DNA from: Primulina eburnea
Lineage: Eukaryota; Streptophyta; Magnoliopsida; Lamiales; Gesneriaceae
Direction: 5' to 3'
DNA length: 64,000 bases
Assembly: GCF_022965805.1 (NCBI RefSeq)
Contig: NC_133104.1
Location: forward strand, 21,216,912-21,280,911
The position numbers and the translations under genes are program-made. The notes beneath the pieces were generated by a model. The model saw only the letters and a list, made by a program, of their open reading frames with translations, was not told the DNA's origin and made no database searches. The first letter of the stretch is position 1. Every line of letters begins with the position of its first letter. This document shows positions 1 through 64,000 of this stretch, piece after piece.

Positions 1-1
1 G

Positions 2-157
2 ATTCTGAGATTTGGACTCAAGGGTAAGCTATCTCCGAGATTCATTGGTCCTTTTGAGATCTTAGAATGTGTGGGAGATTTGGCCTACAGATTAGCTTTG
101 CCACCGTATCTGTCTAGTGTTCACAATGTGTTTCATGTGTCTTTGTTGAGACGATAC
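2..157 (+). pseudogene. Gypsy-A pol, integrase C-terminal segment (left half)
   Basis: Reads as 52 in-frame codons with the plant gypsy integrase tail signature: [13 protein letters not shown], then YRLALPP, then [10 protein letters not shown]. In the chromovirus family this segment lies between the integrase core and the chromodomain-like tail. The reading frame runs off the left edge of the window and is cut at 157 by Copia-1. It resumes in the same frame at 10201, so the gene was open here before insertion. The 5-bp sequence gatac (153-157) is the left target-site duplication. The Tekay/Del lineage is inferred from the similarity of this segment to the fuller gypsy copies elsewhere in the window. 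Confidence 0.88.
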
Positions 158-2235
158 TGTTAGAGTAGGTGCACGTCGAGCCAAGTGTTGGCCGACTGTT
201 CACAATGAAACTCTTTGTATAAACGATCTTTATTTTAATAATATTTCAATTTATTAATTTGGCGCATCTTTATCTTTATACCCATGCTTGTTGCATAGAT
301 AAAGTCCTTGAATATACAAATAGTAGAAAGAATATGAGATGCTCATATGATGAGTATCATGAAACTCATATTTGGAATACTGTATATTCTAAACCGTTCC
401 TAGTCGGTTCAGCCGCCACTAAGAAGGATAAAGGCCGCTCGAGTTAGAGACTAGTATCTGCGATGTGAGTACCATGTTTCATTGGTAGGGGACATTGTGA
501 TGTCCGAGCATGCAGATAGGTGCTCCTGGTAGAGTGCACTGAACAACCCTCTAGAAAGGACTTTCCAAGTGGTTCTCACTTATCGAGTGGAAAAGTCCTA
601 GTTTATGGTTGTACACCATTAGTCCTTATGACCCGGGACAACATTGAGACTCTATATGCTAGCGTTTCACTTTGACTTGTTTACCGACTCTTATGGGGTC
701 ATCAGGTGGCAAGGTTGGGTGTTACGGCGAAACATATAGGAGTCGATGCATTGTAGCCAGGGATTCACCGCTTACCTACGGGTATGGATATCCAATGTGT
801 TTTTCATGTATATGTGGGTTGAAATCTCTGATCAGAGTATGGTGGTAATTATGAAAGGAGTTTCATAGATTACACCATCGATGCAACCACGACATGACAC
901 ATAGTATCGATTCATTGACAACTCTCGATAGACCAATAGTTGTCGAATCGGTCGGGATATATGAGTTGAAGGGACCGTACTGTACGCTAACCATAATTGA
1001 ATGGTTCTTGCAGGCACTATCATGTGATACCTAGGGAATCACGTAAGCGATGCTGCTAGGCGTTTAACGTGATTGGTTGGGTACTATCAGACTTGAGTTC
1101 TGACGTTCTTACTATCAAGGAGTTGATAAGTAAGAATGGAGCAATTGGGGTATGCTCGAATAAGGACATGTTTAGTCCGAATCACATAGAGATGTGAACC
1201 CACGGCTAGTTGTATCAATGAACCATTGAGGGCCACACAAGTACTTGCTTGGTAAATCCCGATGAGAAGTAAAATAGTTCAATGTGTTGAACGGCTTATA
1301 AATGTGTTTATAAGCGTTAAGAAAAATAGAAGTATGACTTCTAAGAGAGAAATATAAATTTTAATTTATGGAAGTGTTTCTAAGATTAAAATTTGGCCAA
1401 GTGAATAATGTAGTTGAAAATTGTGATTTTCATAAACATTATTGGAGACTAAATTAAATTAATTCAAGTGTTGAATTAATTAAACACTAGTGGACCTAGT
1501 AGAGTCCAAATAATTAAAAATAATTCAAGTGTTGAATTAATAATATTGAGTCTTGTAGAGCTCAATTAAAATAATTATTTAACTAGTGGGACTTGAATAA
1601 ATTCAAGTAGTATTTAATTAATCTCAAAAATGTTTGAGATAATTAAAATTTAGTCTATGGTTTTTAATGTGTTAAAAACCATATAATATATGTGAGACAT
1701 GCTAGGGTTTGCATGCTTGGGAGGTGAAGAGGTGTGGAATATTTTTGATTAAAAAATTGCAAAGGCATGCAACTTTTCTCCCAACTTTTCCCACACCCAA
1801 GACTAGACTTCACTCCTCACTCTTCCCTCCTCACTTGGCCGAAACTTCAAGGCTTTTCTCTCCATATTTTTCTCTCATCTTGTGTTCTTCATTTTCTTGG
1901 AGAATACTCACTTCTTTTTGATAAATCTTCAAATATTTCTAGTGCAATATTTGAAGGGGTTTACAAAGCTAAGTGGTGGGCCTAATTCTTGAAGAGGAAG
2001 TAGGTGTGCTTGTAGATTTTCATCCATACAAGAACTTAAGTGTTTACACTTTAGTTGGAGCCATTCATCAACTCTAAGGGGTTGATAGGTAAAACTTTCT
2101 ACAAACACCCTATGTATGATTTATTGTGTTTGAAATGTAAATATTGCACAAAAGGAGGTGGCCGAAATTTTGCTCTAAAAACTTAAAATTTTTGCTTCCG
2201 TTGCGTTTCCGGCCACCGTAACCGGTCCGCTTTCA
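158..2235 (+). repeat. Copia-1 5' LTR
   Basis: Starts TGTTAGAG and ends CTTTCA; 2078 bp, the same length as the 3' copy. The short ORFs inside it recur in the other copia LTRs and are not genes. An inverted repeat at 1106-1136 (arms TTCTTACTATCAA and TTGATAAGTAAGAA around GGAG) could form a hairpin and recurs in Copia-2. The 3' third is AT-rich, with many copies of the word aattcaagtgttgaatta. Confidence 0.96.
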
Positions 2236-2237
2236 AG

Positions 2238-2249
2238 TGGTATCCGAGC
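2238..2249 (+). other. Copia-1 primer-binding site
   Basis: TGGTATCCGAGC begins two bases after the LTR. It differs at one position from TGGTATCAGAGC, the usual complement of the plant initiator-Met tRNA 3' end. Copia-2 has the same variant, so it is a lineage trait rather than a random mutation. Confidence 0.9.
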
Positions 2250-4050
2250 TATGGTTACGGTTTTTTGTGTAATATTTGCATAATATTATGTTGAGATCAA
2301 TTTCTAACCGTTTGAGATTTTTTGGTGCAACAAAATGCAAGGACCGAAATTTTAGAAACAAAAAAAAAAAAAATGTTTTTCCGGGGCTGCCCGAGGGCTG
2401 CCCGAAGGGGCTGCCCGAAAATTTCGGGCAGCCGAGGGGCAGCCCAAGGGGCTGCCCGAAACTTCCAGTTTTTAAATAAAAAAAAAAATTTTTTTTTGTT
2501 GCCGGAATCCGGCGACGGAGCTCCGGCGACGGCGATGACGACTAGGGTTTCCAAAAGTGTTTTGGTGAATCTTAGTGTCATGGGCCTTGAGATGTTGGGC
2601 CATTGGATGGACAACATAATTTGTGAAATTTAAATGGGCCAAAATATTTTGGTGAAAAATGTCTTTTGGGCCCTTAAGTTTAAATTTACAATTGTTGCAC
2701 ATATTTTCTCATAAAATAAATAATTGAAGTAGGACTTTAATTATTTATAGTAAATTGTGATTTACAAGAAATTCGATTATAAATAAATTAATTTGAAAGT
2801 AGACAAAGGTGTTTGTATACTTTGTTGATTTAATTTATAATTGTGGCGGTTAGTGATTGGATCAAGATATATAATATTGGATCAATTAATTATAGTGATA
2901 ATTGATTGATGGTGTATGATATGTGATATTATGCATGAAGGATGATCAAAAGCCCAAGCCCAATTTGCTAGGTGTATGCTAGGTTGTGTTGTATGATTGT
3001 AATAATTATCAATTTATAAAGTGGGCTTGGTTTATGGCCCGTTCCCACCCCCCATGAGATGTATCCCTATGTGCCATGGATATTTAAATGTAAATATTAG
3101 AATAGTGGAAGATCAAGATTGGAAGATGGTGGCCTTGGTGATTATGAAGATCGAAGACATGTAATATTGGATGCTAATGTAATAATTTAGTTGCATTGCA
3201 TCCCTGCATTTACCCTAGGATTGGACCTAGGCCCGTGTTTGGCTCACACGGGCCATTAGTGTTGGGGCAATTGATCATCCTTGTACTGTTTTCTATTTAT
3301 AATATATGCATGATATGTTATAAATAATGAGTATGTGCGTTATTATTATTATAATAACAAAGTTGCATGAATCCGGCAAACATACGATCAAACATGGCGA
3401 GCTTTTAAAATAAAATTAATGATGAGACCTTTCAAAATTAAAACCCCTCATTTTGAATAAGATTCAAAATTCATATCAAGTCCGAAAAGGGGAATTATAA
3501 ATTTGTTTATAATTTCCTTGTCTTCCATCGACAATGGATGCATGATGAACGCTACCCGTACTCGGGGCTCGGCTCATATTATTGGGGGAGCCTTGAGTGC
3601 CGGAAAGCTGTGACATCCATTGACATTGCGATGTGAACTACGTGGAACTCCCATGATTTCGGCTCATATTATTGAGGGAACTCATGGCGACCGTCCATTA
3701 AGGTTCAATATCGATGGGTTAGGCTTGACACGTAAAGATGAACGACGTCATATTAGTGGGTCCTAATCAAACGTGAGACAAAAGTATACGTAGAGGGTTG
3801 CATGGCGATGCAATTGGAAATTACCTTTTAGGAATTGTGATGGCCGATATTATTCGGGATCACAATTCGCTAATTGGACCTTACGTACCTACTGAGGAAA
3901 GAGTTTCCCGTTTTCACTAGAGGGTAGTGAAAATGTCAAAACAGTGGGAGCGATTATTTATAAAGTAAAAGTCCAAACTTTATATCTTATTAAATATTTT
4001 AAAATAGTCATTAACATTTATCTGTTTTACTTTTCAGTACAATCTTTGAC
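2250..4050 (+). other. Copia-1 untranslated leader
   Basis: About 1.8 kb between the PBS and the gag start with no credible gene. It holds two A-rich runs flanking a GC-rich inverted repeat (2384-2462), and four copies of a word close to CATATTATTGGG at 3575, 3665, 3749 and 3846. The Copia-2 leader keeps the same layout, so these parts are conserved between copies. The short ORFs on both strands near 2276-2702 come from the hairpin and A-rich runs. Confidence 0.8.
2409..2433 (+). other. Leader hairpin with perfect 12-bp arms
   Basis: GGCTGCCCGAAA (2409-2420), one A, then TTTCGGGCAGCC (2422-2433), set within further copies of GCTGCCCGA. The hairpin is retained in Copia-2 at 32468-32492. In retroelements such leader structures can serve dimerisation or packaging; that role is only inferred here. 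Confidence 0.85.
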
Positions 4051-7000
4051 ATGTCATCAATTCGCAACCCGTTTTCCGTCATTCTCGAAAAACACATTCT
4101 AACCGGACCAAACTATATCACTTGGCTAAGAAATTTAAAGATTGTCCTAAACTCGGAGAAGATCGCGTATACACTGACTGAGGCGCCCCCTGCTGAGGCT
4201 CCTATAGGCTGCACTCCTGAGGAATTGCAGACCTACAAGGAATGGTGTGACCATGACTTGAAGGCGAAGTGTTATATGCAGGCTTCAATGAACGATGAGC
4301 TGCAAAGGCGATTCGAGGATGCAAAGAATGCTGCTGACATTCATATGCACCTCAAGGAGCTCTTCGGAGAGCAGACTCGGCCTTTGAGGCATGCCACAGT
4401 AAAGGAGCTCATCACTTTACGCATGCGAGATGGGACTTCGGTCCATGAGCATGGCCTAAAGTTGATTGGGCTCGTGGACAAGCTCGTAGGCATGGATTTG
4501 GTGTTGCCTTCGGAGTTGACCACTGATGTGTTGCTGCTATCGCTGCCTAGCTCTTTCGATCCTTTCGTTGTGAACTTCAATATGAACAAGCTCGAGCCCA
4601 GCCTTGAAGAATTGGTGAACATGCTTGTGACCTTTGAGTCCACAATCAAAAAGGAGAAGCAGGATCTTTATGTGGGCTCTTCATCTGGCACGAAGACCGG
4701 TCCACCTGGGAAGGGAAAGAAGCGTTCTTTCCAGCGTACCAAGAAGAGCGTGCCCTTGAAGAGGCAGAGTCTGTGTCCCGTTGTGGCAGCCGCGCCAGTG
4801 AAGGCTGAAAAGACTGTTGACATCTGTCACCACTGCAAGAAGCCTGGACATTGGAGGCGTAACTGCAGGGAATATCTTGCGCAGAAGGGTTCTGGCAAAG
4901 GTATGTTCTTTATTGAAGTAAATATCTCGATTAACTCTACTTCTTGGGTATTGGATACCGGCTGTGGCTCACATCTCTGTAATGACTTGCAGGCGATGGG
5001 AAGAAGTAGGAGGCTCCGAGAGGGTGAGACCTTCTTAAGGATGGGCAATGGAGCAAGAGTTGCTGGGGTATTGGATACCGGCTGTGGCTCACATCTCTGT
5101 AATGACTTGCAGGCGATGGGAAGAAGTAGGAGGCTCCGAGAGGGTGAGACCTTCTTAAGGATGGGCAATGGAGCAAGAGTTGCTGCCAAAGCCGTAGGAG
5201 ATATTTGTTTAATTTTGAACAATGATTTTAAGTTTGTATTAAGAGATGTTTTGTTCGTACCAGACTTGATTAAAAACATTATTTCCATTCCTATGCTTGA
5301 TATTGATGGATATTCTTGTTTATTTGGCAAAGGTGTTTGCAATATTTACAAGAATGAATGTTTAGTTGGTACCGGTGAACTTGAAAACAATCTCTACACC
5401 TTAAAATTAAAAGATATTCCACTTAACAATGTCCAAACGATAACAACAACAAATAAGCGCAAACAAGATACTCTTAATTCGGCACAATTATGGCATGCTC
5501 GATTAGGACATATTTCCTCAAGAAGGATGAACAAGCTAGTGGGAGTTGGCATGTTTGATATGTCTGATATTAACGCTCTCACGACTTGTGAATCCTGTCT
5601 GAAAGGAAAGATGACCAAAATTCCCTTTAAGGGCCATGCGGAGCGAGCCAAAGGGTTATTGGATTTGATCCATACCGATGTGTGCGGTCCACTTAGCATC
5701 ACCACTAAGCATGGACATGCCTACTTCATCACCTTTACCGATGACCATTCGAGGTATGGGTATGTGTATTTGATGAAATACAAGTCTGAAGCCTTTGAAA
5801 AGTTCAAAGAATTCAGAAGTAAAGTAGAGAAGCAATTGGGACGAAGCATCAAGACACTTCGATCGGATCGAGGTGGTGAGTACTTGAGTGCCGAGTTCCA
5901 AGAGTATCTTAGAGAGAATGGGATTCTCTCGCAGTGGACTCCGCCAGCTACACCACAGTTAAATGGTGTTTCGGAGCGTCGTAACCGGACTTTGATGGAC
6001 ATGGTTCGGTCTATGATGGGGTTCACGGAGTTGCCGCCATCCTTTTGGGGATATGCGCTTGAAACAGCGGCACTGTTGTTGAACAATGTCCATACAAAGG
6101 CAGTTGACAAGACTCCATATGAGATATGGATGGGTAAGCCTCCCAAGTATTCTTATCTTAGAATATGGGGGTGTCCTGCTTATGTGAAGCAGACAGTGGG
6201 AGATAAATTGGATAGTCGATCCATTTTATGCTACTTTGTGGGATACCCAAGAAATTCCATTGGATATTATTTCTATCATCCCCAAGAAACAAAGGTGTTT
6301 GTTTCTAGGAACGCAACCTTTTTGGAAAAGGAATTTCTATTAGATAGAAAAGGCGAGATGATAGAACTCGAAGAGGTTCGAGAGACACCCACAGTTGTAG
6401 AACCCACACCCGAGAAGCCAAGTGAGGAGATACAAGCTCCTAGAAGAACCGAGAGAGTCTCGAGACCACCTGTGAGGTATGGTCTGCTTCTTGAAGAGGG
6501 CCATGATGAGCCTAACCTTGGATGTGATCCAAGGACTTTCAAGGAAGCGTTATCGGATGCCGATTCATCCAAGTGGCTTGAAGCAATGGAATCTGAGATG
6601 AATTCCATGCATTCGAACCAAGTGTGGAATCTCGTGGATCCACCTGAGGGAATTGTTCCCATAGGGTGTAAATGGATTTACAAGAGGAAACTTGGGGCGG
6701 ATGGGAAGGTATTGACCTTCAAGGCGCGATTGGTAGCAAAAGGGTATACTCAAAGGCAAGGTGTTGACTATGAGGAAACCTTTTCTCCAGTTGCGATGTT
6801 CAAGTCCATTAGGATATTGCTAGCCATAGCTGCATGGTACGACTATGAGATATGGCAGATGGATGTTAAGACAGCCTTCCTTAATGGGGATATTAAGGAA
6901 GAAATTTACATGTCTCAACCTGAGGGTTTCACATCTATCGGAAGTGAGCATATGGTATGCAAACTTCAAAGATCTATTTATGGTCTTAAGCAGGCATCGA

Positions 7001-8103
7001 GGAGTTGGAACCTCAGATTCGATAGTACAATCAAAGAGTTTGGTTTTACTAAGAATCCTGAGGAACCCTGTGTGTATAAGAAGGTCAGTGGGAGTGCTGT
7101 GACATTCCTAGTTCTTTATGTTGATGACATTCTACTCATTGGGAATGATGTAGGAATGTTGCAATCAACTAAGATATGGTTAGCAAGTAAGTTCTCAATG
7201 CAGGACTTGGGTGAAGCATCTTTTGTATTGGGAATACAGATCTATAGAGATAGATCAAAAAGATTGCTTGGTCTCACCCAGTCCACATACATTGATACCA
7301 TCGTGAAGCGGTTCTCGATGGATGAGTCCAAGAGAGGACATCTACCAATGTGTCATGGCGTGTCCCTATCCAAGTCTATGTCTCCCAAGACTGATGCAGA
7401 GATAGCGGCGATGACACGAATTCCGTATGCTTCAGCCATTGGTAGTATCATGTATGGGATGATATCTACACGTCCTGACGTGGCATTTGCACTAAGTGTA
7501 GTGAGTAGATATCAATCCAACCCCGGTCTTCCACACTGGAAAGCTGTGAAAGACATCCTCAAGTATTTGAGAAGGACCAATAAGTTGTTCTTGGTCTATG
7601 GGGGTGGAGAACTGAAATTGGAAGGCTATACCGACTCTAGCTTCCAAAGCGATGTTGATGACTCGAAGTCAACCTCCGGATTCATATTCATGCTCAATGG
7701 TGGTGCTGTCTCTTGGAAGAGTTTCAAGCAAGACAGTACTGCGGATTCCACCACTGAGGCAGAATACATTGCTGCATCGGCTGCAGCAAAGGAGGCTGTT
7801 TGGATTAGGAATTTCGTCCAAGAGTTGGGCGTCATTCCAAATGGAGTTGCTCCTATCCCGGTGATGTGTGACAACACGGGAGCCATAGCTCAGGCGAAGG
7901 AGCCAAGGTCTCATCAGAAGTCCAAACACGTATTGAGAAAGTACCACATCCTCAGAGAGATCGTGGAAAGAGGAGATGTCGTGATTGACAAAGTCGGCTC
8001 CGCAGATAATGTTGCTGATCCACTAACTAAGCCTTTACCAGGACCATCGTTCGAGAAGCATCGCGAATCAATGGGTCTAAAGCATATAGGTAGTTGGCTC
8101 TAG
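4051..8103 (+). CDS. Copia-1 gag-pol polyprotein, intact 1350 codons
   Basis: Single open frame from the first ATG after the leader to TAG. Gag occupies about residues 1-290, with a CCHC zinc knuckle at 259-272 (CHHCKKPGHWRRNC). The aspartic protease has its DTG at 302-304, and the same loop is repeated at 342-344 by a 120-bp duplication. The GAG-pre-integrase HHCC region begins near 480 (LWHARLGH). Integrase catalytic residues are D543, D606 and E642 (DD35E spacing). Reverse transcriptase follows with YVDD at 1023-1026, then RNase H with YTDSSFQSD near 1190 and STTEAEY further on. The product would make the capsid, mature it, copy the RNA and integrate the DNA. No stop or frameshift is visible, so the element could be autonomous unless the protease duplication disables it. 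Confidence 0.96.
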   Translation: MSSIRNPFSVILEKHILTGPNYITWLRNLKIVLNSEKIAYTLTEAPPAEAPIGCTPEELQTYKEWCDHDLKAKCYMQASMNDELQRRFEDAKNAADIHMHLKELFGEQTRPLRHATVKELITLRMRDGTSVHEHGLKLIGLVDKLVGMDLVLPSELTTDVLLLSLPSSFDPFVVNFNMNKLEPSLEELVNMLVTFESTIKKEKQDLYVGSSSGTKTGPPGKGKKRSFQRTKKSVPLKRQSLCPVVAAAPVKAEKTVDICHHCKKPGHWRRNCREYLAQKGSGKGMFFIEVNISINSTSWVLDTGCGSHLCNDLQAMGRSRRLREGETFLRMGNGARVAGVLDTGCGSHLCNDLQAMGRSRRLREGETFLRMGNGARVAAKAVGDICLILNNDFKFVLRDVLFVPDLIKNIISIPMLDIDGYSCLFGKGVCNIYKNECLVGTGELENNLYTLKLKDIPLNNVQTITTTNKRKQDTLNSAQLWHARLGHISSRRMNKLVGVGMFDMSDINALTTCESCLKGKMTKIPFKGHAERAKGLLDLIHTDVCGPLSITTKHGHAYFITFTDDHSRYGYVYLMKYKSEAFEKFKEFRSKVEKQLGRSIKTLRSDRGGEYLSAEFQEYLRENGILSQWTPPATPQLNGVSERRNRTLMDMVRSMMGFTELPPSFWGYALETAALLLNNVHTKAVDKTPYEIWMGKPPKYSYLRIWGCPAYVKQTVGDKLDSRSILCYFVGYPRNSIGYYFYHPQETKVFVSRNATFLEKEFLLDRKGEMIELEEVRETPTVVEPTPEKPSEEIQAPRRTERVSRPPVRYGLLLEEGHDEPNLGCDPRTFKEALSDADSSKWLEAMESEMNSMHSNQVWNLVDPPEGIVPIGCKWIYKRKLGADGKVLTFKARLVAKGYTQRQGVDYEETFSPVAMFKSIRILLAIAAWYDYEIWQMDVKTAFLNGDIKEEIYMSQPEGFTSIGSEHMVCKLQRSIYGLKQASRSWNLRFDSTIKEFGFTKNPEEPCVYKKVSGSAVTFLVLYVDDILLIGNDVGMLQSTKIWLASKFSMQDLGEASFVLGIQIYRDRSKRLLGLTQSTYIDTIVKRFSMDESKRGHLPMCHGVSLSKSMSPKTDAEIAAMTRIPYASAIGSIMYGMISTRPDVAFALSVVSRYQSNPGLPHWKAVKDILKYLRRTNKLFLVYGGGELKLEGYTDSSFQSDVDDSKSTSGFIFMLNGGAVSWKSFKQDSTADSTTEAEYIAASAAAKEAVWIRNFVQELGVIPNGVAPIPVMCDNTGAIAQAKEPRSHQKSKHVLRKYHILREIVERGDVVIDKVGSADNVADPLTKPLPGPSFEKHRESMGLKHIGSWL
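4946..5185 (+). repeat. 120-bp tandem duplication inside the Copia-1 protease
   Basis: 4946-5065 and 5066-5185 are identical as far as I can read. The repeat is in frame (40 codons) and each copy contains the protease active-site loop LDTGCGSHLC plus the following strand up to RMGNGARVA. Copia-2 has the region once, so the duplication is derived. Confidence 0.95.
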
Positions 8104-8106
8104 TGC

Positions 8107-8117
8107 AAGTGGGAGAT
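8107..8117 (+). other. Copia-1 polypurine tract
   Basis: AAGTGGGAGAT directly before the 3' LTR, a few bases after the gag-pol stop. It is the expected plus-strand primer site and is identical in Copia-2. Confidence 0.88.
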
Positions 8118-10195
8118 TGTTAGAGTAGGTGCACGTCGAGCCAAGTGTTGGCCGACTGTTCACAATGAAACTCTTTGTATAAACGATCTTTATTTTAATA
8201 ATATTTCAATTTATTAATTTGGCGCATCTTTATCTTTATACCCATGCTTGTTGCATAGATAAAGTCCTTGAATATACAAATAGTAGAAAGAATATGAGAT
8301 GCTCATATGATGAGTATCATGAAACTCATATTTGGAATACTGTATATTCTAAACCGTTCCTAGTCGATTCAGCCGCCACTAAGAAGGATAAAGGCCGCTC
8401 GAGTTAGAGACTAGTATCTGCGATGTGAGTACCATGTTTCATTGGTAGGGGACATTGTGATGTCCGAGCATGCAGATAGGTGCTCCTGGTAGAGTGCACT
8501 GAAAAACCCTCTAGAAAGGACTTTCCAAGTGGTTCTCACTTATCGAGTGGAAAAGTCCTAGTTTATGGTTGTACACCATTAGTCCTTATGACCCGGGACA
8601 ACATTGAGACTCTATATGCTAGCGTTTCACTTTGTCTTGTTTACCGACTCTTATGGGGTCATCAGGTGGCAAGGTTGGGTGTTACGGCGAAACATATAGG
8701 AGTCGATGCATTGTAGCCGGGGATTCACCGCTTACCTACGGGTATGGATATCCTATGTGTTTTTCATGTATATGTGGGTTGAAATCTCTGATCAGAGTAT
8801 GGTGGTAATTATGAAAGGGGTTTCATAGATTACACCATCGATGCAACCACGACATGACACATAGTATCGATTCATTGACAACTCTCGATAGACCAATAGT
8901 TGTCGAATCGGTCGGGATATATGAGTTGAAGGGACCGTACTGTACGCTAACCATAATTGAATGGTTCTTGCAGGCACTATCATGTGATACCTAGGGAATC
9001 ACGTAAGCGATGCTGCTAGGCGTTTAACGTGATTGGTTGGGTACTATCAGACTTGAGTTCTGACGTTCTTACTATCAAGGAGTTGATAAGTAAGAATGGA
9101 GCAATTGGGGTATGCTCGAATAAGGACATGTTTAGTCCGAATCACATAGAGATGTGAACCCACGGCTAGTTGTATCAATGAACCATTGAGGGCCACACAA
9201 GTACTTGCTTGGTAAATCCCGATGAGAAGTAAAATAGTTCAATGTGTTGAACGGCTTATAAATGTGTTTATAAGCGTTAAGAAAAATAGAAGTATGACTT
9301 CTAAGAGAGAAATATAAATTTTAATTTATGGAAGTGTTTCTAAGATTAAAATTTGGCCAAGTGAATAATGTAGTTGAAAATTGTGATTTTCATAAACATT
9401 ATTGGAGACTAAATTAAATTAATTCAAGTGTTGAATTAATTAAACACTAGTGGACCTAGTAGAGTCCAAATAATTAAAAATAATTCAAGTGTTGAATTAA
9501 TAATATTGAGTCTTGTAGAGCTCAATTAAAATAATTATTTAACTAGTGGGACTTGAATAAATTCAAGTAGTATTTAATTAATCTCAAAAATGTTTGAGAT
9601 AATTAAAATTTAGTCTATGGTTTTTAATGTGTTAAAAACCATATAATATATGTGAGACATGCTAGAGTTTGCATGCTTGGGAGGTGAAGAGGTGTGGAAT
9701 ATTTTTGATTAAAAAATTGCAAAGGCATGCAACTTTTCTCCCAACTTTTCCCACACCCAAGACTAGACTTCACTCCTCACTCTTCCCTCCTCACTTGGCC
9801 GAAACTTCAAGGCTTTTCTCTCCATATTTTTCTCTCATCTTGTGTTCTTCATTTTCTTGGAGAATACTCACTTCTTTTTGATAAATCTTCAAATATTTCT
9901 AGTGCAATATTTGAAGGGGTTTACAAAGCTAAGTGGTGGGCCTAATTCTTGAAGAGGAAGTAGGTGTGCTTGTAGATTTTCATCCATACAAGAGCTAAAG
10001 TGTTTACACTTTAGTTGGAGCCATTCATCAACTCTAAGGGGTTGATAGGTAAAATTTTCTACAAACACCCTATGTATGATTTATTGTGTTTGAAATGTAA
10101 ATATTGCACAAAAGGAGGTGGCCGAAATTTTGCTCTAAAAACTTAAAATTTTTGCTTCCGTTGCGTTTCCGGCCACCGTAACCGGTCCGCTTTCA
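8118..10195 (+). repeat. Copia-1 3' LTR
   Basis: 2078 bp, TGTTAGAG...CTTTCA, followed by the second gatac. About ten substitutions against the 5' copy, for example at 406/8366, 544/8504 and 675/8635. Confidence 0.96.
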
Positions 10196-10200
10196 GATAC

Positions 10201-10419
10201 GTAGCGGATGAGTCTCATGTTTTGCATCCGACAGAAGTTCAGCTGAATCCGGATTTGTCTTTTGTGGAAAGACCGGTTTCGATCTTAGGCCGGAAGGATA
10301 AGGTACTGCGGAATAAGACTATTCCTCTTGTCTTAGTGCAGTGGCAGCGCCGAGGTACTGAAGAAGCTACTTGGGAACTAGAGAGTCGCATGCGGTCAGA
10401 GCATCCAGAGTTGTTCTAG
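10201..10419 (+). pseudogene. Gypsy-A pol C-terminus (right half)
   Basis: Continues the frame cut at 157 and ends at TAG 10417-10419. It carries the chromodomain-like tail seen in the other gypsy copies: KTIPLVLVQW, EEATWE, then a terminal HPELF. This tail is typical of Tekay/Del chromoviruses, where it is thought to guide insertion towards marked chromatin. Apart from the Copia-1 insertion, no defect is visible in this part. Confidence 0.9.
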
Positions 10420-10522
10420 TTGTAGTATTTTCAGTTATGATTGTAATTTCAGTTGTACTTTCAGTTGTAATTCATTCTTAAGTTGAATGTATTGTTGTTC
10501 AAAATTGTCATTTTTCAGACTC

Positions 10523-10558
10523 GATTTCGCGGACGAAATCCTTTTTAGGGGGGGAGAA
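10523..10558 (+). other. Gypsy-A pre-PPT hairpin and polypurine tract
   Basis: GATTTCG (10523-10529), loop CGGA, CGAAATC (10534-10540), followed by a G-rich purine tract immediately before the LTR. The same stem-loop with changed but still pairing bases occurs in the other gypsy elements here. Confidence 0.85.
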
Positions 10559-11783
10559 TGTAGTATCCCGATGCCTAATTTGAGTTAATTATTGGATTAA
10601 ATATTATTTCGGTGGGATCGGAAGGACCGATCAGGGTTCGGATCGTCCGATCAGGGTTCGGATCGTCCGAAGACAGGTGGCTGGACACGTGGAAGACATA
10701 CAAGGTTCGGATCGTCCGATCAGGGTTCGGATCGTCCGAAGACAGGTGGCTGGACACGTGGAAGACATGCAGGATTCGGATCGTCCGATCAGGGTTCGGA
10801 TTGTCCTAAGTGTGTCGGATCGGATCGTCCGAAGTGGGTCGGATCTACCGATCGTTGTCTATAAATAGAGGCGCGAGGCTTCATTTGTTACTCGCCAATT
10901 CCGAGTGTTCCAGAGCGTTTTAGTCGTTTCTGATGGGTTTCTAGTCTTTTCCCGAGGTTTAGGCACTAGCGGGGAGCTACTGGTTTTGCAGCGGAATTGT
11001 GCTCTAGTTGGGAGCTAGCGGCATCAGTGGGCTGACTACGGACGCAGGCTTGATTCTAGGGCTGATTGCTAGGATCTACTGGTTTGAGGTACGAAAGTAC
11101 TATCCGAGATAGCAGGATTGAGTATACTTTGCTATGTGTTGCATGTTTATATGTTGCATTATTATCTGTCATATGATGCATGGTTTATTATGCGGCATTT
11201 GCATAATCATGTTGAGCCTGATTATCTTTGAGATAGCCTGTTGAGAGGGTGCTCAGCCCTCGTTTGTTGTGGATGGTTGGACCCCGTTGGCCGACGGTGG
11301 TCAGGTCACCGGTATATCCACAGGTTTATTTTGGTATGGGAGCCACCTCCTGGTGCGACGGCGCAGAGTGCTACATACCTTGACGTCATTTACCTGAGCA
11401 GTATTTCGTTATACCCAGATCGTGGTATCCAGTACATTTTGCATACATGCATGTCATAGTCTTGTATACTCATGCTTTCGGTGCTGAGCGTTTTATGCTC
11501 ACGTCCTCGGTTTATCTCTGTTTTGGACACCCTATTCGATGGGGCAGGTCTCAGGTTGGACGGTCCAGGAGGGAGTGGACAGGGAGCTGGCAGAGGTTGA
11601 CTTGTAGTTATTGGTATTCGTTCTTGGTATTTAGTTCGATCTGGTTGTTTAAGTATTTTGTACTTACAGATTCGATTGGGTTGTATTACTGTTTTTTCCG
11701 CTGTATTACCTGATTCAGTTTTAAATGTTAATTTTGCATGCTTAAGTTCTGATTAGTAGGTGATTCTGGAACGGGTCACTACA
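10559..11783 (+). repeat. Gypsy-A 3' LTR
   Basis: 1225 bp, starting TGTAGTATCCC and ending CACTACA. It is followed by aatgg (11784-11788), the expected target duplication inside the Gypsy-B LTR; the partner copy lies left of the window. It contains a dyad array and a TATA box. Confidence 0.9.
10619..10867 (+). promoter_or_regulatory. Gypsy-A U3 dyad array and TATA box
   Basis: Nine copies of a CGGATCGTCCGA-like dyad start at 10619, 10639, 10659, 10708, 10728, 10777, 10797, 10821 and 10840. The block 10659-10796 is a 69-bp tandem repeat (steps 49 + 20) that also carries ACACGTGG (G-box-like) and CAGGTGG. TATAAATA is at 10860-10867. This is the likely promoter of the element. Confidence 0.85.
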
Positions 11784-13252
11784 AATGGTCTTCTTTCTTT
11801 TCCATTCTATCAGCAAACCACCGAGGATAGTCTTAGGAAAAGGTAAGCTACTTTCTACCTTAGAATAGAGCTTGTGTAAGATTTATACATCCAAATTTAA
11901 ATCCGATTGCGGTTTTGAACTCCCCTCCGTATTAGCTACAAGTAATGTAAGTTTCATTCAATTCCAGCATGTTTTGATATTTAGGTGATGGCAAAATGAT
12001 GAATTGAACTTCATACTATGTTCTTGAACTGGTAGAGGTTGTAGAACCGTAAACGGATCGATTATCGGATGTCATATGCAATTGTTACGATTGTATAGCA
12101 TGTTTAGAACTAAATATGCAGATTTTGGGTACTATGACATGTTTAGGATGATGATTATGAGTTGATGAGTTTAGATTGATAATGTGTTGATATGTGTTGA
12201 GAATTTGATTGACCGGTATCGAGAATTACGTCGTTATGCCGTCAAATTGTACTGAAATCAAGTATTGACTTGGATAGGTGTTGATTAGATTAAAGATTGA
12301 TAGATTGTGTATCAACATTTCCATTTCAGATTCGTCTTGACGACCGTGACAGCGATTGTGCGACGAAAGGTATAGTACATGTTTTGTTTGGGGAATTACG
12401 ACTCAAATGAGATCACATTTGAGTTTCTCAACCAAAATCACATACTTGTTTTATTGTTTATATCTAGATATGATTATGATTGTTTATAGATTTGTTTATA
12501 GAACTTGTATACAAATCTTGCTATGATTTGTTTACAGATCATGTGGCATTGCATTAGAATGATTATGCTTGTTTACAGATTGTGTATTCATGCATTAAGA
12601 TAGGAAAGTCTGCGAGATCATCCAGACTTCTAGATGTTCGGCGATATCACAGCTTAGGGGAAGATCACCGCCCCTATTGTAGATGTCGATACAGATCAGG
12701 CCGAAGTCTAGGAATAAGACATACCTTTACCCCGATTGGGAGGGTAGGTGATAGATCGTCTTATTCACAACGGGATCCCTAGAGTTCTAGTCGAGTCGCG
12801 TCTAGGCATGATTAGACTCGCATTGCATGATTATATATGAATGACATTCATATTAGCATGTTTCATGTTTTAGATTGTTTTAATGCGTGTATACATGTTT
12901 ATACTGGGATTTGTTCTCACCGGTTTTCCGGCTGTTGTTATGTCTGTATGTGTGCATAACAACAGGTGGGGCAGGATCTGGGTCGAGACAGAGATGATCG
13001 CGTTAGCGTGGAGATCACGGGCGTAGCTGATGGACCAGTAGTTGTCTTTTATTATGTACTGTCTTTTAATACTGGTTAGTTGAGGACATACAGAATAAGA
13101 CATGTATTGTGTTTGTATGTTGTAAATTTAATAAAGAACTTATGCTTGTTTAATTACATTTGATTAACTGTAAAAGCGAAAAATTTGACCCACATTTTAG
13201 AATAACGATCCATTTAATCCCAAGAAAAAGAATTAAAGCCCGGGTCCCCACA
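11784..13252 (+). repeat. Gypsy-B 5' LTR, 3' part
   Basis: Matches 18567-20036 of the 3' LTR and ends GTCCCCACA. It contains a perfect inverted repeat at 12932-12965 and a second one (GAATAAGAC with GTCTTATTC) near 12714-12769. The break point lies right after the TATA box position of this LTR. Confidence 0.93.
12932..12965 (+). other. Conserved LTR stem-loop
   Basis: CTGTTGTTATG (12932-12942), loop TCTGTATGTGTG, CATAACAACAG (12955-12965): perfect 11-bp arms. Gypsy-C, -E and -F have different arm bases that mostly still pair, while the TGTATGTGT loop core is kept. It lies downstream of the TATA box, so it would be in the RNA. Confidence 0.85.
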
Positions 13253-13257
13253 ACAGG

Positions 13258-13269
13258 TGGTATCAGAGC
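13258..13269 (+). other. Gypsy-B primer-binding site
   Basis: TGGTATCAGAGC, the classic initiator-Met tRNA complement, five bases after the LTR. Confidence 0.93.
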
Positions 13270-13518
13270 CGATAGTTCCTTTAGACTAGGATAGGATAGA
13301 ATGAGCGGGGTAGATCGAGTTATCTTCCTTGTTTATATCATGCTAGCATATCGTGATTAGTGCTTTCCTTATTGCATGTTGTATGATTTTCTGACTTGTA
13401 TTACAGCATGTGTTAGTAAAGACTGAATCAGAACCGATTCTGGATCAGAGGTAAATGATCAGAGGAGGGCTGAAACAGTTTGTATAGTTTGTATACTAAC
13501 TTGTTGAATATCAGATAC

Positions 13519-16500
13519 ATGCCTCCTAGAAGAGCAGCAGTGTCTCTACGACCCACAGCACCAGAACAGGGTAACACATCCGGGGATCCAATGGATGTTA
13601 CTGCTACGCCAATGGAGACATTGCTCAAACGATTCCAGTCTTTCCGACCACCTACCTTACGGGGTACTGAAAACGCAATCGAATGTGAAAGCTGGTTGGA
13701 AGATATTGAGATGTTGTTCGAGTCTCTCGAATACAGTGACGAGAAAAGAGTTAAACTCATTGGCCATCAACTGCAAGACGTGGCTAAGAATTGGTGGATG
13801 AACATCAAAAGAGCATTGGAACAGCGTGGCACGGAGATTACATGGAAAGTGTTCAAGACAGAGTTTTATCTGCGATTCTTTCCTATATCCTACCGTTAAG
13901 ATAAAGGCGCTGAGTTTGCAAATTTCAGGCAAGGGCAACTGAACATCGAAGAGTACGTCGCTAAATTTTCTTCCTTGCTTCGCTTTGCACCCCATGTTTC
14001 AGGTAGTGATGAAGCCGTGGCAGATCAGTTCATAAACGGCTTAAATCCCGATATCTTTACGTTGGTAAATACTGGAAGACCCAACAATTTCGCTGAGGCA
14101 TTGAACCGTGCCAAAGGAGCAGAAGCCGGATTGCTTAGGCAACGGAGTGCTCCGTATGTTGCTCCAAGTCCGAGACCACCACTACCTCCAGCACAACCTC
14201 CTCTTAGATTTGAAAGCGGCGGTAGTAGCAGCGGGCGAAAGGATCAGTTGAAAGCAAAAGGGTAGCAGTTCAAAAGACCTGGGAGCAGTTCTTCAAGCTC
14301 CAGTGGATCCAGACAGGGGGTTCTGATCAGAGTACCAGGTATACAGGTGTCTACTGCAGTTCTTGTGGGGGTAGACATGCGACAGAGCAGTGCCAGGGTG
14401 TAGTGGGCAGATGTAACATATGTAGACAACAGGGGCACTTCGGCAAAGTGTGTCCCCAGAAAAGCTCACAGAGATTTCAAGGTGCAGGGTCATCTGCATC
14501 TGTAGCTCAGCCTGAGAGGCAAGCCTCATCTGTTCACTCCTTTCAGCCACCACAGACACAGACGCAGCCCCGAGGCAGAGGTAGCCAGACCGTGAGCCAA
14601 CCTCCGAGGCAACAGGCCCAAGTGTTTGCCTTGACTGAAGAGCAAGCCCAGGATGCCCCAGATGATGTTATAGCAGGTAACTGTTCCCTTTGCGGTTATC
14701 CTGCTTATATATTGATAGATACTGGTGCATCGCATACATTCATCTCAGAACGATTTGCATTATTGCATTCACTGCCTGTTGAGTCTTTGTTAGATGTTGA
14801 GTCGATTAATTCTCCGTTGGGAAGTGGATTGATATCTGTAACTACGGTCAGACATTGCATTCTACAGTTTCAGGGGCATGAGATTGACCTAGATTGTATA
14901 GTGTTGGGTCTAGCTGATTTTGATTGTATAGTCGGTATTGACATGCTAACGAAGTACAGAGCTACCGTGGATTGTTTCCATAAGATTGTCAGATTCAGAC
15001 CCGAGATGACAGACGAGTGGAAATTCTACGGGAAGGGTTCTAGATCTCGGATTCCCTTGATTTCGGCTCTTACTATGAACAGATTGTTACAAAAAGGAGC
15101 AGATGGTTTATTTATTTATGCTGTAGATATGCAGAAGTCGAGCCCGGCATTGGCATATCTGCCAGTAGTACGGGAATTTCCAGATATTTTTCCAGATGAA
15201 ATCCCAGGATTACCTCCGGTTCGAGAGGTAGATTTTAGCATTGAACTTGTACCAGGTACCGTTCCTATTTCGAGAGCTCCGTATAGGATGGCACCTATTG
15301 AACTAAAAGAATTGAAAGCACAATTAGAAGATTTTCTAGCCAAGGGATATATCAGACCTAATGTATCTCCTTGGGGCGCTCCGGTACTGTTTGTGCGAAA
15401 GAAAGATGGTTCGATGCGTTTATGTATTGATTACAGGCAACTGAACAAGGCAACGATCAAGAATAAATATCCTTTGCCTAGGATTGATGATTTATTTGAT
15501 CAGTTGCAGGGATCCACCGTGTATTCGAAGATTGATTTGCGTTCTGGGTATCATCAGCTCAGAGTTCGAGATATAGACATACCGAAGACAGCATTTCGAA
15601 CCAGGTATGGACATTACGAATTTATTGTCATGCCTTTTGGTTTAACCATGCTCCAGCGGTATTTATGGGCTTGATGAACCAAGTGTTTCAGAGGTATTTA
15701 GATGATTTTGTGATCGTTTTCATAGATGATATTCTGGTGTATTCTAAGAACAGGAATGAGCTTGCAAATCATCTCAGAATTGTGTTACAGACACTAAGAA
15801 ATGAGAGATTGTATGCAAAATTGTCAAAGTGTGAGTTTTGGCTGAATCGAGTTGTATTCTTGGGGCATATCATTTCTGGAGATGGTATTTCTGTAGATCC
15901 GAGTAAAGTGGAAGCTGTGATCAGTTGGTCGAGACCGACTTCTGTACCAGAAATACGCAGTTTCATGGGCTTAGCCGGATACTATAGAAGATTTATCAAA
16001 GATTTCTCCAGTATTGCAAAGCCAATAACTCAATTGACGCAAAAGAATGCACCATTTGTTTGGTCAGAGGAGTGCGAGTCTAACTTTCTAGAGTTGAAGA
16101 AAAAGCTGACCAGTGCTCCAGTACTGACGATACCTTCAGGTACGGGTGATTTCGTTGTATATTGTGATGCTTCTCATAGAGGTTTGGGATGTGTTCTTAT
16201 GCAGCGAGGCCATGTGATCGCATACGCCTCGAGACAATTGAAGCCACACGAGATCCGATACCCCATTCATGATCTGGAATTGGCGGCTATCGTATTTGCA
16301 TTAAAGATTTGGCGTCATTATCTCTACGGCGAAAAATTTGAGATATTTTCCGATCACAAGAGCTTAAAGTACCTATTTTCTCAATCAGAACTGAATATGA
16401 GGCAGCGTAGATGGCTAGATCTTCTGAAAGACTTTGACTGTGAAATCAAATATTATCCAGGGAAGTCAAATGCAGCAGCAGATGCCTTGAGTCGTAAGGT

Positions 16501-18049
16501 ATGTTCTTTGTCCTTATCGACGATAGGTGTTAACAAGTTAGTTGAAAATTGCTGTACATCTGGATTAGAATTTGATACAGATAGTAAGCCACTACGACTT
16601 TTTACGATCCAAGTTGAGCCCAATTTGATTATGAGGATCAAGGAAGTACAAAGAACCGATCAGAATGTGCAGAGATCGATTCAAATGGTCAGATCAGGGC
16701 ATGTATCAGAATATCAGGTACGAGATCATGTGTTGTACGTGAATAACCGTCTAGTTGTGCCAGATGTTGCAGATTTAAGACAGCAGATTCTGTCAGAGGC
16801 ACATTGTAGTCGGTTCAGTATTCATCCTTGTGGCAGAAAGATGTACAATGACTTGAAGACACAATTCTGGTGGAAGCAAATGAAGTCAGACATTGCCGAA
16901 TTTGTGTCTACATGTTTGAACTGCCAACAGGTGAAAGCTGAGAGGAAGAAGCCTGGTGGGTCACTTCAGAGTTTATCTATTCCAGAATGGAAATGGGATC
17001 ACATTTCCATGGATTTCGTGACAAAGTTACCTCGATCATTTAAAGGCTGCGATGCGATTTGGGTCATTATTGACAGATTGACCAAATCTGCTTGTTTCAT
17101 TCCATACAGAATGACGTATAGACAAGATCAGATGGCGGAGATATATATTCGAGAGGTAGTCAGATTACATGGAGTGCCGAAGTCTATCGTATCAGATCGT
17201 GATCCACGATTTACTTCTCACTTTTGGCACAGTTTACAGCAGACCTTGGGTACGGCATTACACCTGAGTACTGCTTATCATCCTCAGACAGACGGACAGT
17301 CAGAACGGACTATCCAGACTCTAGAGGATATGTTGAGAGCCGTCGTGCTAGATTTTGGCATTAGTTGGCAAGATTCTCTACCACTTTGCGAATTTTCTTA
17401 CAATAACAGCTATCAGACGAGCATTGAAATGGCACCGTTTGAAACTTTGTATGGCAAGAAGTACAGATCTCTGCTATATTGGGATGATATCTCAGATGTA
17501 CCAGAACTTGGGCCAGATATGATTCGTGACATGACAGAGAAGGTGAAACTCATTCAGAAGAGGATGAAGACAGCACAAGATCGACAAGCAAAGTATGCCA
17601 ATATCAGACGTAGACCGTTAGTATTTGAGGCAGGAGATAGAGTATTCTTAAAGATTTATCCATTCAGAGGCGTTGTTCGATTTGGCAAACGCGGAAAACT
17701 ATCTCCTCGATACATTGGTCCTTACGAGATTCTTGAGAAGATTGGCGATCGAGCTTATCGACTTGCACTTCCTCCTTCTCTATCGGGAATACATGACGTG
17801 TTTCATGTATCAATGTTGCGTAAGTACATGTCAGATGTTTCTCATGTTATTCAAGCTGACGAAGCTGAACTTGATCAGACTTTGAGCTATGTGGAACAAC
17901 CGATACAGATTCTTGATCGGAAAGATAAGCAACTCAGAACGAAGACTATTCCACTTGTGAAAGTTCAGTGGAGTCGTCATGGTATTGAGGAAGCGACTTG
18001 GGAAACAGAGGCAGACATGAGGCAGAAACATCCCGAGTTATTTGCATGA
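13519..18049 (+). pseudogene. Gypsy-B gag-pol, broken
   Basis: Gag begins MPPRR at 13519; the related copies start at the same place. Visible defects are a stop at 13897-13899, TAG at 14263-14265 (CAG to TAG), a frameshift near 14320, and a one-base deletion near 15648 within the reverse transcriptase MPFGLT segment. Otherwise the order is complete: CCHC knuckle ([14 protein letters not shown], from 14412), protease DTGASHTFI, reverse transcriptase with FIDDIL near 15725, RNase H ([11 protein letters not shown]), integrase zinc finger ending CLNCQQ, integrase core ([21 protein letters not shown]) and the tail EEATWE...HPELFA. The uninterrupted half 15665-18049 is long and clean, so the breaks are few and fairly recent. 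The domain order places it in Ty3/gypsy; Tekay/Del is the likely lineage. Confidence 0.93.
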
Positions 18050-18110
18050 TGTAAGTAAATTTTCAGTATTGATTATATTACTTGTCATGCATGTTTGATA
18101 ATTTGTTTGC

Positions 18111-18148
18111 GATTTCGAGGGCGAAATCATTTCTTAGAGGGGGAGAAA
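18111..18148 (+). other. Gypsy-B pre-PPT hairpin and PPT
   Basis: GATTTCG-AGGG-CGAAATC (18111-18128), then the purine tract AGAGGGGGAGAAA ending at the LTR. Confidence 0.88.
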
Positions 18149-20036
18149 TGTAAGGCTCGAGATTTATAGTTCTCATCGACATAATACTCGGAATATATGA
18201 GTATGTATATATATATAATGAGGAGTGTTAATTGAGATGAGAATAGGAAATACATGGACAAGAGGAGAAAATCTTAAAATTTGGACAGAACAGTTGGCGC
18301 ATATGCGCGAAGATAAGTGGCGCATATGCGCGACATTTACAGTAGCCTTGGCGCACATGCGCGAGACAATGCGCGCATATGCGCGACACGTCCAGTAGCT
18401 GTGGCGCACATGCGCGAGATAAGTGGCGCATATGCGCGAGTGTTATTTTCTGCCAAGTGCCGAGACAGTAGGTCTCGCGCATATGCGCGAGTAGTGACCG
18501 CGCATATGCGCGAGACGTGTATTGCAAAGGATGAGCCATGTGTATCGAATCATGCAATATATATATAAATGGTTTTCTTTCTTTGCCATTCTATCAGCAA
18601 ACCACCGAGGATAGTCTTAGGAAAAGGTAAGCTACTTTCTACCTTAGAATAGAGCTTGTGTAAGATTTACACATCCAAATTTAAATCCGATTGCGGTTTT
18701 GAACTCCCCTCCGTATTAGCTACAAGTAATGTAAGTTTCATTCAATTCCAGCATGTTTTGATATTTAGGTGATGGCAAAATGATGAATTGAACTTCATAC
18801 TATGTTCTTGAACTGGTAGAGGTTGTAGAACCGTAAACGGATCGATTATCGGATGTCATATGCAATTGTTACGATTGTATAGCATGTTTAGAACTAAATA
18901 TGCAGATTTTGGGTACTATGACATGTTTAGGATGATGATTATGAGTTGATGAGTTTAGATTGATAATGTGTTGATATGTGTTGAGAATTTGATTGACCGG
19001 TATCGAGAATTACGTCGTTATGCCGTCAAATTGTACTGAAATCAAGTATTGACTTGGACAGGTGTTGATTAGATTAAAGATTGATAGATTATGTATCAAC
19101 ATTTCCATTTCAGATTCGTCTTGACGACCGTGACAGCGATTGTGCGACGAAAGGTATAGTACATGTTTTGTTTGGGGAATTACGACTCAAATGAGATCAC
19201 ATTTGAGTTTCCCAACCAAAATCACATACTTGTTTTATTGTTTATATCTAGATATGATTATGATTGTTTATAGATTTGTTTATAGAACTTGTATACAAAT
19301 CTTGCTATGCTTTGTTTACAGATCATGTGGCATTGCATTAGAATGATTATGCTTGTTTACAGATTGTGTATTCATGCATTAAGATAGGAAAGTCTGCGAG
19401 ATCATCCAGACTTCTAGATGTTCGGCGATATCACAGCTTAGGGGAAGATCACCGCCCCTATTGTAGATGTCGATACAGATCAGGCCGAAGTCTAGGAATA
19501 AGACATACCGTCACCCCGATTGGGAGGGTAGGTGATAGATCGTCTTATTCACAACGGGATCCCTAGAGTTCTAGTCGAGTCGCGTCTAGGCATGATTAGA
19601 CTCGCATTGCATGATTATATATGAATGACATTCATATTAGCATGTTTCATGTTTTAGATTGTTTTAATGCATGTATACATGTTTATACTGGGATTTGTTC
19701 TCACCGGTTTTCCGGCTGTTGTTATGTCTGTATGTGTGCATAACAACAGGTGGGGCAGGATCTGGGTCGAGACAGAGATGATCGTGTTAGCGTGGAGATC
19801 ACGGGCGTAGCAGATGGACCAGTAGTTGTCTTTTATTATGTACTGTCTTTTAATACTGGTTAGTTGAGGACATACAGAATAAGACATGTATTGTGTTTGT
19901 ATGTTGTAAATTTAATAAAGAACTTATGCTTGTTTAATTACATTTGATTAAATGTAAAAGCGAAAAATTTGACCCACATTTTAGAATAACGATCCATTTA
20001 ATCCCAAGAAAAAGAATTAGAGCCCGGGTCCCCACA
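18149..20036 (+). repeat. Gypsy-B 3' LTR
   Basis: 1888 bp, TGTAAGGCTCGAG...GTCCCCACA. The right flank ggtgc (20037-20041) would be the target duplication; its partner is outside the window. Confidence 0.93.
18297..18569 (+). promoter_or_regulatory. Gypsy-B U3 array of GCGCATATGCGC dyads, and TATA box
   Basis: Eight dyads start at 18297, 18320, 18351, 18373, 18404, 18426, 18477 and 18500, giving steps of 23, 31, 22, 31, 22, 51 and 23 bp. TATATAAA is at 18562-18569. The long-interval spacer contains GTCCAGTAG. The short ORFs across the array are by-products of the repeats. Confidence 0.9.
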
Positions 20037-20161
20037 GGTGCGGTCTCTCTTGTACTCAAAAACTCTAATTTCTCATGTCTTTTCTCCCCTCATTGCACTT
20101 CATGCATTCTCATACCTTCCGAGTTTCACGTTAATGAAGATTAATAATCTCGAGCCTTACA
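20037..20161 (-). repeat. LTR-X fragment (start of a minus-strand gypsy LTR)
   Basis: Read on the minus strand it begins TGTAAGGCTCGAGATTATT at 20161 and runs into an ACCGCACC motif at 20037, where Gypsy-B was inserted. It matches the LTR starts of the other gypsy families here. The rest must lie left of the window. It is inserted in Gypsy-M pol. Confidence 0.8.
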
Positions 20162-20206
20162 AAATACATCACAGAACTCTCTCACAACATCAATATCATC
20201 AATATT
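20162..20206 (-). pseudogene. Gypsy-M pol sliver between LTR-X and Gypsy-C
   Basis: Forty-five bases. On the minus strand they encode a VREFCDVF-like segment, which in gypsy polyproteins lies just before the reverse transcriptase. The sliver joins in frame to the Gypsy-M segment at 28635 once Gypsy-C and one copy of its duplication are removed. ATATT at 20202-20206 is the left duplication of Gypsy-C. Confidence 0.78.
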
Positions 20207-21975
20207 TGTAAGGCTCGAGAATTATCAGTTGTCATTGATGTTAGATTTGAAGAGATGAGAATGCATGACATAAAAATGAGAATTTTGAAAGAATGGCCGA
20301 AGCCATACCGCACCTACGCCTCAGACAAGACCGCACCTGCGGTGTATTATTCAGAATTTTGAAGTTTGGCCGTAGCATTACCGCACCCGCGGTCTTGCAG
20401 AGACCGCACCCGCGGTCGATGAATTTCAGAAAATGAAAGGGCTACCTAGAGCATAGCGCACCCGCGGTCCCGAGACACTGCACCTGCGGTGCTGCATGCA
20501 AAAATGCCACCTTTGTTTCTTGGCTTGACACATGGCATGTATATATATATGAAGCTGCTGAATCTTCGTTCTTCATTCAGGAAAAAAAGAGAGAACCGAG
20601 AGCATGCCTTGTTTCCTTTAAACCTTCTTCATATTAGAATTGAGATTATGCAACAACTAGCCATTCGATTTTAATTTCGAGTCCGGATTTGTGATCCTTG
20701 CATCATTGGCTACAAGAGGATGTAAGTATTGTTCATTTCCAGCATGTCTCGAAATATATGTGTTGGAGAAGTTATGATTTTGTTAGAGATATGTGTTCTT
20801 GGTATATTGAGTATCGTAGAAATACAATTGGATCGATTTTCAGATAATGTATGACGTTGTTTCCATTTTCCAGCATATTTATTGAGTTGAGATGGAATAA
20901 ATTCAGTATGATATTGTGTTTTGATGAGATTATGAATTGTTGATATTGAGCTTGGTGTTGTTGAGTTATCGGTATGGAAGAAGTACGTCGTTATGCCGTC
21001 GATTTTATACCGAGACCGATTATTGAATTGCACAAGATTGTTTGAGTTGTGTTTTGATATTTAGCACATTGATTATGCCATTTCAGATTTGTATTGGCTA
21101 TTGTGAACGCAAGACTCCGACTACGACACCGACTATTCGACAAGAAAGGTATAATTCATGTGGTCACGGGATTGCACAACTCGATTCAGATTTGATACGA
21201 GTTTCCCTAAATCACATACTAGATTGTTATTACATTTGATTATGTAATGTCTTATTTATTGATTTATATTCGAGTTTTGAGATAGGAGATATTGGCAGAT
21301 TGGCCAAAACTAGACGTTTCGGTGTATCGACGCCTAGGAGCAGATTTACTCTATGTGTAGACCCTCGATACAGAGTTGACCGAAGTCTAGGAATAAGACG
21401 TACCGTCGCCCCGAGTGGTTGGGTAGGTGACAGACCGTCTTATTCACACCGGGATCCCTAGAGTAGAAATGAATCGAGTCAAGAATTAGAGGTTGAATAC
21501 ATATTTGTATTCCTTTACATGTTGTAGATTTTATATTCATGTGCATTGATATATGCTATGCATTGGTGTATGATTTATTACATTGCATGCATACATGTTT
21601 TATACTGGGATTTGTTCTCACCGGAGTTATCCGGCTGTTGTCGTGTCTGTATGTGTGCATGGCAACAGGTGGGGCAGGATCTGGGTCTCGAGCTAGATGA
21701 GAGATTGATGATAGCGTGGAGATCTCGGGCGTTGAAGATTTCTAGTGTTTGCTTATTAGACTTGTACTACTGATGTTTGTAGTTGGTATTTAAACACTAG
21801 CGTAAGATTGTACTAAACAGACTTGTATGTAGATTATGTTGTTTAAGTAATATAAAGACATGTTATGCTTTAATTATACATTTGAATTAATGTTAAAAGC
21901 AAAATTTTGACCCACGTTTTCGAGCAAAGATCCAATAAATCCCAAAAGAATTGAGTTAGAGCCCGGGTCCCCACA
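20207..21975 (+). repeat. Gypsy-C 5' LTR
   Basis: 1769 bp, TGTAAGGCTCGAGAATT...GTCCCCACA. Contains the array at 20308-20490, the inverted repeat GAATAAGACG (21391-21400) with CGTCTTATTC (21436-21445), and the conserved stem-loop around 21632-21668. Confidence 0.94.
20308..20550 (+). promoter_or_regulatory. Gypsy-C U3 array of ACCGCACCCGCGGT dyads, and TATA region
   Basis: Units start at 20308, 20331, 20381, 20404, 20456 and 20478 (steps 23, 50, 23, 52, 22). A TATATATATAT stretch follows at about 20540-20550. The motif differs from that of Gypsy-B but the spacing classes are the same. Confidence 0.88.
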
Positions 21976-21980
21976 ACAGG

Positions 21981-21992
21981 TGGTATCAGAGC
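21981..21992 (+). other. Gypsy-C primer-binding site
   Basis: TGGTATCAGAGC, five bases after the LTR. Confidence 0.93.
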
Positions 21993-22237
21993 AGTAGGTT
22001 CTGTAGACTGAGATAGAATAGAATGAGCGGGGTAGATCGAGTCATCTTCCTTGCTTTTGATGTGCTAGCATGATTTATTGCTTTCCCTATTATATGTTGT
22101 TACATTATCTGAGTTGATTTACAGCATATACTTGTCAATCCTGAATCAGAACCGATTCTCGATCAGAGGTTTATGATCAGAGGAGGGCTGAGACAGATGA
22201 TATTTATTCTGTACTAATCAGTTTGATAATCAGATTT

Positions 22238-25200
22238 ATGCCGCCTAGACGTATACCACAGCCAGAGCAGGGTAGCACATCAGGTGCACAGATGGATGTC
22301 ACCGCTACGCCGATGGAGACCTTATTGAAGAGGTTTCAGTTTTTCCATCCTCCTACGCTGAAGGGCACAGAGAGTGCAGTAGAGTGCGAGAGCTGGCTTG
22401 ATGATATCGAGATGTTGTTTGAGTCTTTGGCATATACTGATGAGCGACGTGTGAAACTGGTAGGGCATCAGCTGCAAGAGGTTGCAAAGAGCTGGTGGTT
22501 GACTGCGAAGAGAGCCTTGGAACACCGAGGCATTGACATTACGTAAAAAGTCTTCAAAGATGAGTTCTATCAGCGCTTCTTCCCCGTCTCCTACCAGAAA
22601 GATAAAGGGGCTGAATTTGCGAATCTGAGGCAGGGACAGTGGAACATCGAGGAGTATGTTGCTAAATTTTCTGCGTTGCTTCGCTTTGCACCGCATGTGG
22701 CTGGGAACGACGAGGCAGTGGCCGATCAGTTCATCAATGGGTTGAATCCAGATGTCTTTACTTTGGTGAACACGGGCCGGCCTAATACTTTTTTGGAGGC
22801 ACTGAACCGAGCGAAGGGAGCAGAGGCTGGCTTGATCAGGCAGCGAGGGGCTTCCTACGGTGTTCAGGAGCAGAGACAGCCACAGCCTACTACCGTACAG
22901 TTTCCACCACCTCCTCCTCGATTTGACAGTGGATCCAGTAGTAGCGGCAAGAAGGAATTTCTGAAGGCTAAGGGCAAACAGTTTAAGAAATCCGGGAATA
23001 GTTCATCGAGTTCAAGTGGATCTTGACAGAGAGGTCAGGGTTCAGATTATAGTGGCGTGTATTGCAGTTCGTGCGGAGGGCGACATGCCACCGAGCAGTG
23101 TCAAGGAGTTATGGGACGCCGCAACATCTGTAGGAAACCGGGATACTTTGCCAGAGTTTGTCCCCAGAGAGGTGCACCACGATTCCAGAGCACGGGGTCA
23201 TCAGCACCAGCGCCACAGATTGAGAGACAGGCATCCTCTGTACACTCTTTCCAGCCACCATCTACACAGACCCAGCAAAGACCAGGAGGTAGTCAGACAG
23301 TGAGTCAACCTTCCAGACAGCAGGCTCGTGTCTTTGCCTTGACAGAGGAGCAGGCTCAGGATGCGCCCGATGACGTGATTGCAGGTAACTGTTTACTTTG
23401 CGGTTATCCTGCATATGTGTTGATTGACACAGGTGCATCACATACATTCATCTATGAACGTTTTGCATTATTGCACTCTTTGCCTGTCGAGTCGATGGCT
23501 ACTGTAGTGTCTATTACATCTCCGTTGGGAAGTGGTTTGATATTTGTGACTACTGTTAGACACTGTATGCTTCAGTTTGAGGGGCATGAGATTGATCTAG
23601 ATTGTATAGTACTTGGTTTAGCTGATTTTGATTGTATAGTTGGTATAGACATGTTGACCAAGTACAGGGCCACTGTAGATTGTTTCCACAAGATTGTCAG
23701 GTTCAGACCTGAATTGACCGAAGAGTGGAAATTCTACGGTAAGGGTTCCAGATCTCGGATTCCCTTAGTATCTGCTCTGACTATGAGTAGATTGCTTCAG
23801 AGAGGAACAGAGGGCTTTCTCGTATATTCAGTAGATTTACTGAAGTCGAGCCCAGCATTGGCAGATCTGCCAGTGGTTTGCGAGTTTGCAGAAGTTTTCC
23901 CTGATGAGATTCCGGGGTTGCCCCCAGTTCGAGAGGTTGATTTCCGCATAGATCTTGTTCCAGGCAGTGTTCCTATTTCGAGAGCTCCGTATAGGATGGC
24001 GCCTATTGAACTGAAAGAATTGAAAGCACAATTGGAAGATCTTCTGTCCAAGGGATATATCAGACCCAGTGTATCACCTTGGGTGCTCCGGTACTTTTTG
24101 TTAGAAAGAAAGATGGTTCGATGCGACTATGTATTGATTACAGACAGTTGAACAAGGCAACAGTAAAGAACAAGTATCCTTTTCTGCGCATCGATGATTT
24201 ATTTGATCAGCTTCAAGGGTCTTCGGTTTACTCGAAGATTGATTTGAGATCAGGGTATCATCAGCTCAGAGTTAGAGACGTTGATATACCGAAGACTGCA
24301 TTCCGAACCAGGTACGGACATTATGAGTTTGTTGTTATGCCTTTCGGTTTGACGAATGCACCAGCGGTATTTATGAGTTTGATGAACCGCATCTTTCAGA
24401 GATATTTAGATGATTTTTTTATTGTGTTCATTGATGATATTTTGGTATATTCGAAGAGTCTGATTGAGCATGCAGAGCATTTGAGAATTGTATTGCGGAC
24501 TTTGAGAAAAGAGCAGTTATACGCCAAATTGTCCAAGTGCGAATTCTGGCTGAAACAGGTTGTCTTTTTGGGGCACATTATATCTGGAGATGGTATTGCG
24601 GAAGATCCGAGTAAAGTTGAGGCTATTATCAGTTGGCCGAGACTTACTTCTGTGCCAGAGATACGCAGTTTCATGGGTCTAGCAGGGTATTATCGTCGTT
24701 TTATCCGAGATTTCTCCAGTATAGCGAAGCCTATCACCCAGTTTACATAGAAGAACATGCCATTTGTGTGGTCCGAAGATTGTGAAGCCAGTTTTGTGGA
24801 GTTGAAGAAGAGGCTGACTAGTGCGCCTGTCTTGACGATTCCTTCAGGTACAGGTGAGTTCGTTGTATACTGTGACGCATATCACAGAGGGCTAGGATGT
24901 GTTCTTATGCAGTGAGGGCATGTGATAGCTTACGACTCTAGACAGTTGAAGCCACACGAAACTCGTTATCCGATTCATGATCTTGAATTGGCGGCGATTG
25001 TCTTTGCCTTGAAGATCTGGCGTCATTATTTGTATAGCGAGAAATTTGAGATCTATTCCGATCATAAGAGTCTGAAGTACCTCTTTTCTCAGTCAGAGTT
25101 GAACATGAGGCAGCGACGATGGCTTGATCTGCTGAAAGATTTTGATTGCGAGATCAAGTACTATCCAGGGAAGTCGAATGCAGCGGCAGACGCCTTGAGT

Positions 25201-26757
25201 CGAAAGGTATGTGCTCTTTCCTTGTCGACAGTAGGTGTATCAAATTTAGTAGAGGATTGTTGCTTGTCTGGGTTGACATTTGATACAGAGAGTAGACCGT
25301 TGCGACTTGCTGCAATTCAGATTGAGCCAGATCTGATTTTGAGGATCAAACAAGCGCAGAGAACAGATACGAGAGTTCAGAGATCGATTGATATGGTCAG
25401 AGCTGGTCATATATCAGAGTATCAGGTTAGAGATTCTGTTCTATATGTGAATAACCGCTTAGTTGTGCCAAATGTTTCAGATTTGAGACGACAGATCATG
25501 TCAGAGGCGCACTGTAGTCGGTTCAGCATTCATCCAGGTGGCAGGAAGATGTACAATGATTTGAATACGCAATTCTGGTGGAAGCAGATGAAGACAGATA
25601 TTGCAGAATTTGTGTCTAAATGTTTGAATTGCCAGCAGGTGAAGGCAGAAAGAAAGAAACCCGGAGGTTTACTTCAGAGTTTGTCTATTCCTGAATGAAA
25701 ATGGGATCACATTTCCATGGATTTCGTGACGAAGTTACCTCGATCTTCACGGGGCTGTGACGCGATTTGGGTTATGATAGACAGACTGACCAAATCAGCG
25801 TGCTTTATTCCGTACAGAATGACCTATCGACACGATCAGATGGCAGAGTTGTATGTCAGAGAGGTCGTCAGATTGCACGGTGTGCCGAAGTCGATCGTAT
25901 CAGATCGTGATCCACGATTCACTTCTCACTTCTGGCACAATTTGCAGCAAGCTTTGGGTACGAATTTACACCTGAGCACTGCTTATCATCCTCAGACAGA
26001 CGGACAGTCAGAGCAGACTATCCAGACTTTAGAGGACATGCTGAGAGCTGTAGTACTAGACTTTGGTACTAGTTGGCAAGATTCATTGCCGTTGTGTGAG
26101 TTTTCATACAACAAGAGCTATCAGACTAGCATTGAGATGGCACCGTTCGAAGCTTTATACGGAAAGAAGTGCAGATCTCCGTTGTACTGAGATGATATCT
26201 CTGAGGTACCAGAGTTGGGGCCTGATATGATTCGTGAGATGATCGAGAAAGTGAAGATCATTCAGAAGCGAATGAAGACGGCACAGGATAGACAAGCGAA
26301 ATACGCCAATGTCAGACGCAGACCGTTGATATTTGAACAGGGAGACAGAGTATTTTTGAGGATTTCACCTTTCAGAGGGGTTGTCAGATTTGGCAAGCGT
26401 GGAAAGTTGTCTCCTAGATACGTCGGTCCGTATGAGATTCTTGAGAAAATTGGCGATCGAGCTTACAGACTTGCTCTTCCTCCTTCTTTGTCGGGAATAC
26501 ATGACGTATTCCATGTATCGATGTTGCGCAGATATATGCCAGATGATTCTCATGTCATACAGCCTGATGAAGCCGAGTTAGATCAAACTCTGAGTTATGT
26601 TGAAAAACCGATACAGATTCTTGATCGGAAGAAGAAACATCTTAGAACCAAGACCATTCCGCTTGTGAAGGTTCAGTGGAGTCATCATGGCATCGAGGAA
26701 GCAACTTGGGAGACAAAGTCTGATATGAAACAGAAACATCCCGAGCTATTCATATGA
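22238..26757 (+). pseudogene. Gypsy-C gag-pol, broken mainly by nonsense changes
   Basis: Gag starts MPPRRIPQ at 22238 and gag and pol share one frame. Defects are stops at 22544 (TAA), 23024 (TGA), 24748 (TAG), 24913 (TGA), 25696 (TGA) and 26188 (TGA), plus one single-base deletion near 24080. Against the sister copies the last four stops are single C-to-T or G-to-A changes (CAG to TAG, CGA to TGA, TGG to TGA twice), as expected from decay of methylated cytosine. Recognisable parts in order are the gag capsid, CCHC knuckle (CRKPGYFARVC), protease DTGASHTF, reverse transcriptase FIDDIL, RNase H, the integrase zinc finger CLNCQQ, the core (SDRDPRF, DGQSEQ) and the tail EEATWE...HPELFI. RNase H has lost one residue context (DAYHRG where the sisters have DASHRG). 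Confidence 0.93.
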
Positions 26758-26821
26758 TGTGAGTCTTCCTTTCAGTTTTGATTATACTGTTTTGTATATA
26801 CTTGCATGATTATTTGCTTAC

Positions 26822-26859
26822 GAGTTCGAGGACGAACTCCTGTCTAAGAGGGGGAGAAA
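26822..26859 (+). other. Gypsy-C pre-PPT hairpin and PPT
   Basis: GAGTTCG-AGGA-CGAACTC (26822-26839), then AAGAGGGGGAGAAA up to the LTR. Both arms differ from Gypsy-B at the same pair (T-A changed to G-C), so pairing is kept. Confidence 0.88.
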
Positions 26860-28629
26860 TGTAAGGCTCGAGAATTATCTGTTGTCATTGATGTTAGATT
26901 TGAAGAGGTGAGAATGCATGACATAAAAATGAGAATTTTGAAAGAATGGCCGAAGCCATACCGCACCTGCGCCTCAGACAAGACCACACCCGCGGTGTAT
27001 TATTCAGAATTTTGAAGTTTGGCCGTAGCATTACCGCACCCGCGGTCTTGCAGAGACCGCACCCGCGGTCGATGAATTTCAGAAAATGAAAGGGCTACCG
27101 AGAGCATAGCGCACCTGCGGTCCCGAGACACTGCACCTGCGGTGCTGCATGCAAAAATGCCACCTTTGTTTCTTGGCTTGACACATGGCATGTATATATA
27201 TATGAAGCTGCTGTATATTCATTTTTCATTCAGGAAAAAAAATAGAGAACCGAGAGCATGCCTTGTTTCCTTTAAACCTTCTTCATATTAGAATTGAGAT
27301 TATGCAACAACTAGCCATTCGATTTTAATTTCGAGTCCGGATTTGTGATCCTTGCATCATTGGCTACAAGAGGATGTAAGTATTGTTCATTTCCAGCATG
27401 TCTCGAAATATATGTGTTGGAGAAGTTATGATTTTGTTAGAGATATGTGTTCTTGGTATATTGAGTACCGTAGAAATACAATTGGATCGATTTTCAGATA
27501 ATGTATGACGTTGTTTCCATTTTCCAGCATATTTATTGAGTTGAGATGGAATAAATTCAGTATAATATTGTGTTTTGATGAGTTTATGAATTGTTGATAT
27601 TGAGCTTGGTGTTGTTGAGTTATCGGTATGGAAGAAGTACGTCGTTATGCCGTCGATTTTATACCGAGACCGATTATTGAATTGCACAAGATTGTTTGAG
27701 TTGTGTTTTGATATTTAGCACATTGATTATGCCATTTCAGATTTGTATTGGCTATTGTGAACGCAAGACTCCGACTACGACACCGACTATTCGACAAGAA
27801 AGGTATAATTCATGTGGTCACGGGATTACACAACTCGATTCAGATTTGATACGAGTTTCCCTAAATCACATACTAGATTGTTATTACATTTGATTATGTA
27901 ATGTCTTATTTATTGATTTATATTCGAGTCCTGAGATAGGAGATATTGGCAGATTGGCCAAAACTAGACGTTTCGGTGTATCGACGCCTAGGAGCAGATT
28001 TACTCTATGTGTAGACCCTCGATACAGAGTTGATCGAAGTCTAGGAATAAGACGTACCATCGCCCCGAGTGGTTGGGTAGGTGACAGACCGTCTTATTCA
28101 CACCGGGATCCCTAGAGTAGAAAGGAATCGAGTCAAGAATTAGAGGTTGAATACAGATTTGTATTCCTTTACATGTTGTAGATTTTATATTCATGTGCAT
28201 TGATATATGCTATGCATTGGTGTATGATTTATTACATTGCATGCATATATGTTTTATACTGCGATTTGTTCTCACCGGAGTTATCCGGCTGTTGTCGTGT
28301 CTGTATGTGTGCATGGCAACAGGTGGGACAGGATCTGGGTCTCGAGCTAGATGAGAGATTGATGATAGCGTGAAGATCTCGGGCGTTGAAGATTTCTAGT
28401 GTTTGCTTATTAGACTTGTACTACTGATGTTTGTAGTTGGTATTTAAACACTAGCGTAAGATTGTACTAAACAGACTTGTATATACATTATGTTGTTTAA
28501 TTAATATAAAGACATGTTATGCTTTAATTATACATTTGAATTAATGTTAAAAGCAAAATTTTGACCCACGTTTTCGAGCAAAGATCCAATAAATCCCAAA
28601 AGATTTGAGTTAGAGCCCGGGTCCCCATA
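26860..28629 (+). repeat. Gypsy-C 3' LTR
   Basis: 1770 bp. The final CACA has mutated to CATA. The dyad array starts at 26961, 26984, 27034, 27057, 27109 and 27131, with the same steps as the 5' LTR (23, 50, 23, 52, 22). Confidence 0.93.
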
Positions 28630-30148
28630 ATATTCAACTTAACCATTCTATCCATATCAACAATCGTAGCCAAAAACCCATCAAAACCTCTAAACATCAA
28701 CTTCTTAGCCTCAAGACACGAAATAAAAGGAAGGACCAGCGAAGTACCTGCACTGGTTAGCACACCTTCCCTATTGCCACCATCTGAAATTTCACCGTCT
28801 TAGCAACGCAATAAATCACTGCACGATAGGTTGATAGCCAATCCATGCCAAGTATAATATCAAACGCAACCATCGGAATAACAATCAAATCGGCATAAAC
28901 CACTCGCTCATCAATTTGAACAGAGCACACATACACAATAGATGTCGGGCACAACACATCTCCCGAAGGCAATACAACATTAAACTGGAGGGGAATAATA
29001 GAAGAAACTAAACCCAAAGATCTCAAAAATAGTTCAGACATAAAAGAATGAGTAGCACCTGTATCAATCAATGTCGTTGCTACTCTTCCTGAAATTAAAA
29101 TAGTTCTAGAGATCACAGAAGAATCATGGCTTATACCTTCCTTCGTCATGGTGAAGATGCGACCCTGCACCTTCTCTCTACTCGATCCTCTTGGACAGTC
29201 CTTGGCAATATGGCCTGCAGTGCCACATCGGTAGCAAGTGTGAGTACCAAATCTGTATTCTCCCCTATGATGCCTGCTGCACTTGGGACACAACGGCTTC
29301 TCTGGATCAAATGGAACTGCTGGTGCTTTAGAACTCGATTCCATCTTACCTTTCCCCTTAAAACTGGCTTTTCCTCTTTGGCTCGAACCCTGACCCCTTT
29401 GAGCAATAGCCTGCTGCCTCGCCTGTCTCTCTCTTGCAATGTCTTTCTCATCTTGCTCGGCCAACAAGGCTTTAGCCACAATCTCTTTATATGTCACCGC
29501 CTTAGACATATTGATGTCCCTCCTGATCTCTTCTTGAAGGCCTCTAATGAAGTGAGCACCCTTGTCTTTGTCATTGGAGGCAATATATGGGGCAAACAGA
29601 CAGCCCTCCTCGAACTTCAGAATGTACTCATCGAAATTCATACCTCCTTGATGAAGCTCTAAAAACTCATTCACCTTCCGAGCTCTAAGTGCATCTGGGA
29701 AGTACTTGTCATAGAAAAGATCAGTAAAATCTTGCCACTTCATTACCGGTACATCAACACCTACCTTGGTAGCATTCCACAAAATGCGTGCAGCTTTGAC
29801 TAACATGAACACTGCACAACCAATTCAGTCCTTGTCTTCATAGTTGAGATGATCAAATATCGCCTCAAGTGCTTTGATCCACTCTACTGCCACCAATGGA
29901 TCAGTGCTTCCTGCAAATTCCGACAGGTCCATCCTCTTGAAAGCAGTAAAGATTCCATCGGTTCCAACTACTTGAGCCACTTGGCCTCTCCCTTGACCTC
30001 TACCTTGGCCTGAACCTTACAAACGGAGCAACTATTGGATCTGCTCATTGTGGACCTTGGCTTGCTCTTTCAATAACTTGCCGAACTCGTCGACAACTCT
30101 CGATGAAGAATTATCCTCACCCTCTGAAGTCTTTCTCTTAGGAGGCAT
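28630..30148 (-). pseudogene. Gypsy-M gag and protease, minus strand
   Basis: Read leftwards from the ATG at 30148 (MPPKRK). Contains a capsid-like region, CCHC knuckle (CYRCGTAGHIAKDC, around 29220), protease loop LIDTGATHSF near 29070 and an ILGMDWLS segment. Defects are an in-frame TGA near 29825 and a frameshift near 28787, after which the frame opening with SAGTSLVLPF continues towards the reverse transcriptase and is cut by Gypsy-C. The gag is clearly different from that of Gypsy-B/C/D/E but similar in layout to Gypsy-Y. The start codon lies inside the Copia-2 target duplication. The reverse transcriptase, integrase and 3' LTR of this element should lie left of the window. Confidence 0.88.
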
Positions 30149-32298
30149 TGTTAGAGTAGGTGCCCGTCGAGCCAAGTGTTGGCCGAGTGTTCACAATGAA
30201 ACTCTATGTATAAGCAGTCTTTATTTTAATAATATTTGAAATTATTATTTTGGCAAATCTTTATCTGTATACCCATGCTAGCTGCATAGATAAAGCCCTT
30301 GAATATACAAATAGTAGAAAGAATATGAGATGCTCATATGATGAGTATCATGAAACTCATATTTGTAATACTGTATATTCTAAACGGTTCCTAGTCGATT
30401 CAGCCGCCACTAAGAAGGATATAGGCCGCTCGAGTTAGAGACTAGTATCTGCGATGTGAGTACCATGTTTCATTGGTAGGGGACATTGTGATGTCCGAAC
30501 ATGCAGATAGGTGCTCCTTGTAGAGTGCACTGAACAACCCTCCATAAAAGGACTTTCCAAGTGGTTCTCACTTATCGAGTGGAAAAGTCCTGGTTTATGG
30601 TTGTACTGAATTAGTCCTTATGACCCGGGACAACATTGAGACTCTATGTGCTAGAATTACACTTTGACTTGTTTACCGACTCTCATGGGGTCATCAGGTG
30701 GCAAGATTGGGTGTTCTGTCGAAACACATAGGAGTCGATGCATTGTAGTCGGGGATTCACCGCTTACCTTCGGGTATGGATATCCTATGTGTTATCATGT
30801 GTATGTAGATCGAAATCTCTGGCCAGAGTATGGTTGTAATTATGAAAGGTGTTTCATAGATTACACCATCGATGCAACTACGACATGACACATAGTATCG
30901 ATTCATTGACAACTCTCGATAAACCAATAGTTGTCGAATCGATCGGGATATATGAGTTGAAGGGACCGTACTGTACGCTAACCATAATTGAATGGTTCTT
31001 GCAGGCACTATCATGTGATACCTAGGGAATCACGTAAGCGATGCTGCTAGGCGTTTAACGTGATTGGTTGGGTACTATCAGACTTGAGTTCTGACGTTCT
31101 TACTATCAAGGAGTTGATAAGTAAGAATGGAGCAATTGGGGTATGCTCGAATAAGGACATGTTTAGTCCGAATCACATGGAGATGTGAACCCACGGCTAG
31201 TTGTATCAATGAACCATTGAGGGCCACACAAGTACTAGCTTTGTAAATCCCGATGAGAAGTAAAATAGTTCAATGTGTTGAACGGCTTATAAAGGAGTTT
31301 ATAAGCGTAAAGGAAAATTAGAAGTATGACTTCTATAAAGGAGAAAATAGTTCAATGTGTTGAACAACTTATAAATGAGTTTATAAGTGTAAAGAAAAAT
31401 AGAAGTATGACTTCTATGAGAGAAATGTAAATTTTGATTTATGGAAGTGTTCCTAAATTAAAATTTGGCCAAGTGACTAATGTTTTTGAAAATTGTGATT
31501 TTCATAAACATTATTATGGACTAAATTAAATTAATTCAAGTGTTGAATTAATTAAACACTAGTGGGCCTAGTAGAGCCCAAATAATTAAATTAATTCAAG
31601 TGTTGGATTAATTAAATAATATTGAGTCTAGTAGAGCTCAATTAAAATAATTATTTAACTAGTGGGACTTGAGTAAATTCAAGTAATATTTAATTTGTCT
31701 CAAATATGTTTGAGATAATTAAATTTGGTCCAAAGTTTTTAATTTGATTAAAAACTATATTGTATGCATGCATGGGAGGTGAAGGGTTGGAGATTACTTT
31801 TGAATAAAATATTGGCATGGCATGCCACTTTTTGTATCAACTTTTTGCAACCCCAAGAGAACTCTTCCCTCCTCCATTACACAAGCATATGGCCGAAACC
31901 ATCTCTCCAATTCTCTCCCAAGATTTTTCTCCATTTTGTTCTTCAAATTGTTGAAGAATAAAATACTTCTCTTTGATAAATCTTCTTGTTTTTCTAGTGC
32001 AAAACAAGAAGGGATTTACCTAGTTAGTGGTGGGCTTGATTTTGAAGGAAAGAACTCAAAGGATTTGGAGGAGGAGCTTGTAGATCTTCATCCATTCAAG
32101 AGCTTTGTTGTTTAACAACAAAGTTGGAGCCACAATCAACTTTTTAAAGTTGATAGGTAAAACTTCTAAACATCCTATGTATGTTTTGAGATTTTTGTAA
32201 ATATTGCACAACTTCTTATGGTGGCCGAAATTTTCTCTTAAAAATTTGATTTTTATGCTTCCGTTGCGTTTCCGGCCACCGTAACCGGTCCGCTTTCA
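30149..32298 (+). repeat. Copia-2 5' LTR
   Basis: 2150 bp, TGTTAGAG...CTTTCA. Longer than the Copia-1 LTR, partly through an 82-bp tandem duplication at 31262-31425. Confidence 0.96.
31262..31425 (+). repeat. 82-bp tandem duplication in the Copia-2 LTR
   Basis: Two diverged copies, 31262-31343 and 31344-31425, each running from AAAATAGTTCAATGTGTTGA to TATGACTTCTAT. Copia-1 has one copy. Present in both Copia-2 LTRs, so it predates the insertion. Confidence 0.85.
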
Positions 32299-32300
32299 AG

Positions 32301-32312
32301 TGGTATCCGAGC
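32301..32312 (+). other. Copia-2 primer-binding site
   Basis: TGGTATCCGAGC, the same one-base variant as Copia-1, two bases after the LTR. Confidence 0.9.
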
Positions 32313-34113
32313 TAAGGTTACGGATTTTGTGTAATATTTGCATAATATTATGTTGAGATCGATTTCTAACCGTTTGAGATTTTTTTGTGCAACAAAACAT
32401 CAAGGCCGAAATTTACAAAACAAAAAAAAAAATTGTTTTTCGGGGCTGCCCGAGGGCTGCCCGAAGGGGCTGCCCGAAAATTTCGGGCAGCCGAGGGGCA
32501 GCCCAAGGGGCTGCCCGAAATGCTTCATTTTTAAAATAAAAAAAAAAAATTTTGTGTTGCCGGAATCCGGCGACGGAGCTCCGGCGACGGCGATGACGGC
32601 TAAGGTTTCCAAAAGTGTTTTGGACAATCTTAGTGTCATGGGCCTTGAGATGTTGGGCCATTGGATGGACAACATTATTTGTGAAATTTAAATGGGCCTA
32701 AGTATTTTTGGTGAAAAATGGGTTTTGGGACCTTAAGTTTAAATTTACAATTGTTGCACATATTTTCTCATAAAATAAATAATTGAAGTAGGACTTCAAT
32801 TATTTATAGTAAATGGTGATTTACAAGAAATTCGATTATAAATAAATTAATTTGAAAGTAGACAAAGGTGTTTGTATACTTTGTTAATTTAATTTATAAT
32901 TGTGGCGGTTAGTGATTGGATCAAGATATATAATATTGGATCAATTAATTATAGTGATAATTAATTGATGGTGTATGATATGTGATATTATGCATGAAGG
33001 ATGATCAAAAGCCCAAGCCCAATTTGCTAGGTGTATGCTAGGATATTTGTGTTGTATGATTGTAATAATTATCAATTTTTAAAGTGGGCTTGGTTTATGG
33101 CCCGTTCCCACCCCATGAGATGTATCCCTATGTGCCATGGATATTTATTTGTAAATATTAGAATAGGGGAAGATCAAGATTGGAAGATGGTGGCCTTGGT
33201 GATTATGAAGATCGAAGACATGTAATATTGGATGCTAATGTAATAGTATAGTTGCATTGCATCCCGTGCATTTACCCTAGGATTGGACCTAGGCCCGTGT
33301 TTGGCTCACACGGGCCATTAGTTTTGGGGCGATTGATCATCCTTGTATTGTTTTCTATTTATGATATATGCATGATATGTTATAAATAATGAGTATGTGC
33401 GTTATTATTATTATAATAACAAAGTTGCATGAATCCGGCAAACATACGATCAAACATGGCGAGCTTTTAAAATAAAATTAATGATGAGACCTTTCAAAAT
33501 TAAAAACCCTCATTTTGAATAAGATTCAAAATTAATATCAAGCCCGAAAAGGGGAATTATAAAATTGGTTATAATTTCCTTGTCTTCCATCGACAATGGG
33601 TGCATGATGAACGCTACCCGTACTCGGGGCTCGGCTCATATTATTGGGGGAGCTTCGAGTGCCGGAAAGCTGTGACATCCATTGACATGGTGATGTGAAC
33701 TACGTGGAACTCCCATGATTTCGGCTCATATTATTGAGGGAACTCATGGCGACCGTCCATTAAGGTTCAACATCGATGGGTAAGGCTTGACACGTGAAGA
33801 TGAACGACGTCATATTATTGGGTCCTAATCAAACGTGAGACAAAAGTTTACGTTAAGGGTTGCATTGTGATGCAATTGGAAACTACCTTTTAGGTTTTGT
33901 GATTGGCTGATATTATTCGGGATCATAATTCGCTAATTGGACCTTACGTACCTACTGAGGAAAGGAGTTTCCCGTTTCACTAGAGGGTAGTGAAAGATGT
34001 CAAAACAGTGGGAGTAAATATTTATAAAGTTAAAGTCCATACTTTATATCTTACCAAATATTTAAAATAGTCATCAACATTTATCTGTTTTTACTTTTCA
34101 GTACAAATCGACA
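32313..34113 (+). other. Copia-2 untranslated leader
   Basis: Colinear with the Copia-1 leader, including the 25-base hairpin (arms 32468-32479 and 32481-32492) between A-rich runs and the CATATTATTG words. No credible gene. Confidence 0.8.
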
Positions 34114-34974
34114 ATGTCTTCGATGCGCAATTCGATATCTATAATACTCGACAAACACATATTAACTGGACCTAATTACCTCACTTGGCTAAGAAATTTG
34201 AAAATAGTCTTAAATTCGGAAAGGGTAACATATACACTAACTCAGTCGCCCCCTGTTGAGGCTCCGACTGACTGCAATCCTGAGGAATTGCAGGCTTACA
34301 AGGAATGGTGTGACCATGACTTGATAGCCAGGTGTTATATGCTGACTTCTATGAACGATGAGCTACAGAGGCGTTTTGAGGGTGCAAAGAGTGCTGCTGA
34401 CATTCATTTGCATCTCAAAGAGCTCTTTGGAGAGCAAACGCGTCCTCTTAGGCATGCTACCGTCAAGGAGCTGATCACTTTGCGCATGCGAGAGGGGACC
34501 TCGGTCCATGAGCATGGCCTAAAGGTGATCGGGCTCGTGGACAAGCTCGTTGGCATGGATCTGATCCTGCCTTCGGAGTTGACCACCGACATGTTGCTGT
34601 TATCGCTGCCTAGCTCATTTGATCCTTTTGTGGTGAACTACAACATGAACAAGATGGAACCGACCCTTGAGGAGTTGGTAAACATGCTTGTTACCTTTGA
34701 GTCCACTATCAAGAAAGAGAAGTCGGTTCTTTATGTGGGTTCTTCATCTGGTACGAAGATTGATCCACATGGGAATGGAAAGAAACGTTCTTTCCAACGT
34801 CCCGAGAAGAACGAGCCCTTGTTGAGGCAATCTCCGAATCCCGTTGTGGCAGCCAGACCAGTTAAGGCTGACAAGACTGGTGATGTTTGTCATCACTGCA
34901 AGAAGCCTGGACATTGGAGGCGAAATTGCAAAGAATATCTTGCCCAGAAGTGTTCTGGAAACGGTATGTTCTAA
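34114..34974 (+). CDS. Copia-2 gag, 286 codons, intact
   Basis: Starts MSSMRNSISIILDKHIL and ends at a stop right after the nucleocapsid region. The CCHC knuckle CHHCKKPGHWRRNC is intact. Closely similar to Copia-1 gag. Because the stop separates it from the protease, this copy could make only gag. Gag packages the RNA, so keeping it while pol decays fits an element that borrows enzymes from relatives such as Copia-1. The stop may be an old mutation in the family line rather than one private to this copy. Confidence 0.9.
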   Translation: MSSMRNSISIILDKHILTGPNYLTWLRNLKIVLNSERVTYTLTQSPPVEAPTDCNPEELQAYKEWCDHDLIARCYMLTSMNDELQRRFEGAKSAADIHLHLKELFGEQTRPLRHATVKELITLRMREGTSVHEHGLKVIGLVDKLVGMDLILPSELTTDMLLLSLPSSFDPFVVNYNMNKMEPTLEELVNMLVTFESTIKKEKSVLYVGSSSGTKIDPHGNGKKRSFQRPEKNEPLLRQSPNPVVAARPVKADKTGDVCHHCKKPGHWRRNCKEYLAQKCSGNGMF

Positions 34975-37350
34975 ATTTAAGTAAACATTTTAATTAACTC
35001 TACTTCTTGGGTATTAGATACCGGTTGTGACTCACATCTCTGTAATGGGTTACAGGTGATGGGAAGAAGTAGGAAGCTTAAGGAAGGTGTGACCTTCTTG
35101 AGGATGGGCAATGGAGCAAGAGTTGCTGCCAAGGCTATTAAGGATGTTTACTTATTGTTGAACAATGACTTTAAGTTAATTTTAAGAGATGTTTTGTTTG
35201 TACCTGTTTGGTGTAAAACATTGTTTCCATTTCTATTGTGATAAAAATGGATATTCTTGTTTATTTAGCAAAGGTGTTTGCAACATTTACAAGAATGAAT
35301 GTTTAATTGGTACTTGAGAACTTGAAAACGATCTCTATAACTTAAAAGTAAAAGATATTCTACTAAATGTCCATTCAAAGGCAGATACCATATGAGATAT
35401 GGATGGGTAAGCCTCCCAAATATTCTTATCTTAGAATATGGGGAGCCCTGCTTATGTGAAGCAGGTAAGTGGGAGATAAATTGGATTGTTGATCCATTTT
35501 ATGTTACTTTGTGGGATATCCAAGGAATTAAGTTGGATATCATTTCTATCATCCCCAAGAAACAAAAGTGTTTGTTTCTAGGAATGCAACCTTTTTGGGA
35601 AAAGGATTTTCTATTGGATAGAAAAAAGGCAGATGATAGAACTCGAAGAGGTTCGAGAGAAACCCACAATTATAGAACCCACACATGATGAGCCAAGAGA
35701 TCAGATACAAGCTCCTAGCAGATACGAGAAAGTCTCGAGACCACCTATGAGGTATGGTCAGCTTCTTGAAGAAGGCCATGATGAGCCTAACCATGGATGT
35801 GATCCAAGGACCTTCAAGGAAGCGTTATCGGATGCCGATTCATCCAAGTGGCTTGAAGAAATGGAATCTGAGTTGAATTCCATGCATTCGAACCAAGTGT
35901 AGGATCTTGTGGATCCACCTGTGGGAACTGTTCCTACAGGGACTTGGGGAGGATGGGAAGGTGTTGACTTTCAAGGCGCGATTGGTGGCAAAAGGATGTA
36001 CTCAAAGACAAGGAGTTGACTTTGAGGAAACCTTTTCCCAGTCGTAATGTTCAAGTCCATAAGGATTTTGCTAGCCATAGCTGCATGGTATGACTATGAG
36101 ATATGGCAGATGGATGTTAAGACAGTCTTTCTTAATGGGGATTTTAAGAAAGTGATTTACATGTCTCAACCTGAAGGGTTTACATCTATCGGAAGTGAGC
36201 ATATGGTATGTAAACTTCAGAGATCTATTTATGATCTAAAGCAGGCATCAAGGAGTTGGAACCTTAGATTCGATAGTACAATCAAAGAGTTTGATTTACT
36301 AAGAATCATGAGGGACCCTATGTGTATAAGAAGGTCAGTGGGAGTGTTGTGACATTCCTGGTGCTTTATGTTGATGACATTCTAATCATTGGGAATGATG
36401 TAGGAATGTTGCAATCAACTGAGATATGGTTAGCGAGTAAGTTCTCGATGCAGGACTTGGGTGAAGCATCTTTTGTATTGGGATACATATCTATAGAGAT
36501 AGATCGAAAAGATGGCTTGGTCTCACCCAGTCCACATACATGATACCATCGTGAAGCGGTTCTCGATGGATGCGTCCTTGAGAGGACATCTACCAATGTG
36601 TCATGGCGTGTCCCTATCCAAGTCTGTCTCCTGAGACTGATGCAGAGATAGTGACGATGACACGCATTCCGTATGCTTCGGAAATTGGTAATATCATGTA
36701 TGGGATGATATCTACACGTCCTGACGTGGCGTTTGCACTATGTGTAGTGAAAGGATATCAATAGAACCCTGGTCTTCCACACCTGAAAGCTGTGAAAGAC
36801 ATCCTCAAGTAGTTGAGAAGGACCAATAAGTTGTTCTTGGTCCATGGGGTATAGAACTGAAATTGGAAGTCTATACCGACTATAGCTTCCAAAGCGATAT
36901 CGATAACTCGAAGTCAACCTCTAGTTTTGTATTCATGCTCAACGGTGCTGCTGTCTCTTGGAAGAGTTCCAAGTAAGACAATAATACGGATTCCAGCACA
37001 GAGGCCGAATACATTGCTGCATCAGATGCAGCAAGAGAGGCTGTTTGGATAAGGAATTTCGTCCAAGAGTTGGACGTCATTCCTAATGGAGTTGCTCCTG
37101 TCCCGGTGTTGTGTGACAACACGGGAGCTATAGCTCAAGCAAAGGAGCCTAGGTCTCATCAGAAATCCAAACTAGTATTGAGAAAGTACCACATCCTCGG
37201 AGAGATTGTGGAAAGAAGAGTAGTGTCTATTGACAAAGTCGGCTCCGCAGATTATGTTGTTGATCCACTAGCTAAGCCTTTACCTGGACCATTATTCGAC
37301 AAGCATCGCGAATCAATGGGTTTTAGCGTATGGGTAGTTGGCTCTAGTGC
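34975..37350 (+). pseudogene. Copia-2 pol remnant
   Basis: Protease survives in pieces (WVLDTGCDSHLC, near 35010; one copy of the region duplicated in Copia-1). Around 35365 the sequence jumps from just after the protease to the C-terminal part of integrase; compared with Copia-1, 657 bp carrying the integrase zinc finger and DDE core are gone. Reverse transcriptase remains with YVDD at about 36370 but with several frameshifts and stops, for example near 35902 and 36543. RNase H shows STTEAEYIA-like remains with stops (36976 region). It ends at the PPT. It cannot encode integrase or a full reverse transcriptase. Confidence 0.92.
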
Positions 37351-37361
37351 AAGTGGGAGAT
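37351..37361 (+). other. Copia-2 polypurine tract
   Basis: AAGTGGGAGAT, identical to Copia-1, directly before the 3' LTR. Confidence 0.88.
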
Positions 37362-39511
37362 TGTTAGAGTAGGTGCCCGTCGAGCCAAGTGTTGGCCGAG
37401 TGTTCACAATGAAACTCTATGTATAAGCAGTCTTTATTTTAATAATATTTGAAATTATTATTTTGGCAAATCTTTATCTGTATACCCATGCTAGCTGCAT
37501 AGATAAAGCCCTTGAATATACAAATAGTAGAAAGAATATGAGATGCTCATATGATGAGTATCATGAAACTCATATTTGTAATACTGTATATTCTAAACGG
37601 TTCCTAGTCGATTCAGCCGCCACTAAGAAGGATATAGGCCGCTCGAGTTAGAGACTAGTATCTGCGATGTGAGTACCATGTTTCATTGGTAGGGGACATT
37701 GTGATGTCCGAACATGCAGATAGGTGCTCCTTGTAGAGTGCACTGAACAACCCTCCATAAAAGGACTTTCCAAGTGGTTCTCACTTATCGAGTGGAAAAG
37801 TCCTGGTTTATGGTTGTACAGAATTAGTCCTTATGACCCGGGACAACATTGAGACTCTATGTGCTAGAATTACACTTTGACTTGTTTACCGACTCTCATG
37901 GGGTCATCAGGTGGCAAGATTGGGTGTTCTGTCGAAACACATAGGAGTCGATGCATTGTAGTCGGGGATTCACCGCTTACCTTCGGGTATGGATATCCTA
38001 TGTGTTATCATGTGTATGTAGATCGAAATCTCTGGCCAGAGTATGGTTGTAATTATGAAAGGTGTTTCATAGATTACACCATCGATGCAACTACGACATG
38101 ACACATAGTATCGATTCATTGACAACTCTCGATAAACCAATAGTTGTCGAATCGATCGGGATATATGAGTTGAAGGGACCGTACTGTACGCTAACCATAA
38201 TTGAATGGTTCTTGCAGGCACTATCATGTGATACCTAGGGAATCACGTAAGCGATGCTGCTAGGCGTTTAACGTGATTGGTTGGGTACTATCAGACTTGA
38301 GTTCTGACGTTCTTACTATCAAGGAGTTGATAAGTAAGAATGGAGCAATTGGGGTATGCTCGAATAAGGACATGTTTAGTCCGAATCACATGGAGATGTG
38401 AACCCACGGCTAGTTGTATCAATGAACCATTGAGGGCCACACAAGTACTAGCTTTGTAAATCCCGATGAGAAGTAAAATAGTTCAATGTGTTGAACGGCT
38501 TATAAAGGAGTTTATAAGCGTAAAGGAAAATTAGAAGTATGACTTCTATAAAGGAGAAAATAGTTCAATGTGTTGAACAACTTATAAATGAGTTTATAAG
38601 TGTAAAGAAAAATAGAAGTATGACTTCTATGAGAGAAATGTAAATTTTGATTTATGGAAGTGTTCCTAAATTAAAATTTGGCCAAGTGACTAATGTTTTT
38701 GAAAATTGTGATTTTCATAAACATTATTATGGACTAAATTAAATTAATTCAAGTGTTGAATTAATTAAACACTAGTGGGCCTAGTAGAGCCCAAATAATT
38801 AAATTAATTCAAGTGTTGGATTAATTAAATAATATTGAGTCTAGTAGAGCTCAATTAAAATAATTATTTAACTAGTGGGACTTGAGTAAATTCAAGTAAT
38901 ATTTAATTTGTCTCAAATATGTTTGAGATAATTAAATTTGGTCCAAAGTTTTTAATTTGATTAAAAACTATATTGTATGCATGCATGGGAGGTGAAGGGT
39001 TGGAGATTACTTTTGAATAAAATATTGGCATGGCATGCCACTTTTTGTATCAACTTTTTGCAACCCCAAGAGAACTCTTCCCTCCTCCATTACACAAGCA
39101 TATGGCCGAAACCATCTCTCCAATTCTCTCCCAAGATTTTTCTCCATTTTGTTCTTCAAATTGTTGAAGAATAAAATACTTCTCTTTGATAAATCTTCTT
39201 GTTTTTCTAGTGCAAAACAAGAAGGGATTTACCTAGTTAGTGGTGGGCTTGATTTTGAAGGAAAGAACTCAAAGGATTTGGAGGAGGAGCTTGTAGATCT
39301 TCATCCATTCAAGAGCTTTGTTGTTTAACAACAAAGTTGGAGCCACAATCAACTTTTTAAAGTTGATAGGTAAAACTTCTAAACATCCTATGTATGTTTT
39401 GAGATTTTTGTAAATATTGCACAACTTCTTATGGTGGCCGAAATTTTCTCTTAAAATTTTGATTTTTATGCTTCCGTTGCGTTTCCGGCCACCGTAACCG
39501 GTCCGCTTTCA
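37362..39511 (+). repeat. Copia-2 3' LTR
   Basis: 2150 bp, nearly identical to the 5' LTR, followed by aggcat. Confidence 0.96.
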
Positions 39512-39653
39512 AGGCATTACTCCTACAATGTGCTCACATAATACATATCAACCAATAACAATGAATTGATGTAGAAGAAGACATAGCCGGACTGTTGAAA
39601 TTAGACGAAGTCATGTGCATTGGTCCGAAGAACCTGGCTCTGATACCACTAAA
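39512..39653 (-). other. Gypsy-M leader and primer-binding site
   Basis: On the minus strand the LTR ends at 39654. Five bases later the PBS TGGTATCAGAGC is read from 39648 to 39637, followed by about 120 bases of leader up to the gag ATG (39517-39515), which is duplicated by the Copia-2 insertion. Confidence 0.88.
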
Positions 39654-41323
39654 TGTAACACCTCTGACCGGTTTTAATAAAATAGCAGCGGAATTTAAAA
39701 TTTTTCTTGAAGGAAAGAAGGATTCAAAATACATTTCCTTGTATAATCAAAAGTATCTACATGATCAATAAAATGATGCAACAAAATACAAAATATCATT
39801 TTTGTGATCATGTCCAAACTGCTATCAAAATAGTTTCTTTCTTCCTTCTCTTATTCATAGGACTCCGGCCCCAATCAACGTCCCGGCTCGTCGCTCTTAT
39901 CTGCATCACATGAAATAACTGAAATGAGTATAAAACTCAGCAAGTGGAACTCTTACATAGCAATGGATACATATCATACTCTGTAAAACATGACTTTGAA
40001 AACATTAAATAACATCAACTCTGAAAGATAAATATCATATCATGAATAACAATAACGTTGGTATTTCTCTTTTCTCTGTTGGATTGATATCTAGATAGTA
40101 TCTCTGTCTCTGTACCTATATCCCATGGATATGAATCAATACTCTGTTGGGATATAAGCCTATGGTCGTTGATCAACTAATTGCATGCAATATTTGATTA
40201 TGTATCTATCAATCCAATAAATCATTTTGAACTCTCTCTTTGGCATTAAATCAAACACTTTGAATACTCTATTCTTTTGTATTCCATTTGACATAATTGA
40301 GACATAAAATGCCTCTAATATACAACAAAGTGTATAAATACATAGCATGAATCAAATGGAAGGGAATAATAACATGTTAAAACCATTGAAACACAATACA
40401 TATATTATCATGTGAGCACAAGGAAATGAATTCCACTTACAACACTTGGAAACCTTGAATCTAATCTCTTGGTAGAAAATCTACAACAATAAACCATATA
40501 TTGCACCATCAATAACCCAATAATCAAACAACCATACCAATAAATCCATAAATCCAACACCATCAACAAACTCATGATTTCCAAACATCATAAACCAAGA
40601 ATAAACTATACCACAAGCTTACCTTAGCTCCTTGAACCCAAAACTAACTTGTTCCCACTTCAATACTCCAACTAGTTGCTAAAATAAAAGGTACCAAATG
40701 AAGAAATTGAGAACCCTGGGTCTCCCTTGCTGAAGAAATCGAGAAGGGTGGAGAAGAAATGAGAGAAATGCGGCAAACTATTGTATTTATAACACTTAAT
40801 CTCGAAAACACGCTTTTACTGTACATGCACCGCGGGTGCGCTATCTTCATCACCGCGGGTGCGCTGAGAGTACTGGACAACATCCTAAAATCCGTAAGGA
40901 ACGACCGCAGGTGCGCTACAAAACTGACCGTGGGTGCGGTGCCGCCTCTGCAAAACCACCGCGGGTGCGGTGTCTTACTGACCGCGGGTGCGGTCACCTC
41001 TGTAGCAAACAACCAACTTTTTCAACTAAAATCGAATCGCAACGTCACTTCTCTTCACAATTTGACAACACCCTCAACAAGAAAGTTGCACTTCTATATC
41101 TTATCTAACCACCCTAGTTGGCCTCATACCAATTGGCTCAACATGCTAATTACCATGAATTAAATCGCAACAACGCTACAATAAAACCACATAACAAGTA
41201 TAACCAACAATACTATAAACCATAAATCACAACTCTTAACATCAAACTATACTTAATCTTAACCAAAAGTCAATTATCATACGAAATATTAAACAGTACC
41301 GTTCACCAGGCTTGGATATTACA
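39654..41323 (-). repeat. Gypsy-M 5' LTR, minus strand
   Basis: 1670 bp. On the minus strand it begins TGTAATATCC at 41323 and ends GTGTTACA at 39654. The orientation is fixed by the PBS beside 39654 and by the dyad array followed by TATAAATA (40795-40788) reading leftwards. The short ORFs inside are not genes. Confidence 0.87.
40788..40994 (-). promoter_or_regulatory. Gypsy-M U3 dyad array and TATA box
   Basis: Dyads of the ACCGCACCCGCGGT type, seen on the plus strand as ACCGCGGGTGCG, start at 40829, 40852, 40904, 40927, 40958 and 40981 (steps 23, 52, 23, 31, 23). On the minus strand the array is followed by TATAAATA. One spacer holds GTCCAGTA as in other arrays. Confidence 0.87.
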
Positions 41324-41498
41324 ATTTTTATATGGTATCAGAGCCCACGGTTCTTCAAAAGGGAAGACACTGCACTTCATTCATACATGGGGAACTCGGC
41401 AAGTAAGTATTTTTGTGTCCCATAGTTTATGCAAAGTTATGTGTCTATGTGTCCTACATGTAGGTTAAGATAAGCGACGATGCCACCGAAACATAAGG
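41324..41498 (+). pseudogene. Gypsy-Y PBS, leader and first gag codons
   Basis: PBS TGGTATCAGAGC at 41333-41344, a leader of about 135 bases and a gag start at 41480 (MPPKHK), cut at 41498 by LTR-Z. Gag resumes in frame at 52107. The Gypsy-Y 5' LTR is not present to the left; the Gypsy-M LTR abuts instead, so Gypsy-M seems to have inserted at the LTR/PBS boundary of Gypsy-Y. Confidence 0.75.
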
Positions 41499-42032
41499 TG
41501 TAAGGCTTGAGATTATTAGTCTTCATTGTTGTGAGACTCGGAAGATATGAGTATGCATGACATATAATGAGAGTTTTGAATAAAGGAAAACCGCACCCGC
41601 GAGTAGAAAAGGATTGCACCCACGGTCATTAATCCTGAATTTTTGAAGGGAATGCCGAAGCAATACTGCACCTGCGGTAGATATATGACCGCACTCGCGG
41701 TTGAATGGCAGTAGGGTGGTAGATATATGACCGCACTCGCGGTTGAATGGCAGTAGGGTGTGATTTTTTAACAAAGGGACACCGCACCCGTGGTGAAGAG
41801 ATACCGCACCCGCGGTGCCTGTCCAGTAGGGTAGGAAATTTGGTGCGAAGCCAGACCGCACCCGCGATGTAGGAGTGACCGCACCCGCGGTCGACGTTGA
41901 TGAATTTTTGGAAGGAAGGCCGTGAGTTGAGTTCACCCGCGGTAGAATGAGAGCGCACCCGCGGTGCTGCATGCGAGAAATCCACCCTTGTTTCTTATGA
42001 TGACACAAGGCATATATATATATATATAGAAA
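41499..42032 (+). repeat. LTR-Z, 5' part
   Basis: Starts TGTAAGGCTTGAGATTATT and contains an 11-unit dyad array. It ends in a TATATATATATATA stretch followed by agaaa (42028-42032), the left duplication of Gypsy-D. It continues at 50615. Confidence 0.9.
41591..42026 (+). promoter_or_regulatory. LTR-Z dyad array and TATA stretch
   Basis: Units of the CCGCACCCGCGGT type start at 41591, 41614, 41666, 41689, 41731, 41782, 41804, 41856, 41879, 41931 and 41953 (steps 23, 52, 23, 42, 51, 22, 52, 23, 52, 22). A local repeat copies a 42-bp block around 41672-41755. The TA-rich promoter stretch is at about 42012-42028. Confidence 0.87.
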
Positions 42033-44038
42033 TGTAAGGCTTGAAATTATTAGTCTTCATTGATGTGAGACTCGGAAGATATGAGTATGCATGACAGGTA
42101 ATGAGAAGTACTAGAGTTATTAGTCTTCATTGACGTGAGATTCAAAAATATGAGTATGCATGACATACAATGGGAAGTACTAAGTGAGATGGGAGTAGGA
42201 AAGACATGAGATGAGATAATAAAATATTCAAAATAGGACAGAAAAGATGGCGCACATGCACGAAGAAATGCGCGCATATGCACGACAACTCCAAAAGCAT
42301 CGGCGCACATGCGCGAAGAAATGCGCGCATCTGCGCGACATGTCCAGAGACATTGGCGCACATGCGCGAGATAAGGAGCGCATATGCGCGACACCTCCAG
42401 AGATTTTGGCGCACATGCGCGAGATGAAGCGCGCATATGCGCGAGGTGTTAAGATTTGCCATTGCTGAGACCAGTAGGTCTCGCGCATATGCGCAGGAGA
42501 TGTCGCGCATATGCGCGAGACGTGTACTCCAAAGAATAAGCCATTTGTCCTAGGCCATGCAAGATATATATAGTGTTGGCTTCATTTCATTCCCTTGCAC
42601 CAGCTAAGGACCGAGACACTCCAAGGAAAATTCAGAAATCCTCAAGTTTTCTTCCTAGCTTGAATTATTGGTTTTGCAAGATTCAATCAACCGATTTTTA
42701 ATCCGAGCTTAGATTTGTAATCCTTGTGCTACTAGCTTCAATGGAATGTAAGTTTCATTCAATTCCAGCATGTTTTGATATATATGTGTGTTAGGAGAAT
42801 GATGAATTGAGCCCTATAATATGTTCTTGAGATTATTGTTATCGTAAAAACGCAACCGGATCGAAGAACGGACGTCATATGCTATCGTTACTATTTTCCA
42901 GCATGTTTAGTGTTAAATGATGCAGATTTTGAGTACTATCATGTGTTTATGATGAAGATTATGAATTGTGGTTACTGATTATTGAAGTTTGGGTTGACCG
43001 GTATTGAGAGTTTACGCCGTTATGCCGTCGAAATATACCGAGATTGAATATTATTGCGTACATGTATGGATTGAGTAGGATCTTGATCTTGTATCTATTG
43101 AACATTACCATTTCAGATTCATTGTGCCTAACTTCGACTTCGAGACTTCGACTAGAACATCGATAAAGGTTCAACAAGAAAGGTATAATTCATGTTTTGT
43201 TTGGGGAAGACACAACTCAAATGAGATTCAATTTGAGTTTCCCAACAAAATCACATACTAGATTATGTTTATATTTTGAATGTTTATGCCTTGTCTATAG
43301 ATTTATATTCAAGTCTTGAGATACGAGTCATTGACAGATTTGTCAAACTAGATGTTCGGTAGTATCGTCGCATTGGAGCAGTTCGACTCCATGTGTAGAC
43401 ACTCGATACAGATATGACCGAAATCTAGGAATAAGACGTACCGTTACCCCGATTGGGAGGGTAGGTGAAAGACAGCGACGTCTCATTCAAACCGGGATCC
43501 CTAGAGTAGAGTCGAATTGAGTCAAGACATGATTTGATTGATATTGCATGCTTATATTGATTTGGTTTCATAGACTATGGAACCTATTGCCTTAATATTA
43601 TTCATGATAGTGTTGTTTCATGATTTATATTTTGTTTATGCATGCATATCATGTTTTATACTCGGATTTGTTTTCACCGGAGTTTCCGGCTGTTGTTATG
43701 TCTGTATGTGTGCATAACAACAGGTGGGGCAGGATCAGGGTCACGACCAAGATGAGATCGAGATAGAGTGGTGGCTTCGGGCACAGAGGACTGCTAGTGG
43801 TTATTGTACTAGACTTGTACTACTTATGATGTGGAGATTGTATGGTATGAACTTTAGTTGGCATGGATGTATTAGAAAAAACCATGTATTTACGTTTGTT
43901 GTAATTAAATAAAGAAAGTTCTTATGCTTGGTTTATATACATTTGATTTAAAGTTAAAAGCAAAAAATTTGACCCACGTTTTCTAACAACGATCCGATTA
44001 ATCCCGAAAGGAACTGAGTTAGAGCCCGGGTCCCCACA
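42033..44038 (+). repeat. Gypsy-D 5' LTR
   Basis: 2006 bp, TGTAAGGCTTGAAATT...GTCCCCACA. Includes a short internal repeat of the LTR start (42049-42100 and 42117-42170 share the word attagtcttcattga) and the conserved stem-loop near 43689-43722. Confidence 0.93.
42250..42572 (+). promoter_or_regulatory. Gypsy-D 5' U3 dyad array and TATA box
   Basis: Ten GCGCAYATGCGC dyads start at 42250, 42272, 42303, 42325, 42356, 42378, 42409, 42431, 42483 and 42505. The steps are 22, 31, 22, 31, 22, 31, 22, 52 and 22, so most of the array is a 53-bp tandem repeat holding two dyads per unit. TATATATA lies at 42565-42572. Confidence 0.92.
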
Positions 44039-44043
44039 ACAGG

Positions 44044-44055
44044 TGGTATCAGAGC
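44044..44055 (+). other. Gypsy-D primer-binding site
   Basis: TGGTATCAGAGC, five bases after the LTR. Confidence 0.93.
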
Positions 44056-44296
44056 AGTAGGTTCTGTAGACTGAGATAGAATAGAATGAGCGGGGTAGAC
44101 CGAGTCTTCTTCCTTGCTATGATGTGCTAGCATGATTTATTGCTTCCCTATTACGTGTTGTATTGTTATCTGAATTGATTTAGAGCATGTACTTGTAAGG
44201 ACTGAATCAGAACCGATTCTGGATCAGAGGAATATGATCAGAGGAGGACTGAGACAGATTGTATAGACTGTGTACTAATCTGTTTGAATATCAGAT

Positions 44297-47200
44297 ATGC
44301 CGCCTGGAAGAATACCACAACCGGCTGCAGGTCAGGTACCAGAACAGGGTAGTATGTCCGGTACTCAGATGGACGTGACTGCTACACCAATGGAGACTTT
44401 GTTGAAACGGTTCCAGTCTTTTCGACCACCGAATCTGAAAGGGACAGAAAATGCAGTGGATTGCGAGAGCTGGCTAGATGATATAGAGATGTTGTTTGAA
44501 TCTCTTGCCTATACAGACGAACGAAGAGTGAAACTAATTGGACATCAGTTGCAAGAAGTGGCCAAGAGTTGGTGGTCGACAACGAAACGAGCCCTGGAGC
44601 ATAGAGGTATCGATATTACTTGGAAGGTATTTAAACATGAATTTTATCAACGGTTCTTTCCAGTGTCGTATCGAAAGGATAAAGGGGCAGAATTTGCAAA
44701 TCTACGACAAGGGCAATTGAATATTGAAGAATATGTTGCCAAGTTTTCTTCCTTGCTTCGGTTTGCACCCCACGTGGCAGGAAATGATGAAGCGGTCGCC
44801 GATCACTTCATCAATGGCTTAAATCCTGACATCTTCACTTTGGTGAACACGGGACGACCCAATACTTTTTCTGATGCACTGAACAGAGTAAAAGGAGCAG
44901 AGGCTGGCCTGATTAGGCAGCGAGGATCTTCTTATAGTGCTCAGAGTCACAGACCGCCACAGACCACCGCCTAGTTTACACCACCTCCTCCTCAATTTGA
45001 TAGTGGAAGCAGTAGTAGTGGTAAGAAGGATTTTCTGAAAGCAAAGGGCAGACAGTTTAAGAAATCAGGGAGCAGTTCGTCGAGCTCTAGTGGGTCAAGA
45101 TAGAGAGGCCCTGGCCAGAGTACAGAGTATACAGGTGTTTACTGTACTTCTTGTGGAGGCAGGCATGCCACTGAGCAGTGTCAGGGAGTGATGGGCAGAT
45201 GTAACATATGTAGGCAACATGGACATTTTGCCAGAGTCTGTCCCCAGAGAGGTGCCTAGAGATTTCAGAGTGCAGGGTCATCAGCATCAGTGATTCAAAC
45301 CGAGAGGCAAGTTTCGTCTGTCCATTCCTTCCAGCCCATGCCTACACAGTCCCAGCCTAGAGCCAGAGGTGGACAGACGGTGAGCCAACCTCCCAGACAA
45401 CAGGCTCAGGTGTTTGCATTGACGGAGGAGCAAGCTCAAGATGCACCAGATGACGTGATTGCAGGTAACTGTTTTCTTTGCGGTTATCCTGTATATGTAT
45501 TGATAGATACAGGTGCATCACATACATTCATATCAGAACGTTTTGCATTGACACATGCATTGCCTGTCGAGTCATTGTCGACTGTAGTGTCTATTTCTTC
45601 TCCGTTGGGAAGTGGTTTGATATCTGTGACTTCAGTTAGACACTGTAGACTACAGTTTGAAGGGCATGAGATTGACTTAGACTGTGTTGTACTTGGCTTA
45701 TCTGATTTTGATTGTATTGTTGGAATTGATATGCTAACCAAGTACAGAGCCACCGTAGACTGTTTCCACAAGATCGTCAAATTCTGACCTGAAATGGCAG
45801 AAGTGTGGAAATTCTATGGGAAGGGTTCCAGATCTCGGATTCCCTTAGTATCTGTTTTGACTATGAAGAGATTGTTGCAACAAGGAGCAGAAGGGTTCCT
45901 TATTTATTCAATAGATTTACTGAAGCCGAGCTCAACTTTGGCAGATTTGCCAGTGGTTTGCGAATTTGCTGATGTGTTCCTAGAGGAGATTCCAGGGTTA
46001 CCTCCAGTTCGAGAGGTAGATTTTAGCATTGACCTTGTGTCAGGTACCGTCCCTATATCTAGAGCTCCGTATAGAATGGCACCTATTGAGTTGAAACAAT
46101 TGAAAGCACAACTAGAAGATCTTCTAGCCAAGGGATATATCAGACCTAGTGTATCTCCTTGGGGCGCACCAGTGCTATTTGTACGAAAGAAAGACGGTTT
46201 TATGCGATTATGTATTGACTACCGGCAACTGAACAAGGCGATGGTAAAGAACAAGTACCCATTACATCGCATTGATGATTTATTTGATCAGTTGCAGGGA
46301 TCCTCTGTTTATTCCAAGATCGATATGAGATCTGGATATCACCAGCTGCGAGTACGAGATATTGATATACCAAAGACATCATTTCGAACCAGGTATGGAC
46401 ATTATGAATTTATTGTCATGCCTTTTGGTTTAACGAACGCTCCAGCGGTGTTTATGGGATTGATGAACCGTGTCTTTCAGATATATTTAGATGAATTTGT
46501 GATTGTTTTTATTGATGACATTCTGGTGTATTCTAAAAGTATGACTGAGCATGCCGATCATTTGAGGATTGTATTGCATACATTGAGAAAAGATAGATTG
46601 TATACCAAACTGTCCAAGTGTGAATTCTGGTTGAGACAGGTTGTCTTCTTGGGTCATATTATATCTGGAGATGGTATTTCTGTGGATCCAAGTAAAGTTG
46701 AAGCTGTGATCAGTTGGCCGAGACCGACTTCCGTGCCAGAGATACGCAGTTTCATGGGTCTAGCAGGGTACTATAGATGATTTATCAAAGATTTCTCCAG
46801 TATTGCGAAACCGATTACTCAGTTGACAGAGAAGAATGCGCCATTTGTGTGGTCTGAGGATTGTGAGTCTAGCTTCCTAGAGTTGAAGAAAAGGCTGACC
46901 AGTGCACCTGTTTTGATGATTCCTTCAGGTACTGACGATTTTGTTGTATATTGTGATGCATCCATAGAGGGTTAGGATGTGTTCTTATGCAGCAGAGTCA
47001 TGTAATCTCATATGCCTCTAGAAAACTAAAGCCACATGAGACCCGATACCCAATTCATGATCTTGAAGTGGCGGCTATCGTATTTGCATTGAAGATCTGG
47101 CGTCATTATCTCTTTGGCGAGAAGTTTGAGATTTACTCTGACCATAAAAGCCTGAAGTATCTGTTTTCTCATTCAGAGTTGAACATGAGACGGCGTAAAT

Positions 47201-48838
47201 GACTTGATCTACTGAAAGATTTTGATTGCGAGATCAAGTATTATCCAGGAAAGTCAAAATGCAGCAGCGGACGCCTTGAGTCGAAAGGTATGTTTCTTAT
47301 CCTTATCGACGATAGGTGTTTCAAATATGGTTGAAGATTGTTGCTTGTCGGGTTTAGCATTTGATACAACTAGTAGACCTCTACGACTTGCTTCGATTCA
47401 AGTTGAACCACATTTGATTATGCGAATCAAAGAAGCGCAGAGAACTGATCAAAATGTTCAGAAGTCGATTCAGATGGTCAGATCGGAACATCAGTCAGAA
47501 TATCAGATACATGATTTTTTTCTGTACGTGAATAATCGTCTTGTAGTGCCAGATGTTTCAGAGTTGAAACAACAGATTTTATCAGAAGCGCACTGTATTT
47601 GATTCAGCATTCATCCTGGAGGCCAAAAAATGTACAACGATTTGAAGACACAGTTCTGGTGGAAACAGATGAAGTCAGATATTGCCGAATATGTGTCTAA
47701 GTGCTTGAATTGCCAACAGGTGTAGGCCGAGAGAAAGAAGCCTGGAGGTTTACTTCAGAGTTTGTCTATTCCTGAATGGAAATGGGATCACATTTCCATG
47801 GATTTCGTGACGAAGTTACCTCGATCATCCCGGGGTTGTGATGCGATTTGGGTTGTGATAGACAGATTAACCAAATCAGCTTGTTTTATTCCGTACAGAA
47901 TGACGTACAGACATGATCAGATAGCCGAGATATATGTCCGAGAGGTAGTCAGATTACATGGTGTGCCGAAGTCTATTGTATCAGATCGTGATCCGCGATT
48001 CACGTCACACTTCTGGCACAGTTTACAGTAGGATTTAGGTACGACATTACACCTAAGTACTGCTTATCATCCTCAGACAGACGGACAGTCAGAGCGGACT
48101 ATCCAGACTTTAGAGGATATGCTGAGAGCTGTAGTACTAGACTTTAGTACTAGTTGGAAAGATTCACTATCTTTGTGTAAATTCTCGTACAACAACAGCT
48201 ATTAGACTAGTATCGAGATAGCACCGTTTGAAGCTTTGTATGGCAAGAAGTGCAGATCTCCGTTGTACTAGGATGATATATCTGAGGTATCAGAACTTGG
48301 ACCTGATATGATTCGAGAAATGACTGAGAAGGTGAAGGTAATTCAGAAGAAAATGAAGACGACATAGGATAGACAAGCGAAATATGCCAATATCAGACGT
48401 AGACCGTTGGTATTTGAAACAGGAGACAGAGTATTCTTGAAGATCTCCCCTTTCAGAGGCATTGTCAGATTTGGCAAACGCGGAAAGTTGTCTCCGAGAT
48501 ACATTGGTCTTTACGAGATTCTTGAAAAGATTGGCGATTGAGCTTATCGACTTGCTCTTCCTCCTTCTTTACATGGGGTACACGACATTTTTCATGTATC
48601 GATGCTGCTTAGATATATGCATGATGCTTCTCATGTCATTCAGCCTGACGAAGCTGAGCTTGATCAGACCTTGAGTTATGTTGAACAACCGATACAGATT
48701 CTGGATCAGAAAGAAAAACAGCTCAGAAAGAAGACTATTCCGCTCGTGAAAGTCCAGTGGAGTCGTCATGACATCGAAGAAGCGACTTGGGAGACAGAAG
48801 CAGATATGAGACAGAAACATCCCGAGTTATTTATGTGA
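44297..48838 (+). pseudogene. Gypsy-D gag-pol, heavily broken
   Basis: Gag starts MPPGRIPQ at 44297 and is open to a TAG at 44972. Further stops are at about 45102, 45257, 45785, 46778, 47200, 47600, 47723 and 48029. Frameshifts are visible near 46963 (base loss in the RNase H DAS segment) and 47254 (one extra A in a run). All domains are still readable in order: capsid, CCHC (CNICRQHGHFARVC), protease DTGASHTFI, reverse transcriptase FIDDIL (with YLDEF changed from the YLDDF of the sisters), RNase H, integrase zinc finger (HHCC residues partly lost), core (SDRDPRF, DGQSER) and tail EEATWE...HPELFM. It is not functional. Many stops are C-to-T or G-to-A changes. Confidence 0.92.
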
Positions 48839-48900
48839 TGTGAGTATTTCTTCAGTTTTGATTATATTGCCTCTTATACTTGCATTGATAGATTGCTTGC

Positions 48901-48938
48901 GATTTCGAGGACGAAATCATTTCTTAGAGGGGGAGAAA
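48901..48938 (+). other. Gypsy-D pre-PPT hairpin and PPT
   Basis: GATTTCG-AGGA-CGAAATC (48901-48918), then AGAGGGGGAGAAA to the LTR. Confidence 0.88.
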
Positions 48939-49155
48939 TGTAAGGCTTGAAATTATTAGTCTTCATTGATGTGAGACTCGGAAGATATGAGTATGCATGA
49001 CAGGTAATGAGAAGTACTAGAGTTATTAGTCTTCATTGACGTGAGATTCGAAAATATGAGTATGCATGACATACAACGGGAAGTACTAAGTGAGATGGGA
49101 GTAGGAAAGACATGAGATGAGATGAGAAAATATTCAAAATAGGACAGAACAGATG

Positions 49156-49369
49156 GCGCACATGCGCGAAGAAATGCGCGCATATGCATGACAACTCCAG
49201 AAGCATCGGCGCACATGCGCGAAGAAATGCGAGCATATGCGAGTCATGTCCAGAGACATTGGCGCACATGCGCGAGATGAAGCGCGCATATGCGCGAGGT
49301 GTTAAGATTTGCAATTGCCGAGACCAGTAGGTCTCGCGCATATGCGCCGGAGATATCGCGCATATGCGC
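49156..49369 (+). promoter_or_regulatory. Gypsy-D 3' LTR dyad array
   Basis: Eight dyads start at 49156, 49178, 49209, 49231 (degenerate), 49262, 49284, 49336 and 49358 (steps 22, 31, 22, 31, 22, 52, 22). Exactly one two-dyad unit fewer than the 5' LTR. Confidence 0.9.
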
Positions 49370-50184
49370 GAGACGTGTACTCCAAAGAATAAGCCATTTA
49401 TCCTAGGCCATGCAAGATATATATAGTGTTGGCTTCATTTCATTCCCTTGCACCAGCTAAGGACCGAGATACTCCAAGGAAAATTCAGAAATGCTCAAGT
49501 TTTCTTCGTAGCTTGAATTGTTGGTTTTGCAAGATTCAATCAACCGATTTTTAATCCAAGCTTAGTTTTGTAATCCTTGTGCTACTAGCTTCAAGGGAAT
49601 GTAAGTTTCATTCAATTCCAGCATGTTTTGATATATATGTGTGTTAGGAGAATGATGAATTGAGCCCTATAATATGTTCTTGAGATTATTGATATCGTAG
49701 AAACGCAACCGGATCGAAGAACGGACGTCGTATGCTATCGTTACTATTTTCCAGCATGTTTATTGTTAAATGATGCAGATTTTGAGTACTATCATGTGTT
49801 TATGATGAAGATTATGAATTGTGGTTACTGATTATTGAAGTTTGGGTTGACCGGTATTGAGAGTTTATGCCGTTATTCCGTCAAAATATACCGAGATTGG
49901 ATATTGTTGCGTACATGTATGGATGTAGTAGGATGTTGATCTTGTATCTATTGAACATTACCATTTCAGATTCATTGTGCCTCACTTCGACTTCGAGACT
50001 TCGACTACAACATCGATAAAGGTTCAACAAGAAAGGTATAATTCATATTTAATGGGGAAGACACAACTCAAATGAGATTCAATTTGAGTTTCCCAACAAA
50101 ATCACATACTAGATTATGTTTATATTTTGAATGTTTATGCCTTGTCTATAGATTTATATTCAAGCCTTGAGATAGGAGTCATTG

Positions 50185-50406
50185 TGTAACGACCCATTAC
50201 AGGCCCAGTGGACCGCCCATACGGCCCACTGCCCCAATCGACCCAAGGCTATCCCGATCTTGTGACTTGGCCCGTAGGCCCAGTGGGCTTGCCCACCCTG
50301 TGGTGTCACTCACGGGCTTTCCATAGGCGTCGTATGGGTTACTCATAGAACTCTTAAGCCCATGAACTTAAGTTTGTGCCTCCCCAGGATCGAACCCAAG
50401 ATCACA
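50185..50406 (+). mobile_element. 222-bp TG...CA segment, possible short solo LTR
   Basis: Begins TGTAACGACCC and ends AGATCACA, is GC-rich and unlike the surrounding LTR. The TG...CA ends and size suit a small (TRIM-like) solo LTR, but there is no target duplication and 498 bp of host LTR are missing at the site. On the minus strand GGTTCGATCCT resembles a pol III B box, but no A box is seen. No recognisable family. Confidence 0.5.
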
Positions 50407-50614
50407 TGGAGATTGTATGGTATGAAACTTTAGTTGGTATGGATGTATTAGAACAAACCATGTATTTACGTTTGTTGTCACTAAATAAAGAAAGTTCTTA
50501 TGCTTGGTTTATATACATTTAATTTAAAGTTAAAAGTAAAAAATTTGAGCCACGTTTTCTAACAACGATCCGATTAAATCCGAAAGGAAATGAGTTAGAG
50601 CCCGGGTCCCCACA

Positions 50615-52102
50615 AGAAATGTGCTGAGTCTTCACTTTCAACACTTTCATCAGCTGAAGAACGAAAGAGAGAGGAATTCCAAGCTTTCCTCCATCTTTAT
50701 CATTTAATTGTGAAAGATTCACACATCCAAACTCTAATCCGATTTCGGTTTTGAGTTCCTCTCTGCAAGGGCTTCGAAAGGATGTAAATATGATTCATTT
50801 TCAACATGTTTCGAAATTCAGATACGAGAGGAATTAGGATGTGAGTTTTAGAATATGTTCTTGAGATTATAAATGTTGTAGAATCGTAAACGGATGGATT
50901 ATCGGATGTCGTATGCGATTCATATGAAATTTCAGCATATATATGATTGAGCATGTTCAGATTTCAGAGTTTAGAGTGTGTTATGAAGAGAATGGTGAAT
51001 TGTTGATATTGATTATATGGTGTTGAATTGACCGGTACCGAGAAATTACGTCGTTCTGCCGTCGAATTTAAACCGGGATTGAATAATGAATTGTTCAAGA
51101 CTTGCTTTGAGTTATATCTTGATAGACTACATCTATACATTACCATTTCAGATTGATATTGGCGACTTTGACATCGAGACTTCGACATCGACACAGATTG
51201 TGTGACGAAAGGTATAATTCATGTTTTGTTTGGGGAAGACACAACTCAAATGAGATTTAATTTGAGTTTCCCAACCAAATCACATACTAGAATAGTTGTT
51301 TATCTTTGGATATGATTATGATTTGTTTATAGATTTATATTCAAATCTTTTGATATGATGATGCATTTATAGATGTATATTCATGCATTTGGGATAGGAG
51401 AGTCATTGGCAGATTTGCTAAACTTCTAGACGTTCGGTGTATCGACGCATAGAAGCAGACTTCCTCCGATGGTAGAGATTCGATACAGACATGACCGAAG
51501 TCTAGGAATAAGACGTACCGTCACCCCGATTGAGAGGGTAGGTGGCAGACAGCGACGTCTTATTCACACCGGGATCCCTAGAGTAGAGTCGAGTTGAGTC
51601 ATGACATTAATTTAATTAGATAGCATGCTTAAATTGTTTATGTTTCATAGATTGTGGAACATATTGTCATTATTGTATGCATGAGGGCATGGTCATGATT
51701 TATGATTGTACATATGCATGTATACATGTTTTATACTGGGATTTGTTCTCACTGGAGTTTCCGGCTGTTATTATGTCTGTATGTGTGCATAACAACAGGT
51801 GGGGCAGGATATGGGTCACGAGAGAGATGAGTTCGAGATAGCGTGGTGACTTCGGGCGCAGAAGATGACAAGTTGTTTTTACTAGACTTGTACTACTTGT
51901 GTTGTAGTTTGTATTAAACACTAGTTTGTATGAATTTACTAGAACAAGATATGTACTTATGCTTGTAATTAAATAAAGAAAGATATTATGCTTAGTTTAT
52001 ATACATTCGATTTAATGTTAATAAGCAAAATTTTGACCCACATTTTTGAATAAAGATCCGATTAATCCCGAAAAGAATGAAGTTAGAGCCCGGGTCCCCA
52101 CA
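50615..52102 (+). repeat. LTR-Z, 3' part
   Basis: Continues LTR-Z after Gypsy-D and ends GTCCCCACA. Contains the inverted repeat GAATAAGACGT/ACGTCTTATTC (51508-51575 region) and the conserved stem-loop near 51765-51799 with one mismatch. Without Gypsy-D and one duplication the LTR would be about 2.0 kb. There is no internal region next to it, so it behaves as a solo LTR within Gypsy-Y gag; the flanks ataagg and aacagg are not a clean duplication. Confidence 0.87.
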
Positions 52103-52895
52103 ACAGGTACATGAAGGAGAGTCATCTAAAGGCAAGGCCCCAGCAGTCGAAGGTGAGGGCAGTACGCCACGACCGATAGATGACTTCGCTCAATTGCTCC
52201 AACAACAAGCGAAAGTTCATGGGGAGCAGATACAACAATTACTTGAGATGCAACGGACTACTCACGAGCAAGCACAAACACACGCCAAGCTACCCAGACA
52301 AGGACATGTTTAAACAGTTGTGTATTATCGTTTTCGACGTCTGAATCCTCCAGAATTAATGGGAAGCACCGATCCAGCAGTAGAAGGAGAATGGATTAAA
52401 TCATTGGAGTCCATCTTCTCCTACCTTCATATGGAAGATATAGATAAAGTAACGTGTGCCATATTTTTATTAACAAAGCATGCAAGAATATGGTGGGAGA
52501 GTGCAAGGGTGACATTACCTGTGATACCTTTGACATGGGAAACTTTCAAAATCGTGTTTTAAAACAAATATTTCAGTAAAGATGTACGAGCCAAGAAAGC
52601 CAGTGATTTCCTTAATCTGAAGCAAGGAACCATGTCAATGGGGGAATACATACAACAATTCGAGGCCGGAGTCCAATATGTACCATATATTGCACAGGAT
52701 GACACAAGTAAGGGCGAACACTTCATGAGGGGACTTCGCTCTGAAATTAAAAGAGATGTACGAATGTCGAAGGTTGTTACATACGGGGAGATAGTGAAAA
52801 GAGCACTTATGGCAGAACAAGATGAGCAAGACATTGAAAAAGATAGGCAACAACAAAGGCAGCAGTACTTTCAAAGGAGCCAAGGAAAAGGACGA
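52103..52895 (+). pseudogene. Gypsy-Y gag body
   Basis: In frame with the start at 41480. Encodes a low-complexity N-terminus, a segment EQIQQLLEMQ also seen in Gypsy-M gag, and a capsid region containing GSTDPAVEGEWIKSLE, ARIWWESA and a KRALMAEQDEQDI stretch. Stops at 52311 and 52560 (TAA). It ends near 52895, where it abuts the 3' end of minus-strand Gypsy-E, so the CCHC knuckle, protease and pol of this element are absent here. It is similar to Gypsy-M gag in plan but not a close copy. Confidence 0.8.
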
Positions 52896-52902
52896 ATTTA
52901 CA

Positions 52903-55900
52903 TCAGTGAAACAATGCTGGGAATTCCTGCCTCATATCAGATTCAGTCTCCCACGTAGCTTCTTCAGTGCCATGACGAGTCCATTGAATTTTCACAAGAG
53001 GAATCATCTTTGTTCTGAGCTGTTTTTCTTTACGATCGATAATTCGGATCGGTTTCTCAACATAACTCAATGTCTCATCCAGCTCGGTCTCGTCTGGCTG
53101 AATCACGTGAGAATCATCACGGAGATATTTCCGCAGCATCGATACATGAAAGACCTCATGTATTCCAGATAATGAAGGCGGTAAGGCGAGTCGATAGGCA
53201 CGATCTCCTATCTTCTCAAGAATCGCATAAGGACCCACATATCTTGGAGACAATTTCCCTTTCTTGCCGAATCTGACCACACTTCTGAAAGGAGAAATCT
53301 TCATGAATACTCGGTCTCCAGCCTCAAATACCAACGGTCGTCGTCTGAGGTTGGCATATTTGGCTTGTCTGTCCTGAGCTGCCTTCATTTTCTTCTGAAT
53401 TAGCTTCACTTTATCTGTCATATCTCTGATCATATCCGGTCCAGTCTCAGGAACTTCAGAGATATCATCCCAGTATAGTGGGGATCGACATTTCTTTCCG
53501 TACAACGCCTCAAATGGTGCCATCTCAATACTTGTTTGATAGCTATTGTTGTACGAAAATTCACAAAGTGGCAATGCATCTTTCCATCCAGTGCTAAAAT
53601 CAAGCACTACAGCTCTCAGCATATCTTCCAAGGTCTGTATCATACGCTCTGACTGTCCATCAGTCTGTGGATGATATGCGGTACTTAGATGTAACTTCGT
53701 ACTAAGAGCTTGCTGCAAACTCTGCCAGAAGTGCGATGTAAATCGAGGATCACGGTCTGAAACAATCGACTTCGGCACTCCATGCAATCTAATCACTTCT
53801 CGAACATAGATATCGGCCATCTGATCATATCGGTACGTCATCTTGTATGGAATAAAACATGCAGATTTGGTCAGTCGATCAATCACGACCCAAATCGCAT
53901 CACAACCTCGGGAGGATCTCGGCAACTGTGTCACAAAATCCATGGAAAAGTGATCCCATTTCCATTCAGGAATGGACAAACTCTGTAACAATCCTCCTGG
54001 TTTCTTTCTCTCAGCTTTCACCTGTTGGCAATTCAGACACTTGGCTACAAATTCAGTCACATCAGATTTCATTTGTTTCCACCAATACTGTGTCTTTAAA
54101 TCATTATACATTTTCCGACCACCAGGATGCTAAAACGACTGTTGTGCGCTTCTGTCAGTATTCGCTGTCTCAATTCTGAAACATTTGGCACAACAATACG
54201 ATTATTCACATACAAGACATTGTCACGAACCTGATATTCCGCTTGATGTCCAGCTCTGACCATTGCAATCGAATTCTGTACCTTCTGATCAACTTTCTGA
54301 GCTTCTTTAATTTTCAAAAGTAGCTCTGGTTCAGCTTGAATAGTATATAATCTTATAGGTTGACAATCGGTTTCAAAAGCTAATCCAGACAAACAGCAGT
54401 CCTTTATCAAATTCGATACACCCATCGTCGATAAGGATAGTGCACATACCTTTCGACTCAGCGCATCTGCTGCTGCATTCGACTTTCCTGGATAATATTT
54501 AATTTCACAATCAAAGTCTTTCAGTAAATCCAGCCATCTTCGCTGTCTCATATTCAATTCAGATTGTGAAAACAGATATTTCAAGCTTTTATGATCAGAA
54601 TAGATTTCAAATTTCTCGCCGTACAGATAATGTCGCCATATCTTCAAAGCAAAGACAATGGCTGCCAACTCAAGGTCATGAATTGGATAGCGAGTTTCAT
54701 GTGGTTTAAGCTGTCTTGAGGCATAAGCAATCACATGCCCCCGTTGCATCAGAACACATCCCAATCCTCGGTGAGATGCATCACAATAAACCACAAATCC
54801 ACCAGGGCCTGAAGGAATCGTCAACACAGGAGCACTGGTCAGCCTCTTTTTCAACTCAAGAAAACTGGATTCACAGTCTTCTGTCCACATAAATGGAGCA
54901 TTCTTCTGGGTTACCTGCGTAATCGGTTTGGCAATACTCGAAAAATCTTTAATGAATCGGCGATAATATCCTGCCAAACCCATAAAACTGCGAATTTCCG
55001 GCACAGATGTAGGTCTCGGCCAAGAAATCACTGCCTCAACCTTACTGGGATCAACTGCAATACCATCTCCGGATATAATATGACCCAGAAATATCACATG
55101 TTTCAACCAGAACTCGCATTTCGACAATTTAGCATACAGCTTCTCAGTCCTCAGAATTCTCAACACAGTCCTCAGATGATCAGCATGCTCAATCATATTC
55201 TTCGAATAAATCAATATATCATCAATGAATATGATCACAAAATCATCCAAGTATTTCTGAAATACGCGGTTCATCAATCTCATAAATACCGCCGATGCAT
55301 TCGTCATACCAAAAGGCATGACAATAAACTCATAATGTCCATACCTTGTTCTGAATGCTGTCTTGGAGATATCAGAGTCCCTGACTCTCAGTTGATGGTA
55401 TCCAGATCTCAGATCGATCTTGGAATACACAGATGAACCTTGCAACTGATCAAACAAATCATCAATACGAGGCAATGGATATTTATTCTTTACCGTTGCC
55501 TTGTTCAGTTGCCGATAGTCGATACAAAGTCTCATCGACCCATCCTTCTTTCTCACGAATAGTACTGGAGCACCCCAAGGAGATACACTCGGTCTGATAT
55601 ATCCCTTGGCCAGTAAATCCTCCAACTGTTCTTTCAATTCTTTCAACTCGATCGGTGCCATCCTGTAAGGAGCTCTCGAAATCGGAACTGTTCCTGGCAT
55701 TAACTCAATGCTGAAGTCTATCTCTTGAATCGGAGGCAATCCAGTAATCTCATCTGGAAAGACATCAGCAAATTCACACACCACTGGCAAATCCGCCAAT
55801 GATGGGCTCGATTTCAGTAAATCAACTGAATATACCAGGAATCCATCTGCTCCTTTCTGCAATAATCGTGTCATATTCATTGCAGATATCAAAGAAATTC

Positions 55901-57386
55901 TAGCACGAGAACCCTTACCATAAAATTTCCACTCTTCAGCCATCTCAGGTCTGAATCGAACTATCTTGTGGAAACAATCAACTGTAGCTCGGTACTTGGC
56001 CAACATATCGATACCGATAATGCAATCAAAATCAGATAAACCAAGCACAATATAGTCTAGCTCAATCGTATGTCCATCGTACTGCAGTATACAAGGTTTC
56101 ACAGATTTCACTGATATCACACCTGTTCCTAACGGAGAAGAAACAGACACTACCGCAGACAATGACTCAATTGGTAATGCATGACTCAATGCAAACCTCT
56201 CAGAAATAAAAGTATGCGATGCACCAGTATCAATCAATACATATGCAGGATAACCAGAAATAAAACAGTTACCTGCAACTACATCTTCAGGTGCATCCTG
56301 TGCCTGCTCCTCAGTCAAAGCAAACAATCGGGCCTGCTGAGGAGGCTGGCTCGCGGTCTGGCCCCCTCCTGGCCTCTGCTGTGACTGAGTAGGCGGTGCG
56401 GGCTGGAAGGAATGAACGGCAGATGGTCGTCTACCTGCCTGAGCCACTGATCCAGATGACTCAGCTGCCTGTGATCCCTGGGCACCTCGCTGTGGACACA
56501 CTCGGGCAAAGTGTCCCTGCTGTCTACAGATACGACAGCTGCCAACTAATCCTCGGCACTGATCTGTGGAATGTCTCCCTCCACAAGTACCACAGTACGG
56601 TCCTGCATAGCTCTGGCTCTGCCCGGTCTGTCTAGAGCCACTCGAACTGGACGAGGTAGTCCCTGATTTCTTGAATTGCTTTCCTCTAGCCTTCAAGAAA
56701 TCCTTCTTCCCGGTACTACTGCTGCCACCTTCAAATCGAGGAGGTGGTTGTGGTCCCGGTGCTGGAAGCACAAACGAAGCCTCTCTCTGCCTCATCAGGC
56801 CTGCCTCGGCTCCCTTGGCTCTGTTTAGGGCATCGGTGAAGTTGTTGGGCCTCCCAGTATTCACCAGAGTAAAAATTTCAGGATTTAGACCATTTATGAA
56901 CTGGTCTGCAACGGCCTCATCACTTCCTGCCACATGAGGGGCAAATCGGAGCAGAGTAGAAAACTTAGCCACATAATCCTCAATGTTCAACTGGCCTTGT
57001 TTCAGGTTTGCAAACTCGGCTCCCTTGTCCTTCCTATAAGAAACTGGAAAGAACCGTAGATAGAATTCAGTCTTAAACACATTCCAGGTAATGGCCGTAC
57101 CTCTCTGTTCCAATGCCCTTCTAGTCGTGATCCACCAGTGTTTAGCAACATCATGCAACTGGTGTATTATCAGTTTCGCCCTCTTTTCCTCAGTATACTC
57201 CAAAGATTCAAACAGTGATTCAATGTCGTCCAACCAACTTTCACATTCCACGGAGTTCTCCGTTCCTTTCAAAGTCGGTGGATGAAATGACTGAAACCTT
57301 TTCAGCAATTTCTTTATTGCTGTAGGTGTCACATCCATGGGAGGATTCGAGGTACTCCCCTGTTCTGGCATTCTCCTCGGAGGCAT
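52903..57386 (-). pseudogene. Gypsy-E gag-pol, one frameshift from open
   Basis: Best preserved gypsy polyprotein in the window. Open from MPPRRMPEQ at 57386 for 1096 codons in a single gag-pol frame, then a frameshift at about 54128 (four bases missing relative to sister copies, within the integrase zinc-finger region), then open from about 54111 to the stop at 52903-52905. Features by approximate residue: capsid 1-230, CCHC knuckle [14 protein letters not shown] near 283-296, protease DTGASHTFI near 385, reverse transcriptase FIDDIL near 720, RNase [12 protein letters not shown], and in the second part the integrase core (SDRDPRF, DGQSER) and tail EEATWE...FPALFH. One-frame gag-pol without readthrough is usual for this group. 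Apart from the single break no stop is seen. Confidence 0.94.
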
Positions 57387-57607
57387 ATCTGATAACCAAA
57401 AGGGTTAGCAATTCCAACAATAATCATGTTTCAGCCTCCTCGGATCATCTTACAGCTGCTCCATTCCAATAATATACAATACCATATCAATATCAGATAA
57501 TTCAGGTAGCATAGATTAAAACAGGAATCATGCTAGCAATTAAAAGCAGGAAAGAAAACACATTCTACCCCGCTCACTATCTCCTATCTCAATCTCAAGG
57601 ATCTATC

Positions 57608-57619
57608 GCTCTGATACCA
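57608..57619 (-). other. Gypsy-E primer-binding site
   Basis: Complement of TGGTATCAGAGC, five bases from the LTR. Confidence 0.92.
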
Positions 57620-58146
57620 CCTGTTGTGGGGGCCCGGACGCTAATCAAGTTCTTAATCATCATTGGGACAAATTAATCAATAATAAAACAGGGTCTAATT
57701 TTTTTTTTTTTTTTTTTTAACTGCGGAACGTAGTGACATACAACATATATACATATCAGTATATAAAATACAAATCCTGTATTTCAACATTTATTCAAAC
57801 TAGGGTTTAAAACTAAAGTCAAGTGTTTAACCCTATATCTAGTCCAAGTCCGGTGCCACCACTCTAATCACGATCTAGCTCTTCATCTCCTCGACCCTGG
57901 ACCTGTCCCACCTGTTGTCAAGTACACATACAGACAAGACAACAGCCGGATATACCGGTGAGAATATAATCCCCAGTATAAATCAATGAAACATGCAATC
58001 ATATAAACAATATAAAACATGTAATCAGGTAACATGAATATGCATCAAAATCTGAAACATAAACAATATCAAATCAAACTGTCGACATCAATCATAATTA
58101 AGACTAGACTCAATCCTAGTCTAGGGATCCCGGTTTCCAGATGTAG

Positions 58147-58275
58147 TATTCCTATATCGAATTCCGTAATAGAAGGAACTGTATTCCTATTACTCGATAT
58201 AACCAATATCCTGGTATTCCTATATCGAATTCCGTAATAGACGAATTTCCATTTCCTATTACTCGATATAACCAA
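58147..58275 (-). repeat. 68-bp tandem duplication in the Gypsy-E LTR
   Basis: The word TATTCCTATATCGAATTCCG starts at 58147 and 58215, and CCTATTACTCGATATAACCA follows each. Two copies, slightly diverged. Confidence 0.82.
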
Positions 58276-59121
58276 ACATCCGGTGTCCTGACCTATCCGT
58301 CATGGACTGCAGTTTTATCTTTAATAACCTATCTTGAGACATCGTGCAATGTGCCGTGGCGATACCACCACTATCCGGCACTTCTGTCACAAGATAAATC
58401 GTCTACTACCTGTCATCTAAAATCAATAGAACAAGTATATCATCAATTCAATGCAAATATCAATGCAATAAAGTAAAGTATGTGATTTAGGGAAACCCAA
58501 GTCCAAACCGACTCAAGTCCATCTCCCAATACCACATTGACTTATACCTTTCTTTCGTCGGTTTCTGGCTCAGTCGAAGTCCTGAACTCAAAGCCTGTCT
58601 GGTACTGACAATATCAATAATCTCATATCAATATACCAGTCAATTCCATAATAATCTGATCAATCTGGATTTAATTCAAAATTGACGGCATAACTGTACA
58701 ATCTCAATATTCCCGTCAATACCAATTCACCAGATAATAGTTACAATCTATAACCCATATCCAATATAATCTATAATCAATCCACAATTCAAATCTGTCC
58801 GGTATCAACCGATTATAATCAGAAAATCATAACAATTCCATAATCAGTCTATTTCTTAATCTGACTTCGATTTTACGATGTCTAACATGTCAAGAACATC
58901 ATATCTGAATCCTATTCAATTCTGACAATAGCATAATTTCAAAACATGTCAAAACGTAGCAAAACTTATGTCAAGTTGTAGCCTACGTCGATAGGATTAC
59001 CGTACCGAAGTCGGATTACGATTTGGACAGATGAATACTGCACGGTGGAATTTTGAAATCACAAAAGCTACGTCCCTCGGAAGCTCTCAATTTTGATTCT
59101 CTCCCTTTCAGAATGAAGCAA

Positions 59122-59421
59122 TATATGTATATATATTACATGCAAACATCAATACGTTTCAGCTTGAGAATTCACGCCCAGCCTCTCGCGCATATGCGCG
59201 CCTGGTTTCCACGCATATGCGCGAGACTAATGTCTCGGCGCGTGCTGCCCACATCGCCTCGCGCATATGCACGCATCTCTCGGCGCAGGTGCGCGAGGTG
59301 AATTGCATTTCGGGGATGGCTATTGTCTCCTTCGCGCATATGCGAGGTGTCACTCCGCGCATATGCGCGAAGCCTACTGCATGGTCCGCGCAGGTGCGCG
59401 CATTGGTCCGCGCATGTGCGT
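59122..59421 (-). promoter_or_regulatory. Gypsy-E U3 dyad array and TATA region
   Basis: GCGCATATGCGC-type dyads start on the plus strand at 59188, 59211, 59261, 59283, 59334, 59357, 59388 and 59410 (steps 23, 50, 22, 51, 23, 31, 22). Read on the minus strand the array precedes a TATATATA stretch at about 59122-59140. Confidence 0.88.
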
Positions 59422-59552
59422 GAGTCCTTCGCACAAATACACACACTTTTCACACGTACTTGTATTTCATGTCCCGATTAATCCTTTCATAATCATATCA
59501 AATTATATTTCAATAATTACAGATTACTAGGATTAAATTTCCGGGCATTACA

Positions 59553-60481
59553 GGCTCTATATGTTAGGGCTGTGCTTTGACTCGTTTACCGGCTCCAGGA
59601 GAGTCATCAGGTGGCGAGGTTGGGTACAGTTGCGACACATATAGGAGCCAGTGCATTGTAGTCGGGGATTCACCGCTCACCTAGGGGTGTGGATATCCTA
59701 TGTGATCTGATGAAATAATAGTGCATGGAATCTCTGGCCAGAGTACGAGATGTACGTTGAAGGAGGAGTTCTCCAATAGTACACGCGATGCCGCTATTAT
59801 AGTTATCACATAGTTATCGAATTAATATGCAACCCTCGATGAACCAGTGGTTGCAGATTCGATCGAGATATATGAGATGAAGGGACTGTACTGTACGTTA
59901 ATCATAATCGACTGGTTCTTGCAGGCACTATCAGTGATACCTAGGGGATCATGGGGCGATGCTACTAGACGCTCTTACCATGATCCGATGGGTGCAATCA
60001 GAAATGTGTTCTGACATTCTTGATCAATGTGTTGATAAAAAGAATGGGGCTAATTAGGGTAAGCCCGAATAAGAATAAATGTTATTCTGAATCACAAGGA
60101 GTTGTGAACCCACGGCTAGCTGTATCCCTGAACCATTGAGGTCACACAAGTACTGGATCGTTTGTTCCTGTTGAGAGAATAAATTCAAGAAGTTGAATTT
60201 ATATTATATAGTAAATTCAAGGAGTTGAATTTATGATAATAAAATTTTGAGAGAAAAAATTTAAGTAGTTGAATTTATAAAATTTGAGAATTTAATTTAT
60301 TAAACTCAAATGTTGGGTTTATTAAATATTAAATTTTGGAGGCGATAAAAATTCAAGGAGTTGAATTTATAATTTAAATAATAAATTCAAATGTTGAATT
60401 TATAATGTATTTAGTTTATTAAGCTCAAAAGTTGAGTTGATTAATTAATAAATTAAATATGGTGGATAATATGTTTAATGG
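59553..60481 (+). repeat. Diverged copia LTR fragment
   Basis: Colinear with Copia-1 LTR from about 643 onwards. Shared words include TCATCAGGTGGC, GGGGATTCACCGCT, TGGTTCTTGCAGGCACTATC and GAACCCACGGCTAG, with many differences between. It starts in mid-LTR at the Gypsy-E junction and is cut at 60481 by Gypsy-F. The last 300 bp are AT-rich repeats of the word aattcaa-gttgaattta, as in the other copia LTRs. No gene. Confidence 0.88.
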
Positions 60482-60970
60482 TGTGGGGATCCGGACGCTA
60501 ATCATGTTATTAATCATCATTGGGACTAATCAATCAATTATAAAACAGGGTCTAATTTTTTTTTCTAAAATACACAGCGGAAACGTAATGTAATTAAATT
60601 CAAATTACATATTAAACATAACATACAATTATTGTATGATCTACAATAATCCAACTAGGTTCAACTACAAGTCCGTGCTGAATCCTAAGTTGCTTCAAAG
60701 CCCGGATCTCCACGCTATCTAGTCCAGCCTCGTTCTCTTCTTGACCCTGATCCTAGCCCACCTGTTGCCATTCACACATACAAACAAGACAACAGCCGGA
60801 TAACTCCGGTGAGATATAAATATCCCAGTATAAACAATGTATACATGCAATCATATAAAAGCATATACGAAAGCATATAAGAATTATTCATAACATGTCT
60901 CATATCAGAAACATAAATCAAGATCAATCATTCCATAAACATGAATGATATAAACAATGTAAATCAACAT

Positions 60971-61054
60971 GTCGTATCAGACTCAACTCAACCGACGCGT
61001 TGTCTCAGACTCGACTCCACTGACGTGTCGTCTCAGACTCGACTCAACTCTAAC
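60971..61054 (-). repeat. 28-bp tandem repeat, three units
   Basis: Units at 60971, 60999 and 61027 share TCAGACTCGACTC. Inside the Gypsy-F LTR. Confidence 0.8.
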
Positions 61055-61160
61055 CTAGGGATCCCGATGTCTGGATATAGGTAATTATATCGAATCTCAG
61101 TCGATAGGAATGAATCAATCCCTAAACGGCATCGATAATTAATATATCCAGTTTCTGGGC

Positions 61161-61400
61161 GAATCAGCCGCAGAATTGACGACTCAGTAAATAACCCGAC
61201 GAATCAGCCGGTGATTAGGCGAATCAGCCAATAATCAGACAACTCAGCCTGTAATTAAGCGAATCAGCTTAAGTTTAGATGAATCAGTCAATAACCAGAC
61301 GAATCAGCCGGTAATTAAGAGAATCAGCTTAAGTTTAGACGAATTAGTCAATAACCAGACGAATCAGCCGGTGACTAGGCGAATCAGCCTATGACTCAAC
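61161..61400 (-). repeat. 20-bp minisatellite inside the Gypsy-F LTR
   Basis: Twelve units in exact 20-bp register from 61161, with plus-strand consensus near GAATCAGCCGGTAATTAGGC. A 60-bp higher-order copy is visible (61261-61320 against 61321-61380). Not seen in the other LTRs. Confidence 0.92.
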
Positions 61401-61800
61401 GACTCAGTAATCAATACATGCATTCAGTATCCAAGTAAATCAATCGATGACTAGCGAATCAACAGTCATTACATGCAATGGCTATAAATCAATAGACAAC
61501 AAACATCAATCTCATCAATTACAAGAATCAATGTAATAAACTAAGTATGTGATTTAGGGAAACTCGAGTCAAACTTTCCTCGAGTTGTGCAATCCCAACA
61601 CAACATTAATTTATACCTTTCTTTCTGATACTCTGACTTTGTCGAAGTCTCGAACTCAAATCTGTCAATAGGAACACAGTACCGCAGTCGGATTCAAAAT
61701 CGGACGGAAGAATTTCTCACAAAAGGCGTAAGGATTTTTCAATTGTTTTCTCCGTACCTTTCTCGATTCCTTCTTCTGAAAACTGAAGAATTCGTTTGTA

Positions 61801-62124
61801 TATGTATATATATATACACATTCATGCATGCAAGGCAAGTGGCTCATCCCACATTTTACACGTCTCGCGCATATGCGCGAACAATGTCGCGCATATGCGC
61901 CAGTTATTTAAACTAGCGCTTTGCCTTCTCGCGCATATGCGCCAATCATTCCGCGCATATGCGCCAATCCTTCTGCCAACCCCGCGCATGTGCGCCATTT
62001 TTGTCGCGCATATGCGCCGATCATTCTGGACGGGTCGCGCAGATGCGCGCCTTATCTCGTGCATGTGCGCCGATGCTACTGGATGTTCCGCGCATGTGCG
62101 CCAATACATGTCGCGCATGTGCGC
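61801..62124 (-). promoter_or_regulatory. Gypsy-F U3 dyad array and TATA region
   Basis: Dyads start on the plus strand at 61867, 61889, 61931, 61953, 61984, 62006, 62037, 62059, 62090 and 62113 (steps 22, 42, 22, 31, 22, 31, 22, 31, 23). On the minus strand the array is followed by TATATATATA at about 61805-61816. Confidence 0.9.
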
Positions 62125-62275
62125 CAATCCTATTCTTCACACATAATGTGAATTCTTTTCCAGCTCTCCCGATCTGATCCGTTCCGTTTATAATCATAGT
62201 AATTATCAACAATAGATTATAATAATCATCGCCCAAATCTTTTTAAATTAACCGGATAATTTCTCGGGCATTACA

Positions 62276-62313
62276 TTTCTCCCTCTCTTAGATCTGAGTT
62301 CGTCCTCGAACTC
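62276..62313 (-). other. Gypsy-F PPT and pre-PPT hairpin
   Basis: Minus-strand purine tract TAAGAGAGGGAGAAA (62290-62276), preceded by GAGTTCG-AGGA-CGAACTC (62313-62296), the same arms as Gypsy-C. Confidence 0.87.
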
Positions 62314-63730
62314 GCAAGTAATCAATTCAGATATGTCAGAAGAAATGTATACAGAGTTATATCAGAAACTCATCTCAATGAATCTGTTCTGAAATTTCAA
62401 TCTCGCAACACTGGTTATACAATATCTGTATATACCCATCAACATTTCGTAACAACTCGACATCATCAGCTGTTATCGAATCTGTTGATCTCAATCAAAG
62501 ATATATTCGATCTTTGGTCTCAAATACCAACTGTCATCGTCCGACATTGGCATATTCAGTCTATTTATTATGAAATGTTTTCATTTTCTTTTGAATTAGT
62601 TTCATCTTTTCAGTCATATTTCTGATCATTTCATATCTAATCTCAAGAATCTCAGAGATATCACTTCAATAAAGAGAGAATCCATATATCTTTCTGTACA
62701 ACGCTTCGAAAGGAGTTATCTCAATACTCGTTTGATAGCTGTTGTGGTACGAAAATTCATAAAATGGCAATGAATCCTACCATTCAATGTTAAAATCAAG
62801 CATTACAGCTTTCAGCATATTCTCCGAAATCTGGATAATCCACTCTGACTGTCCATTAGGTAGTGAATACTATTTAGTATTCAGATATAATCTAATATCT
62901 AACTCTTACTGTACATTCTGTCAGACGTGCAAAATCAACCAAAATCACGGTCTAATATACTCAACTCTCCACACTCCGTGAAATCTAATCACTTTTCTGA
63001 CAGAATCTCAGTAATATATCATATTTGTACATTTTCATGTACGATTTAGCACTCGCTGACTGGGTCAGTCTGTCGTTCTTAGCTCAATCAATACTTAATT
63101 CCGAGAGGAATGTAGTAACTTCATCACAATATCCTTGGAAATGTAATCTCATTTCCGTTCAGGAACCGACAAGTTACATAACCAATTTCTTGGTTTCTTT
63201 CTTTCTATCTTTATCTGTCTGTCGTTCATACATTTCAGTCCAAACTCTGCCATATCTAATCTCATCTGTTTCTATCAAAACAGTTTCTGCTATCATGATG
63301 CTTACTAAATCAAAAATTGCACCTTTCTGACAATCCATGTCATTTCACATTCGAAATATCAGGCACAACAAATCAGTTATTAACATACAATACAGTATTA
63401 CTTACCTGATATCCTGATCGACACTCTATCCTGACTATTGATATTGAGTTCTAAACATTCTAATCAACATTTTTGATCTTCTAACATTTCAAAATTAGCT
63501 CTGGTTCGGACAGTACAATATAATCTCCATTGTCTACAATCTGCCCTAAACACGTATTCAGTATAACATCAATATTCAATCAGATTCAAAACATGCTAAA
63601 CTCATAAACCGCAACTGTCTGACACCGATGCCAACCTCAGCTGACTAATCACGGTTTAATTCTGTGAAAATCAACGAATATATCATCTTCAGATATAACA
63701 CATCCTGAATGATATGAATCTTGACACGAA
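62314..63730 (-). pseudogene. Gypsy-F pol remnant
   Basis: No long ORF, but by eye the minus strand follows the gypsy pol order from the tail inwards: a spacer-like part near 62510-62560, an integrase core piece with GQSE and a following helix near 62790-62860, the region before the core near 63120-63180, the linker corresponding to YQVRD...LYVNNRLVV near 63350-63420, and near 63680 a reverse transcriptase piece matching the HIISGDG region. RNase H seems deleted. Dense stops and indels show long decay. Confidence 0.75.
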
Positions 63731-64000
63731 TAAATAGCAAACACGATTAAAAATAAATCGCACCCTCTATTCAATTACGATATTAAGATTCGTGTGTTTT
63801 TCCCGATCTTTTGAATCAAGTAATATGTGATATTCACCTCTAAACTAGCAAGAGTTTAGCAACAAATAAACACGAGGATAAACAATCGAAAACTATACGA
63901 ACCTTCGAAGAACTTTGCCTACGACAATCCGCACAAGCAACGATCGACAAACGCCACAAAGTTAAAAACTTTGATAAGTTTGATTTGATTTGACAAAGCT
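63731..64000. other. Unassigned 270 bp at the right edge
   Basis: AT-rich, no ORF of note and no match to the other elements in the window. On the minus strand it contains the words GAGGGTGCGATTTATTTTTA and ATCGTGTTTGC. It could be another retroelement leader or LTR cut by the window edge; I cannot support a call. Confidence 0.3.

Follow-up and report, generated by a model that had tools for sequence, protein, structure and literature searches.

Two spellings of a palindromic unit under one spacing plan in a probable U3 enhancer of Ty3/gypsy retrotransposons from Primulina eburnea

In a 64,000-nucleotide stretch of Primulina eburnea DNA (hereafter the window), LTRs carry arrays of a short palindromic unit that is spelt in one of two ways, GCGCATATGCGC (group 1) or CCGCACCYGCGG (group 2). 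The locus raises the question of why arrays with different spellings share the same spacing. A preliminary description had placed the steps between units at 22-23, 31, 42 or 50-52 bp from about 60 intervals counted by hand, and our count bears this out: in the nine arrays of the window, 64/64 steps between neighbouring units fall into these classes.

Arrays in the window and across the genome

The 3′ LTR of Gypsy-B (18149..20036, + strand), recognized by its sequence match to the truncated left LTR at 11780-13252 (98.98% identity within the pair), contains eight group 1 units at 18297..18511 (+), with steps of 23, 31, 22, 31, 22, 51 and 23 bp. Gypsy-D has ten group 1 units at 42250..42516 (+) in its 5′ LTR, which starts at 42033, and eight at 49156..49369 (+) in its 3′ LTR, which starts at 48939 and holds one 53-bp doublet repeat less. 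Element E, on the − strand, has a 5′ LTR delimited by sequence at 57625..59552, gag-pol frames identified with Pfam (57404-54096 and 54129-52903) and eight group 1 units at 59188..59421 (−), among them the centre variant GCGCACCTGCGC. The LTR of element F, likewise delimited by sequence (60482..62275, −), carries ten group 1 units at 61867..62124 (−), with steps of 22, 42, 22, 31, 22, 31, 22, 31 and 23 bp in + coordinates. The group 2 arrays of Gypsy-C lie at 20307..20490 (+; six units) in the 5′ LTR (about 20207-21973) and at 26960..27143 (+) in the 3′ LTR (about 26860-28627), both with steps of 23, 50, 23, 52 and 22 bp. LTR-M (Gypsy-M) has six group 2 units at 40829..40994 (−; steps 23, 52, 23, 31, 23), and the truncated LTR-Z (41499..42029, +) has eleven at 41590..41965 (+; steps 23, 52, 23, 42, 51, 22, 52, 23, 52, 22). 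The same window holds an array of a third motif, TCGGATCGTCCGA, in a different register: nine units, with up to three mismatches, at 10618..10851 (+; steps 20, 20, 49, 20, 49, 20, 24, 19), immediately ahead of TATAAATA (10860). The LTR to which it belongs starts at about 10559.

The carriers of the arrays are Ty3/gypsy LTR retrotransposons, with gag, protease, reverse transcriptase, RNase H and integrase in Ty3 order between the LTRs. Pfam matches in the window elements comprise Retrotrans_gag, RVP_2, RVT_1, RT_RNaseH and Integrase_H2C2, with rve below its cut-off; a match of element E to PF00385 Chromo, the domain that chromoviruses have at the integrase C-terminus, scores 21.3 bits (E 2.6e-4), below the curated cut-off of 25.1. 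By LTR length and layout, the Tekay clade would be a putative placement.

The window observation is confirmed genome-wide. In the 812-Mb genome, GCGCATATGCGC has 46,571 copies (reversed control, 8) and CCGCACCYGCGG 60,684 (control, 4), in counts that add both strands and so count palindromes twice; exact neighbour pairs number 21,569 and 22,851 for the two motifs (controls, 0). CGCAnnYGCG is the core of both; what sets them apart is the centre and the outer base of each half. They are joined by the hybrids GCGCACCYGCGG (15,791 copies) and CCGCACCYGCGC (4,984), while other combinations of centre and flank, such as CCGCAYATGCGG (118) and WCGCAYMTGCGW (615), are rare. Given this common core and the frequent hybrid, the two motifs are linked states of one motif; the two states reported earlier are real, but not as unrelated recognition sequences. 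The linkage of centre and flank within units can be plain descent. Among the last eight units of group 2 arrays, G-flanked left halves are concentrated in the two units nearest TATA (21/36 vs 7/89 elsewhere; Fisher 6e-9).

A search of viral_contigs with two doublet patterns returned 0 and 2 stretches, and a protein search with the array-frame translation gave no match. We found no literature on GCGCATATGCGC; judged by title and start of abstract, the papers retrieved with CCGCACCCGCGG, TCGGATCGTCCGA, CGCATATGCGCG and ACCGCACCCGC included none on transposons, their subjects being bacteria and tobacco shoot regeneration (PMC7823732).

Spacing and position upstream of TATA

The building block is a doublet of units 22-23 bp apart, and doublets at 22-24 bp occur in both groups. 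From one doublet to the next the gap is in most cases 31, 41-43 or 50-54 bp, group 2 additionally using 17-20 bp. Distinct gap lengths (21-25 left out) depart from uniform lengths (p 0.0007). With units carrying three mismatches excluded from the step counts, all steps are best fitted by a period of about 9.6 bp (R 0.81 at 9.5-9.75 vs 0.67 at 10.5) and the gaps alone by one of 10.4 bp (R 0.84). Strict 10.5-bp phasing is weakened by the 9.6-bp optimum and by the use of 17 bp in group 2. Of the helical spacing proposed in the preliminary description, the register kept in both groups survives, while exact helical phasing is not borne out by these steps.

We compared 20 group 1 and 18 group 2 arrays, taking one LTR per element (Gypsy-C 5′ and Gypsy-D 3′ omitted) and dropping L043, which has a single unit. 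Eight junctions were sampled, chosen by hand from 100 among the matches listed (2,200 in the genome), seven of the eight on the + strand. The comparison shows that spacer lengths stay while spacer letters diverge: spacers are 37-50% identical between arrays (26-29% expected by composition) vs 86-93% for units, a figure inflated because the units were picked by similarity. The centre of the last unit precedes TATA by a median of 54 bp in group 1 (range 15-65; TATA found in 13/20 arrays, the orientation of L045, L047, L022a and L027b, which lack it, being guessed) and of 56 bp in group 2 (range 44-57; TATA found in 15/18).

One could suppose that the palindromes act as RNA, hairpins of the transcribed 3′ U3 feeding small-RNA silencing or aiding packaging, with the spacing as a by-product of hairpin geometry. 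A parallel exists in maize Sirevirus LTRs, where, as far as the account goes, palindrome clusters attract small RNAs (PMC10760457). The folds of group 1 arrays are far more stable than those of dinucleotide shuffles (z −4.1 to −9.6; 8 folded of 20), group 2 arrays give z −0.04 to −6.2 (8 folded of 18), and D5, L044 and L061 lose about 10 kcal/mol of folding energy when their spacers are scrambled. Nevertheless, we regard this explanation as unlikely. Palindromes are expected to fold as RNA regardless of function, group 2 units fold less well, with array M at shuffle level (z −0.04), and placement just before TATA is not predicted. RNA folding also fails to explain the register, because B, F, L048, L059 and L062 fold about equally well or better with scrambled spacers. 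As for RNA stems being the selected feature, we rejected this since the outer pair is broken in GCGCACCYGCGG, the commonest hybrid.

It is similarly doubtful that the spacing is merely inherited, with slippage of doublet repeats making arrays grow and shrink, lengths common by descent and no selection on register. Repeats of 53 bp are gained and lost, as between the two LTRs of Gypsy-D, LTR-Z contains a 42-bp duplication, and spacer likeness does exceed the level set by composition, all of which fit such a process. However, spacers of equal length are still only 37-50% identical between arrays, and yet among the matches listed 50/50 exact group 1 pairs use 7 of 31 possible lengths. Moreover, the gap before the last doublet shifts by about one turn between elements, from 43 in L064 to 52 in L059 and 51 in L066. 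On these grounds we consider purely inherited spacing improbable.

Probable common origin of the arrays and proposed exchange of motif state

Corresponding positions in different arrays hold the same spacer words, so the arrays are likely homologous. The word GCCG[AT][AG]A lies in the last gap of 8/20 group 1 and 13/18 group 2 arrays vs 0/41 and 0/20 other gaps, and GCCGAAGC is present upstream of the first unit in 3/20 and 8/18, respectively. The shared GTCCAGTA was discarded as stand-alone evidence (3 copies vs 1.23 expected).

L018, L021, L023 and L056 were kept out of the pol tree, together with the cut pol fragments of the window at 2-160 and 10195-10416, either for want of an array or because their matches were broken or cut. 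In a first version, inner branches were mostly weak, with 8/12 open and the bootstrap not settled. L062, with a group 2 array, is sister to the group 1 element L066 (support 98/97), so that the distribution of motif states is not a simple reflection of pol. Group 2 arises by one change in 0/200 bootstrap trees; the AU test gives a single group 2 clade a p of 0.094 and hence no formal rejection.

Mosaic LTRs point the same way in part. The first 70 bp of LTR-Z are 92-94% like the group 1 element Gypsy-D (92% for the 5′ end), yet the remainder is group-2-like and the array belongs to group 2; this 5′ end stands out with Gypsy-D only. In L065, which has a group 2 array, the flank preceding TATA is group-1-like (score 31 vs a null maximum of 25), L052 being a weaker case (23 vs a null 99th percentile of 21.4). 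The 5′ end of L062 is closest to those of D (0.80), Z, B and L066, but to the group 1 elements L064 (0.68) and L059 (0.59) it is no closer than to group 2 (at most 0.70).

Exchange of motif state within one element lineage that kept one architecture is supported, in the tree strongly by the bootstrap and not decisively by the AU test. The exchange postulated in the preliminary description finds its support in the L062/L066 pair, LTR-Z and the shared spacers; neither unrelated LTRs nor a lost register, the outcomes named there as contrary, was seen, the LTRs being related and the register retained. An exact-core search found no unit in the related L021 (pol segments 70-78% identical) or L018 (60%), so the wider lineage does not depend on having arrays.

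A candidate reader of the arrays and related systems

We lean towards the view that the U3 arrays are the enhancer of a predicted dimeric host factor, and that the ground plan has outlasted what were probably repeated replacements of one spelling by the other. The unit is a 12-bp sequence of two-fold symmetry, set in doublets, with the last centre about 55 bp before TATA, where a TATA was found, in related Ty3/gypsy LTRs; on each doublet of this likely U3 enhancer, a dimeric protein of the host is predicted to bind as a pair. We infer the binding, the dimeric host origin of the protein and the correspondence of the two spellings to two specificities of one protein family. The spacing was probably retained through the replacement of the spelling because the array is read by a protein of the host that activates the elements. 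Units may have been rewritten in register, the centre first, the right half next and the left half of the TATA-proximal doublet last, the rewritten units then spreading as doublet repeats were gained and lost. By a second route, the U3 block with its array may have been traded between elements, probably through template switching during reverse transcription. More tentatively, one plant family of dimeric DNA-binding proteins could have split into classes reading G-CGCA...TGCG-C and C-CGCA...YGCG-G (perhaps also TCGGA...TCCGA), retrotransposon lineages hopping from class to class when they rewrite a doublet array or trade it, with its geometry constrained to suit the common protein scaffold.

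CpG-derived unit variants are about five times commoner than the non-CpG variant (5,426 vs 1,055, where the background for the non-CpG variant is 873), and CpG changes between LTR pairs are no less frequent in the array (6/97) than at other LTR CpGs (10/257). In their decay the units resemble methylated DNA, which speaks, only indirectly, against lasting hypomethylation. The idea of a CpG-protected island found no support, as CpG-derived variants are abundant and array CpGs change no less often.

In Arabidopsis VANDALs, the targets of VANC are likewise short motifs repeated in tandem in non-coding DNA, and they differ in a concerted way from one related element to another (PMC5735166, PMC10398659); the preliminary description accordingly proposed an anti-silencing cassette. 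That a transposon-encoded VANC-like protein reads the arrays, the motif shifting as the protein shifts, is very improbable despite the concerted motif change of VANC targets (PMC5735166): this CpG decay is as in methylated DNA, no conserved sizeable reading frame lies outside the array in the LTRs of B, C, D and E or the leaders of B, C and D, whose common frames are array translations or short LTR frames (60-81 aa, alike over 20-69 aa), and frames of at least 200 aa in these elements are gag-pol, except antisense 22322-23002 (no Pfam match) and 54813-55436 (antisense to pol). VANDALs, by contrast, encode their reader, for which no gene was found in the copies examined here, and the VANC21 motif YAGTATTAY lacks the two-fold symmetry of our units (PMC5735166, PMC10398659).

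The closest known systems, as far as the published accounts available to us go, are the palindromic LTR motifs of Sireviruses and the U3 modules of Tnt1. The Sirevirus repeated motifs are short, dyad-symmetrical, CG-rich and clustered in many copies shortly upstream of TATA; they mostly differ from element to element and were present in 13 Sireviruses and absent from the classic copia elements compared there (Bousios 2010; PMC2829016). Our arrays are likewise clusters of a palindromic motif in the LTR upstream of TATA, but several hold 5-7 units, against at least eight per element reported there, and their carriers have gypsy domain order whereas Sireviruses are Ty1/copia. The Sirevirus CGG-CCG core is absent from groups 1 and 2, with their CGCA-YGCG halves, but present in the third motif. 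The fixed doublet spacing and two related states of groups 1 and 2 have no counterpart, as spacing rule or exchange, in the available part of that account (PMC2829016). In the Tnt1 superfamily, U3 evolves rapidly and as one module, whereas the RNase H region remains the same, and it is chiefly in U3 that subfamilies differ; modular U3 change is shared with our elements, but what is available of that source describes no arrays that have one ground plan and differ in their unit (PMC1838419).

The arrays offer a natural experiment on how the recognition sequence of a multi-site promoter array can change and its geometry be retained, and a single genome supplies more than 100,000 unit copies from which to read such a change. 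If the reader protein were found, it would name the driver of very abundant retrotransposons of this plant, and the way in which elements switch from one host partner to another could be tested directly.

Carrier elements and the register of the arrays

The window, on contig C4 (21,216,912-21,280,911) of a genome of 812,487,562 bases, is made up of LTR retrotransposons nested in one another. The array-bearing elements are Ty3/gypsy by Pfam and probably chromoviruses, as judged from a weak chromodomain match. Internal regions of Gypsy-B, C, D and E share about 76-81% pairwise identity, and the nearest protein to the RT piece of E, among the matches listed, is from Dorcoceras hygrometricum (89% identity; Gesneriaceae, order Lamiales). 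The 5' end of the Gypsy-D U3 (42033-42200, 48939-49110) carries an internal duplication with an offset of about 75 bp. Two further elements have LTRs of about 2.1 kb (158-2235, 8118-10195, 30147-32300, 37360-39513) that are 99.5-99.9% identical; they seem copia-like from our reading of frame 4015-8103, which includes a tandemly repeated stretch of about 40 residues.

Every array in the window is a row of doublets, in which two 12-bp units lie 22-23 bp apart and a longer gap follows. The preliminary description held that LTRs with different motifs share one spacing, and this is borne out, as all 64 steps in the nine window arrays fall at 22, 23, 31, 42 or 50-52 bp. The two motifs are genuine, as is their spacing, and neither is anywhere near what chance would give. 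We catalogued 38 arrays, 20 of group 1 (the spelling of Gypsy-B, D, E and F) and 18 of group 2 (that of Gypsy-C, LTR-Z and LTR-M). Their sources were the window itself, a sample of twenty 10-kb stretches taken every 3 Mb on contig C1, stretches around listed motif matches and eight PPT/LTR junctions. Among the 33 distinct architectures, group 1 steps (n=136) measure 22-23 bp (73), 31 bp (33), 41-43 bp (7), 50-54 bp (16) or 25 bp (3), with one each at 14, 18, 28 and 48 bp; group 2 steps (n=80) measure 22-24 bp (46), 50-53 bp (25), 17-20 bp (5), 31 bp (3) or 42 bp (1). At one array end (L022:6313-6332), two units overlap, 8 bp apart.

The claim that this spacing is helical finds mixed support. 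Successive gap classes (20, 31, 42 and 51-52 bp) differ by about one helical turn, and with 21-25-bp steps excluded the distinct gap lengths show a periodicity near 10-11 bp that exceeds that of uniform lengths (p 0.0007). However, the doublet step of 22.5 bp does not fit this series, and all steps pooled give a best period of 9.5-9.75 bp (R 0.81; 0.67 at 10.5 bp). We describe the spacing as a fixed register with approximate phasing.

Abundance across the genome and a third group

Genome-wide repeat counts are lower bounds: at least 46,571 sites for GCGCATATGCGC (reversed control 8) and at least 30,860 + 29,824 on the two strands for CCGCACCYGCGG (control 2 and 2). Pairs in which two exact units lie 14-44 bp from each other number at least 21,569 in group 1 and 11,652 + 11,199 in group 2, with controls of 0. 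Among the pairs listed, which were drawn from the beginning of C1 and in some cases represent both LTRs of a single element, 50/50 of group 1 lie at 20, 22, 23, 31 or 41-43 bp, and those of group 2 (n=100) at 22-24 bp (75), 17-20 bp (12) or 40-44 bp (13).

A third group, absent from the preliminary description, is represented by nine TCGGATCGTCCGA-type units at 10618-10851, directly before TATAAATA, in a U3 at 10559-10869. The exact 13-mer TCGGATCGTCCGA occurs at least 10,248+10,310 times (20,558; control 1 and 0), and the copies listed are spaced by 19-20 bp (33), 43-49 bp (31) or 63-100 bp (16). Its register differs from that of groups 1 and 2, with doublets 19-20 bp apart, and its carrier is a more distant gypsy element. 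In the C1 sample, units of the three groups were found in 5/20 stretches, and a small third-group cluster in L030. When the window and this 200-kb sample were scanned for clustered palindromes, the three groups were recovered, along with four additional clusters (one in L015, two in L023 and one in L031); no cluster appeared in a shuffled control. An exact-core search detected no unit in the U3 of two related gypsy elements, L021:6400-8200 and L018:299-1900, whose pol segments are 70-78% and 60% identical, respectively. They form a natural contrast to the array-bearing elements, and L021 has a TATA-like TATATAAA.

Probable common descent and a possible order of change of the two spellings

The group 1 unit is G-CGCA(T/C)(A/C)TGCG-C and that of group 2 C-CGCACC(C/T)GCG-G; the core is common, and the centre and the outer base of each half differ. 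GCCG[AT][AG]A occupies the gap that immediately precedes the TATA-proximal doublet in 8/20 group 1 and 13/18 group 2 arrays, and other gaps in 0/41 and 0/20. Similarly, GCCGAAGC lies just 5' of the first unit in 3/20 and 8/18 arrays, and CAGTAG is enriched in the gaps of both groups. Where a TATA lies within 140 bp (13/20 and 15/18 arrays), its median distance from the last-unit centre is 54 bp in group 1 and 56 bp in group 2. These sequence anchors and the similar TATA distance make a single ground plan by descent likely.

The proposal that the motif was exchanged within a conserved architecture is supported as to the ground plan; the motifs themselves are states of one motif, with a frequent hybrid. 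Units with a group 1 left half and a group 2 right half are common (GCGCACCYGCGG, at least 7,993+7,798), and the reverse hybrid is less so (CCGCACCYGCGC, 2,513+2,471). Group 2 flanks around a group 1 centre are rare (CCGCAYATGCGG, 56+62), as is an outer A or T (WCGCAYMTGCGW, 323+292; control 54+52). Over the last eight units of group 2 arrays, G-flanked left halves make up 21/36 in the two TATA-nearest units versus 7/89 elsewhere (Fisher 6e-9). The window contains each of the intermediates GCGCACATGCGC, GCGCACCTGCGC and GCGCACCTGCGG. Together, hybrid counts, G-flanked left halves and intermediates suggest that change may have begun at the centre, gone on to the right half and reached the left half at the end, the TATA-proximal doublet coming last. 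The tight linkage of centre and flanks may reflect plain descent.

Known systems and possible function

According to passages of the published literature, palindromic LTR motifs before the TATA are known in Sireviruses (PMC2829016), U3 modules in Tnt1 (PMC1838419) and concerted motif arrays in VANDALs (PMC5735166, PMC10398659). A study in maize notes that such cis-regions often consist of arrays of repeats, sometimes palindromic, and describes the Ty3 elements there as generally without an obvious structure peak (PMC10760457). Within the portions of the open-licence literature that our search returned, no gypsy lineage was found that combines a fixed doublet register with two interchangeable spellings.

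CpG decay of the units (at least 5,426 GTGCATATGCGC versus 1,055 GCGTATATGCGC, a ratio that is probably a minimum as the reversed control of GCGTATATGCGC gives 873) suggests that inserted copies have been methylated as other transposons are; LTR pairs agree, in small numbers.

A rival possibility is that the arrays might act as RNA hairpins or in a small-RNA pathway. In 8 arrays from either group, predicted RNA folding is strong for group 1 and less so for group 2. A shift to group 2 would make such hairpins less stable. As for the suggested VANC-like cassette, the copies screened contained no gene for a TE-encoded reader. Two-fold symmetry, several copies, a site just 5' of the TATA, spacing kept while spacers diverge, and modular exchange form the pattern expected of a U3 enhancer array bound by a dimeric activator. 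The arrays of these elements are likely U3 enhancer sites, predicted to be bound by a dimeric activator.
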